From Periweissella cryptocerci (lineage in GTDB: Bacteria > Bacillota > Bacilli > Lactobacillales > Lactobacillaceae): a stretch of DNA of 64,000 nucleotides. A program made the position numbers and the translations under genes. The notes below the pieces were generated by a model. The model did not search any database. It was given only the letters and a program-made list of their open reading frames with translations, and had not been told where the DNA came from. The DNA lies in the NCBI RefSeq assembly GCF_004358325.1, contig NZ_CP037940.1:1116001-1180000 (forward strand), in the 5' to 3' direction. Positions 1-64,000 of the stretch are shown here, piece after piece; position 1 is the stretch's first letter; every line of letters begins with the position of its first letter.

Positions 1-1890
1 TGCTTTATTCATATCGCGGAATTCAACTTCCGTGAAGCTCGTGCCTTCCTTATCGCCGTCTGCGACTTCATGACTGATTGCGATTAACCCGCGAATTTCT
101 TTCTTAATCGTGGTTGGCGTGATGCCATGTTCCTCATTGTAAGCGATTTGAATATCACGCCGCCGTTGGGTTTCATCCATCGCCCGTTGCATTGAGCCAG
201 TGACTTTATCAGCATATAAAATAACATGCCCATTGGAATTCCGCGCAGCCCGGCCAATTGTTTGAATTAGTGACCGTTCGTTACGCAAGAAGCCTTCCTT
301 ATCCGCATCCAAAATCGCAATCAAGGAAACTTCCGGCACATCAATCCCTTCACGGAGCAAATTAATCCCAATCAAGACGTCAAATTTACCGAGCCGTAAA
401 TCGCGAATAATTTCCCCACGTTCAAGCGTCTTAATATCTGAGTGCAGATATTTAACTTTAATCCCTAAATCTTTGAAGTAATCCGTTAAATCTTCGGACA
501 TTTTTTTCGTCAATGTCGTAATGAAGACCCGCTCGTTCTTTTCAACGCGGGCATTAATTTCACCAACTAAGTCATCAATTTGTCCCATGACTTGGCGGAC
601 TTCCACCGTTGGATCAAGTAACCCTGTTGGTCGAATGATTTGTTGTGCTACATGACTTTCTGGTACCCGCTCTGTTTCATAATCACCGGGCGTGGCCGAC
701 ATATAAATAATTTTATTAACGTGCTCTTCAAATTCATGCAAGGTCAGCGGACGATTATCCAACGCTGATGGTAACCGGAAGCCATAATCAACTAATTGTT
801 GTTTCCGAGCCTTATCACCATTATACATCCCCCGTACTTGGGGCATCGTCACGTGACTTTCATCAACCACAATCAAAAAATCATCAGGGAAGAAATCCAG
901 TAACGTAAATGGTGGTTCACCGGGTTGCCGACCATCCATGTGCCGCGAGTAGTTTTCAATCCCACTCGTGAAGCCCATTTCACGCATCATTTCAATGTCG
1001 TATTCCGTCCGTTGCTTGAGGCGTTGTGCTTCCAACAACTTGCCTTCACTTTCAAAAAACTTCAGTTGCTCTTCAAGTTCTTCAGAAATTGTCCGAATTG
1101 CGCGTTCCATAATTGTGTCATTGGTCATAAAGTGGGTCGCGGGGAAAATTGAAACGTGATCTTCATCAATCAAAATTTCACCAGTTAACGAATCAACTTC
1201 GCGAATCCGGTCAATTTCATCCCCAAAAAATTCAATCCGGAGCGCTTTTGCGTCTTGTGATGCGGGGAAGACTTCGACAATATCTCCATGCACACGGAAA
1301 CGACCACGCTGAAAATCAATATCGTTACGTTGGAATTGAATATCAATTAATTTTCGTAATAAATCATCTCGTTCCATCGTCATACCAACACGCAGTGACA
1401 CCACGTGATCACGATATTGGTGTGGGTCACCCAAACCAAAGATTGACGATACCGAAGCCACAACAATTACGTCGTTGCGTTCCAATAATGATGCGGTCGC
1501 TGAGTTTCGCAGCTTATCAATTTCATCATTGATTGATGAATCTTTTTCGATATACGTATCCGATGATGGTACGTAGGCTTCTGGTTGATAATAATCATAA
1601 TATGAAACAAAATATTCAACCGCATTATCGGGGAAAAACTCTTTAAATTCACCGTACAATTGCCCGGCCAAAGTCTTATTGTGGGACAGCACCAAGGTTG
1701 GTTTATTAACTTCTTTAATCACATTGGAAATCGTAAATGTTTTACCTGTCCCTGTTGCCCCAAGTAAAATCTGTTCCTTTTCCCCGCTTTCAAGTCCATT
1801 CACTAACTGTTCAATCGCCTGGGGCTGATCCCCAGTCGGAACGTATTTTGAGTGCAACTCAAATGCATGTGTGTCATCGCGATCAATCAT
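1..1890 (-). CDS. uvrB: UvrABC system protein B (excinuclease subunit), 3' end cut by window edge
   Basis: UvrB is the DNA-damage verification helicase of nucleotide excision repair; it is loaded by UvrA and then recruits UvrC. The 630 codons present run from the start to the window edge in one open frame. The start reads [16 protein letters not shown], followed by Walker A GATGTGKT at residues 44-51 and a Tyr-rich beta-hairpin ([10 protein letters not shown]) near residue 100. Helicase motifs such as GRAARN and a [11 protein letters not shown] segment follow. Family members are about 660-670 aa, so only some 35 residues, probably the C-terminal UVR coiled coil, are missing. The start ATG is preceded by a GAAAGG ribosome site. 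No convincing SOS box was found upstream. Confidence 0.97.
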
Positions 1891-2148
1891 TTTCAACCAA
1901 CCTTTCTTCCTACTAACTGTAGGTTACTTATTTACTGAACTTCTCGTTGTTAATGTCTTAAATTCCCCTGTCTTAGCCATCAATTCAATCACCTTGTTCG
2001 TGACTAAAATCCATTATCACAAAAGATTTAGTGTTTTATTTCAACAAACAAAATCCTAAAGTCCATGCAACACATTGTTTTATCAACTGAACCGCTAGCT
2101 AACCATGTAAAAATAGTACACATACTCCAACGAACATTTAATAAATAT
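1891..2148. other. uvrB leader / intergenic DNA
   Basis: AT-rich intergenic DNA upstream of uvrB. It must hold the uvrB promoter but no clear -35/-10 pair or LexA palindrome could be assigned; only a half-site CGAACA near 2140 resembles an SOS box arm. Confidence 0.4.
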
Positions 2149-2550
2149 GGCTCTATTTATTCTAGCGTAGGATTCTCATTCCCGTACTTTTGTTTAAGAA
2201 TACTCATGTACTATGGAATATATCTTAGGCACTAGTTTGTTTTCAATGCACCTCTGCTCATAACGACTGTTTTTTCTAGTTTGAGAATTATTACTAACTA
2301 ACGCAGTGGCTGGAAATTGCTTGGCGGGCGCAGCCTTTACACCGCGACTGGGGGAATATGTGTGAAACACATATTTCCGCTGAGGATAAGATGAGGACTC
2401 TTAGGAATTTATTCCTTAAAGTCCCAGCTTATCCGAACCTCACAAGACCGTATTTTGGCTTGTGAGGTTGCTTCCAGCGCAGTGCGCCAAGTAATTTCCA
2501 GACACGCAGTGGCCAAGTTTATTCAATACCACGCCAGACGGAATAGAGCC
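2149..2550 (+). repeat. Structured intergenic repeat, copy A (full length)
   Basis: About 402 bp with imperfect terminal inverted repeats (GGCTCTATT... and ...AATAGAGCC). The core from about 2297 to 2519 folds as an outer stem (CTGGAAATTGCTTGGCG with CGCCAAGTAATTTCCAG) enclosing three hairpins: GGAATATGTGT/ACACATATTTCC, a GGACTCTTAGGAA stem inside a GGATAAG/CTTATCC stem, and CCTCACAAG/CTTGTGAGG. The motif ACGCAGTGGC occurs on both sides of the core. The right end lies 8 bp from the U-tract of the terminator of the HD-domain gene. Confidence 0.85.
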
Positions 2551-2558
2551 ATGAATGT

Positions 2559-2589
2559 AAAAAAAGAAAGCTTAATCATAAGCTTTCTT
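2559..2589 (-). terminator. Intrinsic terminator of the HD-domain gene
   Basis: On the minus strand an 11-bp perfect stem (AAGAAAGCTTA with TAAGCTTTCTT, 4-nt loop) runs into a T-rich tract. It lies about 70 bp past the stop codon of the HD-domain gene. A second small hairpin, GGACTAAT/ATTAGTCC, overlaps that stop codon at 2645-2667. Confidence 0.75.
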
Positions 2590-2660
2590 ATATACTTACT
2601 ATTTATAATTTTAACATATAGAACAATCGTTCGGTATACTTAAAGGACTAATTTCGGTGA

Positions 2661-3290
2661 TTAGTCCAAAATTGTCTTTGTTAGCGCCATTAGCTTACCA
2701 CGTTCAGAAAATTCTTGATCCAACATTTCTGGTAGCACCGTGCTAATCACGTACTTCACACTTGGCATATCGTTAAATGATAACATCGTTTCCAAACTTT
2801 CTTTGTAGATTTCAACAAAGACCGGTTCTGGGTTGCCCTTTTGAATTTCGCCAAAAGCTTCGTACAATAAATCCAGTTTATCGGCAACCGACAAAATACG
2901 ACCTTCGAGGGAATCATCCTTTCCTTCTGTCAGGCGACGCATATAGCGTTCACGTAATTCAGACGGGATTTCTTTTTCAACGAAATTTTTAGTTAATGAG
3001 TCTTCCACATCAGACAACATCATGCGTAACGTGCTCGTGGCATACTTAACGGGTGTCTTAATATCACCGATAAAGCGTTCCGTATAATCATGGTTCAAGG
3101 CCTTCTCATACAGGCTTTGCCAATTAACGTCGCTGCCATTAATTTCTTCAATATCGCCAAGAAATTGGGCCGCTTGAGTAACTTTCCATGAGTGGGCTGC
3201 TACACTGTGCCCTTGGTATTTAAAATAACCCGGTGCGCGGACAACCATTTCTAACTCGCTCAAACCTTGTAAATATTCATGCATTCCCAT
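2661..3290 (-). CDS. HD-domain hydrolase, YfbR-like 5'-nucleotidase family
   Basis: A 209-aa cytosolic protein of the HD phosphohydrolase superfamily, most like YfbR-type deoxyribonucleoside-5'-monophosphatases (family assignment by motif reading). Metal-binding elements visible are the early His in SVAAHS, the HD pair in ALNHDYTER followed by GDIKTPVKY, and a later Asp in SVADKLD. The start was placed at ATG 3290 (MGMHEYLQGL) because GGAGGGG lies 9 nt upstream; a longer in-frame ATG at 3320 would put that ribosome site inside the coding region. The gene stands alone between repeat copies A and B. The substrate cannot be read from sequence. Confidence 0.8.
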   Translation of the reverse strand: MGMHEYLQGLSELEMVVRAPGYFKYQGHSVAAHSWKVTQAAQFLGDIEEINGSDVNWQSLYEKALNHDYTERFIGDIKTPVKYATSTLRMMLSDVEDSLTKNFVEKEIPSELRERYMRRLTEGKDDSLEGRILSVADKLDLLYEAFGEIQKGNPEPVFVEIYKESLETMLSFNDMPSVKYVISTVLPEMLDQEFSERGKLMALTKTILD

Positions 3291-3384
3291 GATGTAAGAC
3301 CCCTCCATATAATTTGACATAAGTTACATTCTGCAACAGTGCCAAATTGGTTTTATTTATCCTATCAAATTGTTGTGTGACTTA

Positions 3385-3400
3385 CAAGGAAGATTCCTTG
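3385..3400. promoter_or_regulatory. 16-bp palindrome upstream of the HD-domain gene
   Basis: CAAGGAAGATTCCTTG has perfect 7-bp arms around a 2-bp centre, about 95 bp before the HD-domain gene start. It could be an operator; no regulator is encoded nearby. Confidence 0.3.
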
Positions 3401-3460
3401 ATTAGTCGGTTTTACCACATATTCCCGAATATTCGAACTCATATCCAACCTAAAAATTCG

Positions 3461-3854
3461 GGTTCTATTCATTCTAGCGCGGAATTGTCGTTTCTGTACA
3501 TTGCAATCATCGAATTACTGAGGTTCTATTGTCAGCGTTGTTTCCATACTACTGATGTCTGTGGTTTAAACGATTCTCGCTAGTTTGAGCATTACTCCTA
3601 ACTAACGGAGTGGCAGTAAATTACTTGGCGGTCGCAGCCTTTACACCGCGACTGGGGGAATATGTGTGCAGCACATATTTCCGCTGAGGATGAGATGCGG
3701 ACTCTTAGGAATTTATTCCTTAGAAGCCCAGCTTATCCGAGTTGTTCAAGACCGCACTTCGGCTTGAACATGTACTTCCAGCGCGGTGCGCCAAGTAATT
3801 TACTGGCACGCAGTGGCCAAGTTTATTCAATCTCACGTCAGACGAAATAGAGCC
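3461..3854 (+). repeat. Structured intergenic repeat, copy B (full length)
   Basis: About 394 bp, same architecture as copy A, but several stems differ and still pair. The outer stem is GGCAGTAAATTACTTGGCG with CGCCAAGTAATTTACTGGC, and the third hairpin is GTTCAAG/CTTGAAC instead of CTCACAAG/CTTGTGAG. Ends are GGTTCTATTCATTCTAGCG and GACGAAATAGAGCC. The right end is 20 bp from the sortase-operon terminator. Confidence 0.85.
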
Positions 3855-3873
3855 GTTTTATGTTTCAACCACT

Positions 3874-3908
3874 AAAAAGTGGCACGGAAGATTCCCCCGT
3901 GCCACTTC
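3874..3908 (-). terminator. Intrinsic terminator of the pilus operon
   Basis: Minus-strand stem GTGGCACGG/CCGTGCCAC followed by TTTTT, just after the sortase stop codon. Confidence 0.85.
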
Positions 3909-3913
3909 TTAGT

Positions 3914-4789
3914 TTATTCAGTTACCGTAACTGCTGCCAGTTTCTTCTTACGAAATTTCCGGAAGCCAACGACCGCTAATGTTAAGACCAAAACTAGCGC
4001 GCCCACAGCAGCCATACTTTCTTGCATGATACTACTTTCCTTGGGGGCACCGTAACCAACAAAGTGACCACGAACCAACAAACGGTGCGTGTTCACCATG
4101 TATGGTGTACAAGTAATCAACGTTACATAACTTTGCTCTTTATCAACTTGTAAGTAATCAAGGTTATCGGGTTCCACAACTTTAATCTGGTCCACTTGAT
4201 AAACGAGTTGCTTACCATTGGTTTCGATGTAAAATTTGTTGCCGACCTTAACTTTAGGCAAGTCCGTGAAAAGGCGGGCATCTAACAAGCCGCGGTGGCC
4301 GGTTAATAATGCGTGCGTCCCTTTTTCTGGTGATGGTACTGATGAACCGGGGACAAGCCCAATCCCGTGTTCCAGTTGGACATCCGAACTACCGTTATAA
4401 ATCGGTGCATCCGTATTGATATCTGGAATGTGAATTGTTCCCATAATACGACCTAACTTACTTGCTAAATCTTTATTATCGGTCCCAAAATTTTGGAGTA
4501 AACCGCGATTTTCTTTTTCAACTTTTTCAGCTAACAACTTACTATTTTTAAACGGATCTTTGACATCATCCTTCTTACCCGCCCGTACCTTGGCATTTCG
4601 CGCTTTATCAGCAGCTTCAACAACTGCCTTTTGCTTCGCGTCAAGTGCCGCGGTCTGCTTACGGTAGCGATTAATAACTTGTTGCTGTTGCACAGATGCG
4701 TAAACGCGACCAATCAGTGGTGCACAGAAAACGGTGGCCCCAGCCATGAAGACTAAAATCAAGACAATCCGCATAATTTTCTTTTTCAT
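3914..4789 (-). CDS. srtC: Class C (pilin-polymerising) sortase
   Basis: This 291-aa membrane transpeptidase should link the pilins encoded just upstream into a covalent fibre. Seen in sequence: an N-terminal membrane segment (about 6-24), the class C lid motif DPF at 78-80, the catalytic His in LTGHRG (H165), the Cys in TLITCTP (C227) and the Arg in NTHRLLVRG (R236), then a C-terminal membrane helix (about 258-276) with a basic tail. The C-terminal helix and DPF lid distinguish class C from housekeeping class A. It is the last gene of a four-gene minus-strand operon and is followed by a strong terminator. No class A sortase is present in the window. Confidence 0.95.
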   Translation of the reverse strand: MKKKIMRIVLILVFMAGATVFCAPLIGRVYASVQQQQVINRYRKQTAALDAKQKAVVEAADKARNAKVRAGKKDDVKDPFKNSKLLAEKVEKENRGLLQNFGTDNKDLASKLGRIMGTIHIPDINTDAPIYNGSSDVQLEHGIGLVPGSSVPSPEKGTHALLTGHRGLLDARLFTDLPKVKVGNKFYIETNGKQLVYQVDQIKVVEPDNLDYLQVDKEQSYVTLITCTPYMVNTHRLLVRGHFVGYGAPKESSIMQESMAAVGALVLVLTLAVVGFRKFRKKKLAAVTVTE

Positions 4790-4828
4790 AAAACCGGTTC
4801 CTCCTTTTTCTTTTCCCCTCAGAACGGT

Positions 4829-4867
4829 TTAAGCTACGAAGCACCTGTAAGGTATTTCGTAGCTTAA
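4829..4867 (-). promoter_or_regulatory. Perfect 12-bp hairpin between minor pilin and sortase genes
   Basis: TTAAGCTACGAA and TTCGTAGCTTAA flank a 15-nt loop. There is no adjacent U-tract, so it is more likely an mRNA processing, stability or partial attenuation site that sets sortase level below pilin level than a full terminator. Confidence 0.5.
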
Positions 4868-4888
4868 ATCGTGTTACGTATCGTGTGC

Positions 4889-5686
4889 TTAAGCTTTCTT
4901 CTTACTAAGTTTGATTAACGTAAATGCAATCCCCATGATTACCAAACCAGCAATTGCAAAAATTACTGTATTGATACCACCCGTTTTTGGAAAGAGCGTT
5001 GCCAAACCGCTTTTTGCGGGAGCAACACTTTGTCCATCACGAGTATTACTAGGATCTTCGAGCGCATCACCGTAATCATCAGTCAATGGTTGCACTGGTG
5101 GATTAGCAGGCGCAACATCACTCTCATCTTCGATATCGCCAGTATCTGGCCACATCACGTCTGGTTGTGTTTGGTTCTTCAAGTAAAGTTCCAAAGTACC
5201 TGTGATTTTCGCGCCATCAAGGGCATGTGTTGGTAAAGCAATCAAAACTGGAATTGTTTCAGCTTTGATTACTTGATCAGGTGAATCGGTTTCAACAATC
5301 AAGTAGCGCCCATCATTAGCAACTGTTACCATCGTTTGACCGGTTGCATCAGTTGCTGGTGAAACGATACTGTGTTTTGCTGCGGCAACTAACTTATCCC
5401 CATAAACCCGCTTATCGTCACTGGCATTAAATGTTTGCGCTTCTTTGTCAGTAACTGGCACCACTGTGAATTTCACGCCGGCAAGCGGTGTACCCTCGCC
5501 ATCTTTGAAAGCTTGATCAGCACGGTGATTAGCTGGTTCATCCCCATAATCAAATGCGTACTTGTGTAATACCAGCTGAATGTCATCCACAACTTCATCG
5601 GCTTGCACCGTGGTTGTTCCCATCAAGCCCGCAATCATTGGTAGTAATAGAAGAAAGGACATGATGCTATAACGTATTTTTTTCAT
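4889..5686 (-). CDS. Minor (probably basal) pilin with FPKTG sorting signal
   Basis: A 265-aa secreted pilin. It has a signal peptide (1-29), a single pilin domain with the sequence GTLELYLKN near residue 163-171 that parallels the backbone pilin's pilin-motif strand, an E-box-like LIVETDSPD near 129-137, and a cell-wall sorting signal FPKTG (232-236) with membrane helix (about 239-258) and KKK tail. FPKTG replaces the usual LPxTG. A second sortase-like string, WPDTG (179-183), lies in the linker and has no membrane helix after it. The small size and position before the sortase suggest a basal pilin; this is inference. It starts 18 bp after the backbone gene behind AAGGAGG. Confidence 0.85.
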   Translation of the reverse strand: MKKIRYSIMSFLLLLPMIAGLMGTTTVQADEVVDDIQLVLHKYAFDYGDEPANHRADQAFKDGEGTPLAGVKFTVVPVTDKEAQTFNASDDKRVYGDKLVAAAKHSIVSPATDATGQTMVTVANDGRYLIVETDSPDQVIKAETIPVLIALPTHALDGAKITGTLELYLKNQTQPDVMWPDTGDIEDESDVAPANPPVQPLTDDYGDALEDPSNTRDGQSVAPAKSGLATLFPKTGGINTVIFAIAGLVIMGIAFTLIKLSKKKA

Positions 5687-5704
5687 AGCATATCCTCCTT
5701 AGGA

Positions 5705-7579
5705 TTACTTGATGCGACGGTATCCACGAACAGCTACGAACATTGCAGCTAAACCACCAAGAGCAGCGGCGATGTAACCCATGCCCCCAGTCAACGGAAG
5801 CTTGTTAGCAGGTAAGTTTTCAACTTCGTTAATTGGCAACTTAGTAGCATCACCACTGGCTTGGGCATCAGTTTCGGCAATTGTGAATTCAAGATCTGAC
5901 ATCGTTGCATAGTTTGTTGGTGTCTTAGTTTCTACCAATGTATACGTGCCTTCAGCTAAACCATCAACAACAAACATTGCATTAGTTCCATTTGAATCAA
6001 ATTTCTTGGCATCAGCAGCGTCATCTACCCAAACAACTTCGCGATCTTCGTTGTATGACAAGTATTTATCAGCGTCATTCTTCACCTTAAATTCGGCACC
6101 GGCCAATGGCTTAGAACCATCAGTCTTTTGGAACTTCTTGGCACCAGTCCAAGTTAATGAAGAGTCACCATCATGACCAGTATCAACGTTGTTCTTAACT
6201 GTCCAGTTAACAGTCGATCCATTTTCAAAGACAATTGAGTTAACTTGATCGGCATCAAGTGAGTTCAAAGTCGTATTGTACTTAATGTAAACATAGCCAT
6301 CAGTGTTTGCGGCCATTTTATCAAGACCGGCTTGCGTAAAGTTAAATACTACCTTACCGTTTGTTGCAGTATCAAGCTTGTAATCAGTTCCCGCAATTAA
6401 TGCATCAGTTGCAGGGGCCTTAGTTGAATCAGTGATGCGTTCGTCAACGACATAAACTTCAGCATCGTTAAATGAAATGTTAGCTGGCATTGTATCAGTG
6501 ATTACAAATTCTTGCATTTCATCAATATTAGAAGGAATCGTTGTGTTAATGTGCCAGTCAAAGGCTTGACCAACTTTAAGTCCTTCAGCAACTAAACCAG
6601 CAGCATCAAGATTACCAGTACCCTTGTTTTCAGTCGCACGATCAACGGTCTTCCATTGTTCAACCGTCGTTGGGTTCTTAATCTTATCTGTACCAGTGTA
6701 TGATTGAGTCAAGTTACTATCACTAATCGTGAATTCACGATCAGCAATCTTTTGGTAGCCGGCACCAGCATTGGCTGTTTCGACCAACTTGTAAGTACCA
6801 TAAGTTAAGTTATCCCAAGTTAAATCAACCCCGTCAATTAAACCGGTTGTTGTCTTTGAACCAAAATCTTCGTTTACAGTTACACCATTTTGATTTTTAA
6901 CCTTTGTCAGTGAAAATGTTGCCTTCAAGTTTTTTGCGGCCGTGTTATCTTCGATGTCCTTATCAACATTCAATGAACCAGTATTAGTACGGTTCTTCAA
7001 GTAAACGTCCAATGTACCGTTAACAACTTCGTGTTGGTCTTGACTATTTACTCGGTAAACTGGCAATTGCACAACTTGCGCATCTGACTTTTGCACGACA
7101 CCAGCGGGGGCGTTCGTTTCAACAATCATGTAGGCACCGCTATTAGGAACTTTAGCAGTTGTACCAGTTTGACCGTTAACGTTAGTAGGTCCATCTAACT
7201 CAATTTCAGTAGCAGTTGCTGCAAGTGCCTCTGCTTCGCTTTCACTGACATATCCCATAAACTTATCGTCCTTAACAGAGGCTAAAACATCTGAATCCAA
7301 ACGGTAAAGCTTGAATTCAACATCTTGTAACGCCTTATATTTTGCAGCTTCCAATTTTGCCACTGCTTCAGCATGCGTTAAGTTATTCAAATCAAGTTCA
7401 GGTGTACCCATTGGTTGTGACTTTTGAATCCCAAATTTATTAATCCGGATTGTAACATCAGAAGCTACTGCAGGTGCAGCTGAAACTGATTGGACACCAG
7501 TAATACCTGATGCTGCGATTGGTAATGCGATAGCTGCGGTCATAACCATGGCCTTTAATTGCTTTTTAGAAAATTTCAT
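5705..7579 (-). CDS. Major (backbone) pilin, LPLTG anchored
   Basis: A 624-aa pilus shaft subunit. Visible parts: signal peptide (1-34, cut near SAA), an N-terminal domain ending in GTLDVYLKN (188-196) whose Lys195 is the likely polymerisation nucleophile, a central isopeptide-type domain, a C-terminal SpaA/Cna-B-type domain, and the sorting signal LPLTG (594-598) with membrane helix and RRIK tail. E-box glutamates occur in VETNAPAG (E154), VETANAG (E267) and VETKTPT (E550). The pilin motif reads VYLK where the usual form is VYPK. A strong ribosome site (TAGGAG) precedes the start. The 126-bp gap from the tip gene holds three small hairpins (7605-7679), one followed by a T-tract only on the plus strand. 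Confidence 0.93.
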   Translation of the reverse strand: MKFSKKQLKAMVMTAAIALPIAASGITGVQSVSAAPAVASDVTIRINKFGIQKSQPMGTPELDLNNLTHAEAVAKLEAAKYKALQDVEFKLYRLDSDVLASVKDDKFMGYVSESEAEALAATATEIELDGPTNVNGQTGTTAKVPNSGAYMIVETNAPAGVVQKSDAQVVQLPVYRVNSQDQHEVVNGTLDVYLKNRTNTGSLNVDKDIEDNTAAKNLKATFSLTKVKNQNGVTVNEDFGSKTTTGLIDGVDLTWDNLTYGTYKLVETANAGAGYQKIADREFTISDSNLTQSYTGTDKIKNPTTVEQWKTVDRATENKGTGNLDAAGLVAEGLKVGQAFDWHINTTIPSNIDEMQEFVITDTMPANISFNDAEVYVVDERITDSTKAPATDALIAGTDYKLDTATNGKVVFNFTQAGLDKMAANTDGYVYIKYNTTLNSLDADQVNSIVFENGSTVNWTVKNNVDTGHDGDSSLTWTGAKKFQKTDGSKPLAGAEFKVKNDADKYLSYNEDREVVWVDDAADAKKFDSNGTNAMFVVDGLAEGTYTLVETKTPTNYATMSDLEFTIAETDAQASGDATKLPINEVENLPANKLPLTGGMGYIAAALGGLAAMFVAVRGYRRIK

Positions 7580-7705
7580 TATGTTTTTCTCCTATTGAAT
7601 GTATGTGTCCCATTATTGGGCACGAATTTTTTTATTCATATATGTGTGTGGCTCATGCCACCTTATGTTTGAACATAATTTTTAACATTTATAAATTTAT
7701 TACTA

Positions 7706-10700
7706 TTAGTTATTGTTTAACCGGCGGAAAATAAAAACTGAGCCAGCCATTAATGTGATACCTAAACCTAAGATAACCATGATTCCAATTGAACCAGTTG
7801 CGGGTAATTGATAACCCTTGTGGTGATTTGGAATAATAATTTGTGTCCGATATCCATCAGCAGTGATTTCAAACCGGATGTCCTCAGGTCGATTTGGATC
7901 ATACGAAACAAATCCCTCCGGAACTGGTCGTGCTTGTACTCTAAAACTATGAATCCCAAGATAACCATCCGGGGTTTCAACTTCCCGAATTTCATACGTC
8001 TGGTACGTAATAAATTCAAAATCACTTGGCACCCGGTGAATATTACCATCGGCTACCATGTCCACCCATTCGTGATTCTGACTAGACAGGCGAATTTGAA
8101 ATTTAGCACCTTCCAATGGGCTATTATCTTGGTCAACCTTAACGAGTTCTAATCCAATCTGTTCCTTGTGATTAACAACTTGGGCATTATTATCGTTATC
8201 AAAAGTTACATCAGTATCGGCCCAACTTACATCGCCGTTTTCAGCCACGATAATTTTGTAACTATCTTTGTCGCGGATGTAACCATCGGGCGTCTTCGTT
8301 TCAACTAATGTGTAGGTTCCTGGATTCAAATCACTAAAGGTAAACTTGTTACCGATTGGGTTTGGCTTCAGCGTAAATGATGGGTCCCCATCTTTAGTTA
8401 GCGTAAACTCCGCCCCTTCAACACTGGCAAATTTTTCATCAACTTTCAGTAATGAAAATTTCCCTTTCAGAACTTCAATCTTCTTTGGCTCTTCACGAAC
8501 CTTTACCGTATTGGTGTCCTGCGTGCCGAGAAATGTTTGCATGGATGCTGTATTATCACGCCAAATGGTTGTGTTAGCTTTATCGGCTAGCGTTGCATCC
8601 ACCTTAACATGTAAACCAATCGCAAAGCGTGACCCATCAAAGTCGATTACTCCGATACCTTCAGCGGTAAAATTAACCATGACCATTTGCCGTAGTTCTT
8701 TGTCTTTGGTGATTGGATCCTCATACATTTGCGCATCATTTGCAGTTACGACATAGCGCTCGTAGGTTTTGTTATCCGTCCCAGTAAAGGTTCTTGGAAT
8801 TACCTGGCCGCGCTGATCGTAGACCACTACATCTTGTTTACCATCTTTTAAAGTAATATTCGCGGGTAACCAATCCACCATAACCATCTTGTTGGGCTTA
8901 GCAATTGAATCAACCCCAATTTGATATGTTTGTTGATAGATGTAGTAATAGAATGTGTCATATAGTTGCCCATTCTTCGTGTAATGACCAATATCATCAA
9001 CTGATTGCATATGCAAATTACCGTATTGTTCGGCACCATTGACAATCGTGCCAAAGTGTTTATCGCTTGACGTGCTATCACCCGCCGGCTTTGGCGAAGT
9101 TGTCACGGTCTTGCTAGGTGCCACTAACGGCATGGGATCAATCGATGCACCGAAAATCGTTTGCCAAGTATTCCCTGTCCCGGTATAAATTCTAAATTTA
9201 TGCACCTTACCAGTTACTTCAAAGGAAACGGCTCCATTTTCAAAATCCGAAGCTCCCAAGGCATCAATGAAATTACCATTTTGGTGCGTGCCACTTTTGA
9301 GCTTGTCATAGTTACCATGACCGGTAGAATAGTACAGTTCATTTTGCTTACTAGTTGCCTTCATAATTGAATCTTTTGATAAAATAGTCGCATTCGCAAT
9401 TAGTTTACCGTCTGAACCAACTTTACCAACCATTTCCGCGTTAACTGAATTATTAATTCCCGTCGTTGTCACAGTCCAATCATAGTTATTCGCATTACCC
9501 GTAGCTCCAGCTGGGCCAAAGTTATTCAATGAACCGAACGTCAGATAAGAGGTCACCCCATCATCTGGCTCAACGTTCAGCAATTTATTCAACTTACCAT
9601 TGCCGTCAACCGAGTAGTACCGAATTTCAATATCCATGTTTGCAATTCCACGGTAGAAAATTCCTGAAAATAAATTATTCGGAATATCAATAAAGTGGGG
9701 CATGTTGGTACCATTAAACGGTTCTGAGTTCTTATACCACTGAATGTTAGAAACCGACATTACGGCCCCCATTTTATGGTCTTTCATATCAGTGCCTGTG
9801 TACGTACCAACATCATCATACGTTACCGCAAACGAGTAATCTTTAACGGCATTTTCATTGGCAAACTCAATCATATATGAAGATTGCCCGTTATTAGTGC
9901 TTGCATGTTGTTCATACTGCCAGTGATAGTGGGTCCGTGCCCAATACATCAAATTATTGTACGTATTTGAACTTGGGTTGTAAGGCTTACCACCATCTGA
10001 TGGATTAGGATTAACTTCAATCGAGCCCCGTGGGCGATTGAATTTTTCAAAGGCATGCACTGCTTTCCCATCCATATTGCCTAAGTCAGTACTATTTGGA
10101 TTATCACCAGTCACTTGCGAAAAGCGGGTACTGTTTTTGTTGCTAACCCATAAACCAAACTTACTAGCATCAGTTGCGCCAGTTCCCCCAGCAAATGAGT
10201 TATTCAAAATTTTAACTGATTCAACAGTTTCAGTTCCTTTGGCCTCATTAGCAGGATTATCGGTTAATAGTGCGCGCGCTTTTTTGGTGTCCTTTTGTTT
10301 TACCGCTTCTTGCTTATTCGCTGCATCACTCTCAGAATTTGGCGTAGTAGCTAAATTACTATTTCCTTGTTCATCTTTTGGTGTTAATTTATCAGCATCA
10401 ATCGATATTATTACCGGCTTGTTTGCATCACTAATATCTTTAGCAAAATTTTGCTCATTTTCCTTGGCTTGTATCACCGGATTCAATGCAACTTCAAATT
10501 TCTTTGCCGCCAAATCTTTAATGGCTGTTTTAAAAGTTAATTCATATTCTGCATACTCGTCGCCATATTTTACAAATTCTTTTTCAGCAACTTGATTACC
10601 CATAAGAATTAACGCATCTTTTGGCGATGCAGCTAATTCTTGGGGGTTACCTAAACCATTACCTTCGATATCGGCTTTAAGTTGTATTCCGACAATTCGT

Positions 10701-10978
10701 TCTTCAGCAATTGGTTTTGATTCATCAACAGCTTGTTGAAACTTCAAAGTCCATTCAATCGAATCGTCTTTCTGTGTTGCAACATAGTCAATTTGCATCG
10801 CAGCGAGCCGATGCTCATCATCAATATCAAAATGACCCTCACCAACATTTTTTGTTACTTCATCGCCACCCGACTTATCAGCAGCCACTATTGTTTGTCC
10901 AGCTGAGAACAAGCTTGGCACTATCAAAGCTACAATCATCAACAAATTAACAAAAATACCGGTCCATTTATTACGCAT
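7706..10978 (-). CDS. Large pilus tip adhesin, LPATG anchored
   Basis: A 1090-aa secreted protein, first gene of the pilus operon. A signal peptide (1-33) is followed by a charged N-terminal region, a large Gly/Asn-rich central domain resembling adhesin domains, and two SpaA/prealbumin-like repeats near the end: the first around GKFSLLKVDEKFASVEGAEF with VETKTPDGY, the second around LELVKVDQDNSPLEGAKF with REVETPDGY. The anchor is LPATG (1058-1062), then a membrane helix and RRLNNN. Gene order tip-backbone-minor-sortase matches sortase-assembled pilus operons. The ligand cannot be read from sequence, and no von Willebrand MIDAS motif was recognised. The ribosome site AGGAGGAGG is strong. Confidence 0.9.
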   Translation of the reverse strand: MRNKWTGIFVNLLMIVALIVPSLFSAGQTIVAADKSGGDEVTKNVGEGHFDIDDEHRLAAMQIDYVATQKDDSIEWTLKFQQAVDESKPIAEERIVGIQLKADIEGNGLGNPQELAASPKDALILMGNQVAEKEFVKYGDEYAEYELTFKTAIKDLAAKKFEVALNPVIQAKENEQNFAKDISDANKPVIISIDADKLTPKDEQGNSNLATTPNSESDAANKQEAVKQKDTKKARALLTDNPANEAKGTETVESVKILNNSFAGGTGATDASKFGLWVSNKNSTRFSQVTGDNPNSTDLGNMDGKAVHAFEKFNRPRGSIEVNPNPSDGGKPYNPSSNTYNNLMYWARTHYHWQYEQHASTNNGQSSYMIEFANENAVKDYSFAVTYDDVGTYTGTDMKDHKMGAVMSVSNIQWYKNSEPFNGTNMPHFIDIPNNLFSGIFYRGIANMDIEIRYYSVDGNGKLNKLLNVEPDDGVTSYLTFGSLNNFGPAGATGNANNYDWTVTTTGINNSVNAEMVGKVGSDGKLIANATILSKDSIMKATSKQNELYYSTGHGNYDKLKSGTHQNGNFIDALGASDFENGAVSFEVTGKVHKFRIYTGTGNTWQTIFGASIDPMPLVAPSKTVTTSPKPAGDSTSSDKHFGTIVNGAEQYGNLHMQSVDDIGHYTKNGQLYDTFYYYIYQQTYQIGVDSIAKPNKMVMVDWLPANITLKDGKQDVVVYDQRGQVIPRTFTGTDNKTYERYVVTANDAQMYEDPITKDKELRQMVMVNFTAEGIGVIDFDGSRFAIGLHVKVDATLADKANTTIWRDNTASMQTFLGTQDTNTVKVREEPKKIEVLKGKFSLLKVDEKFASVEGAEFTLTKDGDPSFTLKPNPIGNKFTFSDLNPGTYTLVETKTPDGYIRDKDSYKIIVAENGDVSWADTDVTFDNDNNAQVVNHKEQIGLELVKVDQDNSPLEGAKFQIRLSSQNHEWVDMVADGNIHRVPSDFEFITYQTYEIREVETPDGYLGIHSFRVQARPVPEGFVSYDPNRPEDIRFEITADGYRTQIIIPNHHKGYQLPATGSIGIMVILGLGITLMAGSVFIFRRLNNN

Positions 10979-11018
10979 GTATTCCCTCCTCCTTTACGTC
11001 ATGTTATTACTTATCAAC

Positions 11019-11024
11019 ACTATA
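11019..11024 (-). promoter_or_regulatory. Probable -10 box of the pilus operon
   Basis: TATAGT on the minus strand, about 40 bp before the tip adhesin start. The expected -35 position falls inside the neighbouring cre-like palindrome and does not match TTGACA well. Confidence 0.45.
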
Positions 11025-11033
11025 ACCAAAGGA

Positions 11034-11047
11034 TGTGAACGTTTACA
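11034..11047. promoter_or_regulatory. Candidate catabolite-responsive element (cre) for CcpA
   Basis: TGTGAACGTTTACA matches the cre consensus TGWAANCGNTNWCA at all fixed positions but one and is a near-perfect palindrome. It overlaps the -35 region of the pilus promoter, a position where CcpA binding would repress. HPr kinase, which makes the CcpA co-regulator HPr-Ser-P, is encoded elsewhere in the window. Confidence 0.6.
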
Positions 11048-11157
11048 TTTTATTCCGTGGCGTTTTTGCGACTAAAACATGAAGTAAGTATGAATTCATT
11101 AATAGACGCTTACCTAAATTATGTACTTTACGAGACTTCTATTCATGATAAGCTGCA

Positions 11158-11192
11158 TAAAAAAAGCCTAGAAATTAATATCTAGGCTAGTT
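11158..11192 (-). terminator. Intrinsic terminator of the CAP-domain gene
   Basis: Minus-strand stem TAGCCTAGA...TCTAGGC followed by seven T residues, 35 bp past the stop codon. Confidence 0.85.
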
Positions 11193-11227
11193 TTATTAAT
11201 GAGTTTTAATGTACGCTATTCGTATAA

Positions 11228-12238
11228 TTAATTGTTAAAACTGTGATTAGCTCCATCTAGGCCAGTCCGATTAACAATTGGCTTACGTACATTCCATTGT
11301 TCGGCTGTATTATATTGATTAGTTAACTTATTAATTTTCTTAATATGTTTATGGCGTTTAGCACCCTTTAACTTTTGCAGTTGTTTTTTCATCTTTTTAA
11401 TCCGGGTAAAGTATGACGTGCCCTTAGTCCCGTAATCTTGAGCTTGCCAGTATTGATGGCGTCCATCGCGAAAGATTTCCTTATAACCAATCCCGACTTT
11501 TTTCATGTGGGGATTCAATAACGCTTCCCGGTGGCCTTGATCGGCATAAAACAAGTTATTCACCAATTCTTTGGCTAACTGATCGGCCGTGGGCACTTTC
11601 GCTTTACCAACCATCGCTAAGTTTTCCGTTTGCAGCCAGAAACCCAGCTGATCAATTTCTTGGAAAACATTCCCGTGAATCAACGCATTTTGTTGGGCTT
11701 GCTTGGCCGCTTTACTATTGGCATACTTCGTCAGCTTAGCGTCCAGCGATACGTTGCCCATGTGATTAAGTTTACGGAGGCGATTAATATATTTAAGCGC
11801 TGCTTGCTCAACCCGTTTTTGCGTTGGTACTTGATCATACGTTTGTTCAGCAACATCGCTAGCCTTCATATGACCTAGCTCCTGATTATACGCATTCGTA
11901 ATCACATAGTATGATTCATATGACCATTGATTAACGCCGACCGGATTAGCAATGGTAATCTTTTTACTCGTATAAAACTTACTAGCCGTGTAGCTATGTA
12001 ATTTTGAACCTTGATCAATTGCAACATCATAGCGATTGTCTTTATTAATTTGATACATGTAACCATTGCTATTCGTTACGTGCATCCCTTCTTTGGTCAT
12101 GATTGTACTTTGAACTAACTGACTAGTGCGCCATCCTGCCCGGGCTTCTTCTGCAAGAAAACCCATTAGTCCAAGGACTAGTACCAACGTTCCAAGCAGT
12201 GAAATAACAATCACATTTTTTTTACTAATTTTCGCCAA
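11228..12238 (-). CDS. Secreted CAP/SCP-domain protein
   Basis: About 336 aa, with an N-terminal hydrophobic signal or anchor segment, a novel-looking middle, and a CAP (cysteine-rich secretory, antigen 5, PR-1) domain marked by LIHGN, TENLA, GHREALLNPHMKKVGIGY and YWAQDYG-like strings. Bacterial CAP proteins are extracellular and of mostly unknown function. A Lys-rich basic helix (KKMKKQLQKLKG) follows the domain and may bind the wall. The start was placed at TTG 12238 because AGGAGG lies 6 nt before it; an in-frame ATG at 12274 has no ribosome site and would place AGGAGG inside the gene. It is a single gene with its own terminator. Confidence 0.8.
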   Translation of the reverse strand: MAKISKKNVIVISLLGTLVLVLGLMGFLAEEARAGWRTSQLVQSTIMTKEGMHVTNSNGYMYQINKDNRYDVAIDQGSKLHSYTASKFYTSKKITIANPVGVNQWSYESYYVITNAYNQELGHMKASDVAEQTYDQVPTQKRVEQAALKYINRLRKLNHMGNVSLDAKLTKYANSKAAKQAQQNALIHGNVFQEIDQLGFWLQTENLAMVGKAKVPTADQLAKELVNNLFYADQGHREALLNPHMKKVGIGYKEIFRDGRHQYWQAQDYGTKGTSYFTRIKKMKKQLQKLKGAKRHKHIKKINKLTNQYNTAEQWNVRKPIVNRTGLDGANHSFNN

Positions 12239-12331
12239 AGCGCACCTCCTCTCAGCACATAAACTAATGTCCAAATATTACTATATAAATAGTTTACTGC
12301 TGAAATATGAAGATATTCTGGTCGAAGATAC

Positions 12332-12366
12332 GAAAAAAGACACCACCCGTTTACGGATAGTGTCTT
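12332..12366 (-). terminator. Intrinsic terminator of pgcA
   Basis: Minus-strand stem AGACACTATCCG/CGGGTGGTGTCT followed by a T-tract, about 60 bp after the pgcA stop. Confidence 0.85.
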
Positions 12367-12427
12367 AACTGTACACACAATCATCACAATTATGGACAGT
12401 CCGTGTATTATTCAATCAATTTTGTGT

Positions 12428-14155
12428 TTATTTAATGAATTCGGTAATTGCGGCATCGTAATCGACGAGCTTTTGGTTCGCAGCGGCTTCAGAATCCGCT
12501 ACCGCACCAATGTAGAATTTAATCTTAGGTTCCGTTCCTGAAGGACGCACGGCAATCCAAGTTCCATCAGCTAAGTGGTACTTCAACACATTAGCCTTAG
12601 GTAAAGTAATTGCCTTAGTTGCGCCATCAGCAAGGGTTGTTTCAACTTGCGTGTCAAAGTCTTCCACACGGAGCACTTCAACGCCCGCAAATTCCTTTGG
12701 TGCGTTATCACGGAACTTCTTGATGATGTTGGCGATTTGTTCGGCACCGTCAATTCCAGCAAAAGTTTCTGATTTTGTTTCTTCACGGAAGTAACCGTAC
12801 TTAGCAAAGAGTTCTTCAACCCCATCGTACAAAGTCTTACCAAGTGACTTGTAGTAAGCTGCCACTTCAGAAAGCATTACGAGCGCTTGGATGGCATCCT
12901 TATCGTGAGCAAATGGCTTGATGAGGTAACCGTATGATTCTTCAAAACCAAACATAAAGGTGTGATCGCCAGTTGCTTCAAAGTTTTCAATTTGTTCGGC
13001 GATGTACTTGAATCCAGTCAAGACGTTAATCATTTCAACATCGTATGACTTGGCAATTGCCGTTGCAAATTCTGATGACACAATTGACTTAACTGCAGCA
13101 GCATTAGCTGGCAATGTGCCGGCTTGCTTGTTAGCTTCAAGAATGTAGCTCAACAAGACTGCCGCGATTTGGTTACCCGTCAACAATGTGTATTCACCAT
13201 TTGGTTGGCGCACAGCGGTGCCTAGCCGGTCAGCATCTGGATCAACGGCAATTAAAACATCGGCGCCTTCCTTCTTACCCAAAGCAATCGCCATATCAAA
13301 GGCCGCTGGTGATTCAGGGTTTGGTGAAACGATAGTTGGGAAGTCACCATCAATCACAGCTTGTTCTGGGACAACTGAGAAATTATTAAAGCCGGCGTTG
13401 CGCAAAGCTTTTTCACCAATCATTTGGCCAGTTCCGTGGAGTGGTGTGAAGACAAGCTTCATATCCTTACCAACTTCGTCAATCAACTTTTGGTTGATGG
13501 TAATTGACTTAACTTCCGCCAAGTAATCTTGATCGATTTCGTCGCCGATAATCTTCATTGTGCCATCGGCCTGCAATTGCGCTTCATCAGCGACCTTAAT
13601 AGCAAATAAATCGGTCACTTCACGGATGTAACCAGTCATCATGTCTGATTCCTTTGGTGGCATTTGACCACCGTCTTCACCGTAAATCTTGTAACCGTTG
13701 TATTCCTTAGGGTTGTGTGACGCCGTAATCATAATGCCGGCATATGTGTGCAAGTGACGCACTGTGTATGAAAGTTCTGGCGTTGGGCGTAAGCTTTCAA
13801 AAACAAATGACTTAATCCCATGGGCACCAAGAACCTTTGCGGCTTCGTGCGCAAATTCAGGTGAACCATGTCGTGAATCAAAACTGATGGCAACCCCGCG
13901 GGCTTTGTCTTCAGCTGACAATGTATCCATTAATAATGCCAAACCTTCAGTTGCTTGACGAACAGTATAGATGTTCATCCGGTTAATTCCGGCACCAAGC
14001 AAACCACGCATCCCCGCAGTACCGAAGCTCATTGGTTGGTAGAATGCATCTTCCAATGCATTTTCATCGCCCGCTTTTGCAGCCAATTCTGCTTTTAATG
14101 ATGGTTCCAATTCTGAGTAGTTACTCCAAGTTTGATAAATGTCTTTCCAGCTCAC
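12428..14155 (-). CDS. pgcA: Alpha-phosphoglucomutase (phospho-sugar mutase)
   Basis: A 575-aa cytosolic enzyme that interconverts glucose-6-phosphate and glucose-1-phosphate, supplying GalU, which is encoded further along. Motifs: phosphoserine loop TASHNPKEYNG (Ser146), metal-binding DPDADR (305-310), sugar-binding GFEESYG (403-409) and phosphate-binding RPSGTEPK (from about 537). Length fits the PgcA family. The start was placed at GTG 14155 (VSWKDIYQTW) because GGAGGG lies 7 nt upstream; an ATG five codons earlier would contain this ribosome site. Confidence 0.93.
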   Translation of the reverse strand: MSWKDIYQTWSNYSELEPSLKAELAAKAGDENALEDAFYQPMSFGTAGMRGLLGAGINRMNIYTVRQATEGLALLMDTLSAEDKARGVAISFDSRHGSPEFAHEAAKVLGAHGIKSFVFESLRPTPELSYTVRHLHTYAGIMITASHNPKEYNGYKIYGEDGGQMPPKESDMMTGYIREVTDLFAIKVADEAQLQADGTMKIIGDEIDQDYLAEVKSITINQKLIDEVGKDMKLVFTPLHGTGQMIGEKALRNAGFNNFSVVPEQAVIDGDFPTIVSPNPESPAAFDMAIALGKKEGADVLIAVDPDADRLGTAVRQPNGEYTLLTGNQIAAVLLSYILEANKQAGTLPANAAAVKSIVSSEFATAIAKSYDVEMINVLTGFKYIAEQIENFEATGDHTFMFGFEESYGYLIKPFAHDKDAIQALVMLSEVAAYYKSLGKTLYDGVEELFAKYGYFREETKSETFAGIDGAEQIANIIKKFRDNAPKEFAGVEVLRVEDFDTQVETTLADGATKAITLPKANVLKYHLADGTWIAVRPSGTEPKIKFYIGAVADSEAAANQKLVDYDAAITEFIK

Positions 14156-14339
14156 GATAAAGCCCTCCATAGTCCTTTTTATATTATCGCCTTATTATAG
14201 CTTATTTAGACACAAAAAAATGAGCATGTTCGTAAAATGCACACTTATTTCACAATTTCGTTATAATTTTTGTCGAATACAAGATTAGGTAAATAAATAT
14301 TTAAAAGCTCATGATAAGGCTAATCATTTATGTATTTTG

Positions 14340-14798
14340 CCGTGGACTGTTCAGAATTCATCCACATTGCCGGTGTTATTTCCATGACATTGCTGCCTGT
14401 GATTGGTAACTGTTTTTTCTAGTTTGAGCATTATTCGTAACTAACGGAGTGCCGGCAAATTGCTTGGCGGGCGTAGCCTTTACACCGCGACTGGGGGAAT
14501 ATGTGTGCAGCACATATTTCCGCTGAGGATAAGATGAGGACTCTAGGGAATTTATTCCCGTAGAGTCCCAGCTTGTCCGAACCTCCCAAGACAGACATCC
14601 AGCCTGCAAGGCTAATCTAATCGCGTTAGGATTAGATTCAGTATTTTGTGCAACAAAATGCTGGGATGTTTTGCGTTGCCGGTTCTCAGGCATAAGCACA
14701 GACTGGCTTGGCAATGCGCTTCCAGCGCGGTGCGCCAAGTAATTTACTGGTACGGGGTGGCCAATTTTATTCAATCCCACGTCAGACGAAATTGCACC
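14340..14798 (+). repeat. Structured intergenic repeat, copy C (extended variant)
   Basis: About 460 bp. The conserved core is present (CTAACGGAGTG, GGGCGTAGCCTTTACACCG, hairpin AATATGTGTGCAGCACATAT). The second hairpin is GGACTCTAGGGAA/TTCCCGTAGAGTCC, a paired change relative to copy A. The third hairpin is replaced by a longer branched arm (GACATCC...GGATGT) also found in copy H2. The left terminal repeat is not clear, so the left limit is approximate. The right end lies about 36 bp from the trxB terminator. Confidence 0.8.
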
Positions 14799-14834
14799 AT
14801 ATTAATGTCGTACCTAATATGGATGAATTAAGCG

Positions 14835-14874
14835 CAAAAAAACGTGCCCATCACATAAACATGATGAACACGTT
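14835..14874 (-). terminator. Intrinsic terminator of trxB
   Basis: Minus-strand stem AACGTGTTCATCA/TGATGGGCACGTT with a T-tract, directly after the trxB stop. Confidence 0.9.
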
Positions 14875-14891
14875 AAATTAACGTTTAATCG

Positions 14892-15839
14892 TTATTCTGC
14901 TGTTTCTGCAACTGGTGCCATTTCTTGGAGGTACGCGTAAACTGATTGACCAGCCATCGCACCATCACCAACGGCGGTTGTAATTTGACGTAAATCTTTT
15001 TGACGAACATCCCCGATTGCAAAAATACCAGGTACTGCAGTCCGCATGTTATTGTCAGTCAAAATCCAACCATCTTCATCCGTGATACCTAAATCTAGGA
15101 ATGGTTCTGAAATTGGGTTGATACCAACATAAACAAAGACCCCATCCGCATCAATTACTGATTCTTCATTTGTTTGGTTGTTGAGAACCTTCACACCAGT
15201 AACCTTCTTGCCATCACCTTGAATTTCTTGAACTTCAGTGAACCACTTAAATTCCATCTTTTCATTAGCAAACGCCCGTTGTTGAATGATTTGTTGGGCA
15301 CGGAGCTTGTCACGACGGTGTAAAACCGTTACCTTTTCAGCCAAACCGGCCAAGTAGATACCTTCTTCAATGGCGGAGTCACCACCACCAACGACGATAA
15401 CGTGCTTATTCCGGAAGAATGCACCATCACATACGGCACAGTAAGACACACCGCGGCCTGCGTAATCATCTTCGCCGGCCACATGTAAGTGCTTGTATTG
15501 TGAACCTGACGCAACCACGACACTCTTGGCTTCATAAGAATCCATATCGGTCTTAACAGTCTTGTACGTCCCATTGTCCGTAACTGATTCAACCGTTCCA
15601 AAGGCATATTCCGCCCCAAATTGCGTTGAACTAGCATACATTTTTTCTGACAAGTCAGGTCCCAAGATTGAATCGAAGCCTGGGTAATTTTCGATTTCTG
15701 CGGTGTTGTTCATTTGACCACCGTAAATTCCACGATCAATCATCAAAACTGACAAGTTCGAACGTGAGAGGTACAAGGCGGCAGTCATCCCACCAGGCCC
15801 AGCACCGACAACGACGACGTCATACTTTTTATCTGCCAT
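14892..15839 (-). CDS. trxB: Thioredoxin-disulfide reductase
   Basis: A 315-aa FAD enzyme that reduces thioredoxin with NADPH in the cytosol. FAD-binding GAGPGG at 12-17, redox-active CAVC (Cys134, Cys137) in the pyridine-nucleotide domain, NADPH-binding GGGDSA at 151-156, and the C-terminal FAD motif FAIGDVR. Length is normal for the low-molecular-weight bacterial type. In related bacteria trxB usually follows galU directly; here the WxL locus lies between them. Confidence 0.97.
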   Translation of the reverse strand: MADKKYDVVVVGAGPGGMTAALYLSRSNLSVLMIDRGIYGGQMNNTAEIENYPGFDSILGPDLSEKMYASSTQFGAEYAFGTVESVTDNGTYKTVKTDMDSYEAKSVVVASGSQYKHLHVAGEDDYAGRGVSYCAVCDGAFFRNKHVIVVGGGDSAIEEGIYLAGLAEKVTVLHRRDKLRAQQIIQQRAFANEKMEFKWFTEVQEIQGDGKKVTGVKVLNNQTNEESVIDADGVFVYVGINPISEPFLDLGITDEDGWILTDNNMRTAVPGIFAIGDVRQKDLRQITTAVGDGAMAGQSVYAYLQEMAPVAETAE

Positions 15840-16027
15840 TTTAGTTACTTCCTTTATTCTATAAGTACTGACAAGTCTACTATACTTTAGTCAGTAAGTC
15901 ACGTTGCATTTATCATTGGAGCTCACATTCCATTCTATCACAGCTCGGTGACATGCAAAATTCCAATTATCCGTGACTTTTTCGGCAGGTAAGGCACTCC
16001 GCCAGTTAAGTTAACCGGATTTACCGG

Positions 16028-17896
16028 TCACTGAATACCATCATTTAGCGTCCATGTAATCGTACCGCTATAATCGCCTGCAAGCATACTATTATCTAGC
16101 GCTGCTAATAGACCTAAGTTTTCTGGGTAGGTAATTGCGTAATCACTGGCTTTGGGAATGGTACCACTAAAATCACTAGATTTTAATACCCCCGTTGCCG
16201 TGTCAGCAGTACTTGTAATCTGTAATGGCGTGGCTCCTTGGCTAGGCACCCACACGAGCGGATCAAGTTCTTGCCCGCCATTTCGCGTAATGCGCTTGCC
16301 ATCATTAACCATAGTCGTAACCGAAGCTGACAAGGTCCACGCTGGTACATCTCGATCATCATAAATTCCAAGGGTCATCGTATTCCCATTATCACGGTTA
16401 ATTAGCTGCTTTGAACCATCCTTCGGTAAGTCGAATAATGTTGCCGACCAGCCGAAGTTTGTTGGCCAAGTATTAGTACCATACACTGAATCCATGAAAT
16501 TCAAACCTTGGGGATAACTAAAAACATGGGCTTGCGCTTGTGACAAGGTCGTCATATTTGCCGTCGTATAGTTGCTTGACCATGGTGTCCCATAGCCGCC
16601 CTTCATGGCCATCGCACCATTTCCACGCATGTAGAGCGTCGGATTAGTCGCAGCTTGGTCTGCGTAGGCCGTCGAACGCATTGATTGCGTCGTGTTGATT
16701 GTCAGCAATGCATTCGCGGTCGTGTTAGTCCCAAATACCGGCGCCGCGCTAGCTGCAAATTTTGCACTAGCAACGTTACCCAGGTTGATTTTATCCGCGG
16801 CCGTTGCCGTGCCAGTAATTACGCCGGCACTAAGGTTATTTTCAATATCAACATTGGCACCATCAGCGGCATTCATCACAACGGCGCCACTAAACGAACT
16901 AAATTCAAACAATGGGCCGGTACCTTTGAAATTCATGTTACCTTGACTACCAATATTCAAAGTAAAGGTACTCATTGTATTTTGAAAGACATCGTGTTTT
17001 GTCGTAGCGGTGTTTTGGTAGTTAAATGTTCCTTGAATATCCCACAACAATGGAATACCACTTGTACCATACCAGATATTACCACTACGCGCCGAAGTCC
17101 AATTCAACGTCGCGCCTTGGGCTACGCGTAGCAACATTGGGTCACTGCTACTAGACATATTACTATTTACACCGGGTGCAATTGAGCCATTGTAATCACT
17201 TTTGTAAAGTTCTTGAAAAGTTGTTACACCTGGATTATCAGGGTCGTCACTCGGTTGAATTTCAATCGCATACGCTTCGGCTAGCTCCTGATCTCCAAGT
17301 TGAATAATGTTGTTATTCCCTTTTAGAATAATGTGCCCACCTTGCCACCAAAAAGCTTGCGTAAATGTTGGCGTGTTAGGAAAACTCCAGGTACAGTTTT
17401 CATATGTTAACGTTCCAGTTGTAGCCTTCACGCCATAAAACACGCCATAGTAGCCCCGTGAATACCCGGTATTGCTCGTTTGGCTTGAGCCGTTTTCGGT
17501 CGGACACGATACTTTGGTGTCACTTGACGACGTGCTTTGCATGTTCATGTTCTTCACGTAAATGTTTGACCCCGCCCCAGTTACAGTAAAAAATGCTAGG
17601 CCGTGATCATTACCGTACACTGCGTGACCAGCAAAATCAATGTTAGTCGACCGTGAGATGGTGTAGTTGGAGGCAGTCGAATTATTAATATAAATATCGT
17701 TGGCAAAGACAATTGTATCGACTGAGCTTGCATTCGCATTTGTGACTTTTAAGGCTGCCGTCATATCGGTTCCACTCGTGACTAAGTATGAGCCGTCTGC
17801 TTGAACCGTGTAAGCGTGGCCGACATGTTCCGTCATCACCAATAGGCTAACCAGTGCCAGCAAGGCTATCAATGCTTTTATTATTAAATTTTTCAT
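16028..17896 (-). CDS. Large WxL-domain surface protein
   Basis: A 622-aa secreted protein. The signal peptide (about 1-29) is followed by a long Ser/Thr/Asn-rich region resembling parallel beta-helix adhesins or lyases, and a C-terminal WxL domain with both signatures: WTLSASVT and, at the very end, YSGTITWTLNDG. WxL domains bind peptidoglycan non-covalently, so this should sit on the outer wall. The start was placed at ATG 17896, with GTGAGG 6 nt upstream; an in-frame TTG at 17914 would abut the previous stop. It is the last gene of the WxL cluster, 18 bp after the WxL-interacting protein gene. Confidence 0.82.
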   Translation of the reverse strand: MKNLIIKALIALLALVSLLVMTEHVGHAYTVQADGSYLVTSGTDMTAALKVTNANASSVDTIVFANDIYINNSTASNYTISRSTNIDFAGHAVYGNDHGLAFFTVTGAGSNIYVKNMNMQSTSSSDTKVSCPTENGSSQTSNTGYSRGYYGVFYGVKATTGTLTYENCTWSFPNTPTFTQAFWWQGGHIILKGNNNIIQLGDQELAEAYAIEIQPSDDPDNPGVTTFQELYKSDYNGSIAPGVNSNMSSSSDPMLLRVAQGATLNWTSARSGNIWYGTSGIPLLWDIQGTFNYQNTATTKHDVFQNTMSTFTLNIGSQGNMNFKGTGPLFEFSSFSGAVVMNAADGANVDIENNLSAGVITGTATAADKINLGNVASAKFAASAAPVFGTNTTANALLTINTTQSMRSTAYADQAATNPTLYMRGNGAMAMKGGYGTPWSSNYTTANMTTLSQAQAHVFSYPQGLNFMDSVYGTNTWPTNFGWSATLFDLPKDGSKQLINRDNGNTMTLGIYDDRDVPAWTLSASVTTMVNDGKRITRNGGQELDPLVWVPSQGATPLQITSTADTATGVLKSSDFSGTIPKASDYAITYPENLGLLAALDNSMLAGDYSGTITWTLNDGIQ

Positions 17897-17914
17897 TGAT
17901 AACCTCACTTTCAA

Positions 17915-18949
17915 TTAACCTTGATTTTCGTCTTTTTTGGCTTTCCGGCGCTTGTAAAATAGGAAGAACCACAATAAGAAAATAATAATTACTAATAACG
18001 CTGCGACTACTCCTAGTAATACATACAGGAGGACATTACGTTGGCCGACAACTGCAAGACCACGGGATTCTTTAGGTTTAACTTCATCCGCCGTAATGAC
18101 GAAATCTTTTTGCAAATTCCATTTATACTGCTTACCAGTTGTTTGGTTGGCATGAACATGGAAGGTATACTTCCCCGCGGGCAATTTTTGTTTATCATAT
18201 TGGAACAACGCATCAAAATTAGTCGTTGGTGCTACCGAATAACCAGTTACTTTTTTACTAACAATTACTTTATCACTGTTGCGTTTCGTAATTGACGCTG
18301 TCATATCTAAGTTGGCAATATTTGTCATTGAGGCGTTACGCAGTGTTCCCGCAACATTCACCATATTATTATCAGTTTTGATACCAACAACTGGCATTTC
18401 TAAATCCGGCTGAACTACCGTATCCGTTTCCTTAATCACGACACCTTTAGCATATGCATACTGATTACTATAACCACTAGTTTTTTTATCTTCAGTCGTT
18501 AATTTTTCAACATAAAAGCCCCCAAGAATCATCCCATCGAATTCAAACTTAGGCATGGTTACTTGCATGCTGACTGTTTTAACGGTGTTCGCTGGCACCG
18601 TTACTTTGGGGTGTTTTACTTTGGCAATGCTAGTAAACGGAACTTTCATTGATTGGTCAAGTTTACGCGTGGTCGGGCCATACGTGATGGTACCGTTGTT
18701 ACTGGTCATCGCATTAGTCGCGGCGACTTTAAAGGTGCTGACTTCAGTTGACTTATTTTCAATTTTGACTTTGAGGTCAAATGTTTGTTGTGGTTTGGCT
18801 TTTAGATCAAAGAAACTCAACTTTTTATTTTGTTGCAACGCCGACGGAACCGTATTCACTGAATAACCAACTTCTTCGGCCCCTACGTTATTAACAAAAC
18901 CAAGCATACCTAAAACTACCGTCATCATGATAATTTTTATTTTGTTCAT
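17915..18949 (-). CDS. WxL-interacting protein (DUF916/DUF3324)
   Basis: A 344-aa protein with signal peptide (1-24), an N-terminal DUF916-type Ig-like domain (FDLKAKPQQTFDLKVKIEN) and a second DUF3324-type domain. A C-terminal membrane helix (about 308-330) precedes the basic tail KRRKAKK. In enterococci and lactobacilli such proteins hold WxL proteins at the cell surface and are nearly always encoded beside them, as here. Ribosome site GGAGG lies 10 nt before ATG. Confidence 0.9.
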   Translation of the reverse strand: MNKIKIIMMTVVLGMLGFVNNVGAEEVGYSVNTVPSALQQNKKLSFFDLKAKPQQTFDLKVKIENKSTEVSTFKVAATNAMTSNNGTITYGPTTRKLDQSMKVPFTSIAKVKHPKVTVPANTVKTVSMQVTMPKFEFDGMILGGFYVEKLTTEDKKTSGYSNQYAYAKGVVIKETDTVVQPDLEMPVVGIKTDNNMVNVAGTLRNASMTNIANLDMTASITKRNSDKVIVSKKVTGYSVAPTTNFDALFQYDKQKLPAGKYTFHVHANQTTGKQYKWNLQKDFVITADEVKPKESRGLAVVGQRNVLLYVLLGVVAALLVIIIFLLWFFLFYKRRKAKKDENQG

Positions 18950-19025
18950 GTATCTTGTACCTCCACTGATAGCTGTTAGAAATAAATTTATGTATCGTTG
19001 AGCACTAAAATGCTCAACTTAAGTC

Positions 19026-19610
19026 TTAACTTGCTGAAGTTGGATCTGAGTCAACTAATGTGTATGTGATTTTACCGTCATACTTTCCGGCTTGTAACGT
19101 TGAGCTAGGGTTTACTTTAATTGTCGAGGTCACCGTTCCAGACATCGTGGTCGCAGTTGTCGTTAGGCCCCCATTGGCAACAGTTGCGGTCGCACTATCA
19201 TCGGCAGAATAAATATTATCAACCGTCTGACCAGCAACAGCGGTACCATCGGCAATGTTCATTGAAACTGCACTAGTTAATAATTTAACATCGTCCTTAC
19301 CCTGCAAAGTTAAATCACCTGCTGAAGCTGTCACGTACCAAGGTAATGATGCACCCCGTAAGTCGGTAACTTGGATTGGGGCCGCACTAGTCGCAATGCC
19401 ACTCGTGAATCCGGCTTGGGTATCGGTAATTGCGCCATAATTAAATGATGGCACCGAGTCCAATGAAATCCCACCAGCTTGAATATGCACAACAGTTGAG
19501 CCATCCTTCGGGCCGTCTAATTGTGCTGCACTAGTCATTGGTGTGGCAACTGCAAACACCATCCCGGCTAAAGTTGTCGCTAAAATGGTACTAATAATCG
19601 TCTTTTTCAT
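19026..19610 (-). CDS. Small WxL-domain protein, degenerate motifs
   Basis: A 194-aa secreted protein with a signal peptide cut near TSAAQ, consisting almost only of a WxL-type domain. The two signature positions are altered: the first reads LPWYVTASAG (W-x-V) and the second YDGKITYTLVDSD (Tyr replaces the second Trp). The start was placed at ATG 19610, 8 nt after AAAGG. It is transcribed with the WxL-interacting protein, 76 bp upstream of it. It probably forms the wall-bound part of a complex with that protein; this is inferred from other WxL loci. Confidence 0.82.
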   Translation of the reverse strand: MKKTIISTILATTLAGMVFAVATPMTSAAQLDGPKDGSTVVHIQAGGISLDSVPSFNYGAITDTQAGFTSGIATSAAPIQVTDLRGASLPWYVTASAGDLTLQGKDDVKLLTSAVSMNIADGTAVAGQTVDNIYSADDSATATVANGGLTTTATTMSGTVTSTIKVNPSSTLQAGKYDGKITYTLVDSDPTSAS

Positions 19611-19807
19611 GATTTTCACCTTTCTTCGTTTTACTATATTCAGATGCCCGAAATGGCTCCTGAAAAAGATTTAACACGCACGTTATTCCGCTTCCATGTT
19701 AATTACTGGCGCGCATGAATCACGTTTCAGTATCAAATGAAGTCATGTACCTACATTTTTATAATTTTTATTTGCTTGAACACAATCGTAACCAATTAAT
19801 TTTTCCA

Positions 19808-20416
19808 TTAAGTAATTCCATCGGTAACTAACCAATGCGTAACAATCGCATAGCTGTCCGGTTGCAAATTACGACATAGCTTAATACCGATAGCACCGGG
19901 ATCCCAAGTTATCTGATACTTGGCGGGACCAGGTGTGGCACCATGGGTTGCAACAATCGGTGTCCAATCATGCTGATCACGGTGCGCTTGGTAATCACTG
20001 GTTCTAATGACTTTTTTGTCGATGCTCTGAAATTGCCCATCACTCATCTGCCGGGTAATGCTAGCTTTAGCACCATCAATCACGTAATCGGCTAGGTCAC
20101 AGGTTTGGCCCTGTGCGCCCACAACTTTGTCAGATTTCACCAAAATTGACCAATCGCCACTATCGTTATCACGCTCATCTTGAATTCGTAAGTGAACGGT
20201 ATCAACGTTGTAGATTGTCTTACCTAATTTTGCCAATGTCCAATTACCAAAATCTGCTGATGTTGCATTGATAATTTTAACGCCCGGCTTCACCTGTAAA
20301 TCTGTCCGCCCAATCGTTTGGGTTTCTAAACTACGGGTAGCTGCTAGCGTTGGCATGGCGTAGTTACTAATTAGTACGATTGTGAGGACGCCAAGCTTAA
20401 TCAACTTGTTCATCAT
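19808..20416 (-). CDS. WxL-like secreted protein with two cysteines
   Basis: A 202-aa protein with a signal peptide cut near TLAAT. The mature part has a first signature-like DWSILVKSD and a distal YAIVTHWLVTDG, the spacing expected of a WxL domain, so it is probably a divergent member. Two Cys residues (in QTCDLAD and KLCRNLQ) could form a disulfide, unusual for secreted proteins of this bacterial group. Its start overlaps the end of the upstream membrane-protein gene by 20 bp, implying translational coupling. Specific function unknown. Confidence 0.7.
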   Translation of the reverse strand: MMNKLIKLGVLTIVLISNYAMPTLAATRSLETQTIGRTDLQVKPGVKIINATSADFGNWTLAKLGKTIYNVDTVHLRIQDERDNDSGDWSILVKSDKVVGAQGQTCDLADYVIDGAKASITRQMSDGQFQSIDKKVIRTSDYQAHRDQHDWTPIVATHGATPGPAKYQITWDPGAIGIKLCRNLQPDSYAIVTHWLVTDGIT

Positions 20417-20918
20417 TAGTCCCCTTTCGCTTTCGCCGTTTGAACAACAATAATAGTAAGAAAAATAGCCCGAAAATTATTAATATCCCACTAAATGTAA
20501 ACCAAAAAATCCACCACAAACCACAACTAGACCTCATCCCTTGATTATCACCTGTTGCGCGCAAATTAAATCTGCCACCAACACTCGAAAACCAAACAAT
20601 CAAATCCTCATATTTTGTGATCCATGTCTTTGGCCGGCGCCGCACTATGTCCACCGCATTTCCTGAGGCGGCTGGTGTCTGCTCAGCGCCAACAATTGGC
20701 GCTGCCTGTTGTTCGGCTTCACCACCCGAGTTGGGTAATGTCGAACTAATTTGCGCAGACTGCCTAAGCTGGCTAACCACTTTACTAGTATCTTGTAGCT
20801 GAAACGTATTCTTGGAAGTTATTTCCGCGGTACTACCCGTCTGCCATACAATTAAGGCTAGCAAAATGCCAAAGACACTAATCAACCACTTGATTTTCAT
20901 TTTGATAGTAACCACCAC
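20397..20918 (-). CDS. Small membrane protein of the WxL locus
   Basis: About 167-173 aa, first gene of the WxL cluster. A hydrophobic N-terminus (signal or anchor) is followed by a Gln/Ser/Ala-rich linker containing LPNSGG, a short domain (KTWITKYEDLIVWFSSVGG), one strong membrane helix (about 133-158) and a basic tail (KRRKRK). WxL loci often include a small LPxTG protein; this occupies that position, but LPNSG lies about 70 residues before the helix and so is not a working sorting signal by the usual rule. The start is uncertain: GTG 20918 or ATG 20900, with GGTGG/AAGG upstream. Not recognised as a known family. Confidence 0.65.
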   Translation of the reverse strand: MVVTIKMKIKWLISVFGILLALIVWQTGSTAEITSKNTFQLQDTSKVVSQLRQSAQISSTLPNSGGEAEQQAAPIVGAEQTPAASGNAVDIVRRRPKTWITKYEDLIVWFSSVGGRFNLRATGDNQGMRSSCGLWWIFWFTFSGILIIFGLFFLLLLLFKRRKRKGTNDEQVD

Positions 20919-21269
20919 CTTCTGAGAAATTGTTCACTTTGCAAAGACACCAACATATCCACTTTTCAATTGCTGAAATGTTTCTAAGTCTATGTAGTTT
21001 TTACTAGAACCTTCATCTGGTCGGTTTGTGGCACTTCAATTGGTACTACATTATTTTTCTAATTTACTGTCACCAGCGACGTACTATTCAAGCATATCTT
21101 TACCATCACCACCGTTTCTGTTACCAATCTAGAGTTTCTCCAATGTAACACTAGTAATATTACTAACTAATTTGGTTCTACATGTGAACTATCTAGGGTT
21201 TTTTCATAATATTTAAAATGCTACTAAATAAACCTAACCATGATAAATTTGAGTTACCAGCCAAAAACT
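20919..21269. other. AT-rich leader of the WxL cluster
   Basis: About 350 bp upstream of the WxL cluster. No gene, repeat or clear hairpin was seen. It must contain the cluster promoter, which could not be assigned. Confidence 0.4.
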
Positions 21270-21473
21270 GTTCTATTTATTCTAGCTCGGGATTATCATT
21301 TCCGTACTTTTCAATCATCGAATTACTGAGATTCTATTGACGGTGTTTTTTCATGCCACTGCGGTCTGTGATTAGTAACTGTTTCCGCTAGCTGGAGAAT
21401 TATTACTAACTAACGCAATTTCCAGACACGGAGTGGCCAATTTTATTCAATCCCACGTCAGACGGAATAGAAC
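21270..21473 (+). repeat. Structured intergenic repeat, copy D (internal deletion)
   Basis: About 204 bp. It keeps the left end (GTTCTATTTATTCTAGC), the left half up to ACTAACTAACGCA and the right end (GGAGTGGCC to GGAATAGAAC), but lacks the hairpin core. The junction joins the left ACGCA to ATTTCCAG of the right outer-stem arm. The right end is about 17 bp from the galU terminator. Confidence 0.8.
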
Positions 21474-21490
21474 CCCAAAAGCCAGGAACG

Positions 21491-21523
21491 CAAAAAATCC
21501 CCTGCACATTGCTATGCAGAGGA
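21491..21523 (-). terminator. Intrinsic terminator of galU and its operon
   Basis: Minus-strand stem CCTCTGCA/TGCAGGGG with an 8-nt loop, followed by ATTTTTT. Confidence 0.88.
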
Positions 21524-21540
21524 CTGATTCATGTATTAAA

Positions 21541-22413
21541 TTACAAAGTCTTAGCGATTTCCTTGATGTATTCGCGCAAGGCATCCTTAGTTTCAGGGTG
21601 TTCCAAGCCAAATTCAATTGAAGTTTCCAAGAAACCAATCTTAGAACCGATGTCGTAACGACGGCCCTTGAATTCGTGGGCGTACACGTGTTGACGCTTG
21701 TTCAAGCTATCAATCGCATCCGTCAATTGGATTTCGTTACCCTTACCAGGCTTCGTGTTTTCCAATTCTTCAAAGATTTCAGGTGTTAACAAGTAACGAC
21801 CGATGATCGCCAAGTCTGAAGGAGCATCTTCTGGCTTAGGCTTTTCAACGAATTGCTTAACTTCGTACAAGCCATCACCCAAGTCTTGGATTGGGTCGAT
21901 GACACCGTACTTAACAGTTTCTTCGTGAGGAACCTTAACGACAGCAAGGGTTGATTCACCAGTTTTTTCGTATTGGTTGATCAATTGCTTAGTCAAAGGC
22001 ACTTCATCCTTGGTCACATCATCACCAAGCAAGACAACGAATGGTTCGTCACCAACGAAAGCCTTAGCTTGGAGCACGGCGTCACCTAAACCACGTGGGT
22101 TTGATTGGCGAATGAAGTACAAGTTGATGTTAGTCGTTTCTTGAACCATCGCTAACTTATCAAACTTACCATCACGTTCCAATGACATTTCCAATTCAGG
22201 GTTTGAATCAAAGTGGTCTTCGATTGAACGCTTTGACTTACCGTCAACAATCAAGATGTCTTCGATACCAGAGGCAATGGCTTCTTCAACGATAAATTGA
22301 ATCGTGGGCTTATCAACAAGTGGCAACATTTCTTTGGCCAATGCCTTAGTAGCTGGCAAGAAACGAGTTCCGAGTCCAGCTGCTGGGATAACGGCTTTAC
22401 GTACTTTTTTCAT
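21541..22413 (-). CDS. galU: UTP-glucose-1-phosphate uridylyltransferase
   Basis: A 290-aa cytosolic enzyme that makes UDP-glucose from UTP and glucose-1-phosphate for wall and polysaccharide synthesis. The nucleotide-binding signature [14 protein letters not shown] is at the N-terminus with MLPLVDKP following; LLGDD and [13 protein letters not shown] are further family motifs. The start was placed at ATG 22413, 10 nt after GGGAG; an ATG three codons earlier is almost fused to that ribosome site. It is the last gene of the pspC-yvlD-hprK-lgt-gpsA-galU series and works with pgcA, which supplies its substrate. Confidence 0.96.
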
Positions 22414-22546
22414 ATTATTCATACTCCCTTAAATATTTACTGGTTTTACTGTTCCCTGTAAAAAGTTAGTTACTTCTTACACAAGAACTATTTTAACAGA
22501 TTATGCCATAATTCGCTAAAATAATCTAAATGTTATCAAACATTAA

Positions 22547-23563
22547 TTAGTTAGTTTCATTTGCTGCTGGACGCTTCATCAAGTCTTTGATAGCTTGGTT
22601 AATGTCTTTATCTTCATACAAAACTTGGTAAATCGCATCAGTAATTGGCATTTCAACGTGGCGTTGTTCTGCTAATTCCTTAGCGGCTTTCGTAGTTGAA
22701 ACCCCTTCGATAACCATGCCCATGTCTTCTTCAACTTGCTTCAAAGACTTGCCTTGACCCAATTGGTAGCCCGCACGCCAGTTACGTGAGTTAGCTGAAG
22801 TTCCAGTAACAATTAAGTCACCAACCCCTGACAAACCAATAAAGGTTAATGGATTAGCGCCAAATGCCAAGCCCAAGCGACTAATTTCAGCTAATCCACG
22901 CGTAAGCAACGCGGCCTTAGCATTATCGCCATAGCCCAAGGCCACTAAGGCACCCGCACCAATCGCGATAATGTTTTTCAAGGCACCACCCATTTCCGTT
23001 CCAATGACGTCATCATTTGTATATACCCGGAAATTTTCAGTTGAGAAAGCAGCTTGGAAACGTTCGGCCGCTTTGATGTCATCGCTAGCAATCGTCACCG
23101 TTGTCAAATCGTGTTTGATAACGTCTTCAGCATGTGAAGGTCCTGAAAGCACTGCTAGGGCTGAGCGATTAGCTGGTGCAACTTCTTCAGCAAGCATTTC
23201 TGAAACACGTTTGTAAGTTCCAGGTTCAATCCCCTTAGTTGCGTGACCTAAAATAACTTTTTGGTTGTTAGCTTTCAATAATGCCCCAAGTTGCTTACCA
23301 ACTTCACGGACACCTTTGGTTGGAACAACACTCAATACCATTTCAACGTCTTTGATAGCTTCGCCCATATCAGCATAAGCCACTAAGTTTTCATTCAACT
23401 TTGCTGCTGGTAAGTAATGTTCATTCGTGTGTTTTTCATTAATTTCAGCGACTTGGGCCGGTTTGTGCGACCACAAGCGAACGTCATTGCCATTTTCAGC
23501 TAAGACGTTGGCTAAGGCAGTACCCCACGATCCAGCACCTAAAACTGCAATTTTTTCTGTCAT
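22547..23563 (-). CDS. gpsA: Glycerol-3-phosphate dehydrogenase [NAD(P)+]
   Basis: A 338-aa cytosolic enzyme reducing dihydroxyacetone phosphate to sn-glycerol-3-phosphate for phospholipid and teichoic acid synthesis. The dinucleotide-binding GAGSWGTALA is at 9-18, a Lys in HATKG is at 110, and the catalytic Lys in GGALKN is at 196, followed by NSRN and a C-terminal ITDAIYQVLYE. Length is standard. It lies 24 bp after lgt in the same operon. Confidence 0.97.
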   Translation of the reverse strand: MTEKIAVLGAGSWGTALANVLAENGNDVRLWSHKPAQVAEINEKHTNEHYLPAAKLNENLVAYADMGEAIKDVEMVLSVVPTKGVREVGKQLGALLKANNQKVILGHATKGIEPGTYKRVSEMLAEEVAPANRSALAVLSGPSHAEDVIKHDLTTVTIASDDIKAAERFQAAFSTENFRVYTNDDVIGTEMGGALKNIIAIGAGALVALGYGDNAKAALLTRGLAEISRLGLAFGANPLTFIGLSGVGDLIVTGTSANSRNWRAGYQLGQGKSLKQVEEDMGMVIEGVSTTKAAKELAEQRHVEMPITDAIYQVLYEDKDINQAIKDLMKRPAANETN

Positions 23564-23587
23564 GCGTGATTCCTCTTTTTAATTGAA

Positions 23588-24427
23588 TTATTTATTTTGT
23601 AGAATACTGTGACCATCTAGATACCAGCGATTATCTGGTTGTGTTTTGCGCCGATAAATCCACAAGGTAATTGCGACCACAAAGATAATTGCGGATAGTA
23701 ATTGTGACACGCGCAACCCGGCAAACGGCAAGTACAAACTATCAGTCCGCATTCCTTCGATAAAGAAACGGCCAAACGAGTACCAGATTAGGTAACTAAA
23801 CAGTACTTCACCTTGTTTGAACAAGTGCTTACGGTGACGTAGGCTAATCAAAACAATGAAACCGGCAATATCCCACAATGATTCCCACAAATACGTTGGC
23901 ATCCGATACTGCCCATTGATAAACATTTGATTAATAATAAACGTTGGCAAATGTAAATCAGTTAAGAAACTCTTGTTAACGACACCACCAAAAGCTTCCT
24001 GGTTCATGAAGTTACCCCAACGACCAATCCCCTGCGCCAAAATCACGGTTGGGGTAATGATATCAAGGAACAACCACGTGCTGATAAACTTATGACGGGT
24101 TACAAGGATAATCATTATTAGACCACCGATTAACGAGCCATAAATCGCAATCCCACCATCCCAGATAGCTGGAATTTCACTGAGATGTTGCTTGTAATAC
24201 GACCACTCAAAGAGTACGTAATACGCTCGGGCAAAAATCAACGCAACCGGTAATGCCCACAAAATCGCATCGTACACATCATCGGCGACTAATCCGCGCC
24301 GCTTGGCTTCACGTACTGATAAGGTCACCGCAATCACTACCGCGGATGCAATAATCACTCCGTACCAGTGCACCTGGATTGGCCCCAAGCGCAAGGCAAT
24401 TGGATTAAGTGCTGCTAACAAATCCAT
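23588..24427 (-). CDS. lgt: Phosphatidylglycerol-prolipoprotein diacylglyceryl transferase
   Basis: A 279-aa polytopic membrane enzyme that transfers diacylglycerol to the lipobox Cys of prolipoproteins, such as the second PstS encoded in this window. The family signature [10 protein letters not shown] is at 135-144, and the later [11 protein letters not shown] and [12 protein letters not shown] segments contain conserved Arg and Glu residues. Seven or so membrane segments are visible. It lies 24 bp downstream of hprK. Confidence 0.97.
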
Positions 24428-24451
24428 CCCTAATACCTAACTCTCTTATTT

Positions 24452-25438
24452 TTATTTATTCTTATTGTCTTTGTCAGCTTCCGCAGCTTTGTCGGCTTCG
24501 CTGTTTTCCGCAATCAAACTGTTCAAATTATTATCGAACGTCTTCATGGCATCGTATCCCATTGACTTAGCCCGGAAGTTCATTGCCGCAGCTTCAATAA
24601 TCACGGCCAAATTACGCCCAGTACGTACAGGAATAGCGAAACGGGGAATGTCTACACCTAAAATGTTTAAATTATCGCCAGCGTTACCTAGGCGATCAAA
24701 TTTCGCATCTGGTGACCAACTTTCCAAGTGTAAGTTCATTGAAATCGTTGAGTGTGAACGAACTGCACCCGCACCGTACAAGTTCATAACATCGATAATT
24801 CCGACTCCACGAATTTCCATCAAGTGCGTCAAGATAGCTGGGGCTTCCCCAACTAAACGTTCTTCATCTTGTTGGAAAATATCAACACGATCATCGGCAA
24901 CTAAACGGTGACCACGGCGCACAAGTTCCAAGGCAGTTTCAGACTTACCAACACCTGAATCACCAGTAATTAAGACCCCTAAACCGTAAATATCAACCAA
25001 AACCCCGTGAACTGATTGGCGTTCTGCTAATTTACCACTCAAGAAGTAGGTCATGTTGGCCAAGATCCGTGATGAAGTTAGGTTAGTTGTTAACAATGGA
25101 ATATGTGCTTCTTCAACTGCTTGTTTGATTTCAGGTGGAACCGCTAAGCCTGTTGACACTACAAATGCTGGTGTTTCAGAACTGGCCATTTTACGAGCAA
25201 CCATTAACAGTTCTTCATGGCTCATCCGCTTTGAAAATGAAATTTCAGTTATCCCTAATAATTGCACTCGATCAGGAGCGTAATAGTTAAAGTATCCTGT
25301 CATTTCAAGTCCTGGCCGTGAAATGTCACTGGTCGTAATCAAACGATCAAGATATTCTTCCCCTGCCAAAACTTCAAGCCGCGTATTTTCAACTAAGTCA
25401 CGAATTTGTACTGATTGAATTTGATCTGTTTGTGCCAT
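24452..25438 (-). CDS. hprK: HPr kinase/phosphorylase
   Basis: A 328-aa bifunctional enzyme that phosphorylates or dephosphorylates Ser46 of HPr and thereby controls CcpA-dependent catabolite regulation. Walker A GDSGVGKS at 159-166, the family signature MEIRGVGIIDV near 208-218, and an acidic Lys/Asp/Glu tail that is longer than in many homologues. Its ATG overlaps the stop of the upstream YvlD-like gene by one base (TAATG), so the two are translationally coupled. It is the likely upstream controller of the candidate cre site at the pilus promoter. Confidence 0.97.
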   Translation of the reverse strand: MAQTDQIQSVQIRDLVENTRLEVLAGEEYLDRLITTSDISRPGLEMTGYFNYYAPDRVQLLGITEISFSKRMSHEELLMVARKMASSETPAFVVSTGLAVPPEIKQAVEEAHIPLLTTNLTSSRILANMTYFLSGKLAERQSVHGVLVDIYGLGVLITGDSGVGKSETALELVRRGHRLVADDRVDIFQQDEERLVGEAPAILTHLMEIRGVGIIDVMNLYGAGAVRSHSTISMNLHLESWSPDAKFDRLGNAGDNLNILGVDIPRFAIPVRTGRNLAVIIEAAAMNFRAKSMGYDAMKTFDNNLNSLIAENSEADKAAEADKDNKNK

Positions 25439-25815
25439 TAAAATTCTCCTTCTTCGTCTTTATCTTTATTAACGTACTTTGAAATAACTGCATTCACAAT
25501 TGAAATAATAATCGCCACAACCATAGTCACCCCAAAACTTTTAAAATAAAAGCTTTGTGAACCCACAACTGCAGAGGTTAACTCCAACATGGCTGCATTA
25601 ATCACGATGCTAAATAATCCGAGCGTCAAAATCGTAATTGGTAACGAAATGATAATCAAGAACGGCTTAATCACCGCATTCAAAATCGCCAGAATTAGGC
25701 TCGCGACAATCGCCACCCAAAAGCTTGAAACAAAAAACAAATGCGAACTTTGCATAAAACCAGCTAATGCGATAAATACAATCGCATTAACCAATACTCG
25801 TTGATAAAATTTCAT
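25438..25815 (-). CDS. YvlD-like membrane protein (PF04020 phage-holin-like family)
   Basis: A 125-aa protein with four predicted membrane helices and short loops, ending in a charged tail (KDKDEEGEF). It matches the small YvlD/DUF360 family, often encoded beside PspC-domain proteins in envelope-stress loci, as here: the pspC-like gene ends 3 bp upstream. Its stop overlaps the hprK start. The family name mentions holins by similarity only, and no phage genes are nearby. Confidence 0.85.
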   Translation of the reverse strand: MKFYQRVLVNAIVFIALAGFMQSSHLFFVSSFWVAIVASLILAILNAVIKPFLIIISLPITILTLGLFSIVINAAMLELTSAVVGSQSFYFKSFGVTMVVAIIISIVNAVISKYVNKDKDEEGEF

Positions 25816-25818
25816 AAC

Positions 25819-26172
25819 TTATTTATCATCCTTTTCATCAATTTCAATTGCATGGATTTCCTTACGGCCACTTGGATTGCCAGTAGTTGGTTGCCCTTCC
25901 CCCCGGAACTGGCGAAATGCTTCAAATGGACTAGGATTCTTACTAACTGGTCGTGGCATAATCAACGCCGCCACAATATACAAGGCCACCCCCATTCCTA
26001 ATGTAAATCGTGGTAAAGGCAAGTGCCACATTGGTGCTGATGTCACAATGATTAAGCCGACATAAATTCCTCGTAGTAAGTTAGCGTTCCAACCAAAGAA
26101 TTCGGCGAAGCCACCTAGGACTCCGAAGAATAATCTGTTGTTTGAACGACGTAATTGTTTAGTTTTTTTCAT
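25819..26172 (-). CDS. PspC-domain envelope-stress protein
   Basis: A 117-aa membrane protein. The PspC domain (about 7-72) starts KQLRRSNNRLFFGVLGGFAEFFGW, followed by two membrane helices ending at VAALIMPRP; a soluble, charged C-terminal tail follows. PspC proteins sense or respond to membrane stress. It is the first gene of the operon with the YvlD-like gene and hprK. The ribosome site is AAAGGAA. Confidence 0.88.
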   Translation of the reverse strand: MKKTKQLRRSNNRLFFGVLGGFAEFFGWNANLLRGIYVGLIIVTSAPMWHLPLPRFTLGMGVALYIVAALIMPRPVSKNPSPFEAFRQFRGEGQPTTGNPSGRKEIHAIEIDEKDDK

Positions 26173-26310
26173 GCTGTTTATTTCCTTTCATGCGCCTAGC
26201 GCTAGTTAAAATTCTACACCTTCTAATTTTACCGTATTTATACCAGTTTGGCACGATAATGCACATTTATTACCGTTATCTTCATATTTTGATTGGCAAT
26301 TTTTAGATTG

Positions 26311-26538
26311 GTAGTTGCCACTACGTGCCACGGAAGCTACTTGGTGCACCATGTTGGGAGCCAAGCTTTCCAAGCCTGTAGTCTTGGAAAGTCTGCGTGA
26401 ACTGGGAGAGTAATCGCTAAAGCGCTAACTCTCCTCATTTCTCTTGAGCGAAGTGATGAATCACTTCCCAACACGGTGTAAAGGCTGCGCCCACCAAGTA
26501 GCTTCCTTAGGCACTCCGTTAGTTTGTACATTTTCAAC
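26311..26538 (-). repeat. Structured intergenic repeat, copy E (divergent subfamily)
   Basis: Read on the minus strand it keeps CTAACGGAGTG, GGGCGCAGCCTTTACACCG and CACGTAGTGGC but has new stem sequences that still pair. These are the outer stem AAGGAAGCTACTTGGTG/CACCAAGTAGCTTCC, hairpin 1 GAAGTGA/TCACTTC, hairpin 2 GAGAGT/ACTCTC and hairpin 3 CTTTCCAAG/CTTGGAAAG. The AT-rich outer arms of full copies are absent. It lies upstream of pspC, back to back with copy F. Confidence 0.75.
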
Positions 26539-26619
26539 AATAAAGACTGCGCAAAGCCAAAAATTCTACTCCATTGTTAAACTATTCAAATCAGCGTAGT
26601 GGTCGATAACGTCAATCAA

Positions 26620-27010
26620 GCTATTTATTCTAACGTGGGGTTGTCGTTTCTGCACTTTTCAGGTATCGAATTACTGGGAATCAATTGTCAGTGTTGTTTT
26701 TTTCATGCCATTGAGGCCTAGGGTGGTAAATGTTTTTTCTAGTTTGAGCATTATTCCTAACTAACGCAGTGGCTGGAAATTGCTTGGCGGGCGCAGCCTT
26801 TACACCGCGACTGGGGGAATATGTGTGAAACGCATATTTCCGCTGAGGATGAGATGAGGAGTTTTGGGGATTTATCCCCTAGACTCCCAGCTTATCCGAA
26901 CCTCACAAGACCGCATTTTGGCTTGTGAGGTTGCTTCCAGCACGGTGCGTCAAGCAATTTCTAGACACGGAGTGGCCAATTTTATTCAATCCTAAGTCAG
27001 ACTGAATAAA
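26620..27010 (+). repeat. Structured intergenic repeat, copy F (full length)
   Basis: About 390 bp and close to copy A in the core, with hairpin 3 CCTCACAAG/CTTGTGAGG. Hairpin 2 is changed to GTTTTGGGGA/TCCCCTAGAC, which pairs. The right end lies 11 bp from the phoU terminator U-tract. Confidence 0.85.
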
Positions 27011-27020
27011 ATCATATAAA

Positions 27021-27054
27021 CCAAAAACACACCTACATAATTGCAGATGTGTTC
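27021..27054 (-). terminator. Intrinsic terminator of the pst-phoU operon
   Basis: Minus-strand stem ACACATCTGCA/TGTAGGTGTGT followed by TTTTG, just after the phoU stop. Confidence 0.87.
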
Positions 27055-27064
27055 TAAATGAATA

Positions 27065-27736
27065 TTAAAGGGTTGAGCCGCCGGGGTTCAAGTCGACAAT
27101 CTTACCAGTGCGCTTGTAAACGATCCATTCGGCAATGTTGGTGACATAATCGGCGATTCGCTTCAAGTGACCGGCAACTAGTAAGTAGTCGGTACCAGAA
27201 GTTGCCAGTTCAGAATCTTGTTCAATGCTCTTAATGACGTCTAAACGAACTTGATCAGACATTTCAGCCACTTGTGCATCACGTTCAGCTACTGAAGTTG
27301 CACCAAGCGCGTCATCGTTAACATATACGCCCAAAATATCTTTGACCATTTGACGGGTAATTTCACCCATGTTCGCAATGTTTTCTTCGATGTTAGCCAT
27401 CCGCTTAGTTCCCTTAACCCGGATTGTTGCGGTTGCAATATCGCGGGCGTGATCACCCATCCGTTCAAGTTCTGAGACAGCCTTCAAAACTGTCACGATT
27501 TCACGTAAATCAATGGTAACCGGTTGGTACAAGGCAATCATTTCAAATGTCTTTTTTTCAATTGCCACTTCACGTGAGTTGATTTGTTCATCTTCTTTAA
27601 TAATCAATTGGGCCGTTTCGCGATCGTGATTCACAAACGCAGTCACAGACTTACCAATTGTTTCACTGACCAGCATCCCCATTTCAGTAAATGAGGCGTC
27701 CAAATCAGCTAATTCTTCATCAAATAATCGACGCAT
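27065..27736 (-). CDS. phoU: Phosphate transport regulator PhoU
   Basis: A 223-aa cytosolic, all-helical protein with two PhoU repeats (about 10-95 and 115-205). Each carries the acidic E/D-x-x-x-D-type metal-binding helix, for example ERMGDHARDIA and KRIADYVTNIAEW. PhoU links the Pst transporter to the PhoR kinase and damps uptake and signalling when phosphate is ample. It is the last gene of the pst operon, 51 bp after the second pstB. Confidence 0.96.
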   Translation of the reverse strand: MRRLFDEELADLDASFTEMGMLVSETIGKSVTAFVNHDRETAQLIIKEDEQINSREVAIEKKTFEMIALYQPVTIDLREIVTVLKAVSELERMGDHARDIATATIRVKGTKRMANIEENIANMGEITRQMVKDILGVYVNDDALGATSVAERDAQVAEMSDQVRLDVIKSIEQDSELATSGTDYLLVAGHLKRIADYVTNIAEWIVYKRTGKIVDLNPGGSTL

Positions 27737-27787
27737 ATTTTGTCCCCTTTAGTATGTTTTATTTGTTATCGCTATCCAGGAATTTGT

Positions 27788-28546
27788 CTAACCGAAACGA
27801 CCAGAAATATAGTCTTGGGTTTTCTTTTCTTTTGGATCAGTGAATAGTTTCGTTGTTGGACTGATTTCAATCAAATCCCCATCCATGAAGAATGCTGTCC
27901 GATCAGAAATCCGTGAAGCTTGTGACATATTGTGCGTCACAATGATAATCGTGTAGTCATTCCGGATGTTCATCAACGTTTCTTCAATTTTGTGTGATGA
28001 CACAGGGTCAAGCGCACTAGTTGGTTCATCCAGTAACAAAATATCTGGTGAAACTGCTAATGTCCGCGCAATTGAAACTCGTTGTTGTTGCCCACCAGAT
28101 AGTGACAAAGCACTTTTATGGAGGACGTCTTTAACTTCATCCCAAATGGCCGCTTGCTTTAGCGCCGTTTCAACTTTTTCGTCGAGCACAGCTTTGTTCT
28201 TTTCACCGGCAATGCGCAATCCAAACGCTACATTATCGTAGATTGAGAATGGAAATGGATTAGGTTGTTGGAACACCATACCGATTTCTTTACGCAATTC
28301 GACCGTATCCGTCGTTGGGGCATAGATGTTTTGGCCTTTGAACATGAAGTTACCAGTCACCGTCACACCGTCCGTTAAATCATGCATTCGATTAATCGCC
28401 CGAATATACGTTGATTTACCAGAGCCAGAGGGACCAATCAAAGCCGTAATCCCCTTTTCAGGAAAGTCCAAATCAATTCCGTGTAAGGCTTCTTTTTCGC
28501 CATAATAGAGGCGCACATTTTCAGTTGTTAAAATTGGTTCTGCCAT
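27788..28546 (-). CDS. pstB: Phosphate ABC transporter ATP-binding protein PstB (second copy)
   Basis: A 252-aa ATPase of the PstSCAB phosphate importer. Walker [10 protein letters not shown] near 36-44, ABC signature LSGGQQQR, Walker [14 protein letters not shown], and the switch His in IIVTHNMSQ. Two tandem pstB genes are usual in Lactobacillales. It lies 147 bp after the other pstB, so the two are not tightly coupled. GGAGG precedes ATG. Confidence 0.96.
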
Positions 28547-28692
28547 ATTTCCTCCATAATGTGCTCGTAAGAACTGCCTGCTTAGAATAACTTACTTATT
28601 TTGATAATTCATAATCCGAGCCACCAAATTCACTATGTTACTCACCGAAGCTAGCCGTTCTCGCACCGCACTTTCTCTTTTTCGCACTTTGC

Positions 28693-29514
28693 TTAACCAA
28701 AGTTACCTGAGATGTAATCGTTTGTAATTTCAACTTTTGGCCGAGTGAAAATCTTCCGGGTTTCATCATATTCTAAGACCTTGCCCATATGGAAGAATGC
28801 CGTGTAATCCGAAATCCGAGCAGCTTGTTGCATATTATGCGTCACGATTACAATGGTGTATTTTTCTTTAAGTTCTAATAATGTGTCTTCGATTTGCGAT
28901 GTCGAAATCGGATCCAACGCACTGGCTGGTTCATCGAGCAACAAAATATCAGGCTTCATTGCAATCGCCCGCGCAATTACTAACCGTTGTTGTTGTCCAC
29001 CTGACAACGCAAGGGCGCTTTTGCCCAAATCATCCTTGACTTGATCCCACAAAGCGGCTTGCTTCAATGAAGTTTCGACGATTTCTTCCAATTGTGCCTT
29101 ATCTTTCATTCCGCGTTGCTTCAAAGCAAAAGTGATGTTATCACGAATTGACTTAGCAAATGGGTTCGGCCGTTGGAATACCATGCCGACGTGGCGGCGC
29201 ATTTCATAGACGTCAACTTCTTTTGAATTAATATCAATGCCGCGGTACATGATGTTACCCTTCACCGTCGCAACCGTATCGTTCATCCGGTTCAACGAGC
29301 GCAAGAAGGTTGACTTACCAGAACCAGAAGCCCCAATCAATGAAGTAATCTTGTAACGTTCAAATTGTAAATCGCCTTCACTTAATGCTTCATTGTTGCC
29401 ATAAAAAACTTTTAAATCTTTAGTTTCCAAGGCAATTTCGGCATCTTCGTCAAAACGGTAAATATTCCGTAATGGCGCCGTCGTATTCAATACTTTATTT
29501 TCATCCATCATCAT
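28693..29514 (-). CDS. pstB: Phosphate ABC transporter ATP-binding protein PstB (first copy)
   Basis: A 273-aa paralogue of the downstream PstB with an N-terminal extension of about 25 residues (NTTAPLRNIYRFDEDAEIA). Walker A GASGSGKST, signature LSGGQQQR, Walker B ILLLDEPASALDP and switch IVTHNMQQ are all intact. The gene starts with three consecutive ATG codons after AAAAGGAAA. It lies 17 bp downstream of pstA and is therefore co-translated with the permease genes. Confidence 0.96.
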   Translation of the reverse strand: MMMDENKVLNTTAPLRNIYRFDEDAEIALETKDLKVFYGNNEALSEGDLQFERYKITSLIGASGSGKSTFLRSLNRMNDTVATVKGNIMYRGIDINSKEVDVYEMRRHVGMVFQRPNPFAKSIRDNITFALKQRGMKDKAQLEEIVETSLKQAALWDQVKDDLGKSALALSGGQQQRLVIARAIAMKPDILLLDEPASALDPISTSQIEDTLLELKEKYTIVIVTHNMQQAARISDYTAFFHMGKVLEYDETRKIFTRPKVEITNDYISGNFG

Positions 29515-29530
29515 TTTATTTCCTTTTTTA

Positions 29531-30418
29531 TTAACGTGCGGCTGTTAATCGTTTGAACAAGACTTTGCCTAACCAACGAGCTAAGAGGTTAAAGATTAAG
29601 ACCGCAATCACGAGGACTGCTGATGCACCGGCTGAAACAGCGGCGGCATCTGGCATAATTCCTTCTGAATTAATCTTCCAGATGTGCACAGCGAGAGTTT
29701 CAGCTGGTCGTAATGGGTTCAAAGGACTCGTAATGTCAAAGGGATTCCAGTTGCCAAAATTCAACGCTGGTGCTGATTGACCGGCTGTATAAATTAAGGC
29801 CGCGGCTTCACCGAACACCCGTCCGGCAGAGAGCACTACCCCAGTAACGATACTTGGTACCGCTGCTGGTAAGATGACATGCCCGACTGTTTCCCATTTT
29901 GACAAACCAAGGGCGGCTCCCGCTTCACGTTGCAAATCAGGAATCGACTTAAGTGAACCTTCAACAGAACGGGTGAGCAATGGTAAGTTGAACAACGTTA
30001 AGGCAATGGCTCCTGAAAGAACCGAGAAACCAAGTTTGAATTGAACCACGAAGAGCAAGAAACCGAACAAACCAACGACCACTGAAGGTAATGAGCTCAA
30101 GATTTCGATTGCTGTCCGGATGACCGCCGTAAACCAGTTTTGCTTGGCGTATTCATTCAAGTAAATCCCAGCACCTAAGGCAATTGGCAATGAAATCACC
30201 ATCGTCAAAATTAATAAGTAAAATGAGTTAAAAAGTTGTACCCCAATCCCACCACCGGCTTGGAAGGCTTTGGCTGGTGAAGTCAGGAAGTGCCAACTCA
30301 AGTGTGGTACCCCATCAATTAAGATGAAGCCCAGCAAAGCTGCCAATAGGAGAATGACTAAGCTGGCAATTGTATACAACACAATGGTTGCGACTTTATT
30401 AGATGTTTTTGCGCTCAT
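29531..30418 (-). CDS. pstA: Phosphate ABC transporter permease PstA
   Basis: A 295-aa inner-membrane permease with six membrane segments. The ABC-coupling EAA-type loop reads QREAGAALGLSKWETVGHVILPAAVPSI (reported here only as a position, near residues 174-200). It forms the PstC-PstA channel. Its ATG overlaps the pstC stop by one base. Length and order match other Pst operons. Confidence 0.96.
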   Translation of the reverse strand: MSAKTSNKVATIVLYTIASLVILLLAALLGFILIDGVPHLSWHFLTSPAKAFQAGGGIGVQLFNSFYLLILTMVISLPIALGAGIYLNEYAKQNWFTAVIRTAIEILSSLPSVVVGLFGFLLFVVQFKLGFSVLSGAIALTLFNLPLLTRSVEGSLKSIPDLQREAGAALGLSKWETVGHVILPAAVPSIVTGVVLSAGRVFGEAAALIYTAGQSAPALNFGNWNPFDITSPLNPLRPAETLAVHIWKINSEGIMPDAAAVSAGASAVLVIAVLIFNLLARWLGKVLFKRLTAAR

Positions 30419-31338
30419 TATTTCAATTCTCCCTTCTTACCAATCAAACGAATGATGATATTAAAGACTAATGACATCAATAACAGAATTAAGGCGAGTG
30501 TCCAGAGCACATCATTTTGCATTGAACCCATCACTGTGTTACCAATTCCCATCGTCAAGACTGATGTTAACGTTGCTGCCGGGCTGATTAAGTTTCCTGG
30601 CATAATCGCAGCATTACCCACGACCATTTGGACGGCCAATGCTTCACCGAAGGCCCGCGCCATCCCGAAGACGACGGCAGTTAAAATTCCCGGCGTTGCT
30701 GCCCGTAAAATAACTTTGTAAATTGCTTGCCAGCGGGTTGCCCCAATAGCTAGCGCTGATTCACGATAATATTGTGGTACTGACCGTAACGTATCGACAG
30801 TCATTGAAGTTACAGTTGGGAGAATCATGACGAACAAGACAATTGTTCCTGACAGAATCCCAAAACCAGAACCACCGAAGATATTACGGATGAATGGGAC
30901 AACAACCGTTAACCCAATGAATCCATACACAACTGAAGGAATTCCGACCAACAATTCAGTCACCGGTTGTAAAATTTTGGCACCGTACTTTGGTGAAATT
31001 TCAGTCATGAAGACCGCGGTTCCAATCGCAAACGGTGTCGCAATAATTGCTGATAACACCGTAATTAAGAATGAACCAACAATCATTGGTAATGCACCAG
31101 TTTCTGGCTTACCATTAGCACCATTGACTGACGGGTTCCACGTCTTACCTGTCATGAAGTCCCAAAAATTAATTTTATCAACGAAGAATGTTGCTAGTCC
31201 TTTTGAAGCGACGAAGTAAAAAATTGATACCACGACGATCGCAATTAAAAGCAAAGCTGAAATACTTAATGTTTTCCCGATACGTTCTTTTTTTGTTGCA
31301 ATCGAAGTTTTTAACAAACTTTCACGGATCTCATCCAT
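30418..31338 (-). CDS. pstC: Phosphate ABC transporter permease PstC
   Basis: A 306-aa permease with six membrane segments. Its coupling loop contains YRESALAIGATRWQA near residue 200 and is followed by GMARAFGEALAV. The start was placed at ATG 31338 (MDEIRESLLK), 7 nt after AAGGAG; an in-frame GTG two codons earlier is too close to the ribosome site. The 117-bp gap to pstS is long for this operon, with no clear terminator in it. Confidence 0.95.
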   Translation of the reverse strand: MDEIRESLLKTSIATKKERIGKTLSISALLLIAIVVVSIFYFVASKGLATFFVDKINFWDFMTGKTWNPSVNGANGKPETGALPMIVGSFLITVLSAIIATPFAIGTAVFMTEISPKYGAKILQPVTELLVGIPSVVYGFIGLTVVVPFIRNIFGGSGFGILSGTIVLFVMILPTVTSMTVDTLRSVPQYYRESALAIGATRWQAIYKVILRAATPGILTAVVFGMARAFGEALAVQMVVGNAAIMPGNLISPAATLTSVLTMGIGNTVMGSMQNDVLWTLALILLLMSLVFNIIIRLIGKKGELK

Positions 31339-31461
31339 GAGCACTCTCCTTATGTTTCATGTATTCGGATGCCCGACTTCCTTGTATTTTACATATTTGG
31401 ATATCCAGTCGGTTCCTAATTAATTGGCATTGTGTATTAGCTCCCGGTTGGAAACTTTTGA

Positions 31462-32334
31462 TTATTTATTGATGACTTGACCATCGGCTTTCCGTTGCAC
31501 ATGCATATCATGAATTGAGATATATCCTAATTGTGGTACAACGGTATTTTGAATTTTTTCAGATTGTAAATAGTTTAGGAAGTCAGCGACCTGCCCTTTA
31601 GGCTGTCCCTTGGTATAGACGTGTTCATATGCCCAAATCTTCCAAGTGTTAGTTGTCACATTCGCAACTGTTGGTTCAACATGATCAATGGCAACTTTTT
31701 GCACTGACTTGTCAGCATATGAAAAGGCCACATAACTGATGGCACCTGGGGTTGTGGCAACGATTGAACGGACCATCCCAGATGAATCTTGTTCAGGTGC
31801 GGGTGCCGATTCAGCGCCTTTCAAGGCCCATTTTTCAAAGACCGCCCGCGTACCTGAGCCTGATGCCCGGTTTAACAAGGTAATCGCTAAATCTTTACCA
31901 CCAACTTGTTTCCAGTTGGTAATCTTGCCCGTAAAAATTTGGATTAATTGCGCTTGGGTCAATTCTTTGATACCCGCGTCTTTGTTAGCAATTGGGGTAA
32001 TCCCAACGACTGCGACTTGGTGATCAACGAGACCTTTAGCATTAATACCTTCTTTTTCTTCAGCGAACAAATCAGAGTCACCCATGGTTACGGCACCGGT
32101 TTGGACTTGTGACAGCCCAGTCCCAGTCCCACCACCTTGAACATTAATGAAGACGCCCAAGTGTTTACCGGCATATTCTTCACCAGCCGCTTCGACTAAT
32201 GGTTGCAATGCGGTTGAGCCAACTGCGGTCATCTGCGTACCACCACCATTTTGTGCTCGTGTATTATACGAGTAGCCAAGCCACCCACCTAAGGCAACAA
32301 CGATGATCGTTGTAATCACCCAACTGCGTTTCAT
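31462..32334 (-). CDS. pstS: Phosphate-binding protein PstS, membrane-anchored rather than lipoprotein
   Basis: A 290-aa phosphate-binding subunit of the Pst importer. The N-terminus has one hydrophobic helix (about 5-21) with no lipobox Cys, so it should stay tethered by an uncleaved helix or be cleaved and released. Phosphate-binding segments are VGSTALQPL near 38, GGGTGTGLSQ near 68, DSDLF and the later NRASGSGTR. The C-terminus IHDMHVQR is shared with the second PstS at 54924. It is first in the pst operon, directly behind a PHO-box array. Confidence 0.95.
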   Translation of the reverse strand: MKRSWVITTIIVVALGGWLGYSYNTRAQNGGGTQMTAVGSTALQPLVEAAGEEYAGKHLGVFINVQGGGTGTGLSQVQTGAVTMGDSDLFAEEKEGINAKGLVDHQVAVVGITPIANKDAGIKELTQAQLIQIFTGKITNWKQVGGKDLAITLLNRASGSGTRAVFEKWALKGAESAPAPEQDSSGMVRSIVATTPGAISYVAFSYADKSVQKVAIDHVEPTVANVTTNTWKIWAYEHVYTKGQPKGQVADFLNYLQSEKIQNTVVPQLGYISIHDMHVQRKADGQVINK

Positions 32335-32412
32335 ATTCTAATGCCTCCTAGTTTAACTACGTTGCATGCCAGCCGCCAAGCGGTTCCGTCATGCACATCT
32401 TCTACTGTATTT

Positions 32413-32466
32413 AGTATACGTAAACAACGTAAAACCAATGTAGATGGAATGTAAAGATTGTGTAAA
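32413..32466 (-). promoter_or_regulatory. PHO box array and -10 element of the pst operon
   Basis: On the minus strand four direct repeats lie exactly 11 bp apart: TTTACA, TTTACA, TCTACA and TTTACG (plus-strand starts 32461, 32450, 32439, 32428). A further TTTACG and a -10 element TATACT (32413-32418) follow. This matches the PhoP-box pattern TT(A/C/T)ACA with 11-bp phasing known from Bacillus, placed where PhoP would activate pstS. PhoP is encoded at 43711-44421. Confidence 0.85.
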
Positions 32467-32507
32467 GACTATAATTCTTTTTACTTCACTAATCTGATAG
32501 TTAATAT

Positions 32508-32825
32508 GGCTTTATTTCTTCTGACGTGGGATTGAGTAAAATTGGCCACTGCGTGCCAGTAAATTACTTGGCGCACCACGCTGGAAGCACATGTTCAAGC
32601 CAAAGTACGGTCTTGAACAACTCGGATAAGCTGGGAATCTACGGGAATAAATTCCCTAGATTCCTCATCTTATCCTCAGCGGCGACATGTGTTCCACACA
32701 TATCACCCCAGTCGCGGTGTAAAGGCTGCGCCCGCCAAGTAATTTACCGCCACTTCGTTAGTTAGGAATAATGCTCAAACTAGCAAAAAATAGGTACCGA
32801 CCATAGACCACAATGGCATGGGAAA
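32508..32825 (-). repeat. Structured intergenic repeat, copy G (reverse orientation)
   Basis: Inverted copy whose right-end terminal repeat (GGCTTTATTTCTTCTGACG on the plus strand) faces pstS. Stems carry paired changes: hairpin 1 TGATATGTGT/ACACATGTCG, hairpin 2 ATCTAGGGAA/TTCCCGTAGAT, hairpin 3 GTTCAAG/CTTGAAC. The distal limit is approximate. It lies between the PHO box of pstS and the terminator of the first adhesin gene. Confidence 0.8.
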
Positions 32826-32874
32826 GAGTTGGACCAAAAATCAGGTATCACCCTTCAAATTTGAATTACCAAAT

Positions 32875-32921
32875 AAAAAACCGACATATCAACGTTTCTG
32901 AAAACGAGAATGCCGGTTTTT
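32875..32921 (-). terminator. Terminator downstream of the BspA-like gene 1 (may act both ways)
   Basis: Stem AAAACCGGCATTCTCGTTT paired with AACG...ATGTCGGTTTT, flanked by A-tract and T-tract on either side. Confidence 0.8.
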
Positions 32922-33007
32922 ACATAATTTTTAATGGTTACCATTTTAATTGACTGGGTTACCACCTACAGTCATTAAATGTACTAATATATCCAATTTT
33001 TTATTGC

Positions 33008-35275
33008 TTACAATTTACGCTTCTTACTGAACGCATACAAACCAATGACACCAGCGAGCGCAATTGCACCGATGACTGGTAAGACTCGGTTAACAACGTA
33101 CCCTGATTGTGGTAACACCCTGTCAGAGTTACGCCGAACGCTACTAGTAGGTGTATTGAAACCAGAATCAGTACTCAACGGCATGTAACGCGTACTTGAT
33201 GAACGCGATGTGTCCCTGTTGGTGTTAGTGCTACCAATTCCACTAGTACCTGTGCTATTACCACCAGTTACTGGTAATCCAGTTGGATTATTGGCGGTAT
33301 TAGAACTTGAGCTCTTAGCAGTGCTGTCATCATTCTTCTTGTCTGTGCTACTTGATGCCGCTGACGAACTCGTGCTGGCAGTTGATGATGATTGACTGCT
33401 TGAGTTTCCTGCAGAATTATTGTTACTGTTATTTGTATTACTACTGCTGTTGGAACTATTATTTGAGCTACTACTTGAGCTGCTACTATCGTTATTCTTT
33501 ACAGCCGTCTTAGCGTAGACAAACTTATAACTCCGCCCGGCATTGGCACCGAGGGTCAATTGTTTGCCAAATGAATCCGGTACGGCTTGCCACGTATAAT
33601 CACCTACTACACGCGAAAGGCCACTAATACTAAGTTCTTTAAAATCATAGCCATTAATCGCAAGCTCTTTATCGTCTAAATCCAAGATATCATTCATAAA
33701 GCCAGTCACCTTTTCAGGAGTAACAAGGTTCTGGTCATTAATGTCGACACGATAAATTGTAAATTCTGAAGTAGCTGCCTGATATTGATAAACAATCTCG
33801 TTCATCCCAATACTAATCGTCCCATTCTCAGTACCACTGTACAACGTCGGCTTGCCGTAACCAGCAATTGTTGGAATCGTTGGAAGATCATATTTAGTAC
33901 CAACTTTTCCACTGAGCGTAAATGATGTGATTGGCTTCCGATCCGCACCCGTTGAAATAACTTGACCATCTTGGTCGATATATTTATAAGTGACTGTCCC
34001 ACCAAGTTGCCATTTATCATGACCGACGAGTGGATATGAATTATTTAAATCATTAATATTAGCTAAGAATTTTTGTGCTGCTGATACATCACTATCGCCA
34101 TTTAATGGAATAACAATCCCACCCGGATGAGGATTATAAAATGTATCATTTTCAATAGTTAAAGCTGTATTTAAGTTTCCAATAATTAGTTGGCTCAACG
34201 TACCATACTGATGCTCATTATAATAATCGTAAATTGGCGAATACACGCTCTCATTGATTTGAATTAAATTTGGTAAATTAGTTAGTGTTAATGTCTGTAG
34301 GGTGGTCTGCCCAAAAACGTTGTCCTCAATCGTTTCCAGCTTTGCCAAATTATTAATTGTAACAGTAGTTAAATTTTTGCAATTATAGAACAATTCTGAT
34401 GGAAGTGATTCTATTTTAGCAAGTCCATCGAAAGTGACTGTTGTTATACCACTATCGCCATCGAACATGTCACGGGGCAATGATCTTAAATTATCAAGAT
34501 TCGTAAAATTAACTGTCTTTAAGCTTTCACAGCTGTTAAATATGGCATCCCCGATTCTGGTAAGCTTTGGTAAATTGGCCAGATTAACACTGCCCAAATT
34601 GTCTTCCTCTTCATAATATCCGGTCATAAATGAACCCGCAAACGCTCCGTCACCAATACTTGTTAACGCTGGTAAGTTCGTCAAATTAACGGTGCGCAAG
34701 GCTCCACAATTCGCAAAAGCATTATTTCCAATGGTTTTTAAATTATCCAAATTTGATAATTCGATTGCTTCCAAGGTTTCAGAGCCGTCAAACGCACTTT
34801 CACTGATAGTTTGTAATGAAGTTAATGAATTAAGATCCACTGTTCTCACCGATTCGATACCGCTAAACGCATAAGATCCGATACCAATTATCGACGTTGC
34901 AAATTCTGCTGGAAACGTAACATGTCCATCCCAACTTTGCCAATCTCCTAAAGCTAGGTACTCGTTAAATGAATCGCTAACTCCGGTTATAACCCCATTT
35001 GTAACCTCAAAATCATCGGCAGTAAACTCATGTACCTCACCATCATCGGATATCGCCCGATCAGTTTTTTTAGCTTTATTTTTTATTTTTGAAGTCGGTA
35101 CTTTTGTTGCCAATTCAGTTTGGTCGGTAACTTCCTTATCAGCTAAAGCAATCGGAGTCACCCCCATTCCACCAAGCAAGGTAGTCGTGGCAATACCGGC
35201 ATACAAAAAATGTTTACCATTTAAGTGTTCTGTTATTTTATAAAAATTATGATGTGGCTCTTTCTCATGTTTCAT
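33008..35275 (-). CDS. BspA-like leucine-rich-repeat surface adhesin 1 (type A), LPQSG anchored
   Basis: A 755-aa wall protein. An unusual N-terminal export segment (HHNFYKITEHLNGKHFLYAG and a Gly/Thr-rich hydrophobic stretch) is followed by BspA-type leucine-rich repeats (roughly 85-370, for example LKTIGNNAFANC). A MucBP-like domain (VTYKYIDQDGQVI) and a second beta domain come next. A long Ser/Asn linker holds LPVTG (about 667), and the C-terminus is LPQSG (about 721), membrane helix, KKRKL. The start was placed at ATG 35275, 8 nt after AAGGAG; it aligns with the MxxxKExHHN start of the other three paralogues. It lies 57 bp downstream of adhesin 2, probably in one operon. Confidence 0.88.
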   Translation of the reverse strand: MKHEKEPHHNFYKITEHLNGKHFLYAGIATTTLLGGMGVTPIALADKEVTDQTELATKVPTSKIKNKAKKTDRAISDDGEVHEFTADDFEVTNGVITGVSDSFNEYLALGDWQSWDGHVTFPAEFATSIIGIGSYAFSGIESVRTVDLNSLTSLQTISESAFDGSETLEAIELSNLDNLKTIGNNAFANCGALRTVNLTNLPALTSIGDGAFAGSFMTGYYEEEDNLGSVNLANLPKLTRIGDAIFNSCESLKTVNFTNLDNLRSLPRDMFDGDSGITTVTFDGLAKIESLPSELFYNCKNLTTVTINNLAKLETIEDNVFGQTTLQTLTLTNLPNLIQINESVYSPIYDYYNEHQYGTLSQLIIGNLNTALTIENDTFYNPHPGGIVIPLNGDSDVSAAQKFLANINDLNNSYPLVGHDKWQLGGTVTYKYIDQDGQVISTGADRKPITSFTLSGKVGTKYDLPTIPTIAGYGKPTLYSGTENGTISIGMNEIVYQYQAATSEFTIYRVDINDQNLVTPEKVTGFMNDILDLDDKELAINGYDFKELSISGLSRVVGDYTWQAVPDSFGKQLTLGANAGRSYKFVYAKTAVKNNDSSSSSSSSNNSSNSSSNTNNSNNNSAGNSSSQSSSTASTSSSAASSSTDKKNDDSTAKSSSSNTANNPTGLPVTGGNSTGTSGIGSTNTNRDTSRSSSTRYMPLSTDSGFNTPTSSVRRNSDRVLPQSGYVVNRVLPVIGAIALAGVIGLYAFSKKRKL

Positions 35276-35332
35276 TAGCATTGCTCCTTAGCGGTTAATT
35301 TAGTAGATATTAATACTGAGCACAGTCGGTTA

Positions 35333-37432
35333 TTATTTAGTTTTTTTCTTATTGAACACATATAAACCAATTACCCCAGTAAGAGCAAGAACACCAAAGA
35401 TTGGTAAAATATGGTTAACAATAGCCCCAGATTGTGGCAATGCTTTACTAGCATTATTATTCGGAGCGTTACGCGGCGTATCCGTGCTCAGCGGAATAAA
35501 TTTCGAATTCGTGACTTGTGACTTGTTTATTTTCTTAGTACCGGTGCCACTAACTTCAGTACTGTTTCCCCCAGTGCTTGGGAGTGCATTCGGATTTTGC
35601 GTAGAGCTTGAACTTACAGGCGAATTATCATTTTTACCAGTCGTGGTACTTGATACCGTAGCTGAACTCGACGTAGCCGGTTTTTCACTACTTGAACTTG
35701 CACTACTACCAGTTGAACTATTATTATTCGTGTTAGTATTGTTGTTATTCGTAGTATCGTTATTTTTATCTGGTGTTAATGTTGCAGTCTTAGAATACAC
35801 AAACTTATAGTTACGACCGGCATTTGCTCCAAGTGTTAGTGATTTACTAAAAGAGTCACCCACTGATTGCCATCCATAGTCGCCAACTGCACGTGACAAA
35901 GTACTAATATTAAGTTCCTTAAAATCATAACCATTGATAGCTATTTTTTTGTCATCCAAATTCAATGTATCATTAGTAAAACCAGTAACCTTTTCAGGTA
36001 ACACCAAATTATTATCATTAGTATCAACACGGTAAATCATAAATGAAGCCATCTCTGCTTGATATTGATATACGATTTCGTTCATACCAGGACTAAAAAT
36101 ACCGTTCTCAACACCACTGACTAATGTTGGTTTGCCATACCCCGCAATTGTTGGCAGCATTGGTAAATCGTATTTTTCCCCAGCTATACCAACGATTGTC
36201 ACTGCTTTCACCGGCATATTATCCGTTCCCAATTTGATAACTTGTTCATTTTGGTCGATATACTTGTACGTTATTGCGCTACCCACGTGCCATTTTTCGT
36301 TCACAGAAACATATACGCTATCCCCGATATAATTATTAGCCGCAACAAATTTTTGCGCCGTCGTTAAATCAGTAATCCCATCAACTGGAATTACAAGTCC
36401 GCCTGGTTTAACTATGTGTAGTGCTTCAGTTTCCAGCGTTAATCCGGCATTTAAATTCCCAACAATAATACGATCTAAAGTCGGGCTACTTTCGTCCCAA
36501 TTAGAAAACGCATCAGAATCAATGTGAATTAAATTCGGTAAATTTGTCAAACTCAGCATTTGTAAGCTTCGCGCATCATTCAAAGCGTTGGTCTCAATAT
36601 TTTTTAACTTAGGTAAATCGTTAACCGTCACTGTGGCTAAATTTTCACATTCACTAAAAAGGTTATAGGTCAATGATTGTAGACTATCCAGCCCGCTAAT
36701 TGTGACCGCATTTAACTTTCCACAATATTCAAACACGCCTGTGTCTCCGTGGTAGGTCCCCTCATAATCAGCAGGATCATAATTATCATACGTTCCCGCA
36801 TCATAATAACTTGTTCCCAGTTTCGATAGTAATGGCAGACTAGCTAAATTAACCGTTTCTAAATTTTCACAATCATAAAATGCCCCCGCACCAATCGTGG
36901 TTAAATTAGCTAAATTGCTGATATCAATTGCTTCCAAGAAAACATTGTCAGCAAAAGCATACTCACCAATGGTTTCTAATGCAGTTAAGGCATTAAGATT
37001 AACTGACCTGAGTGGAATACCTTGAAATGCCTCATCGCCAATCCCTGTAATTGTCGTTGCAAATTCATCTGGAAAAGTTATCAAACCGTCCCACTTAGAA
37101 CCATCTTCATACATATAATTTAAAAAATTGTCAGTAAAACCAGTTATTACCCCATCGATAACAGCAAAATCATCTGCCGTAAATTCATAAGCCTCGCCAC
37201 CATATGACCAAGCACGACTGGCTTTTTTTGACTTACTTTTTATTTTCTTAGGTGCGACTTTATTCACTAATTCCATTTGATTAGTATCTGCCTTATCCGC
37301 TAATGCAACTGGTGTGGCACCAATTCCACCAATTAATGTCGTTGTGGCAAGCCCTGCGTACAGAAAATGCTTACCATTCAAATGTTCTGTTAATTTGTAT
37401 AGATTATGATGTGGCTCTTTTTTGTGTGTCAT
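35333..37432 (-). CDS. BspA-like leucine-rich-repeat surface adhesin 2 (type B), LPQSG anchored
   Basis: A 699-aa paralogue with the same order of parts: YK...LNGKHFLYAG export segment, BspA-type repeats (about 85-330), MucBP-like domain (ITYKYIDQNEQVIK), beta domain, Asn/Ser/Thr linker, LPSTG (about 617), then LPQSG (about 665), membrane helix and KKKTK. The linker and anchor are closer to adhesin 4 than to 1 or 3. Ribosome site GAGGAG is 8 nt before ATG. Its upstream DNA resembles that of adhesin 4, suggesting each heads a two-gene operon. Confidence 0.88.
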   Translation of the reverse strand: MTHKKEPHHNLYKLTEHLNGKHFLYAGLATTTLIGGIGATPVALADKADTNQMELVNKVAPKKIKSKSKKASRAWSYGGEAYEFTADDFAVIDGVITGFTDNFLNYMYEDGSKWDGLITFPDEFATTITGIGDEAFQGIPLRSVNLNALTALETIGEYAFADNVFLEAIDISNLANLTTIGAGAFYDCENLETVNLASLPLLSKLGTSYYDAGTYDNYDPADYEGTYHGDTGVFEYCGKLNAVTISGLDSLQSLTYNLFSECENLATVTVNDLPKLKNIETNALNDARSLQMLSLTNLPNLIHIDSDAFSNWDESSPTLDRIIVGNLNAGLTLETEALHIVKPGGLVIPVDGITDLTTAQKFVAANNYIGDSVYVSVNEKWHVGSAITYKYIDQNEQVIKLGTDNMPVKAVTIVGIAGEKYDLPMLPTIAGYGKPTLVSGVENGIFSPGMNEIVYQYQAEMASFMIYRVDTNDNNLVLPEKVTGFTNDTLNLDDKKIAINGYDFKELNISTLSRAVGDYGWQSVGDSFSKSLTLGANAGRNYKFVYSKTATLTPDKNNDTTNNNNTNTNNNSSTGSSASSSSEKPATSSSATVSSTTTGKNDNSPVSSSSTQNPNALPSTGGNSTEVSGTGTKKINKSQVTNSKFIPLSTDTPRNAPNNNASKALPQSGAIVNHILPIFGVLALTGVIGLYVFNKKKTK

Positions 37433-37547
37433 TCATTGCACTCCTCATATAATTAGTTTTAATACTATTAATTTTACTAAGAAAATATGAAACAATTTTG
37501 TACACCATATACTAAAAGATTGAAGCTAAATCCAGCCTCGTCCAAAC

Positions 37548-37574
37548 CGTCTAATTAGTTTTCGTAATTAGACG
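37548..37574. promoter_or_regulatory. Perfect 10-bp inverted repeat upstream of adhesin 2
   Basis: CGTCTAATTA and TAATTAGACG flank a 7-nt loop, about 115 bp before the start of adhesin 2. There is no T-tract, so an operator or leader hairpin is more likely than a terminator. Part of the same string (AATTAGAC) recurs upstream of adhesin 4. Confidence 0.4.
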
Positions 37575-37625
37575 AATCCAACTAATATCATCTTTAGATT
37601 CCACGGTAAAAATATTAGTGTACAC

Positions 37626-37664
37626 AAAAAGGGCAACTCGTTTTCATGCACAAGTTACCCTTTC
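37626..37664 (-). terminator. Intrinsic terminator of the adhesin 4-adhesin 3 operon
   Basis: Minus-strand stem AAGGGTAACTTG/CGAGTTGCCCTT then TTTTTG, 50 bp after the adhesin 3 stop. Confidence 0.85.
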
Positions 37665-37714
37665 TTAATTAGGTTGATAAATACTATACTAATGCGTAAT
37701 TATTTTTGGGATGC

Positions 37715-39889
37715 TTACAATTTACGTTTCTTACTGAAAGCATACAAACCAATGACACCAGCGAGCGCAATTGCACCGATAACTGGTAAAACTCGGTTAA
37801 CAACGTACCCTGATTGCGGTAAATTCTTGGTGTCGTTACCACGAATACTACTTGTAGGCGTATTAAAACCAGAATCAGTACTCAACGGAATATAGCGTGT
37901 ATTTGATGAACGCGATGTATCTGCATTGGTGTTACCAATTCCACTAGTACCCGTACTATTACCACCAGTTACTGGTAACCCCGTCGGATCATTTGTGGTA
38001 CTAGTACTTGAACTCTTGGCAGTGTTGTCATCATTTTTCTTATCCGTACTACTTGATGCCGCTGACGAACTCGTGCCAGCAGTTGATGATGATTGACTGC
38101 TTGAGTTTCCCGCAGAATTATTGTTACTGTTATTCGTATTGCTAGTACTACTGCTGTTGGAACTATTATTAGAGCTATTACTATCGTTATTCTTTACAGC
38201 TGTCTTAGCGTAGACAAACTTGTAACTCCGCCCAGCATTGGCACCGAGGGTCAATTGTTTGCCAAATGAATCTGGTACAGCTTGCCATGAAAAATCACCA
38301 ACAGCCCGTGAAAGTGACGTGCTATTAAGTTCTTGGAAATCATAACCAGCAATTGCAAGCTGCATATCATCTAAATCCAAAATATCATTAGTAAATCCGC
38401 TGATTTTTTCAGGTGGCACAATATTTTTATCATTCGTATCGACACGATAAATGGTAAATTCAGACGTCGCACCCTCATATTGATAAACAATCTCGTTCAT
38501 CCCAATGCCAATTGCACCGTTCTCAGTACCACTGACCAATGTAGGCTTACCATAGCCAGCAATCGTTGGTGTTGCTGGTAAATCGTACTTAGTACCAACT
38601 TTTCCGCTGACTGTAAATGCTTTCACAGGTGTTCGATCAGTCCCAAAAGTAATCACCTGACCATCTTGGTCGACATACTTGTAGGTAACCGTACCACCAA
38701 GTTCCCATTTTCGACTTCCAGTAAATTGATTATCATTATTTAACTCATTAATACTAGTAAGAAATTTTTGGGCTGTTAGCACATCACCATCACCATTCAG
38801 TGGAATAACAATTCCACCTGGATGAGGCATCTCAAACGCATTTTCCTCGACAGTTAACGCTGAATTTAAATTACCAACAATCAGTTGATTAAAAGCGCCA
38901 TATCCATCATCATCACGTTCGTTAGCATCATATACGTACCTGCCGATATAAATTAAATCAGGCATATTCGTTAACGTCAGCGTTTGTAGCGCTGTATTTC
39001 CTAAAAATGTGTCTTCAATACGTTGTACCTTGGGTAAGTTATTGAGTGTAACGTTTGTTAATTCCGGGTTATCACTAAGCAGATCTTCCGGTAATACTTT
39101 TAAGCTATCAAGACCGTCAAGGGTAACACTTGTCAGATGCTCACAACCACCCAGCGCGTAACTGCCAATACTTGTTAACTTTGGTAAATTGGTTAGAGTA
39201 ATTGTCCCTGAATAATCCACATTATCCATCCATCCCCAATTCATAGAATAAGCAAAAGCATAATCATCAATGGTTGTCAGGTTCGGCAAATTATTCAACG
39301 TAATTGAAGTGGCCCCTCCCAAGTCGCCAAATGCACTATTACCAATCTTTTTTAAATGTTGTAAATTAGAAAGATCAATTTTTTCTAAATAGTAGGCACC
39401 ACTAAAAGCGCCATCCCCAATAAATTCTAACGCGGTTAACGAATTAATATCAACCGCAGTTAGTGCCTCCATACTCAGTGCACTTGGACCAATCCCCTTG
39501 ATTGTAGTCGCAAATTCGGCTGGAAATGTAATTTCTCCATTCCAAGGAGAATATTCTGACCACGCCTCTACGGTCTCGAAAAACGAATCATCCATCCCTG
39601 TAATGACACCGTGTTCAACAACAAAATCTGCTGCCGTAAAATTATAGGCTTGACCAGTATCTGACCACGAGCTTCCGTATCTTTTGTTTTTCGTTTTCGT
39701 CTTGGTAGGAACTGCTGTAGTCACTAACTCGGTGGCATTAGCAGCCGGTTTATCAGCTAAGGCGATTGGAGTTGCCCCCATTCCACCGATTAACGTGGTC
39801 GTTGCAAGCCCAGCATAGAGAAAATGCTTACCATTCAGATGTTCGGTTATGCGATAAAAATTATGATGTAGTTCTTTATCATTTGTCAT
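37715..39889 (-). CDS. BspA-like leucine-rich-repeat surface adhesin 3 (type A), LPQSG anchored
   Basis: A 724-aa paralogue. Export segment as in the others, BspA-type repeats about 85-350, MucBP-like VTYKYVDQDGQVI, beta domain, Ser/Asn linker, LPVTG (about 638), RYIPLSTD, LPQSG (about 690), membrane helix, KKRKL. Its linker and the last 100 nt of coding sequence are nearly identical to adhesin 1, so the two are a recent duplicate pair or undergo gene conversion. It starts 58 bp after adhesin 4 with AAAGGAGG upstream and is followed by a terminator. Confidence 0.88.
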   Translation of the reverse strand: MTNDKELHHNFYRITEHLNGKHFLYAGLATTTLIGGMGATPIALADKPAANATELVTTAVPTKTKTKNKRYGSSWSDTGQAYNFTAADFVVEHGVITGMDDSFFETVEAWSEYSPWNGEITFPAEFATTIKGIGPSALSMEALTAVDINSLTALEFIGDGAFSGAYYLEKIDLSNLQHLKKIGNSAFGDLGGATSITLNNLPNLTTIDDYAFAYSMNWGWMDNVDYSGTITLTNLPKLTSIGSYALGGCEHLTSVTLDGLDSLKVLPEDLLSDNPELTNVTLNNLPKVQRIEDTFLGNTALQTLTLTNMPDLIYIGRYVYDANERDDDGYGAFNQLIVGNLNSALTVEENAFEMPHPGGIVIPLNGDGDVLTAQKFLTSINELNNDNQFTGSRKWELGGTVTYKYVDQDGQVITFGTDRTPVKAFTVSGKVGTKYDLPATPTIAGYGKPTLVSGTENGAIGIGMNEIVYQYEGATSEFTIYRVDTNDKNIVPPEKISGFTNDILDLDDMQLAIAGYDFQELNSTSLSRAVGDFSWQAVPDSFGKQLTLGANAGRSYKFVYAKTAVKNNDSNSSNNSSNSSSTSNTNNSNNNSAGNSSSQSSSTAGTSSSAASSSTDKKNDDNTAKSSSTSTTNDPTGLPVTGGNSTGTSGIGNTNADTSRSSNTRYIPLSTDSGFNTPTSSIRGNDTKNLPQSGYVVNRVLPVIGAIALAGVIGLYAFSKKRKL

Positions 39890-39947
39890 TAGCGGGATTC
39901 CTCCTTTATTTCCATTTTTTTCTAATTATGTCAGCGTACTTACTCAA

Positions 39948-42086
39948 TTAGTACTTACGTTTTTTCTTACTAATAGCATACAAACCAATGACACTAGCGA
40001 GGGCAATTGCGCCGATTGCTGGTAAGACCCGGTTAACGATAACTCCCGATTGTGGCAACGACTTACCGTGGTATTTACTACGGATACTAGTTGGCATATT
40101 GTGGGGAGTGTCAGTGCTAAGCGGAATGTACCTAGTGTTTGACGAACGTGACGTAGTTGTCCGATTATTTCCAATCCCACTAGTTCCAGTACTATTACCA
40201 CCCGTGCTTGGGAGCGCATTCGGATCTTGTGTAGAACTTGAAGTTGCTTTCGAATTATCATTTTTCCCACTAGTGCTACTTGATGTCGTTGATGAACTCG
40301 ATGCCGCTGGTTTTTCACTACTTGAACTTGCGCTACTACCAGTTGAACTATTATTGTTCGTAGTAGTATTGTTGTTATTGGTATTAGAATTATTTTGATC
40401 TGGGGTTGGTGCCGGCGTCGCGGTCTTAGCGTACACGAACTTATAGCTACGCCCAGCATTCGCACCAAGAGTCAGTGATTTACCAACTGAATCCGGTGCA
40501 GCTTGCCATGTATAGGCGCCAACTGCCCGTGAAAGCGTACTGATATTAAGTTCTTGGAAGTCATAACCGTTAATTGCAAGTTGTTTATCATCTAAATCTA
40601 ATGTATCATTTGCAAATCCAGTAACTGTTTCCGGTTCAACCAAGTTCTTATCGTTAGTATCAACGCGATAAATCATAATCGAAGCAGTTGCCGCTTGATA
40701 TTGATAAACAACTTCTTGTAAACCATAGCCAAAAGTTCCAGTTTCAGTACCACTGACTAATGCTGGATTTCCGTAACCCGCAATTGTTGGTAGTTTTGGT
40801 AAATCATATTTTGAGCCGACTTTCCCACTAATCGTAAATGCTTTAACCGGCGTATTATCAATACCTGCTGTAATAACCTGGCCGTCTTGGTCAATAAACT
40901 TGTAGCTAATCGCACTCCCAATATGCCATTTCTCATTGCCTAATAAGTTCCCACTATTGGCCCCCGTACCATTGATGGCCGGCATAAATTTTTGAGCACT
41001 CTGTAAATCAGTAACTCCATCAACTGGGATTACAATTCCACCCGGAGCTGGCAGTTCAAACGCCATCGCTTCAACAATTAACGCCGAGTTGACGTTACCA
41101 ATAATAATCTGGTTCAAATTCCCATAATCCCAATTAGGGTAGTATATATAAGAATCAATATGAACTAAATTCGGTAAATTTGTTAACGTCAATGTTTTTA
41201 AACCAGTCGTCCCAGTAATTGAATTTGTTTCAATATTTTTTAACTTAGCTAAATTGTTGAACGTAATCGTTTCAATATTAATACAGTCATAGAAAAGCTG
41301 GTTAGGAATCGCTCTTAATGCACTAAGCCCATCAAAAGTCACTGATTTTATATTTTCACAACTTTGGAAAACCCCAGGAATGCTCCAATTAAAAGAATTA
41401 TTGTAGTAGTCGCTATCATCGATAATAGAATCGTCATCATAATAGTCATCCCCATACATTCTCTGGCCGAGCATTTCCAGTACCGGTAAATTAGATAGAT
41501 TAACCGCCTCTAAACCCGTACAGTTGTAGAATGCTCCCGCATCAATAGTTACCAGATGTTCTAAATTAGAAATATCAACCGATTCTAAGGCATAACTATC
41601 AGCAAATGCATGCTCACCAATCGTTTCTAATGCAGTTAGTGCATTAAGATCAATTGTCCGCATTTGAGATCCTCTAAACGCATCATTACTAATCCCAGTA
41701 ATTGTTGTCGCAAATTCAGCAGGGAACGTTACCGCACCGTCCCAATGGCAATCGTCCGTGTATAAATAATCATCAAAAAATGATTGGCTAAATCCGGTAA
41801 TCACACCGTCTTCCACGTCAAAATCATCTGCGGTAAAGTCATAAGTATCGCCACCATCGGCCCAAGTCCGGCTGGCTTTTTTTGATTTGTTTTTATTTTT
41901 TTTAGGGGCAACTTTGTTAACCAATTCCGTTTGATTTGAATCGGCCTTATCCGCTAATGCGAGCGGTGTCGCACCCATCCCTCCAATTAAAGTCGTTGTA
42001 GCAAGACCGGCATAGAGAAAGTGTTTACCATTCAAGTGTTCTGTTAATTTATAAATATTATGATGTGATTCTTTTTCTTTTATCAT
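39948..42086 (-). CDS. BspA-like leucine-rich-repeat surface adhesin 4 (type B), LPQSG anchored
   Basis: A 712-aa paralogue, first in the island. Export segment, BspA-type repeats (about 85-340) that include an Asp/Tyr-rich insert near 205-230 (YYDDDSIIDDSDYY), MucBP-like ISYKFIDQDGQVI, beta domain, Asn/Thr/Ser linker, LPSTG (about 625), LPQSG (about 677), membrane helix, KKKRKY. Closest to adhesin 2 in the linker. AAGGAG precedes the start. BspA-type repeats mediate adhesion in other bacteria; the ligand here is unknown. Confidence 0.88.
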   Translation of the reverse strand: MIKEKESHHNIYKLTEHLNGKHFLYAGLATTTLIGGMGATPLALADKADSNQTELVNKVAPKKNKNKSKKASRTWADGGDTYDFTADDFDVEDGVITGFSQSFFDDYLYTDDCHWDGAVTFPAEFATTITGISNDAFRGSQMRTIDLNALTALETIGEHAFADSYALESVDISNLEHLVTIDAGAFYNCTGLEAVNLSNLPVLEMLGQRMYGDDYYDDDSIIDDSDYYNNSFNWSIPGVFQSCENIKSVTFDGLSALRAIPNQLFYDCINIETITFNNLAKLKNIETNSITGTTGLKTLTLTNLPNLVHIDSYIYYPNWDYGNLNQIIIGNVNSALIVEAMAFELPAPGGIVIPVDGVTDLQSAQKFMPAINGTGANSGNLLGNEKWHIGSAISYKFIDQDGQVITAGIDNTPVKAFTISGKVGSKYDLPKLPTIAGYGNPALVSGTETGTFGYGLQEVVYQYQAATASIMIYRVDTNDKNLVEPETVTGFANDTLDLDDKQLAINGYDFQELNISTLSRAVGAYTWQAAPDSVGKSLTLGANAGRSYKFVYAKTATPAPTPDQNNSNTNNNNTTTNNNSSTGSSASSSSEKPAASSSSTTSSSTSGKNDNSKATSSSTQDPNALPSTGGNSTGTSGIGNNRTTTSRSSNTRYIPLSTDTPHNMPTSIRSKYHGKSLPQSGVIVNRVLPAIGAIALASVIGLYAISKKKRKY

Positions 42087-42284
42087 TAGCGAAACTCCTT
42101 ATATGCTTAATTTGATACTATTAATACTACTAACAGAATATGAAGCAATTGTGCGTGTCGCATTCAAAAAAAATGAAGCTTTTAAGACGCCTCCCCAAAA
42201 TGTTTATTTATCATTCCGAATTAGACAAACCCTTTGTTTATGTCATTTACAATGTGTTCCCCACTGTTAATGACGTACTGCACG

Positions 42285-42319
42285 CAAAAAAAAGCACTAA
42301 CGAAAAAAATCGTTAGTGC
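42285..42319 (-). terminator. Intrinsic terminator of phoP-phoR
   Basis: Minus-strand perfect stem GCACTAACGA/TCGTTAGTGC followed by eight T residues, directly after phoR. It uncouples phoPR from the adhesin and pst genes downstream. Confidence 0.92.
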
Positions 42320-42326
42320 CTTCTGT

Positions 42327-43706
42327 TTATTTAAAATCCATGGTAATCGTCGTGCCCACACCGACTTGGCTCTTCAAAAATAACTGGCCGTTCATTTTTT
42401 CGACTAGTTCTTTGACGATGGCCAGGCCCAAGCCAGTTCCACTTGCTATCTGGCGTGTTCGCGATGGATCGCCACGATAAAAGCGTTCAAACACGCGGGG
42501 TTGCTGTTCAGTCGGAATCCCAATCCCGTTGTCGTGGACAACTAGGCGCCAACCAACCGGTAATATTTCGGCACTGACACTGACAAAGCCGCCTTCGTGA
42601 CCGTATTTGATTGCATTTCCAACCAGATTCTTTAAAATTTGCGCGAGGGCTTTTGATTGTGTCTTCACTCGCATGTCAGCCCCCACTTCGTCGCGTAGCT
42701 CAATATTACGTTGGTTAGCGACGACTTGAATTGTCGCTAACTCATGCTGAACCCATGATGCTAGCTCAATTTCTTCAATGGCCGCTTTACCACCGTAATC
42801 ACCATTCAAGCGTGAAATCGAGAGGACATCTTCAATCAAATCAATCAAGCGCTTACTTTCTTCGTCGATGATTTTCAAAAATTGCTCCAACGTTGCCGGA
42901 TCGTCTTTTGCTCCTGCTAATAGGGTTTCACTAAAACCACTAATCGCAGTAATTGGCGTTTTCAACTCATGTGAAGCGTTGGAAACGAAATCGGCTTGCA
43001 TCTGTTCCAATTGGGCAACTTCGGTAATATCATACAACAAGATAATAATCTGAAAATGCGTGCTCGTAGTCGCATGATATATCGTAGATACTTCTAACGT
43101 CTTTTGCCCAATTCCAGTTTCAAACTCCAACGTTGCCCGCTGATTCATTTCCGTTTGCATCGTTTTTTCAACTAACGCCGATAAGCCATAGTGGCTACTT
43201 GCATCCGCATATAGTAGGTGATTAATTTGTAAATCTAAGCCTAACAACTCACTTGCAGCCGGATTGGCCATTTTAATTTTACGGTGTCGATTAACTAGCA
43301 ATACCCCCACCGGCAAATATTCCAGCAACGTTGAGAGTTCACCTTCTTGCCGCTGTAAACGATAAATTTGATCGCGTTCAAATGACTGCACCTTGTTAAT
43401 TGCGGTCGCCAGTGAATAATATGGATCTTCTTGTTCCAGCAGAATATGTCCTGGATTTTGTGTTTTGGTAATATCATCCAATTTGGCACTCATCATCGCC
43501 ATCGTATTTTGGTGACGAATTACCATGCGTGCATAAAAGATAATTTCAATCAGGGTCAGCACAACTGCAATCACAAGGCTTCCTGGTACAAAGTTATCTC
43601 GGACTAATGGTGCCTCAAAAACGTCAACAATCAGAACTAAAAGAACATTGACCGTAATGAATCCAAGACTCGTTAATCCAATTCTGCGAATGATTGCTTT
43701 TTGCAT
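42327..43706 (-). CDS. phoR: Phosphate-sensing histidine kinase PhoR
   Basis: A 459-aa membrane sensor kinase of the PhoPR two-component system. Two N-terminal membrane helices (about 11-30 and 42-62), a PAS domain (about 122-225), HisKA dimerisation helix with phosphoacceptor His246 in SNASHELKTP, and an HATPase domain with N-box KNLVGNAIKYG, G1 DNGIGIP, F-box RVFERFY and G2 GTGLGLAIVK. It has only a short extracytoplasmic loop, so signal input probably comes through PhoU/Pst. It starts 4 bp after phoP. Confidence 0.95.
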   Translation of the reverse strand: MQKAIIRRIGLTSLGFITVNVLLVLIVDVFEAPLVRDNFVPGSLVIAVVLTLIEIIFYARMVIRHQNTMAMMSAKLDDITKTQNPGHILLEQEDPYYSLATAINKVQSFERDQIYRLQRQEGELSTLLEYLPVGVLLVNRHRKIKMANPAASELLGLDLQINHLLYADASSHYGLSALVEKTMQTEMNQRATLEFETGIGQKTLEVSTIYHATTSTHFQIIILLYDITEVAQLEQMQADFVSNASHELKTPITAISGFSETLLAGAKDDPATLEQFLKIIDEESKRLIDLIEDVLSISRLNGDYGGKAAIEEIELASWVQHELATIQVVANQRNIELRDEVGADMRVKTQSKALAQILKNLVGNAIKYGHEGGFVSVSAEILPVGWRLVVHDNGIGIPTEQQPRVFERFYRGDPSRTRQIASGTGLGLAIVKELVEKMNGQLFLKSQVGVGTTITMDFK

Positions 43707-43710
43707 ACAG

Positions 43711-44421
43711 TTACTTTCCCTTTTCTACAATAAATTGATACCCAAATCCGCGTACCGTTTTTAGCACTTGTGGTGATTTTGGATCAACTTCAACTTTATC
43801 ACGTAAGTGTGACACATGAATATCAACCATCCGGGTTTCACCTGCATAATCATAGCCCCAGACGCCGCTCAAAATTTCATCACGACTCAAAACACGATTT
43901 TTTCGTTCAACTAAAAATAATAATAATTCATATTCTTTTGGTGTTAGATTTGCATCCTCACCATCAAGCGTCACTTGTTTAGCATCTTTGTTAATCACAA
44001 TGCGCCCAAAATCCAAGCTATCACTCGCATCTTCTGTTGTAGCACTAGTCTGGACATCGTCATAACGGCGCATCACGGCTTTTATGCGCGCCAAAACTTC
44101 GCGTGGGCTAAAAGGTTTGGTGACGTAATCATCGGCACCAATTTCTAGTCCAAGGACTTTATCGAACTCATCACCTTTAGCCGTCACAATAATGATTGGC
44201 GTTTTAATTTTTTCTTGCCTCAGCCGTTTCGTAACTTCAATCCCATCAATTTCAGGTAACATTAAATCCAGTAAAATTACATCGTATGCATTTTTACTCC
44301 CCATATTAAAAGCCATTAAGCCATCGGTTGCCACATCAACTTCGTAGTCAGCCTGTTTTAAATTATATTCAAGCAATGTTGCAATCGCTGGTTCATCATC
44401 GACAACTAAAACTTTCCGCAT
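43711..44421 (-). CDS. phoP: Phosphate response regulator PhoP
   Basis: A 236-aa OmpR-family regulator. Receiver domain with acidic pair DD at 8-9, phosphoacceptor Asp52 in VILLDLMLP and Lys in VTKPF; C-terminal winged-helix DNA-binding domain with VWGYDYAGETRMVDIHVSHLR. It should bind the PHO box in front of pstS. The gene order phoP-phoR followed by pst is usual in the group, but here four adhesin genes lie between. Confidence 0.95.
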   Translation of the reverse strand: MRKVLVVDDEPAIATLLEYNLKQADYEVDVATDGLMAFNMGSKNAYDVILLDLMLPEIDGIEVTKRLRQEKIKTPIIIVTAKGDEFDKVLGLEIGADDYVTKPFSPREVLARIKAVMRRYDDVQTSATTEDASDSLDFGRIVINKDAKQVTLDGEDANLTPKEYELLLFLVERKNRVLSRDEILSGVWGYDYAGETRMVDIHVSHLRDKVEVDPKSPQVLKTVRGFGYQFIVEKGK

Positions 44422-44453
44422 TTACCTGACCTCAAATCTAGTAATTTACCTTA

Positions 44454-44519
44454 AGTATATCAAACTACAAAAAAAGCGATACAGTATAAACTGTATCACT
44501 TTCGTAAATGTTGTGTAAA
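44454..44519 (-). promoter_or_regulatory. PHO-like repeats and -10 element upstream of phoP
   Basis: On the minus strand TTTACA, TTTACG and GATACA lie 11 bp apart (plus-strand starts 44514, 44503, 44492), nearly the same string as the first two repeats at pstS. A -10-like TATACT lies at 44454-44459. The third repeat is also the arm of the prfB terminator, so it may be coincidental. Spacing to the -10 is longer than at pstS. Confidence 0.5.
44469..44498 (-). terminator. Intrinsic terminator of prfB
   Basis: Minus-strand stem GATACAGT/ACTGTATC then GCTTTTTTT, between prfB and phoP. It overlaps the PHO-like repeats. Confidence 0.85.
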
Positions 44520-44603
44520 TTCAGCAACTCGGAGTGTTTTACCACCCCATATTCCGAAAGTTGGCCACTAAACGACCATTAACATTAAAATTCATGAGAA
44601 CTT

Positions 44604-45719
44604 TTACTCTGGATTCTGTAAACTCAATTTCCATTGGAGATAAGCATTGATAAATGGATCAAGATTCCCATCCATCACTTGTTGGGGATTACTGCTTTCA
44701 TAATTGGTGCGGTGATCTTTAACCATACTATATGGGTGGAATACGTATGACCGAATTTGTGAGCCCCAACCGTTTTCCATTTGTTCACCGGCGATTTCAG
44801 CCCGTTCTTTCGCTTTCTTTTCTTGTTCCAATTGATATAATTTAGCCTTCAGCATTGCGAGGGCTTTGTCTTTATTTTGGAATTGTGAACGTTGGGCTTG
44901 AGAAGAGGTCACCAAACCAGTTGGAATGTGCGTCAAACGGACCGCTGAACTGGTTTTATTAATATGTTGTCCACCAGCACCAGATGAGCGGAACACATCC
45001 ATTTTGATGTCATCCCAGCTAATATCAACTTCGATGTTGTCATCAAGTTCAGGCATCACATCCACTGAAACGAATGACGTGTGGCGGCGACCCGCTGAAT
45101 CAAATGGTGAAATCCGCACGAAGCGGTGCACACCTTTTTCAGACCGCAAATAGCCATACGCATTATGCCCTTGAATTGACAAAGTAGCTGATGATAAACC
45201 AGCCACGTCATCGGGTTGATAATCCATAACTTCTACCTTGAAGTTATGTTGTTCAGCCCAACGCGTGTACATCCGGTACAAATTTTGTCCCCAGTCGGCT
45301 GACTCAGTTCCACCAGAACCCGGGTGAATTTCCAAAATCGCATTATTAGCATCATATGGTTCATTCAGCAATTGCGCCAAACTATATGCTTCCATCTTTT
45401 TAGCTAAGTCATCAATTTCAGCGTAAAGTTCTTCTTCTAAATCAGCATCCGGCATTTCATCGAGTAATTCAATTGTAGCTTCGATATTGTCGGTACCGTC
45501 TTGTAAAGTCATGAACGTATCACGGCGATTCCGTAATTCGTTCGTCGCATCAATCACGACTTGCGCAGCTTGATTATCATCCCAAAAACCTGGTTGTGCC
45601 ATTTCATATTCATTTTCGGCAATTTGCCCATCCAAAGCATCTAAGTCCAGCGAACCTTTGAACTTAACGATTTGATCTTTCATTTCTGAAAGTTGGCGTT
45701 TAGCATCACTTAATTCCAT
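44604..45719 (-). CDS. prfB: Peptide chain release factor 2, without programmed frameshift
   Basis: A 371-aa release factor that reads UGA and UAA stop codons. Stop-codon recognition motif SPF at 204-206 and catalytic GGQ at 249-251. Most bacterial prfB genes contain an in-frame UGA near codon 25 that is bypassed by +1 frameshifting; here the site reads CTG GAC (Leu24-Asp25) and the frame is open throughout, so the autoregulatory frameshift is absent. The ribosome site is AAAGGA. It lies in the conserved secA-prfB-phoP order. Confidence 0.97.
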   Translation of the reverse strand: MELSDAKRQLSEMKDQIVKFKGSLDLDALDGQIAENEYEMAQPGFWDDNQAAQVVIDATNELRNRRDTFMTLQDGTDNIEATIELLDEMPDADLEEELYAEIDDLAKKMEAYSLAQLLNEPYDANNAILEIHPGSGGTESADWGQNLYRMYTRWAEQHNFKVEVMDYQPDDVAGLSSATLSIQGHNAYGYLRSEKGVHRFVRISPFDSAGRRHTSFVSVDVMPELDDNIEVDISWDDIKMDVFRSSGAGGQHINKTSSAVRLTHIPTGLVTSSQAQRSQFQNKDKALAMLKAKLYQLEQEKKAKERAEIAGEQMENGWGSQIRSYVFHPYSMVKDHRTNYESSNPQQVMDGNLDPFINAYLQWKLSLQNPE

Positions 45720-45870
45720 TTTTTATATTCCTTTTTGTTTCATTCAAATTCTACTTATTACAGTATATCACGTTGCATAAAACCACACTAATTTGCTTTT
45801 TAATTATTCGCCCACAAAAAACGGCTAAAATTTTTCTATAGCGGAATTTGGATATGCGTCTCGGATTGAT

Positions 45871-46053
45871 TTCCACTACGAGGCTGGAACCAGTCTGGAC
45901 ACCGTGATGGAAGACAAGCATTTGAAGCTTGGTTCGCTAACGCGGTAACCATCTTCACAAATCCATAATCAGTAACGAAACCCGTTACTGATTATGCCAT
46001 CACGGTGCGAGCTAAAGTCCAGACTGTTTCCAGCCTCTTCGTTAGTTTGAGCA
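45871..46053 (-). repeat. Structured intergenic repeat, copy H1 (most divergent)
   Basis: Read on the minus strand it begins CTCAAACTAACGAAGAGGC and ends CTCGTAGTGG, positions equivalent to the core borders of the other copies. It has an outer stem GAGGCTGGAAACAGTCTGGAC-type (GTCCAGACTG/CAGTCTGGAC, CCAGCCTC/GAGGCTGG) and inner stems CACCGTGATGG/CCATCACGGTG and CATAATCAGTAAC/GTTACTGATTATG. Sequence is otherwise unlike copies A-J. Confidence 0.65.
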
Positions 46054-46119
46054 GGCAGTCTGACTAGTAATATTCCCGCAATCCTTGTCGCTGCAAGTTT
46101 AGCGGTAATCAATAATTCC

Positions 46120-46466
46120 ACGCTCACCTAGCGGAAGTGACACCACGTGTCGGGTTTGTCGCTGAGGGTAGAGCCGACCGGGCCTTATTTGTCCAGCGTA
46201 GCTACAAATGTGAGCAGTTTTTTGGCTTTAGCCATTAGACTGCCAGCTATCCCGAATTGCCCAAGACAGACATCCAAGCCTGCAAGGCTAATCTAATCGG
46301 GTTTTGATTAGATTCAGTTGTTTGTTGCAAACAAACTGCTGGAATGTTTTGCGTTGCCGTACCTCAGGCATAAGCAAGCGGCTTGGGCATGCGCTTCCAG
46401 TGTAGTGCGCCAAGTAATTTACTGGCACGTAGTGGGCAATATTATTCAATCTCACGTCAAACGAAA
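46120..46466 (+). repeat. Structured intergenic repeat, copy H2 (left part missing or replaced)
   Basis: Keeps CGCTGAGGGTAG/CTATCCC, the long third arm shared with copy C (AGGCTAATCTAATCG...GATTAGATTCAG), GCGCCAAGTAATTTACTGGCA and the right terminal repeat. The left half has no match to other copies, and H1 lies there in opposite orientation. The last bases (AAAAAGCGCC) are shared with the secA terminator. Confidence 0.7.
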
Positions 46467-46498
46467 AAGCGCCCCAACTATCGAAGTAGTTGAGACGC
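46464..46498 (-). terminator. Intrinsic terminator of secA
   Basis: Minus-strand stem GCGTCTCAACTA/TAGTTGGGGCGC followed by TTTTT, 10 bp after the secA stop. Confidence 0.88.
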
Positions 46499-46507
46499 AA
46501 TTTAATG

Positions 46508-48871
46508 TTATGCATTTAAGTTTTGACGGATTTCTGCCTTCATGAACAAACGGGTAACATCATATTCGATGTCCGCAACCATTTCTTCAAACATGCGGTA
46601 ACCTTCAGTTTGGTATTCAACCAATGGGTTCAATTGACCGTAACCACGCAGGCCAATCCCTTGACGCAATTGATCCATTGCGTCGATGTGGTCAGTCCAG
46701 TGGTTATCAACAACTCGGAGAATAACAACTTTTTCAAATTCTAACATTTGATCGGCATCATAGAGTTGCTTAACCTTTTCGTCATAAACGTCCATACCCT
46801 TTTGGTACAAGAAGTCGATGATTTCTTCCTTAGTCTTACCAGTCAAGTCAGACACTGCTAATTCGTCTTCCTTAACCAAGACCGCCGTAGCAAAATCAAC
46901 GATTGGTTCAAGTTCCCATTCTTCTTGCTTACCAAGTGTGTGGGCTTCAACAACACGTTGGATTGTGCGCTTCACCATTGGCTTAAGCACGTTTTCCAAT
47001 GACTTGTCTTCGTCGATGATTTGGTTACGTTCAGCGTACATAACTTCACGTTGTTCACGCATAACATCATCGTATTGCAAGACGTTCTTACGTGAATCGT
47101 AGTTGTTACCTTCAACTCGTTTTTGCGCTGATTCAACTGAACGTGTAATCAATTTGTTCTTGATAACGGCATCTTCATCTGCAACGTTCATCCGTTGCAT
47201 CATGTTCTTAATCCGTTCTGCACCAAAGCGCAACATCAAGTCATCTTCAAGTGAAAGGAAGAATTGTGAGTATCCCTTATCACCTTGACGACCTGAACGA
47301 CCACGTAATTGGTTATCAATCCGACGTGATTCGTGACGTTCAGTCCCAATCACAGCCAAACCACCGATTTCAGCCACGCCAGGTCCAAGCTTGATATCCG
47401 TTCCACGACCAGCCATATTAGTGGCAATCGTAACGGCACCGTTTTGACCGGCATTCGCAATGATTTCAGCTTCACGTGCGTGGTTCTTGGCATTCAAGAC
47501 GTTGTGAGGAATACCTTCGTTATCAAGCAAGTGTGACAAGTATTCAGAAGTTTCAACCGCAACAGTCCCAATCAAGATTGGTTGGCCTTTGCCGTGAAGT
47601 TCCTTAACTAAATCAATCACTGCGTCAAACTTAGACTTAAGTGATGGGTAAAGCAAATCAGCTTCATCAAGACGCGCAACGGGCATGTTAGTTGGAATTG
47701 AAATAATTTCCATGTTGTAAATTTCACGGAATTCTTCTTTTTCAGTTTGGGCAGTCCCAGTCATCCCTGAGAGCTTTTTGTACATCCGGAAGAAGTTTTG
47801 GTAAGTGATGTTAGCCATCGTCTTGTTTTCTTCTTGGATTTCAACGTGTTCCTTAGCTTCAATGGCTTGGTGTAAACCATCTGAGAAACGACGACCATCC
47901 ATGATTCGACCGGTAAAGCTATCAACAATCATAACTTCATCATCAGAAACCACGTAATCCTTATCCTTAAGCATAATGTAGTTGGCACGCAAACTTTGAT
48001 CCAAGTGGTGAGTCAAAGCCGTGTTTTCAGCATCATACAAGTTTGCTAAGTTGAAGAATTCTTCAGCCTTGTGGATACCAGCATTCGTCAATGAAATTGT
48101 CTTTGATTCGAGATCAACTTTGTAGTCAGTCTTTTCTGTCAAAGTCTTAACAAAACGGTCAGCACGTTCGTACAAGGCAGTTGTACCAGATGAAGGACCA
48201 GAGATAATCAATGGTGTCCGCGCTTCATCAATCAAAATTGAATCCACTTCATCGACAATAGCAAAGTTCAATGGGCGTTGTGAACGTTCGTCAGCTTCCG
48301 TCACCATGTTATCACGCAAGTAATCAAAACCAAGTTCTGAGTTAGTTGAGTAAGTAATATCGGCGTTGTAGGCATCACGCTTTTCATCAGGTGTCATGTC
48401 AGATGCATTAATACCAACAGACAAGCCTAACCAGTTATAAACTTCACCCATTTCAGCGGCATCACGCGCAGAAAGGTATTCATTAACCGTAACAACGTGG
48501 ACACCCTTGCCAGCAAGTGCGTTCAAATAAACTGCCATTGTGGCCGTCAAAGTTTTACCTTCACCAGTCCGCATTTCGGCAATGTTACCTTCGTGCAAGA
48601 CAGTTGAGCCCATGATTTGGACCTTAAATGGGTACAAGCCCAAGACACGTTTGTCAGCTTCACGAATTGTTGCAAATGCTTCTGGCAACAAGTCATTCAA
48701 AGTTTCGCCGTTTTGGTAACGTTGTTTGTATTCTTCAGTTTTTGCTTTTAATTCTTCATCGCTGTAAGCAGCCATTGCATCAGCATGTGATTCAACCTTA
48801 GCTGCGATTTTTTCAAGTCGTTTTAATTCACGAGAATCGCTTTCGATCCAAGTCCGTAAAAAGTTAGCCAT
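46508..48871 (-). CDS. secA: Preprotein translocase ATPase SecA
   Basis: A 787-aa motor that drives secreted proteins, including the pilins, WxL proteins and adhesins of this window, through SecYEG. Walker [11 protein letters not shown] near residue 100, DEAD-like [20 protein letters not shown] near 208, helicase motifs [10 protein letters not shown] and [11 protein letters not shown]. The C-terminus ends ...[10 protein letters not shown] without the zinc-binding Cys motif and SecB-binding tail, which is common in lactic acid bacteria. Confidence 0.97.
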
Positions 48872-49026
48872 ATGTTTATATTCCTTCTTTTCTAATCAGG
48901 TCTTATTTTATTTATTTAATATATTTCATTAGAAAATAATCCACTCTATATACTACCAGAAAGAAGCGGTATATTAAAGGATTTTCACAATTAAGTCAAG
49001 AATTTAGCCTCAATATAATCAAGCTA

Positions 49027-49374
49027 TTAGAGGACTGCCTTAGCACTCCAAACCTTTCGCTTGAAAATTCGCTCAGTTACTAACTTAATGTCGACTTGAC
49101 CGTGTTCTTCAGGCCAATCACGGTCATCATTAAAACCAACACTTTTCGGCAATTTTGGGCCATTTTTGGCACCTTTAGAAAAGTATTCGGCATGACCATC
49201 GTGATTGTAGAGATACCCTTCAGACAACTCGCCGACCCAATTTCCTTCAAAATCATACATAATGCCTTTGAAGATGATGCCATGGAAAGTGCCATCGTAG
49301 CCGTATAATTCTTTGTCATGGTTCAGATACAACTTAGGCTCACCGGTTCTATCATAAAAGACTAAATCACTCAT
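49027..49374 (-). CDS. Small 4-fold beta flower domain protein
   Basis: A 115-aa cytosolic protein made of short repeats of the type LYxYDGxxxG (LYLNHDKELYGYDGTF, IMYDFEGNWVGEL, YLYNHDGHAEYF), which resembles the 4-fold beta flower fold, a small domain of unknown function. The C-terminus is charged (ERIFKRKVWSAKAVL). GAAGGAGG precedes the start. Stand-alone gene between secA and hpf; it is not a usual member of this block. Confidence 0.7.
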   Translation of the reverse strand: MSDLVFYDRTGEPKLYLNHDKELYGYDGTFHGIIFKGIMYDFEGNWVGELSEGYLYNHDGHAEYFSKGAKNGPKLPKSVGFNDDRDWPEEHGQVDIKLVTERIFKRKVWSAKAVL

Positions 49375-49446
49375 ATATCAGCCTCCTTCGCTTTTTTCGA
49401 ATATACTTTATGTAATATTATAACCCAATAAATCTCTTGTCACTGC

Positions 49447-49483
49447 AAAAAATCCACTCACCGAAGTAAGTGGATTTTTTATT
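49447..49483. terminator. Bidirectional-looking intrinsic terminator after hpf
   Basis: AAAAAATCCACT...AGTGGATTTTTT, an almost perfect palindrome around ACTTCGGT, directly after hpf on the minus strand. Confidence 0.88.
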
Positions 49484-49500
49484 ATTGGTTTTCAGAGGAA

Positions 49501-50055
49501 TTAAGCTTCTGAAGCTTCAATCAAGCCGTAGCGACCATCTTCACGACGGTACACGATGTTAACACCTTGGTCTTCATCTTCGTATACGAAGAAGTCATGA
49601 CCCAAGAGATCCATTTGAAGAATTGCTTCTTCTGAATCCATTGGCTTCAATGAAACGTGCTTTGTACGTACTACTTCGATTACGTCTTCTTCATCTGGCA
49701 TCATTTCTGGAACGATGTCACCTGAGAAGTCGAGACCCTTAAAGCCCTTTTCACGAGACTTACGGTTAACCTTAGTCTTGTGCTTACGGATTTGACGTTC
49801 TAACTTATCAGTTACAAAGTCAATCGCTGCGTACAAGTCTGGTTGAGTTTCTTCCGCACGTAAAGTGAGGTATGACATTGGAATTGTCACTTCGACCTTT
49901 GAAGTCTTTTCTGGGTAAACTTTAACATTTACGTGAGCAGTTGCTTCGGTGTTTTCACCAATGTAACGGTTCAACTTTTCCAGACGTTTTTCCACGTAAT
50001 CACGGATTGCGTCGGTTACTTCGACATTTTCTCCACGAGTAATAATTTTAAGCAT
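49501..50055 (-). CDS. hpf: Long-form ribosome hibernation-promoting factor
   Basis: A 184-aa protein of the long HPF type, which dimerises 70S ribosomes into 100S particles in stationary phase. The N-terminal S30AE domain (1-105, MLKIITRGENVEVTDAIRDY) is joined to the C-terminal dimerisation domain (about 125-180, DSEEAILQMDLLGHDFFVYED). It lies between comFC and secA, the usual place in Firmicutes, but with 142 bp upstream so it can have its own promoter. Confidence 0.97.
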   Translation of the reverse strand: MLKIITRGENVEVTDAIRDYVEKRLEKLNRYIGENTEATAHVNVKVYPEKTSKVEVTIPMSYLTLRAEETQPDLYAAIDFVTDKLERQIRKHKTKVNRKSREKGFKGLDFSGDIVPEMMPDEEDVIEVVRTKHVSLKPMDSEEAILQMDLLGHDFFVYEDEDQGVNIVYRREDGRYGLIEASEA

Positions 50056-50197
50056 AATATTGCTCCCTTCCGCTCGGAAATCACTTTCCGGTATATCGGT
50101 TATTTGTTCATTAACTTTACCGTTACTGAACTTCCTTATACATTATTATATACTATCCACGAAGGATTGAAAGCGTATTCACACATTCTTCATATAA

Positions 50198-50881
50198 TCA
50201 CCGAGCCAAAGTCATAGACGAAACAGTATGTTCTGTATATGAACTAATTAAGTTGAAAGCGTGATGAAGTGTGCGCCCAGTTGTGTAAACATCGTCAATT
50301 AATACTACATTTTTATTCATAATTTTAGGAATGAGGTTTGCTCGCACCTTAAATGGTTGTTCACTATTCATTCGTTCCGCACGATTTTTGTGCGATTGCG
50401 GTACAATCCGTGTATCCGGAATTAACTCAAGCAAGTCAACTACCTGAGATTGTTGTTTGATTAGCGCCGTCACTTGGTTGAACCCTCGATGTTGATTACT
50501 CATTGGAATTGGAACAAAAACAGCGCGTTTGTTTTGCCGTAAATGTTGCGAAAAGCAATCGCGCATCGCCAATCTTAATTGGTAATCACCTTGAAATTTA
50601 TAAACTTCCATAAAACGTTGCATCGTTTCATTATATTTAAATAGTGGTCGATTAGTCAGCACCGCTTCACCCGTTTGGGCCTCCCATCGAACACAGTCGG
50701 CGCACGCACTCGTGTCAGCTTGCTCCCGCCCACAATAACAACACACATTAACTCCCGTAATCCGTTCAAAGCTATTCCAACATGCACTGCATATCTGCGC
50801 CGAGGTAATTGGTTTAAATACCAAAATATCTTTAATTAATAGTTCACCGCTAATCGAAGCGCCACATAACTTACAATTCAT
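50198..50881 (-). CDS. comFC: ComF family protein (phosphoribosyltransferase-like, DNA uptake)
   Basis: A 227-aa cytosolic protein needed for transformation in other Firmicutes. An N-terminal zinc-ribbon with Cys pairs (CKLC, CSAC, CYCG, CADC) is followed by a phosphoribosyltransferase fold with the PRPP loop VVLIDDVYTTGRTL. The start was placed at ATG 50881 (MNCKLCGASI), 6 nt after GGGGAGG; a TTG five codons earlier would overlap the ribosome site. It overlaps the end of comFA by 11 bp, so the two are translationally coupled. Confidence 0.92.
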   Translation of the reverse strand: MNCKLCGASISGELLIKDILVFKPITSAQICSACWNSFERITGVNVCCYCGREQADTSACADCVRWEAQTGEAVLTNRPLFKYNETMQRFMEVYKFQGDYQLRLAMRDCFSQHLRQNKRAVFVPIPMSNQHRGFNQVTALIKQQSQVVDLLELIPDTRIVPQSHKNRAERMNSEQPFKVRANLIPKIMNKNVVLIDDVYTTGRTLHHAFNLISSYTEHTVSSMTLAR

Positions 50882-52214
50882 CACTAGCCTCCCCAATCAC
50901 TTCACTGCGTTTTTGCTGGGCAATCAACTGTAATTGTTGCCCGCGGTGATTCATTTTGATGATCTGTTGGCGCGCTGACCATACCCGCCAGCTCTTACTA
51001 CTTACCAGTGCCATTACCAAACCAGTTGGTCGGCTTGGCTTTCGTCCCGCCCGCCCCGCAATTTGGACTAAGGCATTGGGTGAAAAAGTTTGGTCATCTG
51101 CCCCGAGAATCAGCACATCAATATCTGGGAATGTCACCCCACGCTCCAAAATGGTAGTGGTTAGCAAACCTTGGACATTGTGGTCGCGCATTGTTTGTAC
51201 CTTAGTGAGCCGAGCTTCATCTTTTGCATGCACCGTTAAGATTTCTAATACTGGGCAATACTTTTGAATTAATGCTGCAATTGGCAACAAGTCTGCCACA
51301 GTCGGCACAAATAACAAAAATCGTTGCCCCGTCTTTTGATATGTTTGTAGTTGACGCACTAATCGCCTAGGTAATTGGTTACGCTTAACCTGATTGCGCC
51401 AGTTACCTACCGTTTTTTCAACAATCATTGGTAATAAATGCCCGTGAAAGCGGAGGGGTAAATAACTTGTCGTTAATTTTTTTGCGCGTGTTCTATGATC
51501 AGGGGTGGCACTTAAATACAATGTGCGACCACTTTCTTTAACCGCTGCTCTGGCTGCAACGTGGAGCATTGGTTCGCCAATGAAGGGAAATGAGTCAACC
51601 TCATCAATAATTAGTAAATCAAACGCATCCCGAAATCGCAGCAATTGGTGCGTTGTCCCCAAAACTAGCTGAGTGTACGCATACGGTTCGGTCTGCCGAC
51701 CATGCAAGACTGTCATCGAAGTCGTGGCAAAGGCCGCTTGTAGCCGTGGAGCTAGCTCAATCACCACATCAACCCGCGGGGCGACCACCGCAACCCGTTT
51801 ACGCTGCTGTAAAGCTTGTTCAATAATAGGAAATAACATTTCGGTTTTACCGGCACCAGTCACCGCCCACACCAAGTGATTACCTTGGTGCCCCATTACT
51901 TCGGTAACCACGCGCTGTTGTTGCTCGGTTAATTGACCTTCCCATGTTAATGGTTGTGGGTTTACAAATTGATTTGGTTCTGTAATTGTCCAAAATTCTT
52001 CATTATCACTGATTCGACCTAAGCCAATACATGCGCCGCAATACTTTGCGCCGTTGGGTATTCGCCAGTCACGCACGTGCTTTGTATTACAACGACGACA
52101 GCGAGAGCCAATAAATGTTGTTAACCGTGTGACAACCAGCGCAAATTTTTCATACTCGGCTTTACTTATTTGATTAGTTGGTACTAGCCGTCCGTAGAAA
52201 TCCTGAATTTCCAT
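50871..52214 (-). CDS. comFA: ComFA DNA-uptake helicase
   Basis: A 447-aa DEAD-box-like ATPase that helps pull transforming DNA across the membrane. Four-Cys zinc finger (CRRCNTKHV... CGAC, about residues 38-62), Walker A AVTGAGKTE near 120, Walker B LLIIDEVDSFPF, motif III LSATPD and C-terminal helicase motifs (TTILERGVTFP, QIAGRAGR). Intact along its full length. A TACGTATA string about 52 bp upstream faintly resembles a ComX box, but the same string occurs at the pstS promoter, so it is not counted. Confidence 0.94.
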   Translation of the reverse strand: MEIQDFYGRLVPTNQISKAEYEKFALVVTRLTTFIGSRCRRCNTKHVRDWRIPNGAKYCGACIGLGRISDNEEFWTITEPNQFVNPQPLTWEGQLTEQQQRVVTEVMGHQGNHLVWAVTGAGKTEMLFPIIEQALQQRKRVAVVAPRVDVVIELAPRLQAAFATTSMTVLHGRQTEPYAYTQLVLGTTHQLLRFRDAFDLLIIDEVDSFPFIGEPMLHVAARAAVKESGRTLYLSATPDHRTRAKKLTTSYLPLRFHGHLLPMIVEKTVGNWRNQVKRNQLPRRLVRQLQTYQKTGQRFLLFVPTVADLLPIAALIQKYCPVLEILTVHAKDEARLTKVQTMRDHNVQGLLTTTILERGVTFPDIDVLILGADDQTFSPNALVQIAGRAGRKPSRPTGLVMALVSSKSWRVWSARQQIIKMNHRGQQLQLIAQQKRSEVIGEASDEL

Positions 52215-52312
52215 TTGCCACCTGCCTTTTACCTTGCGTATCTAAAAAAGTCTCGTTATGATTAATATACGTAAAAAAAGTCAGATTCATCGTTAATCGA
52301 GGGAAAAATTTT

Positions 52313-52963
52313 ATGCCAACTTACTTATCAATCAGCCATGATTTCCAACACGAAATTGTCATCAAAAAATCCCGGTTCATTACTAACTTAAAGCGGGTTC
52401 ATTCCGAAGATGAAGCCGTCGCATTTATCAACGCCATCAAAAAAGAACACTACAAAGCCAACCATAATACATCTGCTTTTGTACTAGGTGACCGTGATGA
52501 AATCCAGCGCGCAAGTGATGATGGCGAACCATCTGGGACAGCCGGAGTACCAATCCTTGAAGTCCTCAAACGCAACGAAGTCCACGATGTTGTCGCCGTT
52601 GTCACCCGTTATTTTGGCGGTATCAAGCTTGGCGCCGGTGGCTTAATTCGCGCTTATGCTGGTTCAGCCGCAGAAGCGCTTGCTGAAGTTGGTTTAATTC
52701 AACGTGTCGTGATGACGACAATGGATCTCACCTTAGAGTATCCGCAATTTGATACTTTAAACCACTGGCTCAGCCAAAATAATTACCAAACACCTGTCGT
52801 AAATTACACCGATAAAGTAAATTTAACGCTCCCAATTGAAACCGCCGATATCGCTCACTTTACAAACAGCATTACTGAATTGCTCAATGGGCGCGTCGTG
52901 ATTAGTGTTGGTGACGAAAGTTTCCAAGAAATCCCTTACGAACCCAACCAAGAAGATGCATAA
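52313..52963 (+). CDS. yigZ: YigZ/IMPACT family protein
   Basis: A 216-aa cytosolic protein. The N-terminal UPF0029/IMPACT domain (1-120) carries HEIVIKKSRFI, ASDDGEPSGTAG and the conserved TRYFGGIKLGAGGL; a C-terminal DUF1949 domain (about 137-205) follows. Related proteins are linked to translation-stress control and, in some bacteria, peptide handling; no firm role can be given. It is divergent from comFA, with only 98 bp between the starts. This and the next gene are the only plus-strand genes of the window. Confidence 0.9.
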   Translation: MPTYLSISHDFQHEIVIKKSRFITNLKRVHSEDEAVAFINAIKKEHYKANHNTSAFVLGDRDEIQRASDDGEPSGTAGVPILEVLKRNEVHDVVAVVTRYFGGIKLGAGGLIRAYAGSAAEALAEVGLIQRVVMTTMDLTLEYPQFDTLNHWLSQNNYQTPVVNYTDKVNLTLPIETADIAHFTNSITELLNGRVVISVGDESFQEIPYEPNQEDA

Positions 52964-53043
52964 TTTTGTGTTATCAGAACCAATATCCAGCTAACGTTGT
53001 GATATGCTTACACTAATTAATAACAAAGGACGGAAAATAATCC

Positions 53044-53889
53044 ATGGACAACCAACCACAAGACAAATATGGCTATGATGAAGCCATTCAAAACACAATT
53101 GCTGAACAACAAGAAAACAACACGCACGGCGCTTTGATGATTTTAAACACTTTAATCGATAAGTACGAAGCTAATCCTTACGTTGATGATGATAAAGCTG
53201 AATACCGCTACTTCGATAACCCCTTAGAAGCTGTGCTCTACCAAGTAATGGCAGAACCAACTAAGGAAGTTGAACAAATGGATCGCAACTTTGGTTACAT
53301 GTATGCTTTACGCGGCATGTTGTTGTTTAATGACGATAAGCAAAAAGCGATTGAATCACTTGAACTAGCCCATTCGTTGACACCGAGCGAACCAAAAATT
53401 TTCTTTGAAATTGCCGAAGATTACCGCGTGCTTGAAAACTGGGATGAATTCCTTGCTTACACCCGTAAAGCTTGGGAAATCAGCTACTTAACTGAAGATG
53501 TCGCCCAAGTATTCCGGAACTTTGCTGTTTACTACTTGTCACACGATGACATTGATTTTGCCGCTCAACTTTTGTTCATTAGTTTAGCTTACGAACAAGA
53601 TTCCGACATGGCCCAATCAACGCTCTCACAAATTGCCGAAGTAACCGGCAAGGAACCAACCCAACCTGATGACGACACCGGTGCCCGCCTTGAAAAGGAA
53701 AACATCCCCGCAATGGCTAACCACACCGTCATTCAAGTGGCGATGGACCTTGGTCGCTCAGCATTGGAAGAAGGTTTCCCAACCCAAGCCCAAGAACTTT
53801 TCCAAATCGTCTACAACTTAACCGGCGATGATGCAGTTCAAAAAATGATTGCTGATTTACCAGCAGCTGATGCTAATCCAGAAGTTTAG
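53044..53889 (+). CDS. Tetratricopeptide-repeat protein
   Basis: A 281-aa acidic cytosolic protein with helical repeats matching the TPR pattern, clearest at NFGYMYALRGMLLFNDDKQ and ALSHDD-like helices between residues 80 and 180. No signal peptide or enzyme motif. TPR proteins are protein-interaction scaffolds; the partner is unknown. AAAGGA lies 13 nt before the ATG and a strong terminator follows. It lies 80 bp after yigZ and probably has its own promoter. Confidence 0.75.
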   Translation: MDNQPQDKYGYDEAIQNTIAEQQENNTHGALMILNTLIDKYEANPYVDDDKAEYRYFDNPLEAVLYQVMAEPTKEVEQMDRNFGYMYALRGMLLFNDDKQKAIESLELAHSLTPSEPKIFFEIAEDYRVLENWDEFLAYTRKAWEISYLTEDVAQVFRNFAVYYLSHDDIDFAAQLLFISLAYEQDSDMAQSTLSQIAEVTGKEPTQPDDDTGARLEKENIPAMANHTVIQVAMDLGRSALEEGFPTQAQELFQIVYNLTGDDAVQKMIADLPAADANPEV

Positions 53890-53914
53890 TCACTAGACAA
53901 TAATTTTGCATACT

Positions 53915-53964
53915 AAAATGGCCTGCGTCCTCCTTAATTAAGGAAGAACGCAGGCCATTTTTTT
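53915..53964. terminator. Bidirectional terminator between the TPR and L,D-transpeptidase genes
   Basis: Perfect 10-bp stem ATGGCCTGCG/CGCAGGCCAT, with TTTTTT on the plus side and TTTTAG on the minus side, between convergent genes. Confidence 0.92.
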
Positions 53965-53983
53965 ATTTCACTGACCAATTCGC

Positions 53984-54754
53984 TTAATGGACGTACACTT
54001 TAACACCATTGGGCATGTTTTTGTAAAACCACTTTGCGTCAGCGATACTCAAACGAACGCAACCATGTGACACAGCTTGACCTAGTTTATTACCATTAAC
54101 AACGGAATATTTGCCGTTTGGTGAAACTGTATCAATCGTGTGAAAATAGTAACCACCCGCGGCAAATTCGCGCCAGTATTTCGCACCACCGTATGCGGCT
54201 GACCAGAACCACTTACCACCGCTATGCAATGTATAATGCCCCTTTGGTGTCTTTGAGGTTTTCTTACCGGTTGAGGCCATCATTGTGTAAACAACCTTAT
54301 GCCCAGATTTTAAGTAGACACGTTGTTTTTTCAGCGATACTTCAACATTCAAATTCTTGGTTTTTTTAACGTTAATGTACTTTCCGCCCGTAGCCTTCGT
54401 CCAAAAATATTGCGGCGTTTTCAAATCAGTTGCTTTTATCCAGCCAGCCGATTTACCAGATCCTGGGAAAACACCCAGGTAATACTTGGTGCCATTGATT
54501 TTTACTTGTTCCGTTAAGCGAATCATGTAGCCTTGAATTTGTTTAGTGTTCTCACTTTTGACATTATCTAAACCAGCAATATATGGTTTCGTCCAAACTT
54601 GTGCGTCTTGATTAACTAACCGATACCCAGTAGCCTTAGCAACTGCTGGCACATCGCCCGTTGTTTTTGCGGTAATTGTCGTCGATAATCCAAGCCCCAC
54701 GCCAATTATACATAACAAACTCAATCCCAAATTAATTAGTAACCGTTTCTTCAT
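53984..54754 (-). CDS. Secreted L,D-transpeptidase (YkuD domain)
   Basis: A 256-aa wall enzyme. A signal peptide (about 1-29) is followed by an SH3-like region and a YkuD catalytic domain with the signature HTIDTV...SHGCVRLS; the catalytic residues are probably His230 and Cys232. Such enzymes make 3-3 peptidoglycan cross-links or attach proteins. The start was placed at ATG 54754, 6 nt after AGGGGAG; a longer in-frame start 17 codons upstream would include that ribosome site. Confidence 0.9.
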   Translation of the reverse strand: MKKRLLINLGLSLLCIIGVGLGLSTTITAKTTGDVPAVAKATGYRLVNQDAQVWTKPYIAGLDNVKSENTKQIQGYMIRLTEQVKINGTKYYLGVFPGSGKSAGWIKATDLKTPQYFWTKATGGKYINVKKTKNLNVEVSLKKQRVYLKSGHKVVYTMMASTGKKTSKTPKGHYTLHSGGKWFWSAAYGGAKYWREFAAGGYYFHTIDTVSPNGKYSVVNGNKLGQAVSHGCVRLSIADAKWFYKNMPNGVKVYVH

Positions 54755-54847
54755 CTCATACTCCCCTGTACCGATTGTTTTTCCTAATACTATACCCGCT
54801 GACAACTGCCGTCAATTGCGATTGGCGATTATTGACAATACCGGAAA

Positions 54848-54871
54848 AGCGGTCATTTTTTTAATGACCGC
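54848..54871 (-). terminator. Intrinsic terminator of the second pstS
   Basis: Minus-strand stem GCGGTCATT/AATGACCGC with A-rich loop, followed by TTTTCC. Confidence 0.75.
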
Positions 54872-54923
54872 CAGCCTACTATATAGTGTTACCCATACCA
54901 AATTTCGTTAATTTGGGTACGTA

Positions 54924-55823
54924 TTACTTATCAGTCACTTTACCACTCGCATCACGTTGTACGTGCATATCCGCGATTGGCAAGTAGCCTAATTTTTTGA
55001 TTGTTGAGTTTTGGACGTCTGGTGAAAGCATGTAATCGATGAAGGCTTTGGTTGCGCCAGTTGCTTTGCCATTTGTGTACATGTGTTCATATGACCAAAT
55101 TTTCCATGAGTTATCCGCAACGTGGGCATCTGTTGGGGTTACGCCATCAAGTGAAATCGCTTGAAGTTTGTTACCTTGCAGATATGAGAACGCCAAGTAT
55201 GAAATCGCTCCAGGAGTTGTTGATACAATTTTTTGGACTGTCCCATTAGCATCTTGTTCTTGTGACGCTTTAGGATTGGCACCGTTTAAACCAAATTGTT
55301 CAAACGTCCGCCGCGTACCTGAACCTTGCGCACGATTGACTAAAATAATTTTTTCGTCTTTACCGCCAACTTCTTTCCAGTTTGTTGTTTTACCAGTGAA
55401 GATTGAAATCAATTGTGCTTGTGTCAAATTCTTAACACCTGCATCGGTATTTGCCACTGGCGCCATTCCAACGACCGCCACTTGGTGATCAACTAATTTA
55501 GAGGCGTCAATACCATCACCGTCTTCAGCGAAAATATCTGAATCCCCGATTTGGACTGAGCCTGCCAAAACTTGTGACAACCCTGCCCCTGAACCACCAC
55601 CTTGGACTTCAACAGTCGCCTTGGGGTTATCATTTTGGAATGCTTCACTAACTTGTTCAGCCAAAGGTTGTAAAGCTGTTGACCCAACTGCGAGAACTTT
55701 ACCACTCACTGCTTGGTCGCTAGATGAATTCTTTGATGACTTATCAGCACTACTTGAACCACAAGCGGCAAGTAAAACCGTGGCAATGGCAAGGGTGGCT
55801 CCAAGGGTAACAAATTTCTTCAT
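54924..55823 (-). CDS. pstS: Phosphate-binding lipoprotein PstS (orphan second copy)
   Basis: A 299-aa phosphate-binding protein. The signal peptide ends in the lipobox LLAAC (Cys21), so it is a substrate for Lgt encoded in this window. Phosphate-binding segments AVGSTALQPL, GGGSGAGLSQ and NRAQGSGTR match the operon PstS, as does the end IADMHVQRD. It stands alone, far from the pst operon, and probably feeds the same PstCAB channel. Its upstream DNA has degenerate 11-bp-phased TACA-type repeats (see findings). Confidence 0.93.
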   Translation of the reverse strand: MKKFVTLGATLAIATVLLAACGSSSADKSSKNSSSDQAVSGKVLAVGSTALQPLAEQVSEAFQNDNPKATVEVQGGGSGAGLSQVLAGSVQIGDSDIFAEDGDGIDASKLVDHQVAVVGMAPVANTDAGVKNLTQAQLISIFTGKTTNWKEVGGKDEKIILVNRAQGSGTRRTFEQFGLNGANPKASQEQDANGTVQKIVSTTPGAISYLAFSYLQGNKLQAISLDGVTPTDAHVADNSWKIWSYEHMYTNGKATGATKAFIDYMLSPDVQNSTIKKLGYLPIADMHVQRDASGKVTDK

Positions 55824-56073
55824 AATCGATAATCTCCCTGCGCTTCTACGCGCGATATCTTAATAGCAAATTAAGTAACCAAGTAACTTCTGACGCTGTC
55901 ATTTAGCGAAATTAGAAGTTTGTAGAAGATCTAGTAGAAGTAGAAGGACTTTGTCGTACCGCTACTTGATTACATATATTAATATAACGCCGGGATGTAA
56001 ATGCCCTACACACATTTGCGTATCGGAACTGTATCGCTTTGTAAAGGTGACTTTACGCAAGACCCACCTACAG
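55824..56073. other. Leader of the orphan pstS
   Basis: About 250 bp. On the minus strand it shows TTTACA, GATACA, GATACG, TGTGTA and TTTACA at roughly 10-12-bp spacing (about 55995-56050), then TATATT and several TTCTAC repeats closer to the gene (55908-55945). It may be a weak PHO-type control region. Confidence 0.35.
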
Positions 56074-56125
56074 AAAAAAGCTCGGTGACCACCTCTTTGT
56101 AATAAAGGTAGCTACCGAGCTATTT
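56074..56125 (-). terminator. Terminator of pepC, displaced by repeat copy I
   Basis: Minus-strand stem AGCTCGGTAGCTACC paired with GGTGGTCACCGAGCT, then TTTTTT. It lies about 225 bp beyond the pepC stop because copy I sits in between; a T-rich flank also occurs on the plus side. Confidence 0.75.
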
Positions 56126-56139
56126 TCTGTTTTGCTATA

Positions 56140-56345
56140 TTTTTTATAGCGCGGGATTATCGTTTCTGTACTTTTCAATCATTCAATTACTGAGGTTCTA
56201 TTGTCAGTATTTTTTCATGCTAGTGTGACCTGTGGTTGGTACCTGTTTTTCACTAGTTTGAGCATTATGCCTAACTAACGTAGTGCCGGTAAATTACTGG
56301 CACGGAGTGGCCAAGTTTATTCAATCTTACTTCGTTCACTCCGCT
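56140..56345 (+). repeat. Structured intergenic repeat, copy I (minimal hairpin)
   Basis: About 206 bp. Keeps the left half to CTAACTAACGTAGTGCC and the right border CACGGAGTGGCCAAG, but the core is reduced to the stem GTGCCGGTAAATTACTGGCAC. All three inner hairpins are missing, as if excised between the arms of the outer stem. It ends 6 bp from the pepC stop codon. Confidence 0.8.
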
Positions 56346-56351
56346 ATCCTT

Positions 56352-57686
56352 TTACGCTAATGCGCCCATTGGATCCCATGGCTTCAAAAGCGTTGAGGCT
56401 TCATCATAGGCTTGTTTCAATTCGTCTGATAAAAATTCTTTTTTCACAACGATTTGATAACAATATTCATTCATCCAGTCATCAGACATGGTGTAATAGC
56501 CCTTCTTACCAGCCTTTTCACCCCATGAGTTTTCAACTTTCCACTTAGTGGGTTTGTCAGCGACCAAGTCGACACCCGTCAACACCATAGCATGCGTCAT
56601 CAGGCTTTCACCGTAATCAAGTCGTTCCGCCTTTGTCATTGCTAAATCGAGGTCGAATAACTCGGCTTCATTGTAAATTCCAGTAGCCATCAAGCCACTA
56701 TCACGGGCCACTTGTGGTCCCATATCAACCCCAAACCATACAGATTGTCCAGCCGTCAATTGCTTGATTGCCAATGCTTTGAAAGTGTCCATGTCAACAT
56801 TCAAGTGTTTTACTTCACGACCGTCAACCACATTACCGAGCATTTCAACACCATAAGTATGGTTGTATGGCTTATCCGCTGTTGGAGCATTAATAATCGA
56901 AACATATTCACTTAAATCCCAACCCACGAACTTGTCGTAGTAATCTTTCGGCGATAAGTCTTTTTCGATGTGATAGTTATTGTCTTCATCACGATATTCA
57001 AAATCAAATTTAACTGGTGGTTCCCCAAGTGTCAAACTCAAGAACCGATAGATACCTTGTAGCATATCTGATTTGGCCGTAGCGATTACCTCATCTGTTG
57101 CACCAGTCGCAACTAAATTGCGGAGCGTAACTGCATCTTTACGTAACTTTAAATTCAAAGTCAGGTTTAATTCACGGGAAGCGGATGAAGCTTGGCTTTC
57201 TGGATAAGCAGATTTAGGCGCAACTCCATACTTTTGAATAATTGCGACAATCATATCCCATTGTCCACCATCTTGTTGCGGTGTTTGTAGCAAAAACGCA
57301 ACTTTACGTGAATCAAGGGGTTCTGTTGCCGTGTTTAAGATATTTTCATAGAAGTAATTTGCTTTTTCAAATTTATCCCAGAAGAAAGTATAACTTTGTG
57401 AAAGCTCAAATTCATCAGAAAGCTTGAACATGTCTTTGATATCATGGCGCATCGTATTCAACGCCGCAAACATCCAACACCGACCAGATTGCTTTTGATT
57501 CGCTACCTTACCGGTATTCAAATCAATTGAAAAAACCGGGGTGTTGTCGATTTCAGCTTGGACATCATGCGCTGAGCTATAAATACCGTTCTTGGTAACA
57601 GCCCGCCGAATTACTGCGCTCGCAGGTCGCTTAGCTAAATCTTCTTTGTAACCCGTAATTTGATCAAACAAAATTGCTTTACTCAT
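56352..57686 (-). CDS. pepC: Aminopeptidase C (bleomycin hydrolase family)
   Basis: A 444-aa cytosolic cysteine aminopeptidase of papain fold. Catalytic Cys70 in QSGRCWMFA, His in THAMVLTGVD and Asn in VENSWG are all present; the C-terminus ends at DPMGALA as in other PepC proteins. The start was placed at ATG 57686 (MSKAILFDQI), 9 nt after GGAGG; upstream in-frame codons do not resemble the family. It supplies amino acids from peptides in lactic acid bacteria. Confidence 0.96.
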   Translation of the reverse strand: MSKAILFDQITGYKEDLAKRPASAVIRRAVTKNGIYSSAHDVQAEIDNTPVFSIDLNTGKVANQKQSGRCWMFAALNTMRHDIKDMFKLSDEFELSQSYTFFWDKFEKANYFYENILNTATEPLDSRKVAFLLQTPQQDGGQWDMIVAIIQKYGVAPKSAYPESQASSASRELNLTLNLKLRKDAVTLRNLVATGATDEVIATAKSDMLQGIYRFLSLTLGEPPVKFDFEYRDEDNNYHIEKDLSPKDYYDKFVGWDLSEYVSIINAPTADKPYNHTYGVEMLGNVVDGREVKHLNVDMDTFKALAIKQLTAGQSVWFGVDMGPQVARDSGLMATGIYNEAELFDLDLAMTKAERLDYGESLMTHAMVLTGVDLVADKPTKWKVENSWGEKAGKKGYYTMSDDWMNEYCYQIVVKKEFLSDELKQAYDEASTLLKPWDPMGALA

Positions 57687-57841
57687 TTTACTAATCCTCC
57701 AATATATTTCAAAAAATTTGACGCTACTAATCTTGCATGTACATAAAACCGAAACGAACACGATACTTTGTAACTCCTTTTAATCATACCCCTAATCAAA
57801 TTAAATGTTCACTTTTAATCACACTATTCAATTAGCACAAG

Positions 57842-57876
57842 AAAAAAGGCCTAACCACGACGCTTGTGATTAGACC
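57842..57876 (-). terminator. Intrinsic terminator of the NlpC/P60 gene
   Basis: Minus-strand stem AGGTCTAATCAC/GTGGTTAGGCCT followed by TTTTTT. Confidence 0.88.
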
Positions 57877-57906
57877 TAACAGATGATGTTATTTAATTTT
57901 GTTATA

Positions 57907-58659
57907 TTATGCGTTTGGTAACTTGTTTAAGTCAAGACGAATTGCAAATGATGGACGGTTGTAGTAAGTAGCCAATGAAGCAGTTCCTAAACCACGACCT
58001 GGACGGAATGCGTTAATCCAAGTGCTCTTACCAGTAGCTAAACCAACGTGGTAAGCAGTACCAGCGCCACCCTTAGACCAGATTAACAAATCACCGGCTT
58101 TAGCTGACTTAGCTGAAATACGCTTAGCACCACGGCTCATTGCTTGGTTAGCAGCGGTACGGCCAATGTTCTTACCAGTCGTCTTCTTGAAAACGTATTG
58201 TGTAAATCCTGAACAATCAAAACCACGAGGAGTAGTACCACCCCAAACATATGGAGTACCCTTAAACTTCTTAGCGTACTTAATTACCTTGGTTGCAGGT
58301 ACAGAACCCTTTTTAGAAAGTGTAAGGTTTGCTGATTTTACCCAACCCTTAGTTGAACCTGACTTAATGTAGTACATAGTCTTATTCTTGTTGCTAAGTG
58401 AAGCAGATGCCTTCTTAGTAACTTTTAAAGTCTTGTTTTTAACTGAGTTAGTTTTCTTACCAGTTTTAACTAATTTACCACCAGACACCTTGTAGATGTT
58501 ACCGTTGTGCTTAACAGTAGCTTGCTTACCTGAAACGGTTTGCTTGCGACTAGTTAAGTGATCGTTATAAGTTGCGGCGCTGGCTGAAGTAGAAGTTGTA
58601 GCAAAGATTGCTGCGACTGCCATTACTGCTAATAAAGTTGCGAATACTTTTTTCATCAT
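57907..58659 (-). CDS. Secreted NlpC/P60 peptidoglycan hydrolase
   Basis: A 250-aa wall hydrolase cutting peptide stems. Signal peptide (1-29, cut near ASAAT), a Lys-rich basic middle region (about 35-115) that may bind the wall, and a C-terminal NlpC/P60 domain (about 124-245) with catalytic Cys149 in FDCSGFT and His204 in YHVGLA. A ribosome site AAAGGAAA is 13 nt before the double ATG. A weak cre-like string (CTTAAACGATAACA, 58738-58751) lies in the leader. Confidence 0.92.
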   Translation of the reverse strand: MMKKVFATLLAVMAVAAIFATTSTSASAATYNDHLTSRKQTVSGKQATVKHNGNIYKVSGGKLVKTGKKTNSVKNKTLKVTKKASASLSNKNKTMYYIKSGSTKGWVKSANLTLSKKGSVPATKVIKYAKKFKGTPYVWGGTTPRGFDCSGFTQYVFKKTTGKNIGRTAANQAMSRGAKRISAKSAKAGDLLIWSKGGAGTAYHVGLATGKSTWINAFRPGRGLGTASLATYYNRPSFAIRLDLNKLPNA

Positions 58660-59054
58660 CTGTTTTATAATTTCCTTTTCTGTGTCCTGTGCTATTCGAT
58701 GTTTTAAATACTACCAGTTGAATATTGCAAAGAATTACTTAAACGATAACAGGAACATTACAGATAATGACAAAAATCACTATTTTGACTTATACATAAT
58801 TTAACAATCGGTGTACACATTAGTCCAATTAGTATCAAAAATTGAACACAATGCTTTAAAATGAACACAAAACTCACTAACGAAAGCTTCTTTCATTAAT
58901 AATATGTGGTATACGTGCTTTTTACTGCATAACTTCTTTTTGTAATCTTTGCAATGAATGACATGCGATTACAAAAGAACACACCATCTAGTCATAGTTA
59001 GTCAACCCAGGATGAGTGGTAAAACTTTAAGCAGCAGATACGAACAATACCACG
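58660..59054. other. Long AT-rich leader of the NlpC/P60 gene
   Basis: Nearly 400 bp with no gene. It must contain the promoter of the wall hydrolase; apart from the weak cre-like string at 58738-58751 no element could be assigned. The last bases (CAATACCACG) match the right end of a structured repeat. Confidence 0.4.
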
Positions 59055-59093
59055 AAAAAAACGGGGGTAAGAAATTTTTCTCTCACGCCCGTT
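59055..59093. terminator. Terminator-like hairpin, left copy of a duplicated pair
   Basis: ACGGG...CCCGT stem with A and T flanks, very similar to the SDR terminator 390 bp away. Both are preceded by CAATACCACG, so the unit is a direct duplication around repeat copy J. Confidence 0.7.
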
Positions 59094-59100
59094 TATTTAT

Positions 59101-59440
59101 TTCTATTTGTTCTAGCGTGGGATTATCACTTCTGTACTTTTGTTTAAAAATGCTCACGTACCACGGAATATATCTTATGCACTAGTTTGAGAATTATTAC
59201 TAACTAACGCAGTGGCTGGAAATTGCTTGGCAGGCGCAGCCTTTACACCGCGACTGGGGGGAATATGTGTGAAACACGTATTTCCGCTGAGGATAAGATG
59301 AGGACTCTTAGGAATTTATTCCTTAGAGTCCCAGCTTATCCGAGTTGTTCAAGACCGCATTTTGGCTTGAACATGTGCTTCCAGCGCGGTGCGTCAAGTA
59401 ATTTACCGGCACGCAGTGGTCAATTTTATTCAATACCACG
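59101..59440 (+). repeat. Structured intergenic repeat, copy J (full length)
   Basis: About 340 bp. Left half closest to copy A (ACGGAATATATCTTATGCACTAG-type, key string GGAATATATCTTA). Core with CAGTGGCTGGAAATTGCTTGG, hairpin 1 AATATGTGT/ACACGTATT, hairpin 2 GGACTCTTAGGAA/TTCCTTAGAGTCC and hairpin 3 GTTCAAG/CTTGAAC. The right end runs directly into the SDR terminator. Confidence 0.83.
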
Positions 59441-59487
59441 AAAAAAAACGGGGCTGAGAAAAAATTTCCCTCGCGCCCGTTTTTTTA
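59441..59487. terminator. Intrinsic terminator of the SDR gene, right copy of the duplicated pair
   Basis: Stem ACGGGGC/GCGCCCGT with A-tract and T-tract on both sides, 5 bp after the SDR stop on the minus strand. Confidence 0.82.
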
Positions 59488-59491
59488 GTTA

Positions 59492-60283
59492 TTATCCTTT
59501 ACCACCATCAAACGCTTCATATAAAGTAATTCCACCATCAACAAATAACGTTTGCCCAGTGACATACTTGGATTGATTTGATGCTAACCACGCTGCCGCA
59601 TCGGCAACATCATATGGATCACCAATCTTTTGCATGGGAATCATTGATTCAGTTTCTTGCCGAACACTGGAATCTTCAAACCGTTTGGCATTGATTGGCG
59701 TGTCCATCGCACCAGGCCCAATGGCGTTCACCCGAATATTACTTTCGGCGTATTCCATCGCTAACGTTTTATTGAACATACTTAGACCACCCTTGGAAGT
59801 CGTGTACGCCGCATAAGTTGGCCATGGAATTAATTCGTGAATCGATGACATATTGATAATATTACCTGGTTTGTTGTTAGGTAACCAGTAATTCAATGCT
59901 GCCTTCGCCCCAAGAAATGGGCCCGTCAAATTAACCGCAATTTGGCGGTTCCACTCATCTAACGAAACTTCATGAGTATGATTTTGCGTTTCAAAACCAG
60001 CGTTACTAACCCAAATATCAAGGCCACCAAAGTTTTCAAGTGCGGCATCAAGTAAGGCTTGATTACCTTCTTCAGTTTCCACGCCGCCTTTAATTGCGAT
60101 GGCATGTCCCCCAAGTTTTTCAATTTCATAAACTGTTTGAGCAGCACCATTCATATCCGTGTTGTAATTAATTACAACAGACATACCTTCTTCGGCAAAT
60201 CGGTGCACGATTGCGTTACCTAAACCTTTTGAGCCACCGGTCACAACCGCGACTTTACCTGCTAAATCTGGATACATTGCCAT
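59492..60283 (-). CDS. Short-chain dehydrogenase/reductase, glucose 1-dehydrogenase-like
   Basis: A 263-aa NAD(P)-dependent oxidoreductase. Cofactor motif TGGSKGLG (15-22), NAG motif in VSNAG, catalytic Ser147 in MSSIHE, Tyr160 and Lys164 in YTTSK, and GPGAMDTPI after strand 6. The overall pattern, including the IPWPTYAAY segment and C-terminal FVDGGITLY, is like bacterial glucose 1-dehydrogenases. Substrate is uncertain. GAGGAGG precedes the ATG. Confidence 0.88.
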   Translation of the reverse strand: MAMYPDLAGKVAVVTGGSKGLGNAIVHRFAEEGMSVVINYNTDMNGAAQTVYEIEKLGGHAIAIKGGVETEEGNQALLDAALENFGGLDIWVSNAGFETQNHTHEVSLDEWNRQIAVNLTGPFLGAKAALNYWLPNNKPGNIINMSSIHELIPWPTYAAYTTSKGGLSMFNKTLAMEYAESNIRVNAIGPGAMDTPINAKRFEDSSVRQETESMIPMQKIGDPYDVADAAAWLASNQSKYVTGQTLFVDGGITLYEAFDGGKG

Positions 60284-60345
60284 TACTAAAGCCTCCTCGT
60301 AGTAAATGTTTTGCCATTCAGCTACAGATTGTTAAAGTAACTGAA

Positions 60346-60792
60346 TTAGAAGTTTGCTTGACCCATCATTTTTTGGATAGTTGCTGAAACTTTATCCATT
60401 TCTTCTTCTTGTGCTGAACCAGCAGCGTTGAATGCTTCAACGTCAACTGTTTGTTCAGCAACATTAAGTGAGTCCGTCATTGCACGACATGCTTGTGCAT
60501 ATGCTGCATAGTGCTTCTTTAAGTTTGAGTACATACCAATCATCTTAATTGGGGCTTGGGCACCGTTCAAACGACCAGCGTTTGCTTCGTACACTTCAGT
60601 TGCGTCATTAAATTCAGCCGCAATTTCTTGAAATTCAGCTTTGGGCATATCTGCTAACTTATCAGCTTCCAATGCAGTTGCTAATTTTTCATAGAAAGGG
60701 GCAACATTGTTACCAGTTTCTTCAGTTGTGTCGACCACTGTTTGTAAGTTAGTTGCGAAACGTTGAATTGATGCCATTGATTGCTTTGCCAT
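60346..60792 (-). CDS. Unknown all-helical protein
   Basis: A 148-aa soluble, Ala/Glu-rich protein with no signal peptide or membrane helix, one Cys (in YAQACRAM) and Met-rich ends (IQKMMGQANF). Predicted as four or five long helices, possibly a bundle. No family recognised. A clear ribosome site (AAGGAG) precedes ATG. It sits between the cation ATPase gene and the SDR gene with no clear terminator on either side of it, so it may share a transcript with the SDR gene downstream. Confidence 0.7.
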   Translation of the reverse strand: MAKQSMASIQRFATNLQTVVDTTEETGNNVAPFYEKLATALEADKLADMPKAEFQEIAAEFNDATEVYEANAGRLNGAQAPIKMIGMYSNLKKHYAAYAQACRAMTDSLNVAEQTVDVEAFNAAGSAQEEEMDKVSATIQKMMGQANF

Positions 60793-60912
60793 GTGTATTT
60801 AGAGCTCCTTAAATTTTTAAAAGTATTTACGCTATCCTGCGCCTATCCTTCTATTATACATGATAAATGAATAACTACGTTTAACAATATCTCGACAAAT
60901 TCCGAACCTAGA

Positions 60913-60945
60913 AAAAAAGCCGATATCTTATTAAGAATACCGACT
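60913..60945 (-). terminator. Intrinsic terminator of the P-type ATPase gene
   Basis: Minus-strand stem GTCGGTATTCTT/AAGATATCGGC followed by TTTTTTT, 15 bp after the stop. Confidence 0.85.
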
Positions 60946-60958
60946 CTAGATTTAGTAA

Positions 60959-63616
60959 TTAAATTTTATGGAACACACGTCGTTGTACTAATTTCACGAT
61001 TTCAACAACAACAATCATCAAGACCCCAGCACCAAGGACAATTGCCCATTGGTAAAGATCAAGTGGCGTTACGTGGAACATGCTGTTCAAACCAGGAATA
61101 AAGATTGTTGCAGCCATTAAAAGCCCAGCAGTCAAAATTGCGAGATTGAAGTACTTATTCCGGAAAGCACCAACTGTGAAGATTGATTGGTAAACTGACT
61201 TAGTTGAGAAGGCGTGGAATAATTGGATTAATCCAAGTGTTACAAACGCCATCGTCAACGCATCCTTGTGTGCCAAGGCATCGTTCATGTGAACTGGGTA
61301 AGTAATCCCAATCCAGTAAACTGCTAACGTCAACGCCCCTTCCAAGATACCTTGGTAGATAATTGATGATTGCACACCATTAGATAAGAAGTTTGACTTA
61401 CGACCACGTGGCTTACGTTTCATAATTCCAGGTTCAGCTGGTTCCATTCCGAGAGCAATCGCTGGGAACGTATCCGTCACCAAGTTAATCCACAAAATGT
61501 GCACTGGTGCCAAGATACTCCAACCCATCAAGGTCATGATGAACAAGGTCAAAACTTCCCCTAAGTTAGCTGAGAGTAAGTATTGGATTGCTTTTTGAAT
61601 ATTACTAAAGACCTTACGTCCTTCTTGGACCGCATCAACAATCGTTGCAAAGTTATCGTCTGCTAAGACCATGTCAGAAGCACCCTTTGAAACTTCAGTC
61701 CCAGTAATTCCCATGGCAATCCCGATATCAGCTGTCTTCAAGGCAGGTGCATCGTTGACACCATCCCCAGTCATCGCCACAACTTTACCTTGTTTTTGCC
61801 AAGCATTCACAATCCGAACTTTGTGTTCAGGCGCAACCCGTGCATAGACTGAATATTGCTTAACTTGGTTAGCAAATGTTTCATCATCTAATTTATCAAG
61901 TTCGGCACCTGTAATCACAGCGTCTGCGTTTTCAGCCGAATCAAGAATTCCAAGCCGTACCGCAATCGCTGAGGCAGTGTCACGGTGGTCACCAGTAATC
62001 ATCAATGTCCGAATACCAGCGTCTTTAGCTTCTGCTACGGCTTGGGCAACTTCTGGCCGTTCAGGATCAATCATCCCAATCAAACCAGTGAACACTAAGC
62101 CGTTTTCAACTTCGTCACTTGTTAATTTGTCAGGCAAATCTTCCACTTCACGGTAAGCAAATGCCAACACCCGTAAGGCTTGCACTGCCATATCGTGATT
62201 AGTTTTCAAGATAAGTTCACGTTGTTCTTCAGTCAACATTTGTACTTGACCATCAATCAAAATCCGCGTCACCCGATCCAATAATTGGTCAGGCGCACCC
62301 TTAACAGTCACAAAGTGGCGACCTTCATGCGGGTGCACAGTCGTCATCAACTTACGTTCTGAATCAAAAGGAATTTCATTAGTCCGTGGCTTGTCAGTAA
62401 ATAACTGTGGTAAGTCACGTTCGTGGTCTTTATTAAATTGAATCAAAGCAGTTTCAGTTGGGTCACCAACAAGCTTGCCATCAATTTCTTTTGTATCGTT
62501 ATTTAAAGCCAAAATATCGGCTAAGACAACTGCATCGCCTTCAAGTGGTGTGGCGGCATCAAAGAGTTGGTTATCGACAAAGTATTTTTCAACTGTCATT
62601 TTGTTTTGTGTCAAAGTACCAGTTTTATCGGAACCGATAATCTCCGTTGAGCCCAAAGTTTCAACAGCTGGCAACTTACGTACTAAGGCATGACGCTTAG
62701 CCATCCGTGTTGTCCCTAAGGCTAACGTAATTGTCACAATGGCTGGTAAACCTTCAGGGATTGCGGCAACTGCCAATGAAATGGCCGTCAACAGCATATC
62801 AACCCATGATTCATCACGCCACAGCATCCCAATTACAAAGACGATAACGGCGATAATCAAAATAAGGACCGTTAAAACTTTACCCAATTGACTCAAGTTG
62901 GCTTGTAATGGAGTTTCTGTTTGTTCAGCTTGGTCGAGCATATCAGCAATGCGACCAACTTCAGTCTTCATCCCAGTACCAGTAACAACACCAGTCCCAC
63001 GACCGTATGTCACGTTACTGTTCATGTAACCCATGTTTTTACGATCACCAAGTGGTAATTCGTCAGCTTCAATTACTTCATTAATTTTATCAACGGGCAC
63101 TGATTCCCCCGTCAACGCAGCTTCTTCAATCTGTAATGATGATGTTTCAATAAAACGCATGTCGGCTGGAACAATATCACCAGCTTCAAGTAAGACAATA
63201 TCACCAGGAACCAACGCGTCGGCCTTCACCGTTTCAATTTGACCATTCCGGCGCACATTAGCATTCGGTGCTGACATTTCTTTCAGTGCGTTAATTGCGT
63301 CTTCGGCTTTAGCTTCTTGGAATACCCCGAACACCGCATTCAATACAACCACTAACAAAATAATCACCGCATCAACTACTTCACCAGTTGCTGCTGCAAC
63401 CACTGCTGCGACCAACAAAACAATAATCATCAAGTCTTTAAACTGGTTGAAAAACTTTTGGAGCATCGTCGTGCCCTTAGCTTCTTCTAAAGCATTCGGA
63501 CCAAATTCCTCAACTCGCTTAGCTACTTCATCAGCCGTCAAACCATTTGCAGCATTCGTGTGTAAATTATCAAGGATTTCCTCACTTGATTCATTAAACA
63601 AAGCTGGTTTACTCAT
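60959..63616 (-). CDS. P-type IIA cation ATPase, probable manganese (or calcium) exporter
   Basis: An 885-aa membrane pump. TGES (169-172) in the actuator domain, PEGLP (287-291) in helix 4, phosphorylation Asp330 in SDKTGTLT, hinge TGDGVNDAPAL and the helix 6 cation site NLVTDTFPAIALG, all typical of the calcium-ATPase group (P2A). The upstream yybP-ykoY aptamer senses Mn2+, and in Lactococcus lactis the same riboswitch controls the P-type ATPase YoaB, so Mn2+ efflux is the better prediction. The start was placed at ATG 63616 (MSKPALFNES), 10 nt after GGAGG; an ATG three codons earlier touches that ribosome site. Confidence 0.92.
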   Translation of the reverse strand: MSKPALFNESSEEILDNLHTNAANGLTADEVAKRVEEFGPNALEEAKGTTMLQKFFNQFKDLMIIVLLVAAVVAAATGEVVDAVIILLVVVLNAVFGVFQEAKAEDAINALKEMSAPNANVRRNGQIETVKADALVPGDIVLLEAGDIVPADMRFIETSSLQIEEAALTGESVPVDKINEVIEADELPLGDRKNMGYMNSNVTYGRGTGVVTGTGMKTEVGRIADMLDQAEQTETPLQANLSQLGKVLTVLILIIAVIVFVIGMLWRDESWVDMLLTAISLAVAAIPEGLPAIVTITLALGTTRMAKRHALVRKLPAVETLGSTEIIGSDKTGTLTQNKMTVEKYFVDNQLFDAATPLEGDAVVLADILALNNDTKEIDGKLVGDPTETALIQFNKDHERDLPQLFTDKPRTNEIPFDSERKLMTTVHPHEGRHFVTVKGAPDQLLDRVTRILIDGQVQMLTEEQRELILKTNHDMAVQALRVLAFAYREVEDLPDKLTSDEVENGLVFTGLIGMIDPERPEVAQAVAEAKDAGIRTLMITGDHRDTASAIAVRLGILDSAENADAVITGAELDKLDDETFANQVKQYSVYARVAPEHKVRIVNAWQKQGKVVAMTGDGVNDAPALKTADIGIAMGITGTEVSKGASDMVLADDNFATIVDAVQEGRKVFSNIQKAIQYLLSANLGEVLTLFIMTLMGWSILAPVHILWINLVTDTFPAIALGMEPAEPGIMKRKPRGRKSNFLSNGVQSSIIYQGILEGALTLAVYWIGITYPVHMNDALAHKDALTMAFVTLGLIQLFHAFSTKSVYQSIFTVGAFRNKYFNLAILTAGLLMAATIFIPGLNSMFHVTPLDLYQWAIVLGAGVLMIVVVEIVKLVQRRVFHKI

Positions 63617-63702
63617 AAAAAACATTCCTCCGTATACTGTCAGTGTGCATTAATTTCACACGCAACTTACCAAATTATGCTTACAACTCGTTGGTATTAA
63701 AC

Positions 63703-63742
63703 AAAAAACGCGCCTACTATCAATTAATGATAGTCTGCGCGT
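63703..63742 (-). terminator. Strong terminator between riboswitch and ATPase gene
   Basis: Minus-strand stem ACGCGC(CT)ACTATCA-type: ACGCGC/GCGCGT outside and ACTATCA/TGATAGT inside, 5-nt loop, followed by TTTTTTG. It lies about 85 bp before the ATPase start and 15 bp past the T-tract of the first hairpin. Confidence 0.85.
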
Positions 63743-63756
63743 ACTAGTTGTTCAAT

Positions 63757-63807
63757 AAAAATATCCAACTCATGTATGCGCAAATAAAATCGCTAGCATA
63801 CATGAGT
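63757..63807 (-). terminator. Riboswitch expression-platform hairpin
   Basis: Perfect 12-bp stem ACTCATGTATGC/GCATACATGAGT followed by a T-rich tract (ATATTTTTATT). Its 5' arm contains CTCATGTA, which is also the 3' strand of aptamer stem P1, so the two structures exclude each other. Mn2+ binding would favour P1 and open this terminator. Confidence 0.75.
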
Positions 63808-63889
63808 CTCACCTTTTAAGGAATCTGCCGGAATTGCTTCTTGTTGACGACAGAGCCGCATGTTGGCATGCAGGTTACTCCCTCACGTA
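63799..63889 (-). promoter_or_regulatory. yybP-ykoY manganese riboswitch aptamer
   Basis: On the minus strand the two conserved blocks of this aptamer are visible: GTGAGGGAGTAACC at the 5' side and AAAAGGTGAGACT at the 3' side (family blocks GGGGAGUAG and AAGGUGAGAC). They are joined by stem P1 (TACGTGAG with CTCATGTA, one G-U pair). Between them are a GCATG/CATGC hairpin and a GC-rich internal loop region. Position upstream of a P-type cation ATPase fits known members. Confidence 0.85.
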
Positions 63890-64000
63890 ATTAACTTAAG
63901 CTTAGTATATCAGTTGTTACTTATTCTAAGCAACAGAAATTTGTTTTCGGTTACATTACGAAAGTTCGAAGAAAATGTGAATTCATCAAGTAAATCTTCA

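Follow-up and report, generated by a model that had tools for sequence, protein, structure and literature searches.

Introduction

The window analysed here, a 64-kb stretch of the Periweissella cryptocerci chromosome, contains dispersed repeats whose stem sequences differ between copies and still pair, and it raises the question of what these repeats are, how they are moved, and at what stage of their existence their fold is subject to selection. Structured repeats present in many copies are generally classed as inert MITEs. A preliminary description of the window had counted eleven copies of a non-coding family and had ascribed the compensatory changes in their stems to selection on a folded single strand.

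Results

Repeats in the window

The repeats are real: the conserved core is present where it had been described in copies A, B, C, F, G, H and J, and more weakly in E. Copy A (2149..2550, plus strand) is a complete A-type element with ISL3-type ends, a core at 2294-2512, and flanking 8-mers that match at only 6 of 8 positions, and copy B (3461..3854, plus strand; core 3598-3816) is a complete A-type element for which a target duplication was looked for and none was detected; the limits originally drawn for A (2149-2550) and B (3461-3854) are the computed element ends. Copy C (14340..14798, plus strand) is an A-type element whose hairpin 3 (P4) has a long insert in its loop, and the core of this copy is split into two pieces (14438-14613 and 14696-14759); fuzzy matching to the ISL3 end did not detect its 5' end, and the limit at 14340 is that of the preliminary description. 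Copy E (26318..26525, minus strand), a diverged core scoring 86 bits, and copy F (26619..27013, plus strand), an A-type element with a core at 26757-26975, form a divergent (-,+) pair. In copy G (32508..32825, minus strand; A-type; core 32546-32765) the ISL3 3' end was found and the 5' end was not, and in copy J (59101..59440, plus strand; A-type; core 59200-59419) a search for the ISL3 3' end did not detect it. The sequences first listed as H1 and H2 (45871..46466, plus strand) are read as a single B-type element, whose core match at 46210-46435 scores 65 bits in two pieces. Copies D (21270..21473, plus strand), reduced to the 5' module and 3' end, and I (56140..56345, plus strand), which also keeps the 5' module and 3' end, are core-less and gave no match in the core search of the window. 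The limits of D, I and J and the outer limits of H1 and H2 are those first proposed. Open reading frames overlap copies C (134 aa) and J (117 aa); the freely changing stems of the fold would argue against protein coding by the repeats.

Copy number and fold of the core

Genome-wide, the family far exceeds eleven members. A pattern search returned 220 matches, compared with 13 for the reversed control, and at least 178 core-bearing copies were identified in the 614 kb examined. The core folds over about 220 nt and combines a long outer stem with three arms and a mini-hairpin; 127 short-P4 cores drawn from the whole genome bear out the outer stem, the three hairpins and the compensatory changes noted in the window. 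The 9365 base-pair cells of these cores comprise 8378 Watson-Crick pairs, 542 G-U pairs, 117 A-C mismatches and 328 other combinations, where column independence predicts 7739, 716 and 293 for the first three classes. When 23,220 column pairs were ranked by an APC-corrected G-test, structural pairs took 6 of the first 10 places and 9 of the first 20, and most of the other high-ranking pairs listed are neighbours in register within P2 and P4. Among 32 A/B cores, 90.6% of cells are paired, as against 81.0% after shuffling, with double changes in 36 of 74 pairs.

The constant block GCGCAGCCTTTACACCG had been regarded as single-stranded, which is correct only in part: its CACCG takes part in outer-stem pairing and its GGC-GCA-GCC forms the mini-hairpin, whose middle pair covaries as GC/UA/CG across the family. 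In copy A the bulge lies at 2327..2339 (plus strand), and its first nine bases, GGC-GCA-GCC, are the mini-hairpin (2327-2335). Hairpin 3 (P4) of the same copy (2436..2469, plus strand) carries the apical-loop motif AGACCGYMYTTYGGCT at 2445-2460. The upper part of P4 is unpaired in some copies (of 1396 cells, 182 are "other" and 45 A-C).

The statistics of the imperfect pairs identify one strand as the folding strand, since G-U is far more frequent there than A-C. Strand-asymmetric substitution is also seen in the unpaired columns of this genome's cores, so mutation may account for part of the G-U excess.

Element ends and the ISL3 insertion sequence

The consensus of the element ends matches an ISL3-family insertion sequence (IS) of the same chromosome at both of its ends, with 23 of 26 and 25 of 27 bases identical. 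The transposase of this IS scores above the NCBIfam ISL3 cut-off, and each of its six aligned copies has, as read by eye, an exact 8-bp target duplication. Among the 178 cores, 106 have both ISL3 ends, 113 the 5' end and 147 the 3' end, so that one or both recognizable ends are missing in 72. Duplications of 7-9 bp, counted with at most one mismatch, flank 53 of the 106 two-ended copies (shuffled mean 3.6, maximum 9), and a clear duplication is missing in the other 53. Homologues of the core and of the ISL3 transposase were both absent from the four congeners searched.

The matching ends and target duplications support the view that the repeats of this genome are non-autonomous ISL3-derived MITEs, and they indicate a DDE transposase acting on double-stranded DNA. 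The earlier statement that no protein is linked to the repeats consequently does not stand. An origin as IS-derived MITEs, which had been set against selection on a folded molecule, is what these ends and duplications point to, and selection on the fold holds alongside it.

A further connection to the IS would be an antisense role, in which the constant block acts as a guide against the transposase mRNA. The best 19-base match between the core consensus and the IS agrees at 17 of 19 bases, lies inverted over zinc-ribbon codons, and is reached by only 1 of 200 mononucleotide shuffles, but it was noticed after the fact, the block is paired in the covarying mini-hairpin, and subfamily B, which has the same ends, reaches 14 of 19, the value that shuffles give most often, although a shorter stretch of B was used in that comparison. 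Such a guide role is extremely improbable and was put aside.

Private and shared variants

With P4 left out, private variants, found in a single copy, keep the pair in 14 of 43 cases and break it in 29, where neutral estimates predict 14-34% kept; variants present in 3-8 copies keep it in 88 of 132 and break it in 44 (p = 1.4e-4 against private variants). Since pairing is kept in multiplied variants and much less in private ones, the fold is probably selected during propagation of the element, being used in its spread or in the survival of insertions. The share of private variants that keep a pair is as high as the neutral estimates reach, and there may be weak constraint on resident copies; purging over time could also mimic selection during spread, because shared variants are older.

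Complementarity might instead arise with no selection at all, through template-switch correction of imperfect palindromes or recombination between copies, as could be suggested by the few block alleles that make up the P4 arms and by the mosaic, mismatched arms that also exist. Strand-symmetric correction would not be expected to leave 542 G-U pairs against 117 A-C mismatches, however, and selection is needed both for the difference between private and shared variants and for a loop that stays constant on freely changing stems across genera, so that this account is very unlikely.

Genomic setting

The gene on the 3' side points at the core in 153 of 174 cases, and only 4 cores lie between divergent genes; a terminator-like hairpin abuts the 3' side of 38 of 106 elements, compared with 14 of 400 random stretches. 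This placement next to gene 3' ends is what would be expected if the core were a cis-acting RNA serving the host (a terminator, mRNA stabilizer or riboregulator) that is kept locus by locus, with mobility only its route of spreading. Terminators are expected beside gene ends in any case, however, the folding strand is mostly antisense to the neighbouring genes, the four congeners searched have no copies, and the predominance of broken pairs among private variants, within the neutral estimates, is not what maintenance at each locus would produce; a host-serving role is quite unlikely. Promoter matches on the folding strand were no better than in shuffles. On the opposite strand there is a weak signal of promoter-like sequences facing out of the 5' module: 35 of 73 have no more than 3 mismatches, where shuffles give about 20.

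The family in other Lactobacillaceae

The P4 apical-loop motif AGACCGYMYUUYGGCU was found in 54 of the 397 Lactobacillaceae genomes and in 7 of 40 sampled genera, with up to 133 matches per genome; the control gave 3 matches in total. In the cores of other genera pairing is kept and the apical loop is constant while the stem sequences are rewritten: 57 distinct matches from other genomes are 90.2% paired, against 50.8% shuffled, with double changes in 73 of 74 pairs, in an alignment (A2) that was fitted to structure and partly selected on the P4 loop, so that the counts lean that way. Selection on a folded single strand, as originally proposed, is thus supported both within the genome and across genera.

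The flanks differ between genomes. By eye, aligned flanks show bare units of about 190 nt, roughly the core alone, in genome G383, and inverted ends other than ISL3 in G374; no ISL3 ends were found on core copies in these two genomes, those examined outside P. cryptocerci. In a search for a partner IS carrying the G374 ends, inspection by eye of 10 end matches revealed no inverted pair at IS spacing, and a mover of the family outside its own genus was searched for and not found. Copy A had no match in phages, and viral contigs contained no exact 18-base loop match; plasmids matched neither copy A, the ISL3 IS, nor the single elements taken from G374 and from G383.

Transposition as a folded single strand, in the manner of REPIN/RAYT or IS200/IS605 and with the fold as substrate, would fit the divergent doublets found at 7 of 58 loci (single cores also occur), the bare units of G383, and a strand bias relative to replication that persists even between convergent genes (36 of 45) and is weaker in a second genome (29 of 43). 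It is nevertheless unlikely: the folding strand is, by inference, not the lagging-strand template in this genome, the ISL3 ends and duplications point to a transposase of a different kind, and Y1 transposase (PF01797) was not found here or in the copy-rich genomes G369, G215, G374 and G346. The Y1 distribution across 58 genomes, with 32 positive (16 of the 26 that have copies and 16 of the 32 that lack them), does not support an IS200/RAYT system as the general mover. An autonomous element between divergent cores was also considered and rejected, because the three long spacers listed, all from this genome, held open reading frames that we take to be other genes.

The window has no Rfam 15 match at gathering score, and Rfam's evalue mode gave sub-threshold matches only on two stretches of it. 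Twenty element loci of other genomes had no match over the cores; that run returned two matches, an L13 leader (L174) and a PreQ1 (L176), both outside cores. The literature searched, which mostly excludes subscription journals, contained nothing resembling this family, nor is it described in the available portions of PMC4180280, PMC12306157, PMC10969869 and PMC2267715.

Discussion

The explanation that best accounts for these observations as a whole, and which is probably correct, is that an ISL3-family transposase mobilizes the repeats of this genome in trans as MITEs and that their fold serves their spread. The cargo would be not IS debris but the roughly 220-nt core of a high-copy non-coding Lactobacillaceae family, folding on one strand as RNA or single-stranded DNA. 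The fold would be used while the element spreads, or would decide the survival of new insertions, and would afterwards be allowed to decay. The P4 loop, which stays constant while its stem changes freely, is most likely where a protein or RNA partner recognizes the element. A more far-reaching reading, which is possible and is put forward tentatively, is that the core represents a mobile folded module of a new class. On this reading the junction, with its several arms and constant apical loop, would multiply across Lactobacillaceae without depending on any particular transposon, would be taken up between different IS ends (ISL3 here, others in one or more further genera), and would determine its own propagation by its fold through a putative partner.

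The significance of the family lies in the persistence of the same complex fold in several genera while most of the stem sequence and the flanking ends change, and in its status as a non-coding family for which the sampled genomes gave more than 1,500 loop matches and Rfam 15 gave none over the cores tested. The pairing signal in multiplied variants poses a testable question: whether a nucleic-acid fold can itself drive the spread of a repeat, and through which partner.

Comparison with known systems

The repeats resemble known ISL3-family MITEs in that both termini match an ISL3 IS of the same genome, the target duplications are short and AT-rich, and no gene is evident; they differ in their interior, a conserved multi-branch fold that is common to genomes in which the elements examined have other flanks. 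REP/REPIN sequences with their RAYT are likewise folded, lie between genes in many copies and are also found as inverted doublets, but their unit is one short hairpin, whereas the unit here spans about 160-220 nt with several arms, and several copy-rich genomes, including this one, have no detected Y1 transposase.

BOX, RUP and QMITE-type repeats are mobile, intergenic and structured, with transcripts that would fold stably, and in this they are similar; as far as the available portion of their description extends, they are set apart by their other host groups, and by the lack of an Rfam match, the cross-genus covariation and the constant apical loop of the present family (PMC10969869). GOLLD, ROOL and OLE, some of them from Lactobacillales, are, in the portion of the source available, also large structured non-coding sequences, from which the present family differs in having no Rfam match and in reaching more than 100 dispersed copies per genome at most, carried in its own genome by MITEs (PMC12286853).

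Repeat copies in the window and the genome

The genome consists of one contig of 3,020,651 bases, of which the window covers positions 1,116,001-1,180,000. The repeat copies listed in the preliminary description are present there, and the element ends computed from the genome-wide family coincide with the limits it had assigned to copies A and B; copies E and G are oriented on the minus strand. Copies D and I, which had been counted with the others, gave no match when searched for the core, the folded part of the element of about 220 nt. The sequences designated H1 and H2 exist as reported but are best read as a single element of subfamily B, which at about 740 nt is longer than the A-type, rather than as two separate copies.

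Across the whole genome a 16-base core pattern, allowing at most 3 mismatches, had 100 forward and 120 reverse matches, compared with 4 and 9 for the reversed pattern. A core profile run on the stretches around these matches (614 kb of 3.02 Mb) identified 144 copies at 150 bits or more, and at least 178 core-bearing copies under a wider rule (150 bits, or 40 bits across nearly the whole model); both counts are lower bounds because the stretches were picked by the pattern. Several A-type copies (window 14614-14695; loci L011, L012, L017 and L028 of the same genome) and the subfamily B consensus carry an insert of about 80-105 nt at one fixed point of the loop of P4 (hairpin 3), which looks as if it had been swapped in as a module.

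The window also encodes four successive surface-type proteins of 757, 699, 724 and 712 aa (33008-42086). They bear MucBP domains and leucine-rich repeats of the BspA type, and two of the four match an LPXTG anchor. Their genes contain many of the other repeat families of the window.

Fold and covariation

Within the outer stem, P1, a 13-nt bulge holds a mini-hairpin (GGC-GCA-GCC); the arms P2, P3 and P4 come next. In an alignment of 127 full cores from this genome without the long P4 insert, the 9365 paired cells comprise 8378 Watson-Crick, 542 G-U, 117 A-C and 328 other combinations, where independence of the columns predicts 7739 Watson-Crick, 716 G-U and 293 A-C. When all 23,220 column pairs are ranked by an APC-corrected G-test, structural pairs supply 6 of the top 10, 9 of the top 20 and 12 of the top 30, and the non-structural pairs listed near the top are mostly register neighbours. 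The constant block had been described as single-stranded, but a pair of the bulge mini-hairpin covaries (GC in 109 and TA in 15 of the 127 cores, with CG as well once subfamily B is added), so the block is partly paired. With 32 A-type and B cores combined, 90.6% of cells are paired, versus 81.0% after shuffling, and double changes are seen at 36 of the 74 pairs.

The excess of G-U pairs over A-C mismatches indicates that folding takes place on the element's plus strand. Part of this excess could be mutational, because substitution in the unpaired columns of these cores is itself strand-asymmetric (C>T 73/1493, G>A 44/2269).

Distribution of the family

A plain DNA search found no core match in 59 other genomes, and a covariance model, with only five candidates scored per genome, matched 22 of the 397 Lactobacillaceae genomes searched, a count that includes this genome, from 6 of 40 genera. 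Examined singly, these matches keep to one plan: the stem sequences are replaced, the apical loop of P4 hardly varies, and some matches lack an arm. The loop pattern AGACCGYMYTTYGGCT occurs in 54 of the 397 genomes (7 of 40 genera), with 133 matches in this genome and 1,454 summed over the other 53, up to 132 in one, while the reversed pattern matches 3 times across all 397; among those genomes in a sample of 395 from the order that lie outside the family, one gave a single match. Among 30 loci recruited by the loop pattern (L206-L235), the covariance model matched 21 at E up to 0.02 and 9 not at all. Among named records, a 22-base variant of the loop is found in Levilactobacillus yonginensis, L. 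tongjiangensis, Pediococcus argentinicus and Lactiplantibacillus mudanjiangensis.

An alignment of 57 distinct matches found outside this genome includes two short fragments with E near 1; in it 90.2% of cells are paired, compared with 50.8% after shuffling, and double changes occur at 73 of the 74 pairs. These figures lean upward because the alignment was fitted to the structure and was partly selected by the loop. Sliding the partners by 1-3 columns reduces pairing to 34-46%.

Association with an ISL3 insertion sequence

A search of this genome with PF01610 gave 22 matches, fragments counted. Six aligned copies form one insertion sequence (IS) type, three of them with stop-free stretches of 489-504 aa, and its transposase scores 249.9 bits against the NCBIfam ISL3 model (cut-off 180). 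The element-end consensus is identical to the two IS ends at 23/26 and 25/27 bases. By eye, exact 8-bp duplications flank all six IS copies (for example TTGAATCC, CCTTTTAT and CTAAATTG). Of 178 cores, 113 have a recognisable 5' end, 147 a 3' end and 106 both; a duplication of 7-9 bp, one mismatch being allowed, flanks 53 of these 106, whereas 200 shuffles averaged 3.6 and never exceeded 9. The elements thus bear ISL3-type ends and target duplications, and we infer that they are mobilised in trans by the ISL3 transposase.

A search of four congeners (1.8-2.0 Mb each) found neither the core nor a homologue of this transposase; among the other 55 relatives, 16 have more distant homologues, at 20-30% identity. 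Another ISL3-family IS type, whose ends differ and of which several copies are broken (L151, L153, L156, L158, L159, L165), is also present in the genome. The constant block of the core bulge matches zinc-ribbon codons of the transposase gene at the IS locus L154 at 17/19 bases in inverted orientation, a match equalled by 1 of 200 shuffles and not shared by subfamily B.

Arrangement in other genomes

Divergent back-to-back core doublets occur at 7 of 58 loci, one second core reaching only E 0.065. In the genome G374, 7 of 10 copies align across two cores whose outer ends are about 400-530 nt apart, and the doublets bear further inverted ends unlike those of ISL3; these lie near GTGTAGCTATCATAT (L245-L254, L307-L316), and the 10 end matches in G374 included no recognisable IS with such ends. 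In another genome, G383, the repeated unit is roughly the 190-nt core. In the present genome subfamily B carries, upstream of the main core, a hairpin that resembles an inverted P4, so the doublet is probably the older form and the A-type a shortened derivative. Y1 transposases do not track the copies, being present in 16 of 26 copy-bearing and 16 of 32 copy-free genomes.

Orientation and neighbouring genes

Gene positions rest on a crude call of open frames, and the leading strand was assigned as the one on which most genes lie on each side of 1.6 Mb. Of the 174 elements that have flanking genes, 153 have a 3'-side gene pointing at them, 146 are oriented against the leading strand, 45 sit between convergent genes and 4 between divergent ones. 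Gene direction offers no explanation between convergent genes, where 36 of 45 still oppose the leading strand (p 6.6e-5), but it may contribute to the bias too, since only 2 of 6 do so between lagging-strand tandem genes. In the genome G346, divided where the skew changes (near 1.47 Mb), the bias holds for 29 of 43 (p 0.03; skew measured for 30 of the 43).

Terminator-like hairpins directed towards the element adjoin it on the 3' side in 38 and on the 5' side in 16 of 106 cases, and hairpins directed away from it do so in 13 and 13; the controls gave 14 among 400 random stretches and 2 among 106 shuffled sequences. No promoter-like site above chance was found on the folding strand. The minus strand of the 5' module has an outward promoter-like sequence, about TTGACA-18-GATGAT (within 3 mismatches in 35 of 73 modules of this genome, versus about 20 expected), which could drive the next gene.

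Selection on the fold

Variants were counted in those paired columns, P4 excepted, whose consensus reaches 75% or more. Private variants, found in one copy, kept the pair in 14 cases and broke it in 29, whereas variants in 3-8 copies kept it in 88 and broke it in 44 (p 1.4e-4). Cells in which the partner had also changed (12 private, 14 shared) were set aside; the pair was restored in 10 of the 12 and in all 14. Under neutrality, pairs would be kept in an estimated fraction of 0.14 to 0.34, according to the substitution spectrum used, so that private variants, at 0.33, sit at the upper end of this range and shared variants, at 0.67, well above it. Resident copies look nearly free to decay, and multiplying lineages look to maintain the fold. 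Time-dependent purging, rather than selection during spread, is a possible source of the same difference between private and shared variants. On the reading that selection acts during spread, the fold would play a role in propagation. P4 is a putative recognition site.

Comparison with known elements

Rfam 15 gave no match over the cores tested, which include those at 20 element loci of other genomes, and no fold of this type was met in the literature searched. A MITE of the ISL3 kind is by itself ordinary; a complex fold that is maintained across genera while its stems and flanking ends change is new relative to that kind, and there is a real chance that it is something more.
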